Origin: Pezizomycotina sp. ARF18
Lineage: Eukaryota; Ascomycota
DNA length: 64,000 nt
Assembly: GCA_002224055.1 (NCBI GenBank)
Contig: AZLU01000066.1
Coordinates: 55,712-119,711, forward strand
Direction: 5' to 3'
The stretch's first letter is position 1, and every line of letters begins with the position of its first letter. Positions 1 to 64,000 of the stretch are shown piece by piece. The notes beneath the pieces were generated by a model. That model saw only the letters and a list, made by a program, of their open reading frames with translations. It was not told where the DNA came from and searched no databases. Both the position numbers and the translations under genes were made by a program.

Positions 1-2966
1 TTCAAGAAGCCTTCGAAACAACCTATGGAGAGCGGGGAAAGGTTGAAACCAGGAAAAAGGGTATAAAACAAGAAATACCTTGGGTCCCCAAATAGTGAAT
101 AATAAATATAAATAAACCAATGGAACTATAGCAAAAGCGTTTCAAATGAGTAGCCCTCAAAGAATCCCTCGCCTGCGGTGGTTATTCTTAAATTAATAAT
201 AATTTGTGATCTTTATTGTATTTACTTCGTTTGCGTACTAGGCAATGCATATCGAAAAAAAAAAAAAAAAAAAAAGTCCGGGAAGAGAATAGAAAAGGTA
301 AGAGAGCTCAAAATCCTCAAGCATAAGGTTACCGAGAGCTCCACTTCGTGACAAATGGAAAGAGGGAAAAATGGCAAAATGTGCAAGGCTTTCGCAAGCA
401 AGTCCAGGTCCCAGGTGTTGCAGCGAAAACCAAAGCGAACACACCAAAAAAAAAAAAAAAAAAAAAAAAAGTTTAGAGATATTCACCTTCTTCAACGAGC
501 CTTTCGTGTCGGTAAGACACACCAGGTAACCAAGTATATATGTAAGAAGTGTAGGACTTCCCCTTTCAATTCCCGTAACCCGTTGGAAGAACCACGTTTA
601 TTGGGGGCTTTCCCTCGCTTCACTTTCTTCCTGGAGCTGAGATGTAAAGCGAGATAGAAGTGGGTTGTTATATTACCAGCGAACGAAGACGGCGATGCTT
701 GCAGTTGTGCCTGCGTGGTGTTTTTTTTTCCTGGGACAAAAACCGCTTACTAGGCTAGAGCGTAAAGGAAAGGTACTGATGCTGACGAAAAGGTAGAACG
801 GAAGTGGGGAGCTGGGCCTGAATTAAGCGGGAAGGGAAGACGATAGAAAGAAGAAAAAAAAAAAAAAAAAGGGAAGGGAAGGCAAAAAGATAAATACGAC
901 CTATACAATATCAAATGAGTATTTCGGCCCTTGTTAATCCTTTCTTTAAATTATCTCATAAGGCGAAGATAAACATTTAAATAAATACAAAGATGAGACT
1001 TAGAACATTATAATTGATAGACTAAGCAGTGCGAGAAATAATAAATAATACGAAGAAAAAATATAAATAATAGGCAAAGAGAGTAAGAGAGAGTAATGGA
1101 AACGACAATAATGACAGTAATAAGTACGGGGAATAAGAGACAAAGGGATACACTGGAAAGGCCCAGACTATTTTATTTATTTATTTTTCTAATTGGTGAA
1201 TACATATAAATAGTTTACCTGCAGCGTAATTTGATAGGACTTACCAAGTATCCCATTTATTCAGATTTGGAGAGACACACAGGGAAAATTTTTTTTTTTC
1301 AAAAAAAAAGTTTTCCTTCTCTTTCTTCCCTTTCTCTTTGGAGAGATAGAACCCAGCAAAAGGGCGGTTTATATTGGTCTCTAGGAGGTCCGATTGCTTA
1401 TTCCCTATATTCCCCAAGATATCCTAACAATACGGTACGTATATTGTTTTGTTGTTGTTTGTTTATAAATGGTTCCTGTTCTTAACGCAACACGGGAAAA
1501 CGAGAGGGGATCGAAGCGGGGAAAAGTGCGAAAAAGAAAAGGAAAAGAACGACTGATGATGTAAAGAGAGAGGGAAAAGGAAAGAAAGGCCAAGAAAAAG
1601 CGAAAAGAGGTTTCGAAAGAAGATTGTATCTGTTCTCTCTCTTCGAGATGAAATGGAAGAGACCGCTGCGATGATCACTGACCAAAACCGACAAAGGCTA
1701 CCTTTCTTCTCAAGCCGATTGTTTTTGTTTCCTTTTCTATTATTTATTTTCAAATTCATAATAGAAGACAACCGTAGCGATTGAAGGAGAACGGGGAAAA
1801 AACAGAGGATTAATCGTATTTCGTTTATTAAGTATTATTGTTTATTTTGGGGGGAAATAATATGAAATAATAAAATAAAATACAGTGGCCAGTAAGTAAG
1901 TAACAAGCTACTTATTTTAGTTTTATTTTCTATTATTTTTTTTTTTATTTTTATTTTTTTTTTGTTAATTCATTTTATTCGAGGGGGAATGAGAATCGAA
2001 AAAAAGGGTGTTCGTTCAAATTTTCCGTGCTTTTTAGGGTGAGTGTAAACCGTGACAAGTTTCCAAGCGAAAGAACTCCCCTTAACCTTTTACTACTGCT
2101 TTTACTTACTTTTTTTTTACCTTCTTCTACCTCTCAATCTGTGCTATGATGTCAGGACTCAGGATCCTGGCTGTATCTTGAGTCGCCCGCGAACAGCCTA
2201 TGAACGCCATTAAACTACTCCCCCCTTTGTGGTGGTCCCCCTCTTTTCTCCCCCGTTGAAATACTTAAACTTGGCACGGACGCCAGAAAAAAGAAAAAAA
2301 TTTTTTAAAGGTTGCATTAAAATTAAAAAAGTTTTGAAATAAGAGAAAGAAAGGAAGAGTTTCTCGAAGCCTCGAAACGAAAGATAGATCAATTTATTGA
2401 CCGGAGTGTGACCAAGACTTCCGGCTGTGAATTCAGTCTCCGTGAAAGGTGGGTTTGAGTATCGCCTCTGTTTTTTTTTTTTTCTGATACATATCCGCTA
2501 GGCTTGATGTTAAAACCGACGAGGAGAGATTTAGAAATAAGGCTATACCAGCGAGCCGTATCACCAAACGACACCGGTACCTAGCACCTCGAGACCCCGC
2601 TATAATATATACAATTATACGGGCAGCGAGTTAGTTTGAGCTTAGAACCATGATGACGGTAGTGATAGTCGTTCCAAGTTGCTAAAACAAACCGGGAAGC
2701 AAAGAATAAGTGGTCTGATTTCGTGAAACGGCTGCAAAGACGCTCCAACAGGGCAATTAGTTGTGGAAGCGGAAAGGGAAAAAAAGGTCACACATCTTCG
2801 CAAGTGTACTTTACCAAGAAGAGGAAATAATAAATGAATAAATAACTTGCTCTGACCGAGAAATTCATTTCTTTTGAAGACATTTCCCGCAATTCCCACT
2901 AATTTTGCGGGCAATATTTGGCTACTCGAGCCATCGGGCGTGTGTACTCAGGTACTACTATCACTC

Positions 2967-3001
<35 letters not shown>

Positions 3002-4072
3002 TAAGGCAAGGAAATAGCTGGTCGCATTCCATACTGATCGGAATCCATACCAAGATATCACGCACTAAAATTTACCCCGTCACGAAAAGCCTTTAGTGAG
3101 GGCTCTTTTCCTTTTACTCTCTTCCTGGCTTTCGCCTTTTTTTTTTTTTTTTTTTTTTTTTGGGGGGGGGGTTTGTGTGTGAGGACCACTGGAAACGGTT
3201 CGCAGAGTTCTGGCGATAATATTGGCAATATCATTTGATATTCGTTGTTAAAAAGCATCCTCCAGGCTGCAGAGCCTCTCTCGTTTTTGGAAGCTGAATC
3301 CGACGAGCTGCATTCACTTTCGGAGACGTGGTGCACTCTTTCTGTCAAATCCTCTCACAAATTCCAAGCAACTTCATGCTCAATGTGTGAGTGATGATAT
3401 CATCGTTGTACCCTCTGAAGATGCGTTTCAACTCTCAAGCCTTTTTGAAAACAGTGGAGTTTGAGATGCCTTTTCCCCCCTTACAACTTGGGGTAAAGGT
3501 TCTAGAAAATATAATCGTTAGCCTTCAGGAATAAATATTACGCAAAAAAGCTCTAAAAGAAAGGGTGAATACGCGATCGAGGTAGAATTCGGCATGTGCT
3601 GTCAACAGCTTCAAGAAGGAGAAAGGTTGAACTAAGGGTGTGTGAGAATTCTTTTATTATTTTTCTTCTTATTTTTGTTTATTTATTATTGGGCAAGTAT
3701 TTTTTTTTTTTGGGGGGCGGCGTTTTTTAGTGCGAAAGTGAATTAAAAATCCCTGGAAAGCGGTGACGTCGGTGTGGATTCGCCTCGCTACGAGCCCCTG
3801 GTTGTAAAATAAAATAAACAGCCAACCAGCAATATAAAAACTTCGAGAAAATAAAAAAGAAGAAAAAAAAAAAAAAAAAGGAAATATACGTACAAAACAA
3901 ATACGTGCGTGTACACGCGCGCGCAAAAATTCATGCCAGAAAGTAAGTCTGCACAATACGAAAATCGTCGATCTTTCTCTCAAAACCTTCCTTTCGAGAC
4001 CAGCTGATTGAGTGTTATGTATAAGTATTTCTCTTTTGCAGCGCTCGTGTGGTTTCAAGTTTCCTGAAAGTT
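1..4072. other. Gene-poor AT-rich intergenic DNA
   Basis: I see no protein family or RNA gene here. Open frames are short and are carried by homopolymers, so their products are mostly Lys or Phe runs. Long runs include A21 at 255-275, A25 at 446-470, A28 at 2971-2998 and T25 at 3137-3161, the last followed directly by G10. The A28 and T25 runs face each other across about 140 nt and could fold back. The right part is the 3' flank of the leftward LENG1-like gene. Confidence 0.6.
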
Positions 4073-5527
4073 TCATGCACCGAACTGGCGGCTATATTTT
4101 CCACGGCCCGAGGAGTTAGATGTAATGGTCCAGCGTTCGGGATTTCGAAATTTCTGTTCGCTATCCAGCAGCGCCTCTAACTTCAACCGCTCAGCCTGCT
4201 CTCTTTTGCGCTGTTCCTCCCGTAGCTTTTCCATGGAAGATTTCTCCGGATGACTTTCCTGTCTGGGAGAATGTTTCCTTCTTTCCTCCTCCTGGGGCTG
4301 CGGGATCTCCTGCGAGAACGATCGGGTGACCCCCGTCGCTTCGTTCTCGTCGGTGACGTTGAGGTTGAAGTAGATCGCCTGCTCCGGTCCCGGTGGCGAT
4401 CGTGATGCCGGCGGTGACGACGTGCCGGGATCTGCTTCGCTTTTCTGAACGTCGCGCTTCATCATGGTGTTTCTCTGGAGCCCGACGACTATGATTCGAC
4501 TCGTACGGCTGGAACCTCTTTCTGTCTTGAGGAATTGCTGCCTTGATATCTACGTTCGTTCTCAGCTTCATGATGCCTGCTACCACTTCTCCTTCGAGAT
4601 CTGTCGTCGTTGTCGTCGTTACACGTGGAGCGATGATCATGTTCGTCCACGCGTCTTCTCCTTGTCTCGAGGAGCCTTTGATCAACGCCAATCCCCATAT
4701 CTGCGTCTCTCTTCTTCTTTCTCTCGCAACATCCTCCCTCTGTTCTCTAAGCTTCTTTAGGCCAGATTTTATGGCGTTCAACGGATCATTATTCTCGCGA
4801 ACCCTAGTTTCTATCCTTTCCTCCCACTGCTTCTTCTTTTCTTCCTTCTCGCGCTCTGCTTGCGATACCTTGTCCACTGACGCATACCACGGGCGGAAGG
4901 TTCCGAAATCTTCATGGTGTACTGTGCTTCGTACGAGGCTTCTTCGCGAGCCTTATCAGCCATATATTCCACATTTTGTGATGATTTACATCTGGTAGTT
5001 CGCGGGCTGTCCTGCCGCGTCCTTCGGATTATCCAGTGTCGGAAGAGGTTGATATGTCCATCTGCTCCGACCAACGGTGCCTGAGCAGATTTGTTATACT
5101 TCGTAGTGCGCGCGACCCTCATATTTCCTTCAGGCGACCCAGGCGACGCTTTCCTACGCTCCCTCATTGGCTCCGACGGGAACTCGTCGCCATCATGATT
5201 GTCGTGGCTTGATCTGCTGTGAGCGGATGTTATCCCTTGCGCAGTTCCGCCAGCATCGATTTCTGCACTTCCTCCATTCTGTTGCTCCATTTGCTTCCTC
5301 AAGATCATCATGCGCCGTTCGGCGTCTACCTCCTGCATGCGTCGCTCTTCTTCCTCCTCTTTGAGCTTCGCCTCGTGTTCGTCCCGCCGAACGCGTTCCT
5401 GGTTTTTCACGTTGTACACGTGCCATGACTTGTGGTGTAGAATGTTCCTATATAAGGGAGTATTGAATATTAGTAGTCGTTATAGATGAAAATGACCCAG
5501 AAGCAGATATTGTACTTACAGTGGCAT
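4073..5527 (-). CDS. LENG1/CIR-N-type protein (putative spliceosome-associated factor)
   Basis: The N terminus reads MPLNILHHKSWHVYN and continues into RVRRDE and a Glu/Arg-rich helix. This is the CIR_N signature of leukocyte-receptor-cluster member 1 (LENG1) and CBF1-interacting co-repressors, which are nuclear and linked to the spliceosome. The start is well supported: the ATG at 5527 is followed after eight bases by a 72-nt intron (5448-5519, GTAAGT...TAG), and splicing restores MPL-NIL. Further on come a PWYAS motif, a basic RS-like middle and a C terminus EKLREEQRKREQAERLKLEA...RGKYSRQFGA, which matches the RRYNSQFN ending of LENG1. At least one frame change is seen near 4897, where one G missing from a short run restores ISGTFRPWY; more occur in the middle. 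The gene is divergent from SEC18 and shares about 450 nt of promoter. The family call is firm; the role is inferred from homologues. Confidence 0.85.
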
Positions 5528-5980
5528 CTTGCCTGTTTGTGATGTTGAAAGATTGCCGGAGGAAGATCGGAGGTGAGTTTGAAATGAATAGAGCCGGAGA
5601 TGTGGCTTGTGCTGTTGACGGATTAGGTAAGCACCGCCACGTACCAGCCTCATATAAGCTCCGAAGCTAAGCAAGTTTTAATGGATACGTTGTTGCGTAC
5701 CGTAACTTATCTCAAACATCTCCAACTTGTTATCATACGTACGCTTGTTGCTCTTCCCTCGAAATGGACATGGTGTCAAAGTTGTAACTTGCCAAAGCAA
5801 AATATAAAACCTTATAATACTTAAGCTGCTGTTCCTATACCAGCGGTTATTTCTATTCTCTCAAACATAAACCTCGAGGTCCTTTTGTATTACTGCAAGC
5901 TACTTCCCACGATAGTATCGTTCCAGTTCTTTGTTTCCTTTCCTTCCAGTTAAAAAGCTATCGTTCATAGGCAGGAAACC
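5528..5980. promoter_or_regulatory. Shared divergent promoter of the LENG1-like gene and SEC18
   Basis: The two start codons (5527 on minus, 5981 on plus) point away from each other across 453 nt, so both promoters must lie here or overlap. I see no canonical TATA box that can be assigned with confidence. A stretch resembling 5S rRNA lies inside and is listed separately. Confidence 0.55.
5636..5710 (+). ncRNA. Possible 5S rRNA-like fragment (degenerate)
   Basis: The string AGCTCCGAAGCTAAGCAAG (5658-5676) is nearly identical to the conserved core of fungal 5S rRNA (ATCTCCGAAGTTAAGCAAG), which holds the box A region of the internal promoter. ATGGATACGT a little downstream resembles the TTGGATGGGTGACC block but is poor. 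The 5' third does not resemble 5S rRNA. It could be a 5S relic, a 5S-derived SINE head, or chance. Confidence 0.3.
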
Positions 5981-8675
<2,695 letters not shown>

Positions 8676-9834
8676 GCCATCGACGATTAGTGGATTCGGT
8701 GGTGGATTACAGTGATTTTACTTTCTTTTTTTGGTTCTAATGTAAGAAGATATTCTTTTTTTCTTTCCCCTACAGAAATGCATGTATCACGTATAAAGCA
8801 AGAGAACCCGAGTATATGAATATAGAAGAGATTTGCAAAAAAAGCACTCTTTTTGCTTCTCATTGGTTTACCGTAGTTTTATTACTCCGCTGTCTTGCAT
8901 AGAGACGCGATGTTATATTTTTTTATTCATTCGTATCTCAACAGATAGCAGCAGTAATCGTCGATCATTGTTGTGACCAATCACCCCGGCCCCTCCGTGC
9001 TTGCGCCATGCAAAACAGCTTATCAATTACTGTATACGAACTGATCTGAAGTTATATAATTTCTTTCATCTGTGGTACAGCTGTCCCCGTGAGTAAAAAT
9101 GGGTCTTAGCCGGTTGCCGATTACTCTGCAGGTTCTTGGGGGGGGGGTGCGATATTCACAAAGCTGCAGCACAAACTGACACCTCCACTGTCCAACATCA
9201 AGAAGATATATTCTGTAAGGGGGAGTTGCTTGGAGAAAGCAAAAAGAGACAAATACTAACGGGGTAAATTGTTAATTTATCCCCTCTTATCGAAGCGGCG
9301 ATAAGGATTCTAAAACACCGAGAATGGAAAGCAGAGCAAAAATTAAAAGCGAAAATTGAAAAGAAATAAAAGACACAGGCCGATATTCATTTATCCTCGG
9401 AGTCACCGGGCGAATGAGGGTCACAAACTGCCTTTTCTTTCTTCAATCTTAGCCGAGTTCGAAGACGAGTTAAAAGTAGACCGCGATTGAATGATACTCA
9501 ATATAAATTGTCAGAGCTGAAATGATAATAAAACGAAATACCCACAAACGGAAATTTAGCATGAGGAAGTATGATTGGAATAAGTGGACTCGGCCTTCAA
9601 CTCGAGGGAAAGTACGCTCTGATAGGTTTAAACCAAGTAATACGGAGCTGGAAAATAAATACTAGAAACAAGAATGATAACAAAAGAGATTGCTATTTGA
9701 TGATATTCAACGCCAGGACAACATAACAATGAATATATGTGAAGAAAGGAGACCGATATTATTGAAAAGAAAAAAGAATGGGAAGGTAAACTTAAACATG
9801 TACAATAACCTTGCTAACCCTTAAAGCCATTATC
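8676..9834. other. Convergent 3' intergenic region between SEC18 and HYM1
   Basis: Both neighbours end here. No coding signal is seen. It holds two adjacent hairpin-forming stretches, GGGGTAAATTGTTAATTT followed by ATCCCC (about 9260-9283) and CTTATCG-AAGCGG-CGATAAG (about 9286-9305), and a G10 run near 9138. Transcript 3' ends of both genes are expected in this interval. Confidence 0.5.
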
Positions 9835-11463
9835 TCATATTGGTGTAGCTTGTCCGGGCATTTGCTCGATTTGCTTCATAAGGAATGCCTTTCATCGTTG
9901 AATTGATCGTCCTCTGAGATTGGAAGATATTAACTATTAGTATACTTTCGAAAACCTGCTCACCAAAATGATGGCGTTATCACGATATAGAGAAGAGTAA
10001 GGCAAGTGAAGCTATAACCCCACCTTTTCGATCTTCATGGAATTTCGGCAGAAAACGCAGCAGCTGATCCCTGTTTTTCAGCAGCAGCCCTTCAACAGTT
10101 TACTTTTCTTGGGTTGGCAACGAAGACCTTGAAGACGTGGAACGCTTCGTATTGGACGTTCTTCGACTTGTCTCGGAGGAGTTCATGCAGAGTTTCAGGT
10201 GCTCGGGCGAGTCGACGTATGCGGTCATGATATGTAGTTGGCCCTATCCAATAATATTTCGCCCAGAAGCTTGATAGACTGCCGCTTCGTTATGTAGTTC
10301 TCAGATATCAAGAGCGTGTTGTATTTGTCGAAAAACTATTATTAAAAGGATTCAAACACGATTTAGTTCCCCATGTATGCAAACGGCCAAAATAGTGGAG
10401 GTATCCTTGCATTGGGGCGCAGTTGTCCTTACAGATTCGTAATGTGTCTCGAGAAACTCTGCGACCATTGTTTTGTGGCGTGTTAAAAGATCCTATCGTA
10501 AAAGTAAAGAAAATATTAGAACTCGGAGGAGAATAAAACTCTGGAAAGGGCTAAAGCCCAAAGGAAAAAAAAAAAAAAACTGTTTTAGTCCTACTTTAAA
10601 GGTAGAAAACGCATCGCTAGAAACGTCAAATCTCCCGCCCTGGACGTAAGTAAAGAATAGCCAGAATTGTCGTCGTACAAGACCATTCTTGCTAAGCTTT
10701 CGTATTTGAAGGCCTCGCGTAGGATCTGGCCGCAGTTTGTAGCGATGTCCGACCTTTCATAACCTTGTACTAATATTATGAGGTGTCTGGCCTGGTATGT
10801 GTGAGGTAATTTACGCAAGGCTGTTGATTCATCACAACATGCCGCAGTAGCGCATTGAATATCGCAGTCGTATCTTTCTGGCCTTTATTAAAAACCGAAC
10901 GCGTGATTGTTAGGGAGCAATCCGTCTAGAATGTTCATCTGGGAGCATATAAGGAATACCTCGAAATCCAATCGTGGAAAAATTGATCGCCAGGACGGGT
11001 AATATGTCCGAATTATAGACCTCCTGTGCTACCAGGCCAACTTGTTCGGGAACAGGCTCGGTCTCTAGAGAAACAGCTGCGTTAGCTTTATTATTCAAGT
11101 TCTGGACTTGTTTTTCTATAGCTGTTCCCAGTTCTTCTCTTATCATTAGTGTTTGGTACGAACTCACCTGCATTTCCTTGCAGTGTTACCTTCATCTGAG
11201 CTAGGGTCCGCGAGAGTTCTTCTTGCGCCTATTTGCCTTGCTGTCAGCGCTATCACGGATAAACAGTGTGTGAGAATACAATTTTCCCTTTTACTACGCG
11301 ATGGCTACCTCATGTTGTGTAGACAAGACGTTGGAGGCAGAGGAACAGCTCAACGTACAGCTCTTTTCGACAATGGTTGGTCTAATTTCGTTACGTTCTC
11401 CCGCACGCTTCGTACAAGCTCCTGTGGCGACTTCTGTCGACCTCTGCCGAACAGGAATGACAT
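9835..11463 (-). CDS. hym1: Hym1/HymA/Mo25 scaffold protein
   Basis: Mo25 proteins are all-helical scaffolds that activate germinal-centre kinases upstream of NDR kinase in the RAM/MOR network, controlling polarity, conidiophore development and cell separation. The ATG at 11463 gives [20 protein letters not shown], the family start. Next come [130 protein letters not shown], and a C terminus [11 protein letters not shown]...[13 protein letters not shown] before the TGA at 9835. Several introns interrupt it, including one after QGNA (to about 11082) and one after DAFSTFK. A frame break near 10789 is repaired by one extra C in a run. It ends tail-to-tail with SEC18. Family identity is firm. Confidence 0.93.
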
Positions 11464-12690
11464 TGTGGTGTTATTGTTGTTGATGTGGTGAAGTTATGGA
11501 CTGTGGATTCGGTACGCTAGAATGATACTGTTCGAAGGACACTAGTTCCTGCGACAGCGAATCCAAGTTTTAGAAACTGGGACAAGAGCGGTCGTCACTT
11601 GTTGCTTGTCTATCGAGGATAGCCGTGAGCTTTCAGACTAAAGTTACTTCGTAATAATGCGGCCGAAGTTAAATTATCAAAGACCTTGGACGATTAGAAG
11701 TGGACGACGTGGAGGTGTGAAGGAGGGTTTGAATACTCGTTTCAGAGCTCAAAATTTTTGAGGGGAGCTTTATGTATAGGCAGCAGAGGAAATGTAGGAA
11801 ATGTCTCTTACGGCTTTGCTGTAGTTGCGTGCATTTAGTATTAGTACTTAAGTAGGTGATTGTTGTTTCCGCTATCGTTTTTTCCCCCCCAACAGGCCTG
11901 GCCAGTAAAATAAAAACCACCAGGAAAGCTTTAATAGCAAACATTCGAAAGCACAACTTCCTACGTTTTTTATTTGTACAATACGTCTGCTATCATTGAT
12001 TTTCTAGCTCGGAGCGCGAAAGGAAAATATTTATATAATTACCGATCAATAGCTTTCTGTCCGAGTTCAGCCAGCTGTTTCCACTTATGGCACCGGGAGT
12101 TCCCAGGAAAGAGGAATCTCTTGACGATAATATATTTATTTATGCTTGTCGTGTCAACTCTTGCGGCTCTGATTTGGAGTACTTGCCTCCATGCTATAAC
12201 CGAACTAGGGAGCTCTGCACGAGGAGCTTCACTCACCATTTCCTTGGGAGAATTTGATCTGGACGAATACTAGCGCAATCGTTCCATGTGTGAAAGATAT
12301 GTACGCCACAAATCCTCGCGTTTAGCGGTCAACCATCGACTGTCGGTAAGAAATGAAGCCTCGAGTTTAATAACCGGGCTGTTGCCTGTGGCAGTGTGGA
12401 GTTGCCTGATTTCTACCACTGCATCGGTACCCTGACCAAGTTTGCTTTATCCGTGTTAAAAGTTTTTTTTTTTCGCTGCCCTTCTTTTCAAAAGTGACCA
12501 CTTTTAGAAATCGTAATTTAAAAAAAAAAAATTCAAGGTGGTAGGTAGGTGCTAGAACCAATCAATGAAAAAATTGTATTGGTATAAGTTATAACTACTA
12601 CCTACTCTACAGAATGAAGAGAGAGCAAGCAGGAGAGAGAGAGAGAGAACAGGACTGCTAAGATATACTAATCGTGTGCTGAAGAGATGG
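11464..12690. other. Intergenic region upstream of HYM1
   Basis: This is the 5' flank of HYM1 and of the rightward gene beyond 12.7 kb. Open frames of up to about 100 codons on both strands near 11.7-12.3 kb carry no motif I recognise. A short GA microsatellite, (GA)n, lies near 12638-12652. No RNA gene is seen. Confidence 0.5.
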
Positions 12691-12691
12691 A

Positions 12692-12736
12692 ACCTTCCGG
12701 CGGTCACGTGCTAGGACTGATCACGTGATGGAAGGT
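12692..12736. promoter_or_regulatory. CACGTG dyad promoter element
   Basis: The order is ACCTTCC (12692-12698), TCACGTG (12704-12710), TCACGTGA (12721-12728), GGAAGGT (12730-12736). The outer 7-mers are exact reverse complements and enclose two E-boxes, giving an imperfect dyad of 45 nt. TCACGTG is the core bound by Cbf1/USF-type bHLH factors in fungi (established knowledge). It lies about 270 nt upstream of the next rightward gene, so I infer a regulatory role. Confidence 0.5.
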
Positions 12737-12769
12737 AGGTTGCGTGCTAAATAGGCGTGCCCTGCAGCG

Positions 12770-12838
12770 CTAAAATCGAAAATACGTGTTCAAGTGGTCT
12801 TGGCGGGTTTCTTCACTAAAATCGAAAATATCTTGGCG
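12770..12838 (+). promoter_or_regulatory. Duplicated promoter module (CTAAAATCGAAAATA + TCTTGGCG)
   Basis: CTAAAATCGAAAATA occurs at 12770-12784 and again at 12816-12830. Each copy is followed by TCTTGGCG (12798-12805 and 12831-12838), with spacings of 13 and 0 nt. The duplication sits between the CACGTG dyad and the rightward gene. TTGGCG resembles E2F/MBF-like cores but I cannot assign a factor. Confidence 0.35.
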
Positions 12839-13003
12839 CTTTTTTTTTTTTTTTTTGAAAAAAGTGGCCCAGAAAATTATTTAATCTTTCAACTTTCTCT
12901 CGCTCTCTACTCCTTTTTCAATTTTTGTTTTCAACAACCACCACTGGTTCGCGACAACAACAAACAGAGCAGCAACGGCGGCAGCAGCAATGCCCCTCCC
13001 CCC

Positions 13004-13926
13004 ATGCCTCGAGTTAATGTAAGTTTATGACCACGCACTTTCCCCTCCATTTCACCATTTCCTTTGCTTCACTTTTTCCCCCTCAACACCTGCGAAAATG
13101 GCGAAATCAAAAGAGAAACAAAAAATAAAGCCGCTCTAGCGGAAACGAGCGATGCGGAAATTAATAGCAGGGTTAATCAAAAAATCTCTATCAAAAAGGG
13201 GAGTAGCTCTCCCAGTCGCGGGAATAAGAAAGTGGAGAAAGATAAGGGCGCCGAGGTCTCGAGGATCCATTCCGGCGACCGGCACGCTACCGTTACCTGC
13301 GGCTTTGAGGAGCTCAAACACGTCATCACCGTAAGTACCAAAATCCTGGCCTTGCACGACACCAGATTTTAACTATATTTCCAACACAGTTCGATATCGA
13401 GCAGCGCATGACTGCGATGGCTGCGGATAATGCTGAGCTGAGAGCGATCGTCCTCCGCAACAAAGGCAAATAAAGTATCTCGGAGCAAGTCCAAGGCCGA
13501 GCTAGCATATTAAGCAGGGAAAATCACTAATTCTAGTTATTTCCTTCATCAGCGTACTAGCTCCGTCGTGTTCAAGAGGCAGATCCTCGACGCCGTTCTC
13601 GAAAAAACCGGCGTGCACAAAGGAAAAGATTTCAACGCGAGGTTAGCAGCATGGTTCAGCGAAAGGTCAAATGCGCAGCTTCGTCATTTCGGTCTTCGGC
13701 GCCGCGACGAAGACCTCCTCCGCATCGGACCCGGCAGCCTTCGCCAGAAGTTGAACAAAAAAGTACACCAAGCGCCGGAGGCGCGGAGAAGGAGCTTAAG
13801 GACTGGGCTGAAGGTAGATCACGCAGGTGGGCAAGGCTCGTTAACGAGGTCCTATTCAAAGAGGACGATGGCGAGGACGAAGATGATAACGATTCGGATG
13901 ATGATTACGAGGACGAAGATCAATAG
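13004..13926 (+). CDS. Uncharacterised protein with acidic C-terminal tail
   Basis: I do not recognise the family. Coding support comes from composition and splicing. A Ser/Asn/Pro-rich leader ends PPPMPRVN at a GTAAGT donor (13019). A Lys/Ser-rich exon then reads KGSSSPSRGNKKVEKDKG and ends FEELKHVIT at a second GTAAGT (13331). The next exon begins at 13389 with FDIEQRMTAMAADNAELRAI, a coiled-coil-like helix. The last exon reads VFKRQILDAVLEKTGVHKGK and then, in another frame, EKELKDWAEGRSRRWARLVN and a tail of nearly pure Asp/Glu ending DYEDEDQ before TAG. At least one frame change lies in the last exon. An acidic tail and basic N-terminal half would suit a nuclear or chromatin protein, but that is only a guess. 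The start codon is not resolved. Confidence 0.5.
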
Positions 13927-14841
13927 TTGAAGTTCATCATGGTCATATTAGGTCATTACTCTAGCTCTCTTCTTCAAAAATCAAAGCTTTGTTCAGTACC
14001 CCGAGTCCAAAGTGGGCTACAGTTTGAAAAATATCGTGAAAAATAAGAAACCGAGCACAACGTAAGGAATCGCTACTATTAGCTGTCCTGGGGCCAGCCC
14101 CCCTTTTTTTTTTTCTTTTTTTTTTTTTCTTATAGCAGCTGAAACTTGCTTTTTTCACATTTCCAAAATATACAAATGTTCACTCTTCCAATAAGTATTA
14201 CAAGTATTGTTGGGGATAACTATAGCGATAAAAAAAAAAAATAGAATTTGTGAATATACCAGTTTGTTAATTCACGTGAATAGGTTCTATCTCGCGTTTT
14301 GACAGAAAAGCAAGTGCCTGTACATTCCAACATCATGCTCTTGTTGTCCGTTTAAAATGGATGCATGTAGTAAGTAGTATATCAGTATAATGCTATTGTT
14401 GTTGCTACCCATTGGGACGCAATGCTCAAAGAGATTCCTAACAGACGGGATCATGACACTAAATTCGGAAAGATTATTCCCGAACCGTTAAAAAACGGTA
14501 GGAAAAGTTTTATTTTTAAGTTCCAACTTTAGGATAATAATATAAAGTATCCGTTGCATGACGATGTGGTTTGCAGCAGCAAAAGCATGATTTTTTATAG
14601 GATTACAATAACAGTAGGATGAGCTGTTTATAAATACTTTCAGCGTTTCAAACTCGACTAGAAAAAACGAGAACTAAATTAGTAAAGACTTTTGGAAATC
14701 GCAATTTTAAATATTTCCTCCCCACAGTAGTAATTTTTTTCTTTTCCTTTCTTTTTCTAATTATTCTATCCTTTTTTTTTTTTTTTTTCTCTTTTTCTTC
14801 CTTTTAAGTATCAACCCAAAAATAATATATATAAGTATCCA
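13927..14841. other. Intergenic AT-rich DNA
   Basis: No coding or RNA feature is recognised. It begins with the 3' flank of the acidic-tail gene, including two T-runs near 14105-14130, and runs into T-rich DNA around 14715-14800. Confidence 0.5.
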
Positions 14842-14999
14842 CACGTGATATTATTTTCTTATCCTATACGATTAGACTTTTTGTTCCCCAGGCCCCTTTC
14901 CCTTTCCCTTCTTTACGTTATTATCGATCCAGTTTCTAGCCTATTTTCATACATCGTGGAGGGGGGAGGAACCCACGTGTGGATTTCTCGTATCACGTG
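14842..14999. promoter_or_regulatory. Cluster of three CACGTG boxes
   Basis: CACGTG occurs at 14842-14847, 14974-14979 (within CCCACGTGTGG) and 14994-14999 (within TATCACGTGG). Three palindromic hexamers in 158 nt of AT-rich DNA is well above chance. No gene that I can recognise starts next to them; a foldback repeat starts 27 nt downstream. Confidence 0.35.
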
Positions 15000-15026
15000 G
15001 CTTTCGTCTTTTCTTCCCTTGGGGCT

Positions 15027-15264
15027 GGCCCGCTAGTGTTCGAGACCGGGTCATAGTCCTAATTAAAAATAAATTTCTAATAATTTGTTTTTATATGTAT
15101 TTTACTAGGTGAGCGAAATTGTTTCAAACTATGCTTATAAGCCTCAGGGTAGCGGTACATTTATAGTTACGGAACACCAATTTTTGCTTAGCGAACCTCA
15201 CTAAAAATAAAGATCTTTTTTAACCGCACATGTACCTCTGACCCGACCTCGAACACTAGAGCCC
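15027..15264. repeat. MITE-like foldback element with imperfect terminal inverted repeats
   Basis: GCTAGTGTTCGAGACCGGGT near the left end and, on the opposite strand at the right end, CTCTAGTGTTCGAGGTCGGGT form an inverted repeat of about 27 nt with roughly 80 percent identity. The 238-nt interior is AT-rich and has no coding capacity. Size and structure fit a non-autonomous DNA transposon relic. I could not establish a clear target-site duplication, so the ends are approximate. Confidence 0.45.
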
Positions 15265-16740
15265 ACAATCAATCTCCAGCACAACGTCAGAGCCACTTTA
15301 TTCTACTAATAAGCTACGATGTCTATAATCCTTTCTTAACCGGTCATCTTTTATAATATTTCCTTTTCTAACAACAACATCATAAGATAATAATTGTCCG
15401 TCCTCCAGCCGCGGTATAGAACATTAATGCGCTACAATTCTAGAACATCCGCGACAAGTTAAATATATTAATCTACGTTATCCTAGTTTACCCTACCGAC
15501 TAATATTCTCTTCTAATTATCTACACTAGACATCCCTACTAGACCGAGTTTTAGTACGAAAAGAATATTTAACTATCTCTTAAAAAAGACCTAAAAATAT
15601 ATCTTAAGAATACCAGTATTTACAAGTACACAATATTACTTACTTACTTTCTCATTACGAGAAATAGATATGGTTATATAGGTATGATAGCACATTTAGA
15701 TTTACGATTATAGTAGATAGTCTATATAACGATGTTATCTTTACCGAAAATGACTATTATTACTTTCTAGGTAAGTGTATAACCTGCCCCTCCCCCGCCC
15801 TTTCTCTCTCTTCTTTCTCTATAGCTAGCTATAGTTCTATTACTAATTTATTCTATTATAGAGGCTATCAAACCGGAGACCGTCCCTATACCTGGATAGC
15901 GAGTTTTAAAAGTAACTTTTGTCCGCCCTGATTATCGTGGGCCGTCGGGGGCCCCGCGTCCACCTTACCTGATATAATATAAAATTAACGCTTTTCGGTC
16001 GTTGAGGGTTCTTTGTAAGGTAAGTCATTTCCATTCTTAGTAGGTTAATTACTATTAACGATTATTTAGTTATAAGGACCGTTAAGTTTCGCAGATGTAA
16101 CTTCTTCAAGTATTTCAATACAAGTTAAGGTGAGGGACTATACTATTGTCTTAGGTATACATAACCTTCTAGAATATAATATATATTGTACCAAAGAAGA
16201 GGGGACCTAGGTAAGTTATAAATAATCCTATAATAGCTTCTAATAAGACAGTTTTAGTAAATAATAATTATATTTATTTTAGTAGAAAGTAAATGTTATA
16301 TACTGGTGTTCTAGCTTTATACCATGACCAGAAACCTCAGACCCAATACTTATAATAGAAAAACCTATAGCCTTATGGTTAGACATCTATACATATTCGA
16401 TAAAGGGGGTATATGTTTTATTCTAAAGGTAATAGGCTTAGTATATATATATATAATATTTTTAATTATTCTTATTAGTTACTTAAGTATCTTTTATTTA
16501 TTATTTAATATTTTGTTTTCAGCGATTTAGTCTCTTCTTTAGTCTAAATAATTAATAGAAAAGCAAACTTATTGCCCATTTCTTTAAAACGAGTCACGTT
16601 AATTCGCTTCGGGCCCTCTAAAACTGGCCTTTAGCTATCACCGGAAAATATATACACCGAGTACTAGATCGCACAATTTAGTAAGTTACATTTCAAATTA
16701 TCGTTCCGTCTTTACCGACCGCCAAGGCGCTAAGCGCGGG
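15265..16740. other. AT-rich gene desert, possibly decayed repeat DNA
   Basis: TA-rich DNA with many TATATA strings and only short frames. Isolated GC-rich islands (GGGCCGTCGGGGGCCCCGCG near 15940-15959; GCGCTAAGCGCGGGC near 16728-16742) stand out. This patchwork is what old repeats look like after repeat-induced mutation in ascomycetes, but no element family is recognisable. Confidence 0.35.
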
Positions 16741-17112
16741 CTAGAAGATTTTCAGGATGATATGCAAGATGATGTTTAAGACGTTCAAGATGACGTTCGA
16801 TTCCCCCCTGGCCTGTTCGATAACGCCCAAGCAACAAACGCAACGCTGGAGAAGTTCAGAGAAAGCCTTGCTATCTATCCTGGATTTCGCAAAGTTGAGA
16901 AACTTAAAGCAAATTATATATATAGTATCCTGTGTTACGGCAGTTAAAGATCCGGAACACGTATGGGAAAATGAGACATTGAGTGAAATTTTATCGAATT
17001 GAGGTTCTTTGGTTCTTTTATATATAGCGCTCCTCATTTAATCTATTCATTGTATATATACATCCAATACTATCGCCAAGCTCCTCCATCGCACGCAAGT
17101 AGTCTTTCCAGC

Positions 17113-17129
17113 TTGTCTCGCACACAGCT

Positions 17130-17169
<40 letters not shown>

Positions 17170-17213
17170 TACACGCGAGTTTTGGTGCTCAAGAGAGGCT
17201 GGGTGCGAGACAA
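17113..17213. repeat. Inverted repeat enclosing a T36 tract
   Basis: TTGTCTCGCACACAGC (17113-17128) and GCTGGGTGCGAGACAA (17198-17213) are reverse complements at 15 of 16 positions. The loop begins with a T36 homopolymer (17131-17166). The arms are GC-balanced and unlike the surrounding AT-rich DNA, so this looks like a small foldback element or a structured RNA stem. Confidence 0.45.
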
Positions 17214-18238
17214 CCTTCCACCAGCTGTCCTAGAAATCCCGCCTGGCTTTCTAAATAATTCTTCCTAGTGCTATCTTGGCACTAAGCGAGCAAGGACACA
17301 ATGACAACATATCGAATGTTGTTATACCAATATTATATGGTATTATTACGTATCACTATTTGTAGCCAGCACCAAGCAACCTTGTCCTTTCCTCTCAATG
17401 TGTATGTTCTTCACTCCCATGGCTTGACCATAAGGTAATAACAAGGACCGCGGATAAAGAAATTTACAGCTATTAGCTACTTCTTAATTGAAGGCGTTTA
17501 TATATTTTTTTTTCTTGTCCTTTTTTTCCCTTTATATCGCCATATAATACAAAATAGCTTCTCCGTTTTAATCATAATCCCAGATTTAAAAAAAATTTGG
17601 GCTCTTATATAATATATTTTTTAACGTTTCAATGATAGCGGCTTTTTTATCCTGTGCGATAGAAGGTGGAATCGAGTACGAGTGCGAATAGTAGCATCAG
17701 CAGTGAATTAAAAGAGCATACTAGAGAATTTCATTTTAGAAGAATTTCCTTTTCGTTAAATAAATTTTGATTATCAAATTGGGAAATTAACATGTTGGTG
17801 CTAGACCTAGACCACAAGAACAAAAATTTGCGACTAAAGGAAGGGCTTGGCACCTGGATTTTTTACATCCCCAGATAGAATCACAAAACAAAATTGTCTT
17901 CTCCCTCCCTCCCTCCTCCATCACGTTGCTACCAATATATCCTGTTAGTTTACGACGAGAAACTTCCTCCGGGAGGGTTGAATAGGGCGACGCACACACA
18001 TCAAGGTATGTATAAAAACTTCTTTATAAAAATAATTCTCGTCACCCTCGATTCCGTCACCTTTCGAATATTGTCACGTTTTGATTCTCGTCACTTTTCA
18101 ACCTTGCCATATTGCCATGCATCTACTTGTGCGACCTTCGCTTAATTCCCACTGTACGGTCGAACTACACGGGTTCAAATTACACTCACGCTCGGTTGAC
18201 GACTGCTTTCCACTATATCATCCCACTACTCTTTCAAT
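17214..18238. other. Intergenic DNA upstream of an unidentified gene
   Basis: No protein or RNA gene is recognised. Its right end holds a short tandem repeat (18035-18099), listed separately. Confidence 0.45.
18035..18099 (+). repeat. Four-copy 16-17 nt degenerate tandem repeat
   Basis: Units ATTCTCGTCACCCTCG, ATTCCGTCACCTTTCGA, ATATTGTCACGTTTTG and ATTCTCGTCACTTTTC follow one another; each holds GTCAC. They lie about 140 nt before the first plausible start of the next gene and could be promoter or 5'-leader repeats. Confidence 0.5.
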
Positions 18239-19219
18239 GGCCGGAATGTTCGCCTGCGAATCGGACCCCGAGCGGACCGCCGTCATGGCCGAGGTTCTCA
18301 AACTTACGAGCAAGTGGCTGGTCTTAATGGACACGGCCTCGAATCCTCCAGCGGTCTTACTGCTTTGCTGGCGTCAACGAAGGAGAAAAAGTCCAAGGTG
18401 TTCCTGACAGGATCGAGACCAAAGAGCTCCCCTTTCTCGACAGGAGCGCGAAGCAGGTGTGGAACAAGCAGCAAAAGGAAGTCGACAGTGGGAGAGCTGG
18501 GAACGTGGATACCCTGATTTTGGGCCAGGTGGAGATATGGATACAGGTACCTACGAGGAAGAACTGGACATTCTGATAGCCCACGGTTCGTCCCAGACGA
18601 TTACATCCCTCAACACCTTCTTCTTCCTGGTGGAGGAAACAAAGGGAATACCGGCGCTCCGGGCCTTGAAGAGAGCTCAACAAGATCGAAATATGGGAGT
18701 ACTACAGGGTGGTCATCACTGCGCAGAGTTTATCGGATCAGCATGGGGATGAGGTTGATGAGCGAAGAGGACGAGATGGAGGTGCTCGCGTGGTCGACGG
18801 ATGGGATGATAGCGGTCCCCCCGTGCATAAACTGCTGTTGGAACATATCGAAGATGGCGAGCAGAACCCGAATGATCGCGATCTTCGACAAACCTACAAG
18901 ATCCTGAGGCTGACAAGGAAGGATCCCGCAAGTCACTTCATCCGTTTCTCCTGGAAAATTCAAGCGGAGCAGTCCATCCACATCCAGAGGCTAAACCGTA
19001 TCAGCGAGTGTCATCCGAATTTCGTCACTTGTCTGCTTTCGAAATCAGTTCAGGTTGCGTACAAATCCCTAGGAGTCATGGTCCGGGAGGGCGGCTATCT
19101 CTTAAATACGGATATAATGTCAACTCTCGTGGCTGGTCAATGTGGGCGATGGTAGAGTTATCATCGAAGGTGATAAGTACAGGATTCTCTTTGCGGAGTA
19201 CGAGGAAGGCTGCATGTAA
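18239..19219 (+). CDS. Unidentified protein gene, frame-interrupted
   Basis: I do not recognise this protein. Coding is suggested by long overlapping frames with balanced codon use. The first candidate start gives MAGMFACESDPERTAVMAEV. Another frame follows with KQVWNKQQKEVDSGRAGNVD, then a run of about 140 codons with IEIWEYYRVVITAQSLSDQH, HKLLLEHIEDGEQNPNDRD and ASHFIRFSWKIQAEQSIHIQ. The last segment reads GRVIIEGDKYRILFAEYEEG and CM before a stop near 19219. Several frame changes are needed to connect these, as in the recognised genes of this window. No membrane segment or signal peptide stands out. It is isolated between two gene-poor regions and is followed at once by a minisatellite. 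An old pseudogene is possible. Confidence 0.4.
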
Positions 19220-19273
19220 TGACGACTAGGGCCCACGAGGACTTTTATACAGGACATTATGGGAGGATTGTTA

Positions 19274-19396
19274 GTAAGGGGTTTGGTTCTTGTAGGGCGT
19301 TTGGTTGTTGTAGGCGTTTGGTTCTTGTAGGCGTTTGGTTCTTGTAGGGCGTTTGGTTGTTGTAGGGCGTTGGTTCTTGTAGGGCGTTTGGTTCTT
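19274..19396 (+). repeat. Minisatellite, about 7 copies of GTAGGGCGTTTGGTTCTT
   Basis: Seven head-to-tail units of 16-18 nt follow each other. They differ mainly by C/G at one position (GTTCTT or GTTGTT) and by one-base changes in the GGG and TTT runs. The array begins about 55 nt after the unidentified gene's last frame. The length differences have the same form as the suspected consensus errors elsewhere, so the true array may be more regular. Confidence 0.85.
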
Positions 19397-21381
19397 GTAC
19401 TTTTGTTCAGTTGCTTCTTCCAAAGCTCTAGTGTATATATTAAGGAGCCAAACCCTTTAAATTCTTTCTAGCAACCGAATAAAAGTACGGTTTTAGGACG
19501 GGACAAAAACCACGTAGGGAAATTATAAAAGACGCAATTTATTAGGGGATACCTATTTACCCAGCCGGCATTTTTCGACTATATATATTATTTATAAGTA
19601 CGATAAAACTTTTATCGAAAGTGTTCATGTAGGGTGAAAGTGTTCTTTTGAAATGGTTTACCGGTGCGCCAGGCACACCAACGAAATTTCTAGTTAAGAC
19701 GGACGATGTGTACTTAGAAACATATTTTAGCGCCCACGAACATATTACTTCGTTTCATACCGCTTTACTATTTTGTCTCCATAGTCGTCACCCCATTAAC
19801 GTTATAACTAGGCTATCTGATATACGAGAATGCCGATAAGAGGTGGACTAAGTACTTATATTCTTTCCCATTTTATTCTTTTAATTAAAGAATAGATTGT
19901 ATATCCGGCCCATATTATTCTATTCCACTCTCGAATTAGTTTATATATACTTAAGTATCTTGTACCCTTCTGTGAGCTGAAATTCCGGTACTAGCATGTT
20001 AATTTCGTGAGGACTCCAGTACCATCATATCAATGTTACTATTACTAGCATGTCGTTGTTGCCTATTCTAGGACCTCTAGTATTATATGCCCACACGACC
20101 GATACCAAGATACCAGTATATACGTGCAGCGGCCCCTATATCAATCATACATGCGTATAGTAGCTTCTCCCTCGTCCCCGAGATGCCGACTCTGTGTGCT
20201 AGCTACAGGTCGACGCAATACTAACGCGCATGCTCTTGTATTTGAGTTGGCTTATTGAAAAGGTGCTTAAGCTCAAAGAAGTTTATATTCACATCTAGCT
20301 TATTTCTAACTATGAATTATAAAAAGAAGTATCTTATTTCGATTTTATTTATTTATTTAGTTTATAATTTAAATATTAATATTTGAAATAGTATCCTATT
20401 TCGTATTCGAGTGTGCGCCGGATATATTACTAAGCAATCCAGTATACCGTAGACTTTGAACCTTTGGAGGACGGGTTCAGTATGTTTCGAAAAATGAGAT
20501 TCATCATGCGTCCAGAGGTAGACACGGCTCTATTTAAGCATAAAAACATTTGTTTAATTTCGGTATATTTATATCAATGAGAATGCAATAATACAAAACT
20601 AATGGACTCGGTGATACACTGTTACAGAACTTTCTCATCACTAATTTCCAGGCGGCCTCGATGGAGCGCGAGCATGACGGTGTTAGATACGTTGACTGCA
20701 CTTTCCTGAACATTATCATGTTAATGCTTCAGGTGGTCAGCACAGTGTTGTTGCCCGCGTCCTTACCCCACGAGCAGCCAATAGGAGCATCTCGCTACTA
20801 GACAAGCCAAGTAAAAAGGTGATAAATAAATACAAAAGGTGCTTCAGCACAAGAATAGAAGAGAAAAGAAAAGGGGCAAGGTTAGCCGTTCGAAGTTACA
20901 GCTTGTTTTAAATACGTCTAGAGAGGTAAAAAAAGAAAAAATTAAATTAGGAAAGACCATTTCCTGAACCGCCAGAAAACATGTCTAGAAAGGTTTTTTT
21001 TTTTTTTTTTTTTTTTCCGCTTTTCTCCTTCCGTCTTGTCTCCCTTTTGTTTCTTCCCTATCATTGCTAACCATGAAGATTCTTAGATACAAGCAACGGC
21101 CTATAGGAGCCTAAAGCAGTGAAGGTCGACAGGCACGTTTTAACGCAGGCAAGTATTTGAGTGTTCTCTTTCTTCCCTACTCTCTTTGACATCGTCTCAG
21201 CGCCGTTTTCCTGCATGGCCCTCCACAATTCACATCTTGCGCTGTGCTTATTTAGTTCAAGTCGATGGCTTTGTTCCAGGTGCCGATTCCATACATACTT
21301 TGGTGACAAGGGGAATCCAATTCTACTGATAGAACTTGGCAGCGCGTCACAGATCAAATATATATTATAATAGAACGAGAC

Positions 21382-21403
21382 CTTTCCCGGATATTCGGGA
21401 AAG
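21382..21403. repeat. Near-perfect 22-nt palindrome
   Basis: CTTTCCCGGATATTCGGGAA, extended by AG, reads almost the same on both strands; only one central pair is mismatched. As RNA it forms an 8-bp stem with a small loop. Flanks are AT-rich and non-coding. Function unknown. Confidence 0.5.
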
Positions 21404-21471
21404 ACTTCATTTGATGGAGGCCAGTTTGTTGTTTATCTTCTCATCTACGTCCGTCCTAAATCTAGGTTTTT

Positions 21472-21500
21472 TTTTTTTTTTTTTTATATGATAAACCTAG
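21472..21500. repeat. Short inverted repeat CTAGGTTT...AAACCTAG around a T tract
   Basis: CTAGGTTT and AAACCTAG are exact reverse complements about 29 nt apart, with a long T run and ATATGAT between them. A second T10 run follows at 21511-21520. It repeats the theme of short arms enclosing a T homopolymer seen at 17113-17213. Confidence 0.45.
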
Positions 21501-24144
21501 CGGATGAAGTTTTTTTTTTTAACTTTGATAACTCGCCTCCGCGTTGGTTAGCCCAAAACGAATAAGGCCCGAGCCAGCTGGAATTCAAAGAAAGCTTCCC
21601 CAAATTATTGGTTCGGTTGGTCCCAAGGAAAAGACAGAGTGAAAGGGGCGAAACTAGTTTAGGGTGGCACGCTCAATTCGATTGGTTCTCCGGCTTTGCT
21701 GATATGACTGGAAACTCGCCACGCGAGACTATCAGGAACGCTTTACGGGGGATCTACGGAAAAAAGAGTGTAATTTCGATAACTACTACTACGGTCTACT
21801 CACAACTACAATTCGCGACGTAAGAAAAGGTCACGGCCATTCACAACCTATGAGCCCGTTGTTGAATTCATGCTAGTGTTTCTCCTGCTAGCTATTCGTC
21901 AAGGCTAAGTATCTTAGGGAAAAAAAAGAAAGAAAAAAAAAAAGACCCATCAAGCGAAGTAGCCTGCGGGACCAAAGAGCTTTCCGATATCTCGTTTCGT
22001 TTACCGAATACTCTCTGGCAACCGCAACCAAGGTTTTTCTCGTCGCTGAATAGATCGTACGGTACTGGCTTTAGGCTGTATTTATTCGTCACAGTGGAGA
22101 GTGACGGTATAGGTTCCTTTTTTTGTCTTTCCTATATATAGTAGGGTATCTATAGGTCCACCAACTTGAAGCCTCAGAGCAGAGCCTAGGAACGAAAGAC
22201 AAAATCGGGTATTGGTCTTGAAGAAGACTGTTTGTCGGCGAACGGAAAGGAATGCAAAAAAAAAAAACGAAGAGAAAGGGGGAGGAGAATTGGCGAAATT
22301 TATCACGAAAGAATAAACAAGAGCGAAACCTTCGAACCTTTTTTTCTCTCTTCTTTCTTCTAAGCAATTTCCTTTTTTCCTTTTTTCCTTTTTTTTTTTT
22401 TTTCCTTTTTTTTTTTTCCCCCTTCAAATCCCTCTCCAATATTAACAGGTAGTAGTAATAGTAGGCAATAATAATATTAAGATACTCGTCTCCGTCAAGG
22501 AATTCCCTCTCTGTCCGCGAGATTGTTTGATTACTTAAGTAATTTAATATTATTATATTATTTACTTTTCAACTGGAGCACTTGTGAATCGTGATAGTGG
22601 AATGCTTTATTGCCTAATACACTGGTAATTTCGTATTCCGATGCTTCCAGAGGGGTTTTTTTTTTTTTTCTTCTCGTTCATTCCCCTCATCCCTCCCTTT
22701 TCTCTCTTGTCATCATCCAAAACCCTCCCCCCTTCTTTCCTCTTCCTCTCGAGGGGGTTTCGTTGCTTTTCTCTCTCTTTTTCCCAATCCTGTCCGTTCA
22801 CCAGAAATATCCACGCTGCTGGGAGGATACCGCGTGCCTGAGGATCAAAGGGAATATAACCGTTATAGCGATCAAAAGTATATGATTCTTCCTAAAGCGG
22901 CTCTTCACTTCAATTTCTATAAATAAATAAATAAATACCTTCGATATCTTTTTATTTTTCTCTTCCGTTTCGTGGATATTTCCACTCCACGCCTCAACTC
23001 CGGTCTTTTTAATACCTTCAGGTATCTTGTTATTTGGACTAGACGTATCATGATTATGATGATGAAAATTTAGAAAAAGAATTAGAATCTTGGAAATATA
23101 ATATAGAGAAAGTGAGGGGGCGGAGAGGAACATACTTATTTTATTACGGGTATATTTTTTTTCTCTTTATAAAAGATAGATACTTGATCTCATCGCTGAA
23201 CTATACATTCAATACTTTCAGCCTGAGGGAAACAAACGCCTTAGTCACATTTGTTCGACAAACTCTTCATGGCCAGTCGCGACAGGACTTCTCTGGCCAC
23301 CGGCGACAGCATATAGATACAACACTGGCGATCTTTTTCCTGCGCATATAATTGTAAGGAGATCTAGAAGAACGGATGACACTAATCGGTGACGAAGAGC
23401 GAAGACGATTATAAAATATTGGACAAAGACGACGAACCGCTTCAGTGCTTTTATTGGGAGGGGGCTTTTTTTTTTTTTTTTTTCTCGAAGGTCAATCCAA
23501 TCTTACCGTTGAGAAAGGCAAGGAAAGGAGGATCGCAGCCTTTCTTTATTACGACAAAACCCCAATAAAAGAAAAATCGAATACCAGCAACTTTCTGTCA
23601 CGTATTTCGGGTCAGTTATCCAAAAAACCCTTGGGATTTTAGTTCTCTGCGGACCTCTTTGGACTGCTTTCTATTTTTTTTTTTTTTTTTTTTTTTTTCC
23701 TTTTCCTGCGGGCGAGTCTATTCTGACAAACGAGCGGAAACTGTTATGGTATCCTTAGTTTCTGGATCAAGGAAGCGTTGATAGCGAACTTCCATATTGA
23801 CGAAAGTCCAAGTAAAAGGGCAGCAGTATAGGCTCTTTTAGCCTGGCTGCCCTTCCATCGTTCCCAGCCCACTAAGGCGTGCGCATGGCACTCAACCCAG
23901 GAAAGGAGGATATACAATTCAAGATCTCGTTATTGTCAGTATACAGTAGTAGATATAGCGAGGTAAGTTGTTCGAGCGCTGCCAACGTATTAACGCCATT
24001 GGAACATAAAAAAAATAGAAAGAAACGAGAAACTGGGCAAGTACTCGGGGAACGAATGTGAATTGGCAAGAACGATAGAGTTGGGCAAGTATACTAAATG
24101 GGAATGTTTTAACTTCAGACATTTCGACAAAAGACGCGATAAAA

Positions 24145-27100
24145 ATGTCGAACACCAAGATAGATCATGGATCTCAGGTCACATCGCCGCCGCCCTCTGC
24201 CACGGAGAAATTCTATCATCGCGATGGTCCTCGACGGCGACGTGAGCTGCTAATGACAACCGGCCCCATCAAAGCACCTCATCCCCCGTCGCTTCTCGCT
24301 TCTTCTCGCGCCTTGCAACATTCAACGTCTTTCGGGAAAAATAGTGTCCGCTCGAAAAAGCAGCCAACCCAGATAGCCCCAATTATGCACAACATCGATA
24401 GTTTTGAAAAACTTCGCATGGCAACTCAAGCGTATACCCACCTTGGGTCTTCAGGATATGGAACTACCACAAATTCCTCTTCCACCGCCACTCCTAGGTC
24501 AACAGTGTCGTCGCGGGCCAACAGTTCACCGTAGCCAGCGTTGGAAACAATGGAATGCTATATTTGAGGTAGGAGCTACCGCTCGATTGTTAAGATATTT
24601 TTACGTTTGAAAAGATGGACGGATTGTTAGAACTTCGGGGAAAACAGCAATGGAGATGGATGTGAAGAATATATTGGTGAAAAAATGAACTATATGCAAA
24701 GGATACAGCCGATCTCGATGTTGAATTATGAGGGAACAGACCGCCAGATTGCTAATCAACAAGAGGAAAAATCACAGACCTGTGACTAGACCACAGCCGG
24801 GACCATTCGTGATTCTTCCATCAACACCTCCGAAACTGCCGAAGATCAAGACGATGATCCAGATTCGAAGAAGGGAGACTCTTCTACGGATTCAAAGTCT
24901 ACAGAAGATCCCAAGACTCCTCCGGAAACCCCCGTCGCATTGCTGCCTCGCAGGAACCACCTTCGTCTCCGCCAATTCCCCGTATCAACCATTCCCGAGC
25001 ACGCTCATGGTCGACCATCGGAGAGATGTCTGCACCTCAAGATGTCCAACAGGGTTCAGTAAAAGTCACAATAGAAAAGCCTGAACCCCCTCGGCGGCCC
25101 CGAACTGCTGGCCCAAATCAATCCCATCCACATCTCGAGGTCACTATTCCTCACTATTCACTTGGATCTCCAGGCTTTTCTCCTTCAGGAACGCCGTATC
25201 TGTTTGGTTCCAGCCTTGCGGCGAACTCCATGCTCGCAACAAAGGGCCACCTCGGCTTGGTCCCAGACTACCGAATTCAATTGGGTCTTTCCCTCAGCCG
25301 ACAACAAGAGAGACGGGGGCTACCAATCCCAGCATCTGCATCCGCCTGCACCGACATCCAGGTTGTCACTCATGTCCACACCGCTAGCGTCAGCATTATA
25401 TCTCCGGTGGTCGCATCTGCTCCGATCATGATGTGTGGGCAACAACCTATCAGTCCGAACATCTATGATACGCTGTCTTTCCCTCCAGGATCAGATCACC
25501 CTTCAACAGTGAGACACGATCCACGCACGAACGACATAATCGCCGCTACGCCGTCAAGAATAATTGCTCAGATAACGTCCGCAACGTTCCTGGATTACCA
25601 ACTTCTCTCAGACTTCTTCCTTACGTTTCGTGCATTCTTGACGCCGAGCGACCTTGTATCTCACCTCCTAGTCCGCCTGCAGTGGGCAATCGACCGTGAT
25701 GATGACGTTGGCAAAGTGGTGAGAGTGCGGACTTTCGTGGCAATTAGGCATTGGCTACTCAATTATTTCGCCGATGATTTTGTGCCTTCATTAGACCTAA
25801 GAGAACAATTTTGCAACGCCTTGAACGAGCTTTCACACGATGTTCGGGGCAGACACAATACTAACCAGAGCGACATGAAAATCAAGGGGAGCTGAAGAAG
25901 TGTTGGAGGCGTACTTGCGCGCTTTATTGGGATGGGCACCCGGTGGCGGCTTAGATGTGGTCAATGCAGGAGCGGAAGTCGATATCATGCCGGAGGGTCG
26001 GCAGGAAGTAGAGACGATCCAAAAGTTCTTGCAGAGCTCTTCGACGAAGACTTCAAAGGCAAGAACGCGAAACCTGCGCTAAAGAAGAAACCCGAGAGGC
26101 TGGGAAAGGTCCCCATCGATAATATTACATCCGGCGCTACGGAACGTTTCATCCGGAAGTAATCAGCTCTGGGGAAAGTCAGCAGGATCGCCCAACAAGC
26201 GGAAGCAGAAGAAGGCAAAGAAGGCAAAGGAAAACGAGGCCTCTCGATCTCGCGGCAAGGGTAAAAATAGAGAAGACCCGAATGGAGGCAAGAGCTCCTC
26301 ACTGCCGAGCTTTAAATCGAAAGGACCGGAGGACCAGTACTATGAATCGGGTGAAAGGTCTGGAGAGGCGCGCATGCCAAATGGGCCTAGGGCTACGCCT
26401 CATAAGCGTAGCGGATCTTTCAGCGATGCGTTGCGCGACGATCGCCAGCCCTTGTCCATGAAGAAACAGACTACCAAGCCGATTCAATTATTCATCCCCT
26501 TTGCCGGCTCATTGGTCAGAGGGAACCTTATTCCTCCTACGCCTGCAGTTGTTGAGGTTATTGCTCCCTCGACGCCTACCGAGAAAGTTTTGCTTGACCT
26601 AACGTGCCAGCTCATGGCAGAGGCTACCTTCATCATCCACATCCCAAGATCGCGGCGCTGAGAGGGCCCGGTGTTAAAAAACTGCTAGGCAATATGAAGA
26701 GGGCGCTCAGTGGTCGCATAAATGCTATACAGCACGAGTCAAGCGACGAACAAGGTCCGCCGGAGGAACTCGCTAGGTACGTAGCCTCCGAAGGCAAGCA
26801 AGCGACCTTGACTGGCATTTTGAGTAGGAGTGGTTCGTACGGTCCACCGGTCCGGGGGGAGCGCGTACAAGGATCGACTTGCTCGGTGCTGGAGTTGTCG
26901 AGGCGTTCCATCGTGCCCTCGATGACCAGATTAAGGCCGCAAAGGTACAAAAAGACGCTATTGAGGCAGTGCGGAAAGCATACACGGAAAACCAAGGGAT
27001 CGCTATTCAACCTCTTGGGCCTACTGAGCCTCCTCTAGAGAGAGCGGCAGTACCTGATGATGCGGTTTCCGTTGATTCTGGCGAGTCTGACGGCGAAGGT

Positions 27101-29864
27101 GAAAAGAATACTGCTTTACGGCCTGCTCCAAAGGGAAAGTCTAGGCACCGAGCCACCCGAAGCAAAAGCGCAGATCTTACAATTGAGAGCGTGAATAGCA
27201 AACGCTATAAGAAAACTTCAGTTTCGGCAGAGTTGCAATGGAGGCCTGGGCGGAAAAGGGTGTCGTTACGCCTTCCCCCTCCGCGTCGCTCTCCTCTAGC
27301 GTACGAAAGAGTTTTTCGCCTTCCTACGATGCGAGCCCTTCGTCGGTGTTGAAACGTATGAGGAACCATCAAATAGTCGGTGATGTCTCTTCGCCCACCG
27401 CAAAGTCGTTCATGTCGTCCAACGAAGGCTCTTTGTTCTCGTATAACTCCTCTAAGCTTCTGGCAAGTTTCCGCTCACGTAGCTACGGCGAGAAGGCGAG
27501 ACGCCTAGTAGGCGGTGGAGATGCGCAGCTGGAAGAAGAAGAGACTATTTCGAGGAGGAAAATGATGAAATGAGCACTGCGCCGAGCTCGGCTCGACGGC
27601 CGCCCGGTGGAGATCCCTTCGATAGACCGCCAGCACGGATGTTGCGAAGGAGACCTGGTGGTGATCTAAAGACTGCAAATACCGTTGGTGATCTTGAGCC
27701 GGAGACTCGACCTCAGTCCGGTGTATCATTTGGAACATACCCGAGTCCGTAGTATCCGTGTGGCCGAAAGTGAACCATTCATTGTATTCCCAAACTCCGA
27801 TCACTGGCGTCTTGTCATTGGGCGCGGTAACTCTAGGAGCACCTGTGAAAGGTTTAAACAGAGGCAAGTCTCGTTTGCGGTATTCAACCACGAACAGATC
27901 TTCTGGCGCTGAGAGTTGCGCATCCGCACCGGAAACGTTCGAGGCTGGTGTCCTGAAACTTGCAGATTTACCTGACAACGCTAGCGAGGACGGAGCATCG
28001 AGGTTGCGCTTATTGAAGCTCGAGGGAACTTACAGGGAGAACGAACTTTGAGAGACCGATAGCGGATGGGCGACGGGCTAGTGACGGCATCTTATCAACT
28101 ACCACGACCACCAGAGATTTTGCAGACATGGACATTGTCGTCAAAGAGGAAGAGGTATCAGACTTGGAAGACGATGACGACGAGGACGAGTCATCCTCTT
28201 CGATTTCTGATGACGATGACAACTACTCCGATCTATAATGAGGGTTTCATGAGCGTAGCGGCAAACAACTTACTTGGCCTGCAGCAGAAAAAAAGCGGCG
28301 TCTGGTCCAGGTACCTCAGGAAAGCAGCGACCACGAGACGCCTCGCGCATCACGTAAACCTAAAAACGACAGCGAAGTTCGTGACCTGCCGTTGTCGTTT
28401 ATAAACACCAGAAATGAGTCAAATGAATTTATCCCCATTCTCGAGCGTGGCCAGAATGCGGACATGCTGTCGATACCCGATACGGCCGATATGGGTCACA
28501 GCTTCTATCAGCCTCCGGGACATCCAGAAGGACCTTCTGGGATCCCGCGAGGATGGATTAGCAGCAACGTCGACGGTAACATGAGCGACGTTTCGTCTGA
28601 ACTCTCGGTAGATCTCATGGCGAAACGAAAGCGTGCCAGCGTTTCGTCGTCTGTGCTACCGAACCTAACCCCTGGCGCAATTATGTCAAAGCTTGATATA
28701 CCGTCACATCCACTTCGCCACCCTCCCAGCCCGCCTCTTACACTTGAACAAGCCGTTTCGATGTCGCCTGCGTCGGATAGGGCCTGGCCGCTCAAGGACC
28801 GTTCTCGCACCCCGGAGGCCAAACTCGAGGTTTTGGAAACTTGCAGAAAACACCAAACAAACCAACCCCAAGGCAACCAAACGCCTTCGTAAGGCGGTTG
28901 ACTTCCGGCCCACGATTCCATGTCACGGCAATCCACTTCCGTTCATCCTTGCTTACGACTCTGAACTCCTCGCGAAGCAATTTACCCTGATCGAAAAGGA
29001 CGCATTAACTGAGATTGATTGGAAGGAACTCGTTGAGCTGCGCTGGAAACAGACGACCTCGCCGGTTACTGATTGGGTAGAGTCCTCAGGTCGCAGGAAT
29101 CTAGAGGCGTAGAAGTGGTCATCGCTCGCTTCAACTTGGTACGTAAATTAGAAGAATATCTCTCATCTGTTTCTTTGCCAGGGTTTACTGATTGTATTTT
29201 ATTTTATTTTTTTGGTTTTTAGATGGTTAAATGGGCTGCTTCAGAAATCGTCATGACCAATAGCATTGACGAGAGGGTAAGGACGATAACCAAGCTCATA
29301 CATATTGCTGCACACACGCGAGGCGACTACAAAATTTTGCGACCATGTATCAGATTACTATTGCTCTGCTCTCCGCCGATGTCGCTCGATTGCACAAAAC
29401 GTGGCAGCTCATAACTCATGCGAACATGCGTACGCTACGCGAACTCGAGGCTTTGGTCCAGCCAATGAGGAACTTCCACAATTTGCGCACGGAAATGGAG
29501 ACGGTCACGGGAGAGACGGTTGCATCCATTTGTTGGCAAGTCTAAATTTTTAAGGGTCCTTTACATGTATGTGTGTTTAAATATGTGGCTAATAGATGAA
29601 TACTCTAGGCTTGTATACTCATGACCTATCTACAACGCCCAACGCCCCGCGCAGCTGATCGGTACGCCGAACGGACCACCGCTGGTGAATTTCGAGCGCC
29701 ATCGGACGACCGCGACCATTGTTAACGCCTTCTACGCCTTATCGAAGCTTCTCAGAAGTACGATTTTGTGCCTGTGGATGGTGTCTGTGAGATGCCTCTG
29801 GATAGCCGCTCTGAAGGACGACGAGATCAATAAACTCAGCCTCGAACTCGAAGGCGATGTTTAA
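24145..29864 (+). CDS. LTE1: Lte1-type guanine nucleotide exchange factor
   Basis: Lte1 acts in budding yeast at mitotic exit through the Tem1/Ras-like GTPase circuit. Fungal homologues keep an N-terminal RasGEF_N region and a C-terminal CDC25-type catalytic domain. The chosen start gives MSNTKIDHGSQVTSPPPSAT, a disordered leader. RasGEF_N lies at about 25500-26000 (TPSRIIAQITSATFLDYQLL, SDFFLTFRAFLTPSDLVSH, FVAIRHWLLNYFADDFVP, LEAYLRALLGWAPGGGLD). The middle is long, Ser/Pro-rich and disordered, with GVKKLLGNMKRALSGR, AGVVEAFHRALDDQIK and MLRRRPGGDLKTANTVGDLE, blocks typical of fungal Lte1. The GEF domain begins near 28950 (LLAKQFTLIEKDALTEIDWK, ELVELRWKQ) and continues past an intron ending near 29220 with IVMTNSIDERVRTITKLIHI and LEALVQPMRNFHNLRTEMET. 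It ends NFERHRTTATIVNAFYAL...LKDDEINKLSLELEGDV. Many frame changes occur. About 5.7 kb matches the large family size. Confidence 0.9.
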
Positions 29865-31639
29865 AAAAGCAAAGGCCCCATCTTTCGATGGCCTTACCCA
29901 TGCTCTTAATGGAGACAACTGTTTTTATCTAAAAAGTATTCACGATTAGCTCGATTTAGAGCACGTCGGATTCTGCGAGGGTTTTCTACCCATCGCTGCA
30001 TAGATTTACGTGATTCACGGGATTACTAGCCTTCAGGCGCCCTAGTCCTTGTGTATATATTTAATTTATAATTCACGAATGACCTATGGCTTTTTTCTTT
30101 TTCTTTTTTCTTTTTTTTTTCTTTTTCTTTTTTTTTTCTTTTTTTTTCTTTTCTTTTTTTTTCTTTTTCTTTTCTTTTTCTTTTTTTTCTTTTTCTTTTC
30201 TCTTTTCTTTTTTTGTTTTTGTTTCTGCTCGTTTCTTTGTCTTTCATTTGTTGCTTTTCTTTTTTTGGGACATTTCTTTTCTTGACTTGGATGGGTACTT
30301 CGGTGGGCGGAGGGGGTATTCTCTTTTTCTCTTTAGTACGGGATTTAATGGGCTGGAGGGGAACATTCACTTCATATTCCATTTGTAATTACTACTACTA
30401 TTCTTATACTTTTGGTTTAGCTTCTCTGTTTCATCCTTTTCTTTTTCACTCCTATCAATCCTTTCCTTTCTGTCTATCTGTGCGTGCATGCGTTTTATTT
30501 GGAGGTACTCTGAGCGTCGTGGTTTTTTGTTTTGATTTTGCAGCGTTGGTTCTCGTCTTTGTTCGTCTGTTCGCTTTTCCTTTTTCAGTCTCCTTTGGTT
30601 TGGCTTCCCTACTCTTCTTACTGTCAGTTATTGATATTACATCTCATCGTTACTCACGGTTATTGATGCCAGGTATTGCTTTTCTTTGTTCGTTAATTTC
30701 CTTAGAACAGTCTTTACAGACACATTCCGCTTAATATCTGTTCCTTTTTTTTTTCTTCATTGTTTCCTTTCTTTTTTTTTTTCTTTTTTTTCTGGTGATC
30801 ATCATATCGATACCCTCCCTACCATCTTATATCAAGGCTACTGCCGCAGTCGTAAAGCGTTCTTGGTTTCCTTGTACATTCTTTGAATCCGAAAATACTC
30901 CTGCTTTTTCTTTGTAGGATAGTCTTCCTCTTCTCCATTTCTATCTTTCCTATATTTTCATTTCTTTAATCAAAGCAGATAATTCTACAAAGGTTCGATT
31001 GATTATAACTAGCCAGAACCAAGACCCGAATAAATTAGTCTGGTAGATATAAGTATATGTCGTATGTTATGTAAGTGGAATTGGCCGTTGGAGGGTTTTG
31101 TATTTGCTTCGTGACGTCAAACTTTTCCCCGCTTGCCGCCCCGGAAAACCTTAAAGGTTTAGCTTTTTGTGGGGTAAAAGGCCGGGGGGGGGCTTTTTGT
31201 GTTACCAAAACCACTCCGCCAGCGCTAGGCTATATGATAAAACCGTTAAAATTTCCGGAGTTACACGAAGCAGGAACCTTAAAAGCGTTAAAGGGTTATA
31301 AACAAATGAATATAAATCTACTACTACGAGGACCTAACGCGCGAATCGGTCCTTTTTCTTTTACGAGAGGATAGTACGAACGAGATTGGGGGTTAATACC
31401 GTTAGAACAGGTATACTATATATTAGAATATCTGCTAATCACATGTTAAGAGCTTAAGAGCTGAAGCCAAGCAGTAGAATCCTTCTACTTGTTCCGAAGT
31501 ACATCGAGTTTCAATGCCTTCACTCCTATATATAAGCAAGAGAAGCGAACGTGCATTGAAAAGAGTAATAAAAGAAACAAAGGCCTCCCTCAACCAAACG
31601 AAGAAAGAACAAACCCCGTAGAAATCAAACCACCATACA
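29865..31639. other. Convergent 3' interval between LTE1 and the 5'-nucleotidase gene
   Basis: Both neighbours end here. The left half is almost pure pyrimidine on the plus strand (listed separately), continuing T-rich to about 30990. A frame at 31075-31374 (99 codons) is more GC-balanced but has no recognised domain. I see no tRNA or other RNA gene. Confidence 0.5.
30088..30248 (+). repeat. Long polypyrimidine tract of T(n)C units
   Basis: About 160 nt consist nearly only of T4-T9 runs separated by single C. On the plus strand it reads as Phe/Leu/Ser and on the minus as Lys/Glu/Arg, which creates false open frames on both strands. Such homopurine-homopyrimidine tracts can form triplex DNA. 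It lies in the LTE1 3' flank. Confidence 0.85.
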
Positions 31640-34050
31640 TTACGTATCAACTTCCTTTATCCTCCCTTCGAGCTGCGGTGCGATCCCCTTACACCAGCTC
31701 GGCGCAAACTCCGGCCCCGGATTATCCTTCTCCGACTCGAGCCCCCTGTTAAGGGCCAACCTCTCCCACTTCCTGCCGACCATCTTCGCAATAATAGCTT
31801 TCTTCGTGCTCTCCTCCGTTTTCATCTCCGTGCCCGAATCTATCCCTTCGTCGCTGCTGTCTTCGGAGCTATCCTGCGCGTTCTCGTAGTCCTCTTGGAC
31901 TGAGCTGGGGAAAGAATGTTCGCCTTCTCGGTGTTCTATCGGTGACGAGGGTTCTTTTAGCTCGCCTTTTTGCGTCTGCACACGCTTCAGACTGTCGAAG
32001 CTGGACATGGCGTGCTTGCCGCGCTTCCAGCGGCCAATGACTTTTAGCGAGAGGAAGTAGGTGCGGAGAATTGTCTGTGATCAGGACGTCGTTATATGGT
32101 TAGTAAAGTAGTACGACTAAAGATTTATAGAATTCCTATGATGGGATTCTTGTAATAAAGGAGTAAAAGGAATAAGGTTCATACTGATATCAGGACACCA
32201 GCCTCATCGTCTATGATAGTTTCGCACCCCGCTTCCTCGGTCAAGCTAGTGAAGCCGTCTTTGCCCTAAATATATATGGTCAATATATGGTTTTCTCCAT
32301 CAGCAACGTAACGCAGAATCCAATATAACGCAATTGCTCTATATTTTACGGCTTACCTTCGCCATGTAACCGCGCGTAGAAAGAACGTATTGTTTCTCCA
32401 TTTCAAGTTCCATATGCCCCACTCTCACAGTGCGTATGCGAGAACCCGCCGGTGCTTTTTTGTTGTATTCAAAGTATATGTTTGAGACACAAGGGAACCG
32501 ACCTTTGAGAAATGATTTCAGTATCGATCAAATGGTATTCCTGTTCGTGAATGATTAGAATGCCTACCTTCAAGAGCTGGAACCTGGGAGACAGAGTTCT
32601 CAAGAGCGTCCCACAGCGCTTTACCGGTAACCTTGATAACCACCACGGGATCCGTAAAGGGAAAACAGTTCACTTCGGTTGATGTAAATTAGTTTTGCGC
32701 TTGACCAATAAAAAATATATCATCGATTAAATATTTGGATGCGTTCTGGTCCTTACTGATATCTTTCAAGCGGAAGATTCTGCCCGTAAATCTGGTCTCC
32801 TCTTATTGTGCCCGCCGCCATTAAGGCGCAATCGGCATCGTAGTAAAACCTCATCAGGTCGCAGACAAAGTTAGAAAGGTTCGCTTCGCGCGTGCGCACC
32901 GTCGTAAAACGGGCATCTAATGGCACCGAAGTAAAGCCAATAGGCTGCTCCATCTTTGACTTTAATCCGCGGTCAGATCTTCGATAAGCTTTGCCGTGCT
33001 TTCATCTTCAGGAACGTCCTTCGTGACGTCCCGTCGAGTAATCTCAAAATCCCACCCTTTCGAACCGTCCTTCTTCCTCCAGGCTTCGATGTAGCTGAGC
33101 TGCTGGAAGTCGCTGCCGCTCCTCAAGATGTGGCACCCGTTAACTATCTGGTGGTTATAATAGTGGTCGTGGCTCCAGTATTATATCGATGAGACCCGCG
33201 TCGGTAAGTCTCGCAAGCTTCTCGTCGTTCGGTTCACGCTGGTGCGCCAGGCAGATTATCATATCGCATTCCTCCCTCAGCGGTGGCAATAGCTCCATCG
33301 CCGTCTTCGAGGCTGACTTGTACACGATATCGGGAGCGATCGAGTTGACTGTCTCGAGCCACTCTCGTTCCGCGAGACCAATTATACCAAGCTTTAGCCC
33401 GTTCGATGTGTGAGGATAACGGTCTTCTTGCAACCGCCCATGGGCTCCATACCCAGAGCTGGATCAGTACGTTGCCGAGGAGCCAATGTTTATTCGTCAG
33501 TACCTCGATAAGTTCTAGTACAAAATAAATGGCCGCCGGGAAAGATTTACTGGTACATACTGGAAACTGGCACATCTTGGCGAGGTACTGGAAGTTCTGC
33601 GCCGAGAAATCAAAATCATGGTTGCCAGCTAAATGATTTCGCGGACAGTTAGAACAGGTTTTTACAGTCGAGCTTCATGATGAGGGTAGAGTTTTGGGAG
33701 AAAGTTAATAGCAATTAAGCTGCTTAGGCTGTGCAGTCTAGCTCCCTGTAGCTTACCGGTAGCTACGTCCGTTTTAATCGCGTTCAAGATCGGAACCATG
33801 TGCTTCCTTTGCTGACGGTCGATTCGAGGCTGGGGTTGAAAGCGTCGCCCGAGAAGAAGGTGAGCATGCCCGGCTGGCCCTTGAACTCGTCGCCGTCGCG
33901 GTAGTGGTTCACCAGGTTCACGAAGCGCGCGGCACCCCCGACGGGCTCCCTGTCGCCGGCCTCGATGTGGTAGACGTCATTGAAGTGGAGGCAGCGAAAC
34001 TCGGGAGTTTCGCCTTTCCTACCGGAGGAGTATGTTGTGCTCTCGGTCAT
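31640..34050 (-). CDS. Calcineurin-like 5'-nucleotidase / metallophosphatase (UshA-type)
   Basis: This is a two-domain metallophosphoesterase of the 5'-nucleotidase superfamily, with no signal peptide, so probably cytosolic; the substrate is inferred from the family. The ATG at 34050 gives MTESTTYSSGRKGETPEFRC, then the metal-binding LHFNDVYHIE and FFSGDAFNPSLESTVSKGS. Later come GIIGLAEREWLETVNSIAPD, YKSASKTAMELLPPLREECD, AHQREPNDEKLARLTDAGLI and GHDHYYNHQIVNGCHILRSG, the GHDH metal site. The C-terminal domain shows MEQPIGFTSVPLDARFTTVR, EANLSNFVCDLMRFYY and CALMAAGTIRGDQIYG. It ends with an acidic tail and GIAPQLEGRIKEVDT. Frame breaks before GHDH (two short G runs near 33182) and near 32958 (one T) are repaired by lengthening runs. 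Several short introns lie between 31990 and 32770. The family is certain. Confidence 0.92.
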
Positions 34051-34267
34051 TGTAGGTTTAGTATTGCTGGAAGCTGTAGGAGCAGTTGTAGGTGGTGATG
34101 GTTTTAAAGGATTAATGAGAGATTAGTTGAGACTTGAGAAATGTATGAGAAGGAGGGGGAGAGGATGGAGGGCAGACATTCGGCGTTGGTGTAGTGGTGG
34201 GTAGCATCGCCCTTGTTCTCCGCAGTAGCAGTAGCAGCATCACCAGCTATACTTAAAGTTTCGCTTA

Positions 34268-34372
34268 TGCGGGCCACGAAGCCGACCCATGCTCCTAAAT
34301 TAGTCTCGGGCAAGCGGGCCGGTGCTCCGCACCCAAAAAAAAACGCTTGCAGGCGGCTTTGGCACGAGGCTA
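34268..34372. repeat. GC-rich multi-hairpin segment
   Basis: Within about 100 nt lie GGTGC-TCC-GCACC (34321-34333), GCAAGCG (34311-34317) facing CGCTTGC (34343-34349), and CTCCTAAATTAGTCT near 34291, partly repeated as CTCCTAAATATAAAATTAGT near 34373. It is far more GC-rich than its surroundings. It sits about 220 nt upstream of the 5'-nucleotidase start. It could be a structured element or a repeat relic. Confidence 0.4.
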
Positions 34373-34421
34373 CTCCTAAATATAAAATTAGTCTTGTCGC
34401 AAAATACTTAATGAATACGTT

Positions 34422-35541
34422 TTAATATTGCAAATCCTTACCCAATGGTCCTTTTCTGCCTCTTCTTCTTTCCCTCCCTCCATCTTCTTCCCCTTCTCTT
34501 AGCGCCTCCTCCATATCCTTCCCTAGTGGTAGTTCGCTTAAGAGTTTCTTTATAGCTTCAAGAGCTGAGTGTTGTTCAGCTACAGCAACCGCTACTTCGC
34601 TGACTTCTCGTTGCCTGTCGATGAAGTGAGCTTAGAGAGATATATTTACGAAATCATTATTAATACAGAACGCTAAGGAGTTGCTTGCTCACCTATCTGC
34701 AGCTTCCGGAGCTGAGTGTAAATTACATCTACCGTATCGTAGATTGACTCCCGGCTTTTGCCTTACATATACCCTCTGTTTGGCCGACTGCGGCTCAGTC
34801 CATATTAGTAACTGAAAACAAACAATGTTGGTGTTTTATTCTTTTGAATATAATAGTTCTGTTTCTATTCAAGTACCATTTCGCTAATCACCGACCAAGA
34901 AACTCTATTCTTTCTAAAACGTCATTATCTGGTTAGATAAACTACTTGATCATAAAATAATGGAATCCAAAAGGGAGCTCACTATCACATTTTCGTTGGC
35001 CTTGCTCCTTTTCCTCACCTGCGCTAATTCACTCTCGCTACCCTTCAGTTCAGTCTCCCTATTTTTCAATTTGATCTGCTGCCGCAAAACTTCGGCTTCC
35101 GCTTCGGCAGCGCGAAGTTGAGCTTGGAGGAGGGCTATATCCCTTTTTCCCTTCCCGGATCTTTGCTTTCAGGATTGAGATCGTATTTACATTCTCGCAT
35201 GTTTGGCACTTATCGAGTTTCTTTCTTTTTTTTTTTTTTTTTTTCTTTTTTTTTAAAGTTCCTCGCCGAGCATCTTCTCTGTGTGTTGGATCTTTCCTGT
35301 CAACCTCAACTACTTCTGGTTTACAGCATTTCTTCTTCTCATTATCCAATCTTTTTGTAACTGTAAAGCCTTTGCCTTTTCATCCTCCACCCTCTTCCGC
35401 AACTGTTCATTTTTTTTTCTTTTTTCTTTTTGCCGTCTTGAATAGTGTGACGAAGCCTCTGTTCGATGTCGGCACCGTTGTAAGACACTATATAGACATC
35501 AGTGATTCGTTCGATGAACAATCCAATTTAGTACTGAACAT
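34422..35541 (-). CDS. Uncharacterised coiled-coil protein
   Basis: I do not recognise the family. Spliced pieces give a continuous charged helix: DIEQRLRHTIQDGKKKK, QLRKRVEDEKAKALQLQKDW, then DIALLQAQLRAAEAEAEVLR and QQIKLKNRETELKGSESELA up to a donor near 34980. A middle exon reads LLIWTEPQSAKQR and YDTVDVIYTQLRKLQ. The last exon reads DRQREVSEVAVAVAEQHSAL, EAIKKLLSELPLGKDMEEAL and ends GRKGPLGKDLQY before TAA. Heptad-like Leu/Ile spacing suggests a coiled coil. The start is uncertain (candidate ATG at 35541). A poly-T tract (35226-35253 on the plus strand) and one or more frame changes lie inside. A kinetochore, spindle-pole or structural role would be a guess. Confidence 0.5.
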
Positions 35542-36330
35542 GAGGTCGACTGAGAGGAAGGCAGTGTTCTTACTCTTTTTGTATCTATATAGTATCGCGC
35601 GACAGCTTACTGAAGAGAATATGGAAAAAGACAAATAGATGGGAGGTGGCTAGAGGAAAAAACGTAGGATAGGAGTAGGTGGTGACATGGGGCGCCTCTC
35701 AGAGAATAAGAGATTCACGATCGACATAATAAATAAATAAACAAGCCAGTCCAACATAGTCTAGTAGCTTCGGAGGGTATACCGCCCAAGCTCAGCAGGT
35801 TATATAACCCCAAAAAATATAAATGATACATCAAATTCATTTCTTTGATTCTCTACACTCCTTCCTCTTACTTTCAATTTACATTTCTTCCTAGTAATGC
35901 TCCTGTTCGTTCTTTCATCCTTAACAGGAATATATGTTTTACTATCTCCTAAGAAACGATCGGTGTAAGTTATCTTTAGAGGTCTACCTAAGCCATGTTT
36001 TACTTGCAAGAGATATAAAAAAGACCAAGCAAAAGGCCCTGGCTTTGTATCTGGACTTCGTGTTGGCAAAGAGCCCATGGTTCCTGAAGTCACCAAACCT
36101 ATTCTTAATCTGTATTTTTTGACAAGACTGCAGAGAACAGGTCAGATTATGAAGAAAAGACGGCATTATTAGAGGCCACCTCTTAGCAGTCAAAATAAGT
36201 TTAACTTCAATTGCCATTAGTTATCTGGTGTTAAGTTCAAATTAAAAGATCGATATGCCTCTGGAGAGCCGTGGGCAATTTCTTTTTCGACAAACAGCTC
36301 ACTCTAACAAATATTCGATCCGCTTGCGGG
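35542..36330. other. Interval with no recognised gene
   Basis: A leftward frame at 35800-36096 (98 codons, with HGLGRPLKITYTDRFLGDSK) has plausible codon composition but no domain I know, and no neighbouring exon can be joined to it. The rest is AT-rich. Confidence 0.4.
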
Positions 36331-36990
36331 TTAGGTCTTTCTTCGCGGCGTCTCCCGAGCCTGTCGCTCTTTGAAAATTTCTTCTGCGCTGGCTCCATAA
36401 AGCGGTACAGCGCCTCGACCTCTTTTCCCGCCTAATGATTCCCGGCTCCAGTCTTCCGCCATTACGACGACCCATCCGCCTTCCGGAATGCCGCGATATC
36501 GCGTAGCTCTGGTTGGCCCCTTAAAAGCTTCATGACGTCGTGGCATAGCAGATCGTTATCGTATGGCGGCGGCGGTGTGTACCAGACGATATTGCCGCTG
36601 CACAAAATGCACCTGTAGTCGAATGTGACGGCAGCGTTCCTCCCGAACGCACCGCCGAAAGCCCAAGGCACCCGCAGGTTCGATATAAAGATGACACCTT
36701 GCCTAGAGAAGTATTCTTCCCTAGAGGCGCAAGCATCGGGTATACACTGTACATCCACGGCTTAAAGTTAAAGTACGCACCAGCGCTGTTTCCGTTGCCC
36801 TTGGTACTGTCGCCTATTTTGACGTTGATGGGCTGGTAGGGTATTGAAGACGGGTGCAGAAGCCGTTGTCGCCAACCTGGGAGCGGATTACGGAAAGGTG
36901 GGCATCGTAGTCCAGGAGTGGCATCGCAAGATTACATTAGAAGAAGTATTAGCTGTATAATCGATGTATGAATGAATATATCGAATAAAT
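36331..36990 (-). CDS. Uncharacterised protein gene (possibly the 3' part only)
   Basis: I do not recognise this protein. Frames that appear to follow each other read LLDYDAHLSVIRSQVGDNGF, NGNSAGAYFNFKPWMYSVYP, GVIFISNLRVPWAFGGAFGR, VTFDYRCILCSGNIVWYT, HDVMKLLRGQPELRDIAAFR, then in a shifted frame DGWVVVMAEDWSRESLGGKR and a C terminus RQARETPRRKT before a TAA-type stop at 36331. The aromatic-rich middle and basic tail look like a folded enzyme domain. At least two frame changes are required. No clear start is seen; 36990 is the limit of coding signal. It could be a decayed gene. Confidence 0.45.
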
Positions 36991-38417
36991 AAATTAAAAA
37001 AAAAAGAAATAGGGTCGTCGTCAATATGGGAGGGGCTTCTTTTTCTTTTTACCTTTCACTCATTCCATCTATTCTGACACCGATGATGTCACGAAATACC
37101 TTAGTATTATTGGCTTGTAGCGGTTCAAACTCTACGTAGGCGGATTTTTCGGGCGTCGAAAGAAAGAAGATACTACTAGTACCATGTAATTTGGCGATGA
37201 AGAGTTGGTCCTTACTCAACCATACGTATGCATACTACTTAATCGGAAGTACAAAGTACAGCACAGGCTTATTCGCCAGATTATACGGCTGCGCATGCTA
37301 GCTCACTCGAGTTGGGAATATTTCAGTCATGAAACTCCGAAGGCAAGACCGCAATTACTCTGGGCGAGAAATGAATTAATACTACTTGGTATGTCGTAAA
37401 AAATACAGAAGGAGTAAGAGAAGTACAAAAGACTGGATTTCCAAAAACCGTAATATTTGATCATACGCAAGGACATGCATAAGAAGGCAGCGCAGCTCCC
37501 TACTTTGCTTAAGCAGTTTTATTTGATTATAGCAATAATTATTTAAATTTGACAGTAGTCTCAAGACTTAATGTAAATTGGGACGTCGCCCTTTTAATAG
37601 AGTAACAGCTAGCTAGAACAGTGTCATGCAATTAAGCTTCTTGATAGCAATAGCAATACAAAGAAAGATAAATCTCAGGATACAGCTGAGAAAAGAGAAA
37701 CCGAAGAAAGGAAGCGAGAGCTTAATTAACAATATGTTGGTCTTCATGAGCTACAGTTTAGATTACTTCAGTAGTTATCCTTGCCTGCCCGACCTTGCAA
37801 GGTTTCAATTTGGGCGGCTTTTAGGAAGGAAGGAAAGCTCGTCGGCGAGAAAGTTCGTATGGCAACAAAGCTACCGAAGAAAACCGTACAGAACGGCAGC
37901 TGGCAGGCGACATCCCCCCAATAGCTTGAAAGCCAGCTTTTTGTGCACGCAAACACGAATGCGCTTTCGACTACAAAGAGTTTTTTTTTTTTTTTTCCTT
38001 TATACGGCGATTCCTCTGAGAGCTAGAAAGAGCAAAGTAGATCCGATTAAGGTAAAATGATGTCCTTGAATTTCTAGCGGAAGCTGCCGTAAAAGACGAT
38101 CTATGAACCTTTCTAACGACGGACGATTGCTTTTACCGCTAACATGCAAAGAAGGCCAGATCGCGGCGGATAGCTTCCACATTTTTCATTATGAGCAGAA
38201 AAAAAAAAAAGGATCAAATGCTTACATTACTTTTATTTGTAGACCCATGAAAAATGCCCAATGAGAAGAAAACTTTTGATATAGGTATGCAAACACAATT
38301 CCTCCCACCTACAGACGTGCCCCGGTATGATGTTATGCTATCCACTCGCAACTGGTAAAGAAACATCGAAGTATATATACCTAAATGCCACAATGCAATA
38401 CCAACATAATCATCATG
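36991..38417. other. AT-rich interval downstream of PRMT3
   Basis: No gene is recognised. A rightward frame at 37626-38060 (144 codons) ends in a poly-Phe stretch encoded by T14 and shows no domain; its start segment is AT-driven. I regard it as chance. Confidence 0.45.
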
Positions 38418-40343
<1,926 letters not shown>

Positions 40344-40467
40344 AACTGTTCCCGGGTTTTCAAAGCGAACAGCAACAATTTTACAGCTGCAGCAACAAGG
40401 CAGTCTGGTTACAAGACTAGCAAAAAGGGCGCTAATTACTTAACTTGGTCCTAGTGAAACTTTAATG

Positions 40468-40475
40468 TCACGTGA
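40468..40475. promoter_or_regulatory. TCACGTGA box upstream of PRMT3
   Basis: An exact 8-nt palindrome TCACGTGA lies about 125 nt upstream of the PRMT3 start. The same octamer occurs in the 12.7 kb promoter dyad. It fits a Cbf1/USF-type bHLH site. Confidence 0.4.
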
Positions 40476-41599
40476 CTTGGAGACAGGAGTCAGTTATCTT
40501 TAGCTACCTAATTTATTTTGCCCGTATATATGCGTGTATATAGTCTGCCTCTCTCCCTCCGTCGGTTTTCTTTATTCCCCCAGCTACCATCAGCGCCTCA
40601 AAAATTCCGAAATAATTCTTAGTGTACGATATTTTCATAAGTATAACTTATTGGCAACAATGGTGATTCGTTTCCTGCGCTCTCTATTGTGCATATGAGT
40701 GGTACTCCCAAACGGGCTTAACGTACTACTATGGCAGTTCTGCAATGTCCGAAGAATCGCTTACTTTAGCAAATCTCCCTAAATTCTTCGAGTATAAGTG
40801 GACCAGCCCCGATGCTCCTGTTCCACAGCCAGGGGAAATTATAAGACTCCGATTGCCCGAAGTATATCCAGGATTGGTTAGGCGATGTAACAAATTCTTG
40901 AAGTGAATATTGCGTATAGATATTACGAAGCTCATGTCTCAACAACTATTAGTCGTTGGTTAGTGCTCAGTAATTTTGTAGCGTAGAAGCTCCAATTAAG
41001 GATTAACCACAACGCTAACTCATTCTAGAATACTAACTAAACAAGCCAGACCCTTTCGTGGCCTCACCAATACTCGTCACTATTGAGTTTTATATGCAAA
41101 TATCGAAGTTGTGATAGTTACTTAAGTAATTAGGAATATTTCGTGTTTCTAATATACTTCTTATTTGCCCTCTTATACTGTCAGTACATTGCTCATGTTA
41201 CTATCTTTGGAACAAAACAACTCTACGTTATTCAAGAAAGAAACTAAAGCAAAGGTTTTAATCGTCGGTAACAGTACGCACTTATTTTAAGAAGTATCAA
41301 TTGTATCATTTAGCTCCTGTTTCCTTGTTGTGTCTCTTACTGTTTTACAACTCCCTTGGCCAAGGTCGCGGTTATGTAAGTAGTTTAAAGGTATTTGGCA
41401 CCCTGTAGAATATTTCGCTACTTATATATCCTTAAACGAAGCAATTCTAGAAAGATATACTATATACTAAAGAAGAACAAAACGATGAAGAACGCTTGCT
41501 TCAAATTGATTCTGGAAATTAAGCTTTAAGCTTACATAAATAGTATAGAAACAATATGTATTTATAGGAAAAAGGATGCAAAATGTATAAAGCACGAAG
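40476..41599. other. Intergenic DNA between PRMT3 and GPI8
   Basis: No coding or RNA feature is recognised. It contains the 5' flank of PRMT3 and the 3' flank of GPI8 and is AT-rich. A leftward frame at 40729-40935 shows no motif. Confidence 0.5.
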
Positions 41600-42795
41600 C
41601 TAGAGTAACGTGCTAATGCCATATACTAAAGCGCAAGCAAGAAGTACGCCTCCACCGACGGCCTTTGTCCAAACGTTATCCTCTTCCTCTGAAACTTTCA
41701 CCGGCCCGACAGGCTTCCGGTTAGTCTTGAGCACTACTTGCTCTTTCTTTAGCGCTCGTAGCCGCTTTGCTTCCTTCCTCTGCGGGCGGCGACGATACAG
41801 CGGGGTTCGTGACGGCGTTCATAGCGTCCATCCACTCTTTACTCGTAACGTTGACGCCGATGCTCCTCGCGAGCGCCAACAGGTCTTCTTCCAGCCTCAT
41901 ACCGTCGCCGTCGACTTCGACGTTCTGCACGTTTCCCAAAAAGTCCGTGATAAGGACATCCTTCAGGTCCCTCTTGAACAGGTCCGTTCTGACTCCGGGA
42001 GTAGAAGCGATCTTGTTGGGGTCGTAAGAACCGAAGAGGTCCGCCAGTGTCTTTTAGAGCTCTGATCCGGAACGTGGTTCTCCAAAAATTCGAGGTTGTA
42101 GTACGTATACCGGTCGATGACAGCTACGCCGACGTCGTTGTCCGCGTGGTGCGAGTACGACGACTCGTCGAGCTCCGACGAACCCGTCGCAATGATGTTC
42201 GGCGAATAGAATTTCGAGTACATCGTGTCGCCTGACAGGTGTCGATCATGAACAGCATCTCGTGGTACCGCTTCTTCTCCCACATCTGCTCGAAGGCGTC
42301 CGCTATATCAAACGCGCTGATCTCCTCCGCGTCCTGGAATTTCAAAAACTCATTCCCTCCGTGACCCGTCATGTAAATGAATATGTTACTCCGCTCGTCC
42401 GTGAGCAGGCGCTTGCTCCTCGGCGTGTCCTGTCGACGCGGTCGGTGAGCAGACGATGAAGTTTTCCACGGTGACCTCGTAGCCGCGGTAATCGACCTCG
42501 ATGTTGTCGCCGTACAGGTCTAGGCACGGTCGGCGTTGTTGTATACCGTTCCGGGGAAAGTGTTGCGGGGGTTGCAGGCGACGTCGTCGGCTAGCATGAG
42601 GATGATCTGCGAGTCCGGGATGCCCAGGCGCTTGACCGTCCGGTACATGGAGAGGACGTTGGCGAGGTGGCGGTAGTTGAACCAGAAGCGCGAGGTGCAG
42701 ACCAGGACGGCCCAATTGGAGGTGTGCTGGGCCGTCGCGCCTGATGCTGCCAGCAGCAGCGTCGAGGCCAATGAAAACAGGTGTGTTGGCTTCAT
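41600..42795 (-). CDS. GPI8: GPI-anchor transamidase catalytic subunit Gpi8
   Basis: Gpi8 (PIG-K) is the C13-family cysteine protease of the ER transamidase that cleaves the C-terminal signal of precursor proteins and attaches the GPI anchor. The start [20 protein letters not shown] is a signal peptide, followed by the invariant block [40 protein letters not shown] and [33 protein letters not shown] is textbook. The catalytic pair is visible: His in [16 protein letters not shown] and Cys in [10 protein letters not shown] near 42240. The C terminus [20 protein letters not shown] before the TAG at 41600 is the luminal-to-membrane anchor. Frame changes occur near 42380-42540, just after TCQA, and further on. 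It starts divergently from the twin-Cx9C gene. Confidence 0.95.
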
Positions 42796-43270
42796 GTTTG
42801 TGGCGAGGGGGGAGAGAGAGAAGTATCGGCGGAGGGGAAGTTGGTAAGGGCTACTGTATTACCCTCCGCTTGGGCCACAGAATAGCTCCGGAGTATTACG
42901 ATAGCGGAGTGAAAAGTTAAGAGTCGACGAAAACACCGATAATCCACTAAAATTATCCTAGGTTATCTGAGCTTCGAAGAGTAAAGCTCTCGAAGGTTGG
43001 TGACTGGGAGGGAATTGGAACGGTTGATCGGAAAATAGGGGGATGTTACTTTTGCTAGAATGGCATTTTCTCGTAGATTTGTAATCCTCATTTTACGGAA
43101 CAAAGAGCAATCAATGCTAATGGCGAACGAAAAAAGTTAATGGCACAAAATTTTTAACCGAAAAGAAAGCTCCATTCCCCCTTTTCCCACTCCAGCAAAA
43201 GACACACGCACACAACAAAAAAAAGGTTTCGAAAACAATTTTTCCCCCCCGTCACGTCGCCAACCTCACG
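42796..43270. promoter_or_regulatory. Shared divergent promoter of GPI8 and the twin-Cx9C gene
   Basis: Starts at 42795 (minus) and 43271 (plus) face outward across 475 nt. The middle (about 42860-43000) contains several short repeats of CGAAGAG/AGCTCTCGAAG type but no element I can name. Confidence 0.5.
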
Positions 43271-43623
43271 ATGCCGCCGGGCGGTAGCAGGATAAGGCCC
43301 GTAGACCGCGTTGCCCAGGCCGTGGCGAAATGTACAATTGAGGTCGGTTTTTCATTGCATCTTTTTGTCAATCTTCGCGATGTCAAATTTGTTTGCTAAT
43401 TGCTTTCCCGCAGTCCATGGCCTACGCCAAGTGCGTTGTCCACGAGAACGGCGGCTTCGAGAACGTCTACAAGGATAAATGCAGGAAGGAGTTCGAGGCG
43501 CTGCAGGCTTGCATCAAGGTTCGGGCACCCTTGCTGTAGGAGAAAATAATCTTATCGTTTATCTGGGTTGCTTTTCGGCTTACTTGAATCCTTTGTTGTT
43601 GGGAGCAGAAACATAAGAAATGA
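43271..43623 (+). CDS. Small twin-Cx9C (CHCH) protein, NDUFAF8-like
   Basis: Exon 1 gives MPPGGSRIRPVDRVAQAVAK and CTIE. An intron (43343-43413) is followed by SMAYAKCVVHENGGFENVYK and DKCRKEFEALQACIK. Splicing creates two exact Cx9C motifs: C-TIESMAYAK-C and C-RKEFEALQA-C. This is the hallmark of small intermembrane-space proteins imported by Mia40. The layout (short basic N terminus, YAKC, EFxxLxxC) resembles NDUFAF8-type complex I assembly factors. The end is ambiguous: reading on gives a stop at 43539, but a second intron (43519-43608) would yield a C terminus CIKKHKK ending at 43623, which fits homologues better, although its donor GTTCGG is weak. The protein is about 65 residues. Confidence 0.75.
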
Positions 43624-44127
43624 GCTCGCGTTGGAATTTTGCTCGAGAGAAATCCTCGAGGAAACAGGTCTTGACATGCTAGGGGAACGGCGATACGGCG
43701 AGATACTCTTTCTTTGTGGGAATCTTCGCTCGGATACTACAGTAAAGAAAAATTCAATTGAACCTGCGGGCAGCTGTTGCAAGTATCGCCGGCGTTTTGG
43801 GGGGAAATATTCCCGCGGGACGATAGGTATCAGCTTCACTTGCGGAGGAAGTTTAACCTCCGCGTTCTGTTGTTTAGAAGCTATAAATATGTGCGTAACA
43901 ATGTTATAGGTCACATCTCGCTTGACTATCTTCGAAGATAGCTCTAGCTTCGATTTATTTGATCTAGTCTCTATTTTAGGAACTTTTCCTTCTAAAATTT
44001 TCTCTCTGGTTTACATAAATACCCACGAGAAGGAACCATAATTCTCACAATAATAGCAAATAACCAAACCTAATAAGCACAAGTCTATATCTAAAAAAAA
44101 AAATTTTTTTTTGAGTTTTTGTCCCCC
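43624..44127. other. Interval without recognised feature
   Basis: 3' flanks of the Cx9C gene and of ILS1. Open frames on both strands in 43552-43914 overlap almost fully and show no motif. A9 and T9 runs meet at 44094-44112. Confidence 0.5.
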
Positions 44128-47100
44128 TTACAAATGTAATAACCTGAGCACGAATGTAGCGCCTTGCACGTCTTGCTCCTCTTCCACGATGAACTTATCG
44201 CTCTCCTTGGCGCTTTCGTCACCATAGGGTTCGAGCTTCCTCCGTAGGACCTTCAGGATGGCCTCCTCCTGTTCCTGGAACGCCTTCTCCAGCCCACACG
44301 TGTCCTCGAGGATCTTGTACTCCATCTTGATATCTTGCGTGGCAACCAAGCCAGCCTTCTTCCTCAGCTTCTGCACCCTGTTGACAATCTCCCTGGCTAG
44401 ACCTTCAGACTGGAGCTCTGGGTGGGCCTGGATGTCGACAAAGATCATAAGGTCACCCTCAGTGCTGGTCTCGTGCGTCTGAGTGAGCTCGCTTTCGGGA
44501 TCGAGAGCGCGAACAACCACCAGGTCTTCGTGCGTTAAAGCGATACCGTCGACGGTGATATTCTTCTCCGTGACGAATTTTCGGCAGTCGTCAGACGATA
44601 CATCGGGAAGGGCCTTTTGACCCTCACGGCGTCCTTCTTGAGTTTCTTGCCGAGGACTGGCCAGTCGGCAAGCAGGCTGTACTTGACGTCGTACTTATCC
44701 TCGTCGGAAGAGAGTACCAGCTCGCGGATATTTAGCTCTTCCAGAATGTACTGCTCAAGCGACTTGACGTCATCTAGGTATTCCTTGTCCGAATGCAGGA
44801 CGACAATGGTCATGAGCGGGTTCTTGAGACCAATGTTCCTCCTCTCGCGACAGCTGCGGCCGAGCTCGATGATCTTCTGCATCCTGGACACGCGCCGTTC
44901 AACCTCTTCGTCGAAAAGCTCCTCCCTGACCTCTGGGAAGCTGGTGAAGTGGATAGACCGTGCGTCCTCGGCCTGCATGCTCTTGGGGATGTGTGGGAGG
45001 AGCCTCTTGTAGATGGTCTCCGTGATGAAGGGGGCGAAGGGGCCATGCCTCGGATGATAGTGTAGAGAGTTTCGAAGAGGGAGTTCAAGGCGTGCAATGT
45101 ATCTTCCTTTCCAAGCTCGCCCTTGAGGCGCTTGCGGTTGAAGCGGATGTACCAGTTGGTCATGTTGTCAATCATGGTAAGGATACGCGGGACAACAGTA
45201 TACAGGCGGTAACCTGCCATCTCTTGGTTGACGTAGGCGAGGAAGCTGGAGCAACTTGCCAGGATCCACCTGTCCATGACGTTATGGCTGCCACCGCTCT
45301 CGGGGTTGAATTGAAAATCGATGCCCTCGACCTTTTTTAGCAATTCGGCCTGGAGCTCGAAGAACTTATAGCTGTTCCACAATGGCAGGATAACCCTTGC
45401 AACGACTTCCTTGACTCCTTCCTCCTTGAACTTTAGTGGTTCAGCTCGCACAACGGGCGAATTGATGAGGTACATTCTCAACGCATCCGATCCGTAGCGA
45501 TCCATGATGAGAGTCGGATCAGGGTAGTTCTTCAGACGCTTGGACATCTTCTTGCCGTCCGCCGCCAGAACGATACCGTTGACAATGCAGTTCTTGAAAG
45601 GAGCGACGCCGAAGAGGTGTGTACCAAGAACCACAAGAGTGTAAAACCAACCTCTGGTTTGATCTAGACCTTCAGCGATAAAGTCGGCGGGGAAGGACCT
45701 TTCCAGGTATCCTTCATTTCGAAGGGGTAATGCTTGCTAGCGTACGGCATACTTCCGGATTCGAACCAACAATCGAAAACTTCTGGGACCCTCCTCAGGA
45801 CGCCTTTGCCTTGCTTGGACGGGATCGTGATGTGGTCAATGCTTTCCCTGTGCAGGTCCGTGATGGGGCTAACACCGGATAGCTCCTCTAGCTCCTTCAC
45901 CGAGCCAATGCAAACCATCTCCTTGTAATCCTCGCTGACCCAGAGCGGGATCGGCGTACCCCAGTACCTGTTTCTAGAGATGTTCCAATCGCGGGCGTTG
46001 GCGATCCAACTTGCGAACCGCTTCTCCTTGACGAAACCTGGAACCCAATGAGAGTCCTCAATGTTCTTAAGCATTTGCGGGATGATGGTGTCGATCCTGA
46101 CGAACCAGGCCGGCATGGCTCGGTAGATGAGCGGCGTATCGGACCGCCAGCAGAATGGGTAGCTGTGCATCATGCTGCTCTCGACGACTAGGCGTCCCTT
46201 CTGCCTTAGGTATTCAGGATACCCTTATCGGCAGTCTTCACGTACTGGCCGGCAAAATCGGGGACTTCGGAAGTGAAGCAGCCCGTGTCGTCTACTGGGT
46301 TCGGAGGAAGCCTCTTCTCGTTGATGACGCCGTTGTCCATGGCGACCTTGTAATCATCCTCACCGAAAGCGGGGCTTGATGAACCAGTCCAACACCGCCT
46401 TCCTCGAAACGTAGGTAGCGTTGAGGACCCTGAAGCCGTAATCCTTGAATTCCTCGTAGAAGTAGTCGAACAGCGGCTCGTACCTCCATCCCAGCATGTC
46501 TTTACCCTTGATACGGTCGACAATCTTGAACTTGGCCTTCTTAGGATCTTTGTATAGCGTCTTCAAGCAAGATTCGAGCAGGATGTAGTTTCGCCCCGAA
46601 GCTTCGTCGTGGATTTTGATGTACTCGAAATCAGGGTGAGCGCAGATGGCCGTGTGCGATGGCAAGGTCCACGGCGTCGTCGTCCATGCGAGCAAGCTCG
46701 TAGTGGGATCATCCAGCAGAGGGAAATGCACAACCATGAAGGATCGCTCACGTCCTTGTAATTCTGATTCGCTTCGAAGTTGCTGAGCGGCGTAGTGCAC
46801 GCCGTCGAGTACGGCATTACTCTGAAGCCGCGGTAGACTTGATCCTTATCGTAGATCTGCTTGAAGACCCACAAACGCTCTCCATAAAGGTAGGATTCAA
46901 GGTCTTCCGAGGGATAAGTATAATTTCTTTTAGCATGTTGGATTCCAACTATTTCGCTCTTCGAAAAAAAAAAAAAAAAAAAGGTATAGAGCTTCAATTT
47001 CAAGAATGCATCTTAAAATACCTTGTAGTCATTCTTGAAGTCGATCCACCGACCTAATCTGTCAATGGTCTTCTCCCACTCCCCGGCGTACTCATGACAA

Positions 47101-47444
47101 TAGCTCGGCACTCCGCATTGTACTTGTCGATTCCCATCTTCATTACATCGTCCTTTCCTTGATCTCGAGCTTCTTGTCAATTTCGTGCTCGACGGGTAGG
47201 CCGTGGGTATCCCAGCCGAACGTCGCTCGACGTAGTGGCCCTTCATATGAGCGTACCGGGGAACGATGTCCTTGATGGTGCTGGCGAGCAAGTGCCGTAG
47301 TGGGGCAGGCCGTCGCAAACGGAGGTCCATCGTAGAATGTGAACGGTTTCCGACCTCCGACAGCTTCACTGAGGTTCTAAAGGCATCGATCTCCTTCCAG
47401 AAGGCGAGCACTCGCTCTTCCTCCTCTACGAAGTTTACTGACAT
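44128..47444 (-). CDS. ILS1: Cytosolic isoleucyl-tRNA synthetase
   Basis: This class I synthetase charges tRNA-Ile and is essential for cytosolic translation. The start [20 protein letters not shown] is the fungal Ils1 N terminus. The HIGH motif region [20 protein letters not shown] is present near 47290-47345 once two short runs (one G, one C) are lengthened. Then come [20 protein letters not shown] and [20 protein letters not shown]. An intron (46904-47021) with a 21-nt T run on the sense strand follows NDYK, and the next exon starts [10 protein letters not shown]. The editing domain is seen in [20 protein letters not shown]. The KMSKR loop reads [20 protein letters not shown] near 45540. 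The anticodon-binding region includes [20 protein letters not shown]. The C terminus ends [11 protein letters not shown]. Frame breaks are numerous. No mitochondrial leader is seen. Certain identification. Confidence 0.98.
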
Positions 47445-47743
47445 GGTGTTTTTTTTTTTTTTTTCCGTTGGTCTTTAGGCAGTAGCTATCTTTTTTTCGT
47501 GTCTTTGTTTTTTTCGGTAGGTAGCTGCGCAACTTGCACCTTTAGCTCAGTTTTTCTTTTTGATTTTTGATTTTTAATCTGAAAGAGAAAAAGAGAGTAC
47601 CACCTTCACCACGGCAGAAAGGAAACTTGGTATGATTTAAATAGAAGAAGAGAATGACAGGAAGGAAAAAGAGGGGATCTTTGAGTCAGCCGTTCAGCCC
47701 TTTATAACTTAAAACCCGTCTGAGTAACTACTGAGGATATATA

Positions 47744-47814
47744 TTTATAATTTATAATTTATAATTTATAATTTATAACTTATAATTTATAAGTTTATAA
47801 ATTTATAAATTTAT
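47744..47814 (+). repeat. TTTATAAT short tandem array
   Basis: About eight copies of a 7-8 nt unit (TTTATAAT, TTTATAAC, TTTATAAG) run head to tail and end in TTTATAAA units. It lies about 300 nt upstream of the ILS1 start and is immediately followed by a CT-rich run. Confidence 0.85.
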
Positions 47815-47919
47815 GCTCTCTCTCTCTCTCCTGTCCCGTTGGGTTGGGGGTGAATTAAGTATGAATCCTTGAGTCACTGCTCCTGTCAATGATAACAACT
47901 TGGAAGCTCCCATATATTA

Positions 47920-47922
<3 letters not shown>

Positions 47923-47952
<30 letters not shown>
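47923..47952 (+). repeat. (AT)15 microsatellite
   Basis: Uninterrupted AT dinucleotides, self-complementary. Confidence 0.9.
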
Positions 47953-47956
<4 letters not shown>

Positions 47957-48069
47957 GTGGGGAATTTTTTATGCGGCGGCCGAAGCGAAAAAATTCAAAG
48001 GGTGCGGGTCGCCTTTTGCGAGTTTAAAAGTGTCGTCCGAAAGTAAGCTTAATGGCCCCAAAAGGAATT

Positions 48070-48159
48070 AAAAAAAAAAAAAAAAAAAAAAAAAAGCGAA
48101 AGGGAAGTCTCAACAACACAGGACGAAGAGCGCCTATTATTATATGTATTCAATTGCAT

Positions 48160-48190
<31 letters not shown>
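48070..48190. repeat. Facing A26 and T29 tracts (inverted homopolymer pair)
   Basis: A26 at 48070-48095 and T29 at 48162-48190 enclose 66 nt of ordinary sequence. They could form a long A:T foldback. The same design appears at 2971-3161 and 55484-55553. Confidence 0.7.
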
Positions 48191-48194
<4 letters not shown>

Positions 48195-49174
48195 AAAGGA
48201 ATAAAAGCTATATACAATCTTCCATCCATAAGCTTACGCTGCAGGAGCATATCTATACTCGAAGTGTCCAGGAGGTGCTTCGCAATTCGCACTGATACAA
48301 AAAATAATCGTTGATTTGCTGCAAGATCCCGTTGGCCGATATCTACCTCACTAGGGGCCGTAAACGGAAAAGCAAAGATAATCCTCTACGAAGAACCCAT
48401 GGGGAATATTATGGCTTGCAACCTCCGCTGAAACTTGAGGATTTTTTTCCAGAAGAAAAAAACAAGTGAACACGCTAATAGTACTGAGAGAAAGTCTCTG
48501 TTCGTCTACGGAAAAAAAAAAAAAATCCAAAACATATTTTTACAGAAGAGCATATCATAATCGACATCGTCGTCATATAACGACGCCATTAGACAGCATT
48601 CAGCATCACAAAATATCGTTGTGTAGAGATGCAGGAGATTGCTTCACGATCATTGGCAGGATTCAATCACTGGAGATCAAGGTAAAGTATACAAATGATA
48701 AAAAACACCGAACAATCCACACGTGCATTAGAATAAAGAAAGAGAGAAGCTAAAAATACACAAATAATATATATGTATATATATAGAAGTTACAAGAAGA
48801 GAAGAGGGAAAGGTAAGGTATAACATTCAAGTGGAATTAAGATAGTTCAATTTGGTTGTCATTGGCAAGCTGCTGACCAAAATAAACAGGGCCCTTATGA
48901 AACTTTGGCTTTGATGGGGATGGTAGAGGGAAAGGTAATCAAAGACACGAAAGAGGAAACAAAGTCGTATCCAGATCGAGAAGATAATGAGTGGACATCA
49001 GCGGAAGAAAAATATTTTGTATTGAGGTTGTTGCATCAAAGAAAAAAAAAGGGCGTTTTTTATGGAAACCGAGGGAGCATGAGAAAAGAAGAAACAAAAG
49101 GAAAGAAAAATAGTATTAAATTATTGGGGCATCCAAAAAAAAGGTTGATCAAAAAAACAATTGCCAACGAATAC

Positions 49175-50713
49175 TCAACCTATATAAAGGTTAAGCAACG
49201 TACTGACCCCGCTAACTCTGAGTTCTTCGAGGGGTTTCACATCGCATGGAATTCCAGATCCGGACCCTTCTGGACATTCGATAAAGGGTGCGGTTGACGT
49301 CCAGGGGTTTGAGGAACAGGACTGACCGATCCAGCGGCCGATCCTCGGGGAACTGGGAGACGACGGGGCCAACTGGTGAGGAACACGCGGGATTGAGGTC
49401 CTTGAGGGGTATGCGGTCCGATCCAGCTGGTGAGGCTGGTCGAGATCCGTTATTGGGTCCGTTGCGCGGAGGTCCGTACGGTGGGCGCTGTCCAGGTGGT
49501 GGTCCGGTCGAGAGCCCGGCGGCGGCCTTGGCTTGACCGGACGCTGCGAGAGGCACGTGCGCGGGCAGACACCTTGTTGGCTGCGGTCCATGCGGATGCA
49601 AAGAGCCCAACCATCATCGTATTCGTGAAGCATCCGTACGACGTCACCTGATCTTAGTTCGAGTTCGTCAGCCATAGAGGGCTGGAAATCCATCATGACA
49701 CGGTGAACGGGAGAAGACTGAGCTGCGTTTGAGGCCTGTGATGGAGGAGCGCTGAGCGGTGCAGGACCGTCACTGAAAGCCGACATGGATGGGGAGTTCA
49801 ATTGGGGAATCGAAAGGTCCAGGCGAAATACGTTTCTCGCTGACAGTCAAAGCCGCAGGTGGAGCCTTCACGGAAGAACCCTCTTCTCGGCGATGGTCGG
49901 CTTATCACCATTTTCACTTCCGTGGACGCTGCGTTATCGCCAATGGCGGGCATGAAGGATGAAAGGGTAGTAAGGCGCATAGACAAACGAGGAGCAATCT
50001 TCGGTGTTCGGCGACGGGCGAGATCGGAGGGGAAGGCGTGGTCGGTGAGGGAGGGCCATTGAAGTTCTGCTGGTCCATTCCATCATCGATCGGCGGTTGA
50101 GACCCTTCTCATCTTCTGGCTTATCGTATGCCTTGTCGCGCTGCTGCTTCTTGCGACGCATGACGATCACAAGATGGCGATAACAACAAATGCCAACAAG
50201 ACAACACCACCAACAATTCCGGCATATGCGCCGACAGAAAGTCCGGAAGACTGACCTCCGTTTTCCTTGGACGCGACGGGACTGCCAGTTTGGCCGCTGA
50301 TACTGGATTGAAAGCTCGGCGACATCTTTCCCAGCGAAGTTGGGACGCGGCTGCCACGTTATTGTTGTTCTGGCCGCTAGATCCACTACTGGAGCTGCTG
50401 CTTCCGGTTGGCTCTGAGAAATCCGAGCCGGTCGCCGAAATCTCTTCTCCGTCCGGACCAAACTGCAAGGGGGGAGCATTTCGTCCACCAGATGTAGGAA
50501 CACTGTTAATATCCATCACCGAGGTTCCCAGAACTTTTGTATCTCCGTTGGGCAAGTGCGTAACAAAGACAACATTCATGACCGTCGCGGTCCTCTTTCG
50601 AGTTCGGATGGCTCATCGGGACGGCTTCTCGCTGACGAAGGTGACCGCGCCTACGGTATACCTTCAGAGCTTGGTCCATGGCTTTGGTCTGGCTATATAT
50701 TATCGATCTCAAG
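49175..50713 (-). CDS. Single-pass membrane protein with C-terminal SH3 domain (FUS1-like)
   Basis: The SH3 domain is clear: VHRVMMDFQPSMADELELRS, GDVVRMLHEYDDGWALCIRM and DRSQQGVCPRTCLSQRPVKP (about 49702-49520). A Pro/Arg-rich tail follows. Upstream lies a Ser-rich segment (SGSSSSSSGSSGQNNNN type), then a membrane helix VGAYAGIVGGVVLLAFVVIA near 50160-50225 and a basic stop-transfer MRRKKQQR. The N-terminal part (THLPNGDTKVLGTSVMDIN, KVYRRRGHLRQREAV) would be extracytoplasmic. This order (Ser-rich ectodomain, TM, cytosolic SH3) is that of a common ascomycete family related to yeast Fus1, implicated in polarity and cell fusion. One missing G breaks the frame inside the helix; more breaks lie before the SH3 domain and in the tail. 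The start is unresolved; 50713 is the upstream limit. Confidence 0.82.
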
Positions 50714-53362
50714 TGCGGTTATCGGGATTTCGAATAATGCCTGGCGGGCTCGCAGCGATTGTTCGTTTACGTCCAGGTATTTGCTCCTTCCTACTCTTCT
50801 TTTTTTTTTTTGAATAATTTTCGGTTATAAGGTATGTTCGTATCGATCAACTGACTACAGATATACCCCTTCCGCCTCTTCTTATTACTAGATTCCAAGT
50901 ATCGTTAAAAGTAAATTTATTTTTAGTTGTTGGTTTGTCGTTAGGGTCTGCTGAAGATGGTGCTATTTCGAACAGACTTCTCAAAAGGAGTGTGAAGCGA
51001 GGAAGACGGAATAGATGTTTGGTCATAAAAACAAGAAACAAAAAACAAGAAAAGGAACGACAGAATCGAAGGAATGGACAGCCCGAAGATGCCTGAAAGG
51101 AATGGCAGACAGTCAACAGAGCTTGGTGATTTAGAAAGAGAGTGAATGAATAATGCTATTCCAGTGTTCTTCTACTCCTGTGGCCCATGAAGCCTGGGAT
51201 GGTTAAATGTGAAGGAAAGGAAAAGGAAAATGAAAGAGAGGGAAAAGGGGAAAAAAAGACGGAAAAAAAGAGGAAGGGGGAAAGGGGGGAAATAACAATT
51301 AAAAAGGAGAGAGAGAGAGGAGCGTATGTGTGCACTAAACAGTAAGACGGGCGTTACTAGTGTGGGCACCGCACCAACCATTTTCTATCATGGCCCACAC
51401 CACCAGTAGAGAGGGAAGAAAAAAGAAATAATTAAAATAAAAAAAAAGAAAATAATTATTGCCAGTTAGTCGTAGCCAGAGGCACGCAAACCTGAGCCGC
51501 CTTGGTGTAATTGCAGTCCTTCCTGCTGATCACCTTGTTATTATAACCATAGCGCTGGAAGTAAGTGGTGGGTATTTTTTCGAAGGTCCCGTCAATCTTT
51601 CTATTGCTAATTGGTTCCTTTTTTCTTTTTACCTTGCTATTTCAAGACTACGATATTTAGGATATCGTCAATTGAATAGTTACTATTCATAGATACTTTC
51701 GGGAGCACTAATTTGACATTCTGTTGTGTTGTGAGGGAAGGAAAGGAATCTTCGACCTTTCGTTCTTTATTTTTACGCCTGCTTTTACATCCCACGGGTA
51801 CAAAAATTTCTTTGAGAAGCTAACAACAAATCCGGCTACTTTCCTCGAGAAAATCATATATGCCTCTCCAGGGGCATGGGCATAACCAGCAAGTGCAGCG
51901 CGTCGTTTACTGATAATAGAAGGCAAATCGTCATCGGATAGACCTTACAATGTCCTTCCATATTGGAATTGGCGTGAGATACATGCGAAGCACTGTCGCT
52001 CAGAAAAAACCAATGGTGATATAGATAGGTGCTTCTGTTAGCTATAGGGGCAGCTTGTTGAATTTTTGGGAAGGGGAAAAAAAAGGGGGCAGTAACTGTT
52101 CATAGGACTGTTTTGTAGTGCATTCATATATGTAGTATATGTATTATATATTACCCCAGCCTGTGGGACGAAATACTCTTCCCTATCTTTTGGTTGGCCG
52201 GTATTGATTATCTTGCCACGGACCAAAGACAGAAAGAAAAAATTTTAAAATTAAAAAAAAAAAAAAAATAGAACACACCACCGTGAGAGAGGAGGATCCA
52301 AGGATCTTGAAAAGGCCCACCATCCTCGTTTTTCGCTGTTTGTTCCTCCCATTGGTCAGCATCAGACGTTTCAGCTTGTTCTTTCTTGGTTTCTCGTCAT
52401 CCAACTGCACGCGCAGTACCGGCTCAATTTCGCAAACTTCACCGCCTTTGCCAATTGAACCGTTAAGCTTCGCCGGGGTGCCGTTCGGATGACATCTTCT
52501 GTCGAGCTTCTGGACTGATATCTTTAGAACTTCCCGTATTCCTCGAGATCTTTGTTATTTCGCTGATTGCCAATAGAATGATCAGAAGCAAAGATTCTCA
52601 GAGGAATCTGGTTGCCAGATTCCAGATGATCCGAGATATGCGGCGAAATCTGGTTAGAGGGATTCACACGCTTTCTTGGGCCTTTTATATTCTCAGGACG
52701 AGGGTTTGCCTCACTTATATTGCGTTTTCTTCGCAAAAGAGTTGTCGCAAGCGATTTGAGGCCTTTTTTTTTTCTCAATAAGTATTGTTTCCTCCTCCCA
52801 CCAGCGATATCAGAAAAAAAAAGATATACATTCTCCTGACCAGGCTAGTCGCGTCGAGCAGCCGCCGGGGCTTTTACCCCCATTGGTAAACGATATATGC
52901 ACGCGCGGTAACAACCATTTCGACTGGCCGAAGGCACGTTTTCAAAATCACCATTGTCCAATATTTCTTCGTTCGAAGAGCCAATTACTTTATAAGATAT
53001 TTTGGCTATCTATTTTCACTAGGCTCATGAGTCATCGTCATAGTGCAAGCTGATGTGCGGTCCTTTAGGAAAAGGATTTGCGAAGGCTCGATGGTGGAAT
53101 CGCGCCGTAGATGGCTAACAATCGGAGTAGGCGAAAAAGGATGACCCGTTTTTCTCCAGAATGTAATTTTAAATTACTTACAAACAGCGACAAAGTTTCC
53201 TGGGCCGCAAATTGGCCCACCTTTGGCGGGGGTTCACGAACCAAGAATGAATAATGTCTAGAAACTGACCGAGAGCGAAATTTTTTTTTTCTTTTTTTTT
53301 TCTAAAACTGAGATAGTCTTGTCTCTTGTTTACCCGATATCTTGTCTCTAGATTTCGACCAA

Positions 53363-53393
<31 letters not shown>

Positions 53394-55481
53394 GCCTAGA
53401 AACAGAAATAGAGAAAGGAATTATCGCAATCCAGCCTCCTTGGACAGAAAGTCTGAAAGCCTCACGATAACTTTGGGAAATTGCAAAGAGAGGCTAACGA
53501 GGAATACGATAAATAAGAGTTCTTCGATTTCGATACAAATCCGGCGCAGTTTAGATGTCCACGGCGCACGCCCTAAAATGTCGAGCGAGATAAAGAAAGA
53601 AAGCCGATTCTGTTTGTTTATCCTCTCGGTTGCAAATTGCAAGGATTTCCCCAAGATATTTCTTTTAATTTCCACAAATACTAAGGTTTTGCGAATGGCG
53701 CTTAGTAGCGATATCTTTTTTAGCTCGCTATGACTCGTCTATTGCTTCTTTATTGCATGCCCTCGTTTCCACAACCGATCGTAAAAACACTCTTTCTAAT
53801 CAATTCATATCAGTTCTAGAAGGTTAAAAAACGAGGGCGAGGCGGCTTTTGCCAGGTGTCGAATGATCGAGGGATCGAGATATATCGGTATTACAAGACG
53901 ACGCTGTTGTAATACGCTGTATACATACAGGAACTGTTTTTCCCCCCTTACCCTGCCAGTATCGTACTGCAGCTGACACGTTGACTCCGCTCGGAGATTG
54001 ACTCTTTGTATCACATCCAACTGACATTTCCACGATAGTGAATCAAATTATAGGATCATCTTCATATTTGTCTATAAAAAATTACGTTTGTGTATGTAAG
54101 TTGTTCTTTAGAGATGGCGCAGTTAATTGCACCACTCGCAACAGTTATACATGCGCATGCAGATAACACAAAAAATATATTATACGATGATAATACTACG
54201 GCTATCCCTTGCGTCTGCTTTTTGTTATTTGCGAATACAATCTATCAATATAAAAACGTAGACATAGTGTCTCGAAAACTAGGCTAGTGGCGGTTTACAA
54301 AAAGATCTCGTCGCGCATACAACGCCTTGACCAAGACAATATTCTCTAAACTGTGTTCAAACCTCAGTACCAAGGCGATAAGGAAGAGAATGTTCAAAGA
54401 CACGTCAAGGTATCTGGAATGCCCCCAATATCTATCATATTCTCGTGATGTTATGGTTCAATTGTCTCACAGGTTTCGTTCTTGGCAGGTACCCGTTTTT
54501 TCCCACGGTTCGTTCAAAAGAATGTTCACGAAAAACACTGGGGCAATTGCGATACGAAGATGTCTTCTTTTCTTTAAACATTCCGACCCGTACGAAACGT
54601 CGTCGTAATAACGTTTCAATTGATAGCGCGATATAGAGTATATTATGCAACTTCCCTATCCGATATCTAACGTATCATCGATGGATAAGATTTGTAAATT
54701 AGATGCTGTCTGATCTACATGAACGCACGTTCAAAATTCTAAAAACTATTATGATCATCCTACTACTCAAATTTCAAAAGCCATGCCGAAGGAATATCTT
54801 CACATGAAAAAAACTTCAAGGATTTCTGCAATAGCAGAGCGTACAACCTTCGTACTGCCGCTTCCCTGATGTAAAAACAAATAAGAACTCGGAAAGTTAA
54901 CTTTATCGATATCAAATGCAGCAGATGTCGTTATGAAGTTGTTGTCTCGATGTAGAAAATATTATTTAAAAACAAACTAGAAACCCTTGCAAATAGATGT
55001 TCATGTTTTGGTACTTCTGTTACAAAAAAACATGAGGCGGGACTGCACATATCACAGATCGCGCATGCATATTCCATGCAAAAATACGATCCTTTTTTTC
55101 CAGAAAATCCTTATCTTGTTCCTTTTCTACTGGATTTGTTATTTTTCATGCAAGGATTCTACCGGGGAAAAGATACTACGCTCACCTATTTGCCAACAGA
55201 TAGATACGCCGGTAGAGAAAGTAACATTCGGTGAAAGGGGGCGGTAACGGGGAAGAAAAAATTCCCTTCCAGGATGATTTTACTAGGGTGGGACATTCTA
55301 GACTGCGAAGAGTTCCAGAGACGGAGCGTTAATCCAACAGGTTAACAACCTACTGTTGTACTATAAAAAATATCAAATATTTTTCTTTTTTGTCTATTTT
55401 TATATAAAAATGAATCTGCATTCCGGACGTTTGTGGTTAGGGGCCCGATATTACTAAACGGTTTCAAGAGGTGCTGTCGTA

Positions 55482-55518
<37 letters not shown>

Positions 55519-55739
55519 GAGCAATAAGAAAAAAAAAAAAAAAAAAAAAAAAAGGTCGTTAAGTACGTTGTTTCGTTAATGCAAGGTAATCGGTTTGAAA
55601 CGGTAGCAGTAGACAGCTTTTTGGTGCATGGAAAAAGATATAATAATGAAAAAATACACTTTTCTATGGTATAAGCTATTTGTACATACAAGTGATTACT
55701 ATAATTAGGATCAAGACTATATCTATACAGAGCTATTAT
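50714..55739. other. Large gene-poor AT-rich interval
   Basis: I recognise no gene in 5 kb. A leftward candidate at about 52183-52485 reads LNGSIGKGGEVCEIEPVLRV and QLDDEKPRKNKLKRLMLTNG and may be a small real exon, but it has no family match I know. Other frames (51459-51692, 51708-51926, 53326-53733, 54327-54608 and their antisense partners) lack motifs. Long homopolymers include A24 near 53370-53393. Confidence 0.45.
55484..55553. repeat. T34-A25 homopolymer foldback
   Basis: T34 (55484-55517) and A25 (55529-55553) are separated by only GGAGCAATAAG. This is a perfect A:T hairpin of at least 25 bp with an 11-nt loop, lying about 190 nt beyond the MAD1 stop. Confidence 0.9.
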
Positions 55740-58500
55740 CTAAGGTAGTAGTTTGTCCACGAGACTACGCTGCATATTTATATTCTCTAGTTTTGAGCTC
55801 TGGTGTCTTTCGTAACCTTCTAGTGTCAGAGCGGCGAGGAAGCATGGGATCTCTTTCCGCTCTTCGACGTAGAATTTCAACTGATTCTGATTTCTCTCGC
55901 GAACTGGTGTTTTGTCCGCCGCAGAGCTTCATAGTACCTAGAGTGAGATAGAAGAAGAATCAACTAAAGTTCCGACCCCAAGATGAAAAGTAACAGAAAT
56001 GAATTGCGTGTGAAAAGCGCTTACCATTTTCGCCATCGAACATTATGCGGTATCGACGCCGCCGTAGAAACTGGGTCTGTGAACATTGAAGTGACCTTGA
56101 CCTTCCCGTTAGGCTGGAAATCGACTTCGTAGCCGAGAAGGCTGAAGACGGCCTGCCTGAACTCGAGAGCTTTCTTGTCCACATCTAACGATAACGAAGA
56201 AAAGAAATCAGTTAGTACTCAGAACATTGCGCGCTCACATGATGCCTCAGGCTACGTTGGGCATCAAAAAAAAAAAAAAAAAAAAAAGAATCGGTCTAGA
56301 AACTAAGAGGGCACATACCTCTTTCAATCTCATCATGCGTTTTCCTTATCGCTACAGCCCTCTCCATCTCCTTAATGTCCATGCGGCTATTTTCTAGCGT
56401 GCTGATCGGGACAAGCTTGCCGACTCCGGGTCGTCCTTCGAGCTGAGCTACTAAAGCTGCATCTCCTCCTAAGGCTGTCGAGCATCTCTCTTTTGACAGC
56501 CTCGTGGCGCGACGTCGGGTTGTCTTGAGCTGCAGCACGCGCATCTGGATGTTGTTTCAGCAGCAGCTAAGCGCTTCTGTAGAGATTGAACCTCCGCGAC
56601 TGCCATCTGATGTGCCTTTTCGGCTTCTCCAAGGTCTACATGCAGATAACAAAAATTAGTCACGAACTAAGCTGCTGCTAGAGAACGGAAAATCGTCTAC
56701 CATCTTGTAGCTTTCTGATCTTCCTTGTAAGTTGACCGACGGCTTCCTTGTTCGCTTCGGGTTCATTCTCCTCTGCCTTTTAGACGGCGACATGCTCTGC
56801 TCTATGACCTCCTTGTTGGCTAGTTGAGCGGTAAGTGAGGCGATTTCTTTTTTGTGCTCCTCCAGCAAAGCTTCTAGCTCCTCGATTCTCTGTGACTTCT
56901 GGTCGTCAAAGTTCCCACTCATGAACGTCGTTTCTTCTGAAGCATATGTTTTCTGTTCCAAGATAGATTGTCAGTGTATCTGCGCCATATTTTTTTTTTT
57001 TTTTGAATTATAGACAACGTAAACTCGAACATACTAACTGCTCCCCGGAGAATTGAGCTTCTTTCAGAGCAAATTCTTCTGCTCTCCAACCGCTGCTTCC
57101 TTTGACGTCCTTGCTCAGCTCTTCTTTTAGCTCTTTCGATCGATCGCGAAGCTCCTTTTGCTCCTTCTCCATGGCGTCGATTATTGATCCTTCTCTAGCG
57201 ATTCCGGACCTGCACGCCAAACTTTTCTAACAACTGCGCCTTTTCTAACCGCTCCTGTATGAAGGCTCTGACGAGTGCTCGGGCGACTGAAGTCCATGCC
57301 GTTGTTCTCGTCCTGCAAGAACGACGTCCACGAGTTCTTCTCTTCCCTCAGCACCGTAAGCTTAATATCATGTTGACATCTGCTCGCGTAGGTCGTCCAT
57401 CATCGCTACTTTGCTTCGAGCGCCTTCTCTGCTCCTCCAGCATGGCGTAAGATTGGGAAACTCCGCAGACGCTTCAGCTCGTCTGCCTGCTTGCGGTTCT
57501 TGGCGTCGAGCTCCCTGAGCTGCGTCAGCTGCTCGTTGAGTTCGCGCTTGAGAACATTGATGGTATCGCGGTCCGCCGCGTTCGCCGCCCCTTCAGCGTG
57601 TTCCTTTTGTAGTGCACGAGCTCTTCGTCCCGCTCACCAACCGGTTCTGGCACTCCTGATGCGCAGCAACCTGCGTGTCGATATCCCTCTGCGCTTCCTC
57701 GGTTGCGCTGGAACTGTACCGTCCGCATCTGCATTCGTCTAGCTCGCGCTTGTGTAACCGCTTTACGTGATTTATTTCGTTTTCCTGTCCGTGAGCCTCT
57801 TCGTTAAGCCTGTTGGTTTCCATTTCCAGGGACCTGATCTTCTTGTTTGCGCTTCCTAGAGGAGGAAATTGTCAGTAACCGCCGCAATTCGAGCCACCAG
57901 TCCTAGGGTCCCAGGTTCTCATTCTTTGAAAGGCTTTTCCCGTACTTTCTGTTGGTTGACATTCGGTGGCCTTCTTCAGCTCCTCTCCGACGTCTCTGCC
58001 CTCTTGAAACAAGAAATTCTTTTCCGTTTTTCTTGCTCCAATGCTGCGCCGCTTCTTGCAGCTTCTGCTTCAGTTCGCGAAGCTCGTGGTTCTGCTGTAG
58101 TTTCTCGCGCTCGCGTTCGTCTTTCAACGTTGCTAGTTCGTATTACGGCGTTGAGCTCTATCAGGGCGGCATCGTGGGCCGGATCTGTCGCGCATTATTT
58201 CGTTAGTTTGAACAAGCGATCGTCCTCCTTGAACCTAGAGAGGTACTTGTCAACGCTACCTTGGTGCAGCTCCCCTGCTTTTGTGGCGGTGGAAGCGTTC
58301 GTCTAAAAGTTGTGGTAGAATGATGAAGGGCAGCGGCTGCTGCTGCTGCGGTATCTCCTCTCCAGAGAGGAAGTCGTAAGTCGGTTGGTTTTGATGCAAA
58401 CAGCCATTTGTAAGCTAGATTAGCGAAATGATAATATGCGACGCGCTCACCTTGCGCACTGGCACCGTTTGCCGCAAAGGCTCGGATCGGGGAGGACATG
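55740..58500 (-). CDS. MAD1: Spindle assembly checkpoint protein Mad1
   Basis: Mad1 is a long coiled coil that recruits Mad2 to unattached kinetochores. The probable start is MSSPIRAFAANGASAQ at 58500, with a donor right after it. The second exon contains VDKYLSRFKEDDRLFKLT, then hundreds of codons of coiled coil (RTSNVERRARARETTAE, KKIRSLEMETNRLNEEAHGQ, KRLHKRELDE, QRIEELEALLEEHKKEIASL). The diagnostic C-terminal part is present: RVLQLKDNPTSRHEAVKREM, PISTLENSRMDIKEMERAV, then KALEFRQAVFSLLGYEVDFQ, PNGKVKVTSMF, FDGENGTMKLCGG and FYVEERKEIPCFLAALTLEG, ending SLVDKLLP before the TAG at 55740. This matches the RWD-like head of Mad1. Several introns exist; frame changes are frequent, so exon joins in the coiled coil are uncertain. 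Identity rests mainly on the C terminus and is strong. Confidence 0.93.
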
Positions 58501-59151
58501 GCGTGTAGGTAGTGGAAAGGGGGGCTAGGGCTCCCGAGGTATCTAGAAAGTCGATTCGAGACAACTGCAAATGGCCGATATCTTCCTGCCTCCTCAGCAG
58601 TCGCAGTCGCGATGTTCGTTGTCGATATAGGAATGCTTGAGTGGCAATAATCCAGGAAGGTGACGATTTTTTTTTGGTGTAGCAAAATTTGAAGCTTATT
58701 TGTTTTTCCTTTTTCCGAGTGTCAGGAATCGTGATCAACAAACACCAAATTATTGTCTTGGCAAAACTTGCCGCGGTAACCAAGTACAACAAATAGAAAC
58801 TGATGTATACAAAGGAATTATAAGACTTCACGTTATATGAAGTTTACGATCAATCTTACGCTTATAAACTCGATGGAAATGATCAAAAATAACGTAATAA
58901 ATGCCATTGCTATGAGAAATCTATGATACAAAGTCTATGACACTTAATTTTTCCATAATTGCACCAAGTTTTATTAGTCTAGACGCTTTTTTTTAGCATC
59001 TACGTATATTTTGCTTTTGAAGCTAGATACCATCAAAAAAAGATGCTCATAGCCTAGCGTTCGAAAACAAAGGCAAAAAAAAAAAAAAAGGTGGGAGGTT
59101 CATAATATTAGTTCATCGATTATTTCAAGCGCGTAATATAGGGGTTTGGGG
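58501..59151. other. Intergenic DNA between MAD1 and the kinase gene
   Basis: Promoter side of MAD1 and 3' flank of the kinase. No coding feature is recognised; an A15 run lies near 59075-59089. Confidence 0.5.
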
Positions 59152-60400
59152 TTATCGACGTACTTCTGAGGAACTCATTCTTTTGCCCTGGCTGTAATTG
59201 ATTAAATGCGCTACGAAGTCCCTCGTCTTCTCGTCAGAGTTCGGTAATATCTCCGTCATGGTTTCGACGGGAACTCTCTGAAGAGCATCTTGCCAAAATC
59301 GGGACAGTTTTTGCTTCCTAATGAGAAACGGCGTCGCCAACAATTAAAAAATTGAAGATTGAATGGCTTAAGCCAGACTTTTACTGCGCTGAAAGAAAAG
59401 TCCCAAAACAGAAGACACATACAGGCCACATGTTTTCGTCTGGGGTCCGAGAGTTTGAAAAATAGAAGCGATGAGCGCAAGCTCGCTTCCCAGGTCGCCA
59501 GCGTCGAATAGGTTCGACTTGAGCTCCATCTCGGCCACCACGCAGCCAAAGGCCCACATGTCACCTCAACTCCGTACGATTGGTACCCAAACAAGGTTCC
59601 GGCGGTCTGTAGTTCGTTGTCCCGATCTCGATGACCTTGCGCTGATCAGGTTCGCCGACATCGTGGTCTCGGGCGTCCATGCAATGCCAAAATCGCAGAG
59701 GCAGGCGGGACCGCTTGGAGACCTTAAGAGGATGTTGCTACTTTTGATATCGCGGTGAATCACGTTGCGTGAGTGCATAAAATCCATCGCCGAAAGTACC
59801 TGCTGAAGATGCGCCTCAAGCTCTTCTGGTCCTTGAAACCGGTCTCAACGTAGTCTGCTAGGTGTGCCTGTAGAACGGCATGACCATAATGAAGGCGCCC
59901 GTATTGGGATGCCTGAATTTTTCCAGGAGCTGCACGATATGATCGTTACCCCTGCGAGCTTTCTAAGATCCTGGCTTCCCGAAAGCTGTCGTGAGGAGCC
60001 AAAGACGTGACAGAAACCTTGAGCGCTACTAAGCCTTTTTGAACCTTTTCTTTCCCTCGCGAGACAAAAATATCCGAGCTACGTCCGGACTGGTAGAAGT
60101 AGCAGCTGTGGTAATCACCGAGCTCTGTCTCTGACCGCGGAACAATTGCATTTCATCTTCGATATCTGCGATGGAGACATTGCGATCCTCGCTGGCGAGC
60201 CTTGCAAAATTCTGAGATAGCTTTTCGATATTCTTCCTATAGAGATTGGATTCCTTAGTTCTTAGTCCGTCCACTACGCATCCGCTCATAAAGGTTCGTA
60301 AAAAAAGAAGCACTGCGTACTGGCGAGGAAGAGTCCTTGTGAATTCTGGCCTCAATTAACCGTGCCCTTTCGAGAGCGGTATCGCTTGTCAATGTCGCAT
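59152..60400 (-). CDS. CDK-activating-kinase-like protein kinase (Csk1/Cak1 type)
   Basis: This is a Ser/Thr kinase of the CMGC group. Catalytic-loop text is intact: MDFMHSRNVIHRDIKSSNIL (HRD as HRDIKSSN), then LCDFGIAWTPETTMSAN (DFG). The next blocks, LFGYQSYGVEVDMWAFGCVV and AEMELKSNLFDAGDLGSELA, LIASIFQTLG, and the C terminus EKTRDFVAHLINYSQGKRMS, match the ascomycete Csk1/Cak1 family of CDK-activating kinases. The N-lobe reads KGLVALKVSVTSLAPHDSFR, EARIL and IVQLLEKFRHPNTGAFIMVM; the glycine loop is degenerate, as is usual in Cak1-type kinases. Upstream is an extension with NIEKLSQNFARLASEDRNVS and IADIEDEMQLF. The start is unresolved; an ATG at 60400 needs one frame correction to join. 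At least four frame breaks lie inside. The kinase call is certain, the subfamily likely. Confidence 0.83.
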
Positions 60401-61269
60401 CGTCCTTGCGATTTTGTCCGCGCTATAAATAGTTTAATTATAACGTTAAAATTTTTTAATTTTGCTTTTTATTCCAGTTCGATTCCAAGTAAGTCAAATT
60501 GTAGGTATCTGAAAATATATAGATATCCTCTTACATTTCATTCGCGGCACCGAATCTTCGGAAAAAGTCAGAGAGGTGGAACCGAACAGCAGCACTCGAT
60601 GACATTTGAAACTAGCGACGTCTGGCATGGAGGAGAAAAAGGAAAGGGTGGCACTTTTGAAATGGCGCGGGGTCCCTCTTAGGTGTTGGTTACCGTGGAT
60701 CAAGGACAGCGGTCGGCGTATTTGATCTCTTATTAGTGTCCTGCGACGCGGGACCCAGTGAGTGATTAAAAGATACCAGCGGCTTGTCAATAGTAGGGGA
60801 ACACTCCAGAGGTATTATTTTATTTTTAGTGCTGCCACGCTGCCCTCAAGGGTGCCTGGAAGATATAATCGAAGTCTGGACAGCTAATAGAAGTAAACAT
60901 CCTCTTTCTTTCCCTGGTACTTACTTTACTTACCTACTATCTCCTTTCCGACTGGATCCAATCCCTCTCTTAATTCTTTCTCCCAACTAACCCCTTTGCC
61001 CTCTTCGATACTGTGCCTTCCCCTTCTTTCTCTTTGCTGTTTGTTCCTTTCTTCCTCTCTTCCTCCTGCTGCTTTTTGTCACTTCCGCTTCTGCCGAGCC
61101 AAGAACTGTGGTGGTCAGGAATAGGAAAGGAATGGAGGGGGACCCCAAAGGGGAATAAAAAAATAATTACTAGTAATTAATTAACTACTTACTATTTACT
61201 CGCTTTGTATTCATCATCCTTTTTCCTTCTTCAACCACTTTGCTTACTTACACTCTCCTCTTACCAGTT

Positions 61270-61302
<33 letters not shown>

Positions 61303-61586
61303 CTTGTTAGATATTACTTACTCATCATCGCCATCGTCCAGAGACCTACGGTCGTGATTGCTTTTCTTGCGCTGAGAGATATCGATTTAATTACCTACCA
61401 AAGGCGAACGAACGCTCGTGCCTGCTTGGTTTCTCCTTAACTTTTTATTCGTAAACCCTTTCGTACAGACTTTAGTCTAGAGGGGCACGAAGTCTTGCTT
61501 TACTACCTTACTGCACTGTCGCTTTTTTTTTTTTTTTTTTTTTGGATATCATCAATCGTAGCCACCATTATCACCGACAAAACACA
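60401..61586. promoter_or_regulatory. Divergent intergenic region between the CAK-like kinase and SYP1
   Basis: The kinase reads left and SYP1 reads right from here. The plus strand is strongly pyrimidine-rich from about 60895 to 61080 and again before SYP1, with T31 at 61272-61302 and a T21-22 run near 61522-61543. Pyrimidine-rich tracts upstream of starts are typical of ascomycete promoters. No gene is recognised inside. Confidence 0.5.
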
Positions 61587-64000
61587 ATGGAGAGATCAAA
61601 TACCCTTCAGATAATTGTAGGTTTATTCTTTCTCTCTCTTTCCTTTTTCTATCACGCAAGATCTCTGGATTCTCTGCTGCTAGCTAGGGAAATATCAAAG
61701 TACTTATAAAAGAGCACAAAAAATAACGTTGTGCTTTTGCGAAAAACTAATCGTATGACGTTGGTAGAATTCGGTTCCTCCACAGCCGCCGTCAACATCC
61801 TTCGCGAACGGGTACGGAGAGCGCAAGTTTTAAACAACGAGATCGCAGAATGGCTCCAAGTTAGTATATCTTGTATTAAAAAAAAAAAAATAAAAAAAAA
61901 ATAAAACTATTCACAAATTTCCTTTCGTCGCCATTAGTTTCGCAAGGGCTTGTAGGTCACAGGATGCTAACCCAAACTTCAGGAGAGAAGGCGGGTCGAA
62001 GAGGCCTACATTTGGGTCTGCAAAAGCTCGTAAAGAGACCAACGCCGAACGACGCGTCTGAGTTTGGGTACGCCCTCAAGCACTTTCCCTTCCTCTGTTT
62101 TACCCTATACACATTTCCCACAGAAGTCGCGTCATATAGACTGGAATACTTACGCTCCTCTTTTTTTTTTTTTTTTTTTTTTTCCTCTCTCAGAGCATTT
62201 TTCGGCCCCTGGCAGCGAATCGTCAATGCAACGGTCTCATTGGCCGGTGCGCATCAAGTCTTCAGCCAAAAACTGGAAGCCGAAGTGGAGCGACCAATTC
62301 ACGAGTTTGCGACATCGAACCAAGACTGGGCCGGCCTGAAGACTATGGAAGGAACCTAGGACATATGGCGAAGGCTATCGACACCGCCGAAGAGAAATCG
62401 GAGAAACTTAAGAAGAAAGGGAAAAAAGCAGATGCCAGCAGGGTTGCAGAGGCGGCGTCAGCGGTACAAAACGCCATCGGAGAGTGGGAAAGCCAGGCGC
62501 CGTTCATTTTCGAAAAGCTTCAGGCATGCGACGAACAGCGCATAACTAGTCTTCGGAATCCCTGACGAGACTGCAGACTCTCGAGTTAGATCAATGGACC
62601 AGGTACGCGGGATTATGGAGCAGACTGTACAAGCCCTCTTGGACGTCAATACATCCGACGAATTCGACAGTTTCGCTCAAAGGTGTATGGTGCGCCGGTA
62701 GTGCCGGCACAGGCGCTACAATCAAGGGAAACAAAATGCACCGTTTGACGCATAGACCGACAACCGGCGGCGGTTCGGCTGCTCCGTCCATTGTTACGGA
62801 TGATACGGGTAGTGTCCAATCTTCCAATTCCGGTGAAAAGGGTAAACATTCAGCGTACAGACAATTTACTCTGAGACAGACATCTCTAACCTCTTTTCTT
62901 CTTTGGTTTCTCATCTCTAGGCAGCCATGGAGGTCTAGGTTCGAACTTGAGGAGGCTTGGAACCGTTTTGAAGGGTGGTAGAAGCAACAGGAACAGCACT
63001 ATCTTACCCTATTCGTCAAGTCGATTACTTTAGATCGGGCCTCGAACGACCGGCTTGGATTGGCAGATCTTCGGACATGGCGGAGTATCGCCTAGCGCCT
63101 CTGCGAGCCATTTGCCTTCAACTTCTTTAACTGTCCCTTCGGAATCGGACGCAGCGAAACATAAGTCAACATCTGAAGATACCCCAGTTTCGTCACCTTT
63201 AGTCGCAAGTATGCGTCTCCAATAACTGCAAACAAACCACAATCTCCATTACATTTGGATGGTCCATCTGAAGAGGCAAGTCGTTTTTTTTTTATCTCTC
63301 TTCCTCGTTCATTAGGCCGCCAATGTGCGCAGATGTATTTGAATGCTAACTTGTTTGTTTTAGCCGACGAAGGACTCAGAAGGATACTCGATACCTCCGC
63401 CCAAGAAAGACCTCGGAGACCCTATATCTGAAGAAGAGGCTGCCGCAGCTAGGTAAGGGTTATCGGTTTTTAATCTTCTAGATAATTTTCCATTTGGGAT
63501 CTTCTACATTGAAATGCAGTGGCGAGCAAATGTTTAGAGTCGAAATAAAGAGCGAGACTATTCAAGAAGAGGAAGAAGAAGCAGAAGCTGCCTTGTCCAA
63601 TGTGGCAAATTACGTTGCGATTGGTGAGTACTATTACGTGATAAGATTTGCATTCATGACTTAACTTCTAACAATATCCCTGCTTGCTACAGAACCAGCC
63701 GGGATCTCAGAATACCGCAAGAGAGTTCGTGGAAGAAGAGATAATCGTAACACGATATACGAGACAGCGGAAACAGTTCCAGACGTCGTAAGTGCCTTTG
63801 GCAACGGTGCTGAGAACGGCAGCGGTAGCGCAAGCCTCTCTCCATCGGCTATTCCTCCGCCTTCGAGTAGCGCTAGCAATGGCACGGGATCTCCATTTTA
63901 CCACAGGCAAATGTAATAACGCCTCCACCACCCTCCATCAGCGATGAGGATTGATCCAGCAGCTCAAGTCCCCATTGCTGCTTCCTCCTTGAATATGTCC
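61587..64000 (+). CDS. SYP1: Syp1 muniscin, F-BAR endocytic adaptor (5' part, runs off the window)
   Basis: Syp1 is an early endocytic-site adaptor and septin regulator with an N-terminal F-BAR and a C-terminal mu-homology domain. After a small first exon (ATG at 61587, donor near 61616) the F-BAR reads AVNILRERVRRAQVLNNEIA and EWLQ, then across an intron ERRRVEEAY and LQKLVKRPTPNDASEFG. The next intron is 62068-62193, with a T23 tract just before its AG. FGPWQRIVNATVSLAGAHQV, FSQKLEAEVERPIHEFATSN, AVQNAIGEWESQAPFIFEKL and QACDEQR follow, all typical of the family. The linker contains PPKKDLGDPISEEEAAAA, MFRVEIKSETIQEEEEEAEA, ALSNVANYVA and RVRGRRDNRNTIYET, matching the conserved region just before the muHD. 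The muHD itself lies beyond 64000. Frame changes occur near 62350, 62560 and 62640. Confidence 0.9.

Follow-up and report, generated by a model that had tools for sequence, protein, structure and literature searches.

Genes of the window and their reading frames

The window analysed here is a stretch of 64,000 bases (positions 55712-119711) from contig C66 of a 46.36-Mb fungal draft assembly, which totals 46,361,250 bases and comprises 408 contigs; of the contigs whose loci were retrieved, the longest measure 1.12, 0.86 and 0.76 Mb. Intron-bearing genes, an actin of the filamentous-ascomycete type and a mitochondrial contig indicate a filamentous fungus, perhaps an early-branching filamentous ascomycete. 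Conserved genes were compared with references by a purpose-written protein-to-DNA aligner, which permits codon gaps, GT/GC-AG introns of at least 40 bases and, at a penalty, frameshifts. Solved relatives (structures) together with typed actin, EF-1alpha and histone sequences served as references.

In the window, four genes were aligned in this way, and all of them change frame repeatedly. The gene of the NSF ATPase SEC18 (5971..8737, plus strand), aligned to Sec18 (9cru), contains two introns and 14 breaks in 545 aligned codons, which represent part of the gene. HYM1/MO25 (10095..11493, minus strand; reference 1upk) has five introns and 5 breaks in 276 aligned codons. The single-copy gene of the GPI-anchor transamidase GPI8 (41724..42858, minus strand; reference 9ub7) has no intron and 5 breaks in 266 aligned codons, while ILS1, encoding the cytosolic isoleucyl-tRNA synthetase (IleRS; 44131..47474, minus strand; reference 8wnd), shows one intron and 13 breaks in 880 aligned codons, with no second copy of the cytosolic type found.

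Matches to Pfam profiles lead to the same picture, as one domain runs on through two or three frames in several genes. This applies to Mo25 of HYM1 (three frames) and to three IleRS domains, whose Pfam matches lie in three frames. It also applies to a Ras guanine-nucleotide exchange factor gene with RasGEF_N and RasGEF domains (25536..29509, plus strand), whose RasGEF domain occupies three frames at 28969-29509 (coordinates derived from the residue positions of the Pfam matches), and to a 5'-nucleotidase gene (32521..34122, minus strand), which consists of stop-free pieces and has its C-terminal domain (5_nucleotid_C) in two frames. The frame change between the two 5'-nucleotidase pieces could be explained as an intron, and so could one of the two RasGEF frame changes. 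In the PRMT3-like arginine methyltransferase gene (38454..38952, minus strand) the C-terminal domain PRMT_C lies in three frames that abut within about 166 codons and leave no room for an intron; this evidence is independent of our own reference alignments. Single-frame matches were obtained for AAA (SEC18), Pkinase, MAD, SH3, Cir_N, RasGEF_N and Peptidase_C13, several of them over a partial profile, and SEC18 and GPI8 are broken by alignment despite their single-frame domains. The Cir_N match (about 5318-5428, E 2.8e-5) belongs to a LENG1-like gene (4194..5479, minus strand), in which stop-free frames overlap at 4897, a candidate break site.

The frame breaks that a first-pass annotation had reported for conserved genes of the window are thus real, as judged from the reference alignments of IleRS, SEC18, GPI8 and HYM1/MO25 and from the frame changes within Pfam domains. 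Six of its eleven positions were recovered within 9 bases (47293 and 47305 in ILS1; 7356, 7427 and 7440 in SEC18; 10789 in HYM1), and the rest fall outside the reference alignments. Open frames overlap at or near 6309, 6336, 33182 (two breaks), 32958 and, in the LENG1-like gene, 4897, and are compatible with a possible break at each of these positions. The number of breaks had been underestimated: ILS1, SEC18 and HYM1 together contain 32, where eight had been proposed.

Rate, direction and sequence context of the breaks

The genes for alignment were chosen by conservation, and two of eight CCT-like loci were aligned. Outside the window, contig C66 carries an H4 gene with 3 breaks in 99 aligned codons and an H3 gene with 5 in 128. 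On further contigs, breaks were found in actin (C382; 4 in 360 aligned codons), EF-1alpha (C25; 9 in 438), CCT3 (C139; 2 in 432), CCT4 (C24; 4 in 430), a second H4 (C80; 2 in 93) and an H3-like gene (C32; 3 in 118). Hence all 12 aligned genes are broken, even those of actin, EF-1alpha and the histones H3 and H4, and the total of 69 breaks in 4,065 codons on seven contigs corresponds, by alignment, to one break per 177 coding bases. Heterogeneity of the rate among the 12 genes was not significant (p 0.21); genes on C66 have one break per 146 bases vs 234 elsewhere (p 0.04), a comparison that was picked post hoc. Applied to simulated genes that were intact, had no introns and diverged to a similar degree, the same aligner placed 2 false breaks in a total of 36,991 codons, and raising the frameshift penalty from 10 to 30 lowered the count in eight genes from 61 to 48.

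The direction of the breaks is strongly skewed. At 58 of the 69 the DNA is one base short and at 6 two bases short, while 3 are two bases and 2 one base too long. By eye, the contexts of the break sites do not resemble one another. Whether a shortened run of identical bases accounts for a break was evaluated at the codon level for 51 one-base-short sites in eight genes, with a conserved subset of 32 sites at which at least six of the eight flanking residues are identical to the reference. Among the 51 sites, a shortened run is the sole explanation at 9, either kind of change accounts for 23, and a change outside a run is the better explanation at 19; the estimated in-run fraction of 0.53 (0.31-0.75) is not a significant excess over the 0.43 given by random deletions. 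At the conserved sites the corresponding numbers are 7, 18 and 7, and the in-run estimate rises to 0.74 (0.47-0.94) vs 0.43 by chance, with a likelihood ratio of 5.2. Two earlier versions of this test gave no significant excess, and the third reached significance only at the conserved sites. The first-pass statement that every break stems from a run lacking one base therefore goes too far, since only 58 of the 69 breaks are one base short and part of the sites do not lie in runs. The window also retains A/T runs as long as 36 bases, which count against consensus error, because a process that shortens runs would not favour them.

The 5S rRNA genes offer a comparison with untranslated sequence. 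A search of the assembly gave 18 matches, seven of them of one sequence type; the remaining 11 were left out of the count for substitutions or truncated sequence. Three of the seven near-identical copies are identical over 119 bases, and from the remaining four 2, 1, 3 and 1 bases are missing. Each of these seven losses falls in a run of two to four bases, and there are no gains; with about 39% of the 5S bases in runs, the probability that seven of seven losses would hit runs by chance is 0.0015. Once runs are collapsed, six of the seven copies become identical and the seventh differs by two substitutions. Additional losses occur among the 11 omitted matches, along with an apparent gain (L079) and a loss that lies outside runs (L078).

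Origin of the frame breaks

Several biological processes can make genes look broken, and their expectations can be compared with these observations. Programmed ribosomal frameshifting acting throughout the genome, in which the ribosome slips at certain sites and restores the frame, would agree with the shared direction of 58 of the 69 breaks. Such slippage would be confined to translated sequence, yet bases are also missing from 5S rRNA genes; 5S RNA is untranslated, and therefore ribosomal frameshifting cannot cause its losses. The mixed direction (two one-base gains and six two-base losses), the accumulation of multiple breaks in single genes (as many as 14) and the lack of a site motif visible by eye also speak against this process, which we consider exceedingly improbable. 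Insertional RNA editing or transcriptional slippage, by which bases truly absent from the DNA would be regained in transcripts, survives the 5S comparison better, because 5S RNA is transcribed too, and losses beside identical bases would suit slippage. However, near-identical 5S copies lack different bases and three of the seven lack none, the remaining runs comprise no more than one to a few bases, and gains are present as well, which makes this second mechanism very improbable. Any form of recoding or editing would need to affect each of the 12 genes as well as 5S RNA, to work in both directions and to use sites that differ between near-identical 5S genes. In the programmed frameshifting of Euplotes and the insertional editing of Physarum mitochondria, many genes also look broken in the DNA, and the sites obey rules. 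These systems differ from the present case, where near-identical 5S genes deviate from one another and an untranslated RNA is affected.

Broken frames are also the hallmark of pseudogenes, and could arise in a genome that is decaying but keeps functional copies at other loci. Yet among the best candidates scored, IleRS and GPI8 have no close second copy (an IleRS-like match on C324 is distant), and for actin and EF-1alpha the best-matching loci are themselves broken. The eight aligned paths contain no in-frame stop and retain 54-98% identity; the actin among them shares 98% identity with a typed filamentous-ascomycete actin and is free of in-frame stops, and is therefore under full constraint. 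True pseudogenes thus have next to no probability as a general explanation. Ordinary introns mistaken for frame breaks deserve consideration, since 25 introns, 63-456 bases in length, were assigned to the eight reference-aligned genes and some Pfam frame changes could be introns. The aligner nevertheless models GT/GC-AG introns of at least 40 bases, the 69 breaks are what remains after these have been placed, and the PRMT frames abut, so that introns are a highly unlikely cause. There is likewise a very small chance that a few of the 69 breaks are genuine, for instance one conserved programmed shift hidden among errors, or that genome-wide editing or slippage also acts on 5S RNA.

The broken frames are an assembly artefact, as the first-pass annotation had rightly diagnosed. 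The breaks are almost certainly consensus errors of a draft built from error-prone, probably long reads and uncorrected at the base level. This cause is supported by the losses in 5S rRNA, the lack of close second copies of IleRS and GPI8 among the best candidates and a mitochondrial coding sequence that appears largely unbroken, and by lesions of the identical type in indispensable genes of other contigs, namely those of actin, EF-1alpha, CCT3, CCT4 and H4. The contig sizes and the error spectrum suggest a long-read platform and a lack of polishing. Base calling and consensus building would drop about one nuclear base in every 100-250, inside runs of identical bases more often than chance, and would occasionally add a base. 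Every such event would shift the frame, and a coding region of typical length (1.4 kb) would acquire several breaks.

A comparable situation is described in a study on Drechmeria coniospora, in which fewer than 1/6 of 305 conserved genes were initially full length in a nanopore-only assembly and most errors were homopolymer indels; after polishing, gains outnumbered losses, and PacBio-only assemblies were without this problem (PMC7500977). The initial Drechmeria assemblies resemble the present draft in that small indels, mostly in homopolymers, break conserved genes throughout (PMC7500977). In the present draft, by contrast, losses dominate (58 of 69), whereas polishing brought more gains there; many of the losses here affect runs no longer than two or three bases, and part of the break sites lie outside runs. 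Homopolymer indels in nanopore consensus also lead to frameshift errors in gene calling according to a second study, which resembles our case in its frameshifted gene calls but concerns bacteria and a newer chemistry (PMC9262707).

With a break every 177 coding bases on average, only a few nuclear genes exceeding some hundred bases in length would have escaped interruption in this assembly. Calls of genes, pseudogenes or recoding made from it are unsafe before correction with accurate reads, and other results that depend on its reading frames should be given correspondingly less weight.

The mitochondrial contig and other gauges of accuracy

The mitochondrial contig C50 (231,088 bases) carries 33 of the 60 tRNA matches as well as the pieces of cox1. 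In 59 kb of this contig, translated with code 4, stop-free frames of 505, 383, 311, 294, 263 and 258 codons occur; nad1 is in a single frame over 236 codons, and so is cox1 over its last 91 codons. At the nuclear break rate an unbroken frame of 505 codons would have a probability of 0.0002, although these are the longest frames and hence selected. Several paired LAGLIDADG domains lie in one frame; on L062, L063 and L064 a second frame carries them too, which may represent separate intron ORFs or breaks, and the mitochondrial intron ORF on L063 changes frame. Stop-free stretches of 345 and 308 codons are present in the nuclear window among the open frames listed. Mitochondrial coding sequence appears largely intact compared with the nuclear sequence, a suggestive contrast given that it rests on selected long frames. 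Mitochondrial DNA usually receives deeper read coverage. Read depth may lie behind the cleaner mitochondrial contig, which would fit a consensus error limited by depth.

Further gauges were less informative. The reverse-transcriptase family, considered as a source of transposon copies, gave two matches, both on the mitochondrial contig, and no overlap of the ends of C50 beyond chance matches was seen in the stretches compared. Contig C257 carries an identical segment of 2,479 bases twice with zero differences, where about 28 would be expected from independent copies at the nuclear rate; this duplicate was given no weight, because both copies may derive from the same reads. The homopolymer spectrum of the window was also compared with Markov models and rejected as not diagnostic: A/T runs of 5-8 bases are rarer than under the third-order model and nearer to, or above, the first-order expectation, and A/T runs of at least 10 bases are commoner in the window than in all three models. 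Among nuclear tRNAs, two tRNA-Ser copies are identical, in a list that favours high-scoring genes.

Mitochondrial and possible mitochondrial sequences

The mitochondrial contig C50 of the assembly GCA_002224055.1 comprises 231,088 bases (loci L032-L035, L037, L038, L042-L046, L050-L053, L055-L066 and L089-L091), with a G+C content of about 26% in the part seen. Pieces of cox1 on this contig start at position 136,069 (or 91,811) and end at 206,518, which would make the gene at least 70 kb long; intron ORFs are numerous in this region. The first cox1 exon is present twice, at 91811-91969 (L066) and at 136069-136233 (L063), and each copy forms an in-frame fusion with an intron endonuclease ORF.

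A second contig, C257 (56,537 bases), carries tRNAs of mitochondrial type and repeats itself at an offset of 37,322 bases, with identity at 2,479 of 2,479 bases. The repeat copies lie at 7600-10100 (L087) and 44900-47400 (L088), and the G+C content in these stretches is 29%. C257 is perhaps a circular mitochondrial molecule or a plasmid that was assembled one and a half times.

Reverse transcriptases in the whole assembly

A search of the whole assembly with the reverse-transcriptase family PF00078 gave two matches at E <= 1e-10, both of them on the mitochondrial contig and none in nuclear sequence. Nuclear retroelements seem to be scarce, or too broken to be matched by PF00078.

Nuclear genes and A/T runs

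The 18 matches of the 5S rRNA search (L069-L086) are scattered across at least 10 contigs and represent at least two sequence types; the truncated copies L083, L085 and L086 have a different 3' end, which is common to all three. An H3-like gene on contig C32 (L095, 235200-236200) shares 80% identity with H3 over the aligned part and is divergent in its C-terminal half; it is possibly a centromeric H3 variant. Within the window, uninterrupted stretches of A or of T, 10 to 36 bases long, occur at many places and far exceed the number predicted by first- to third-order Markov models.
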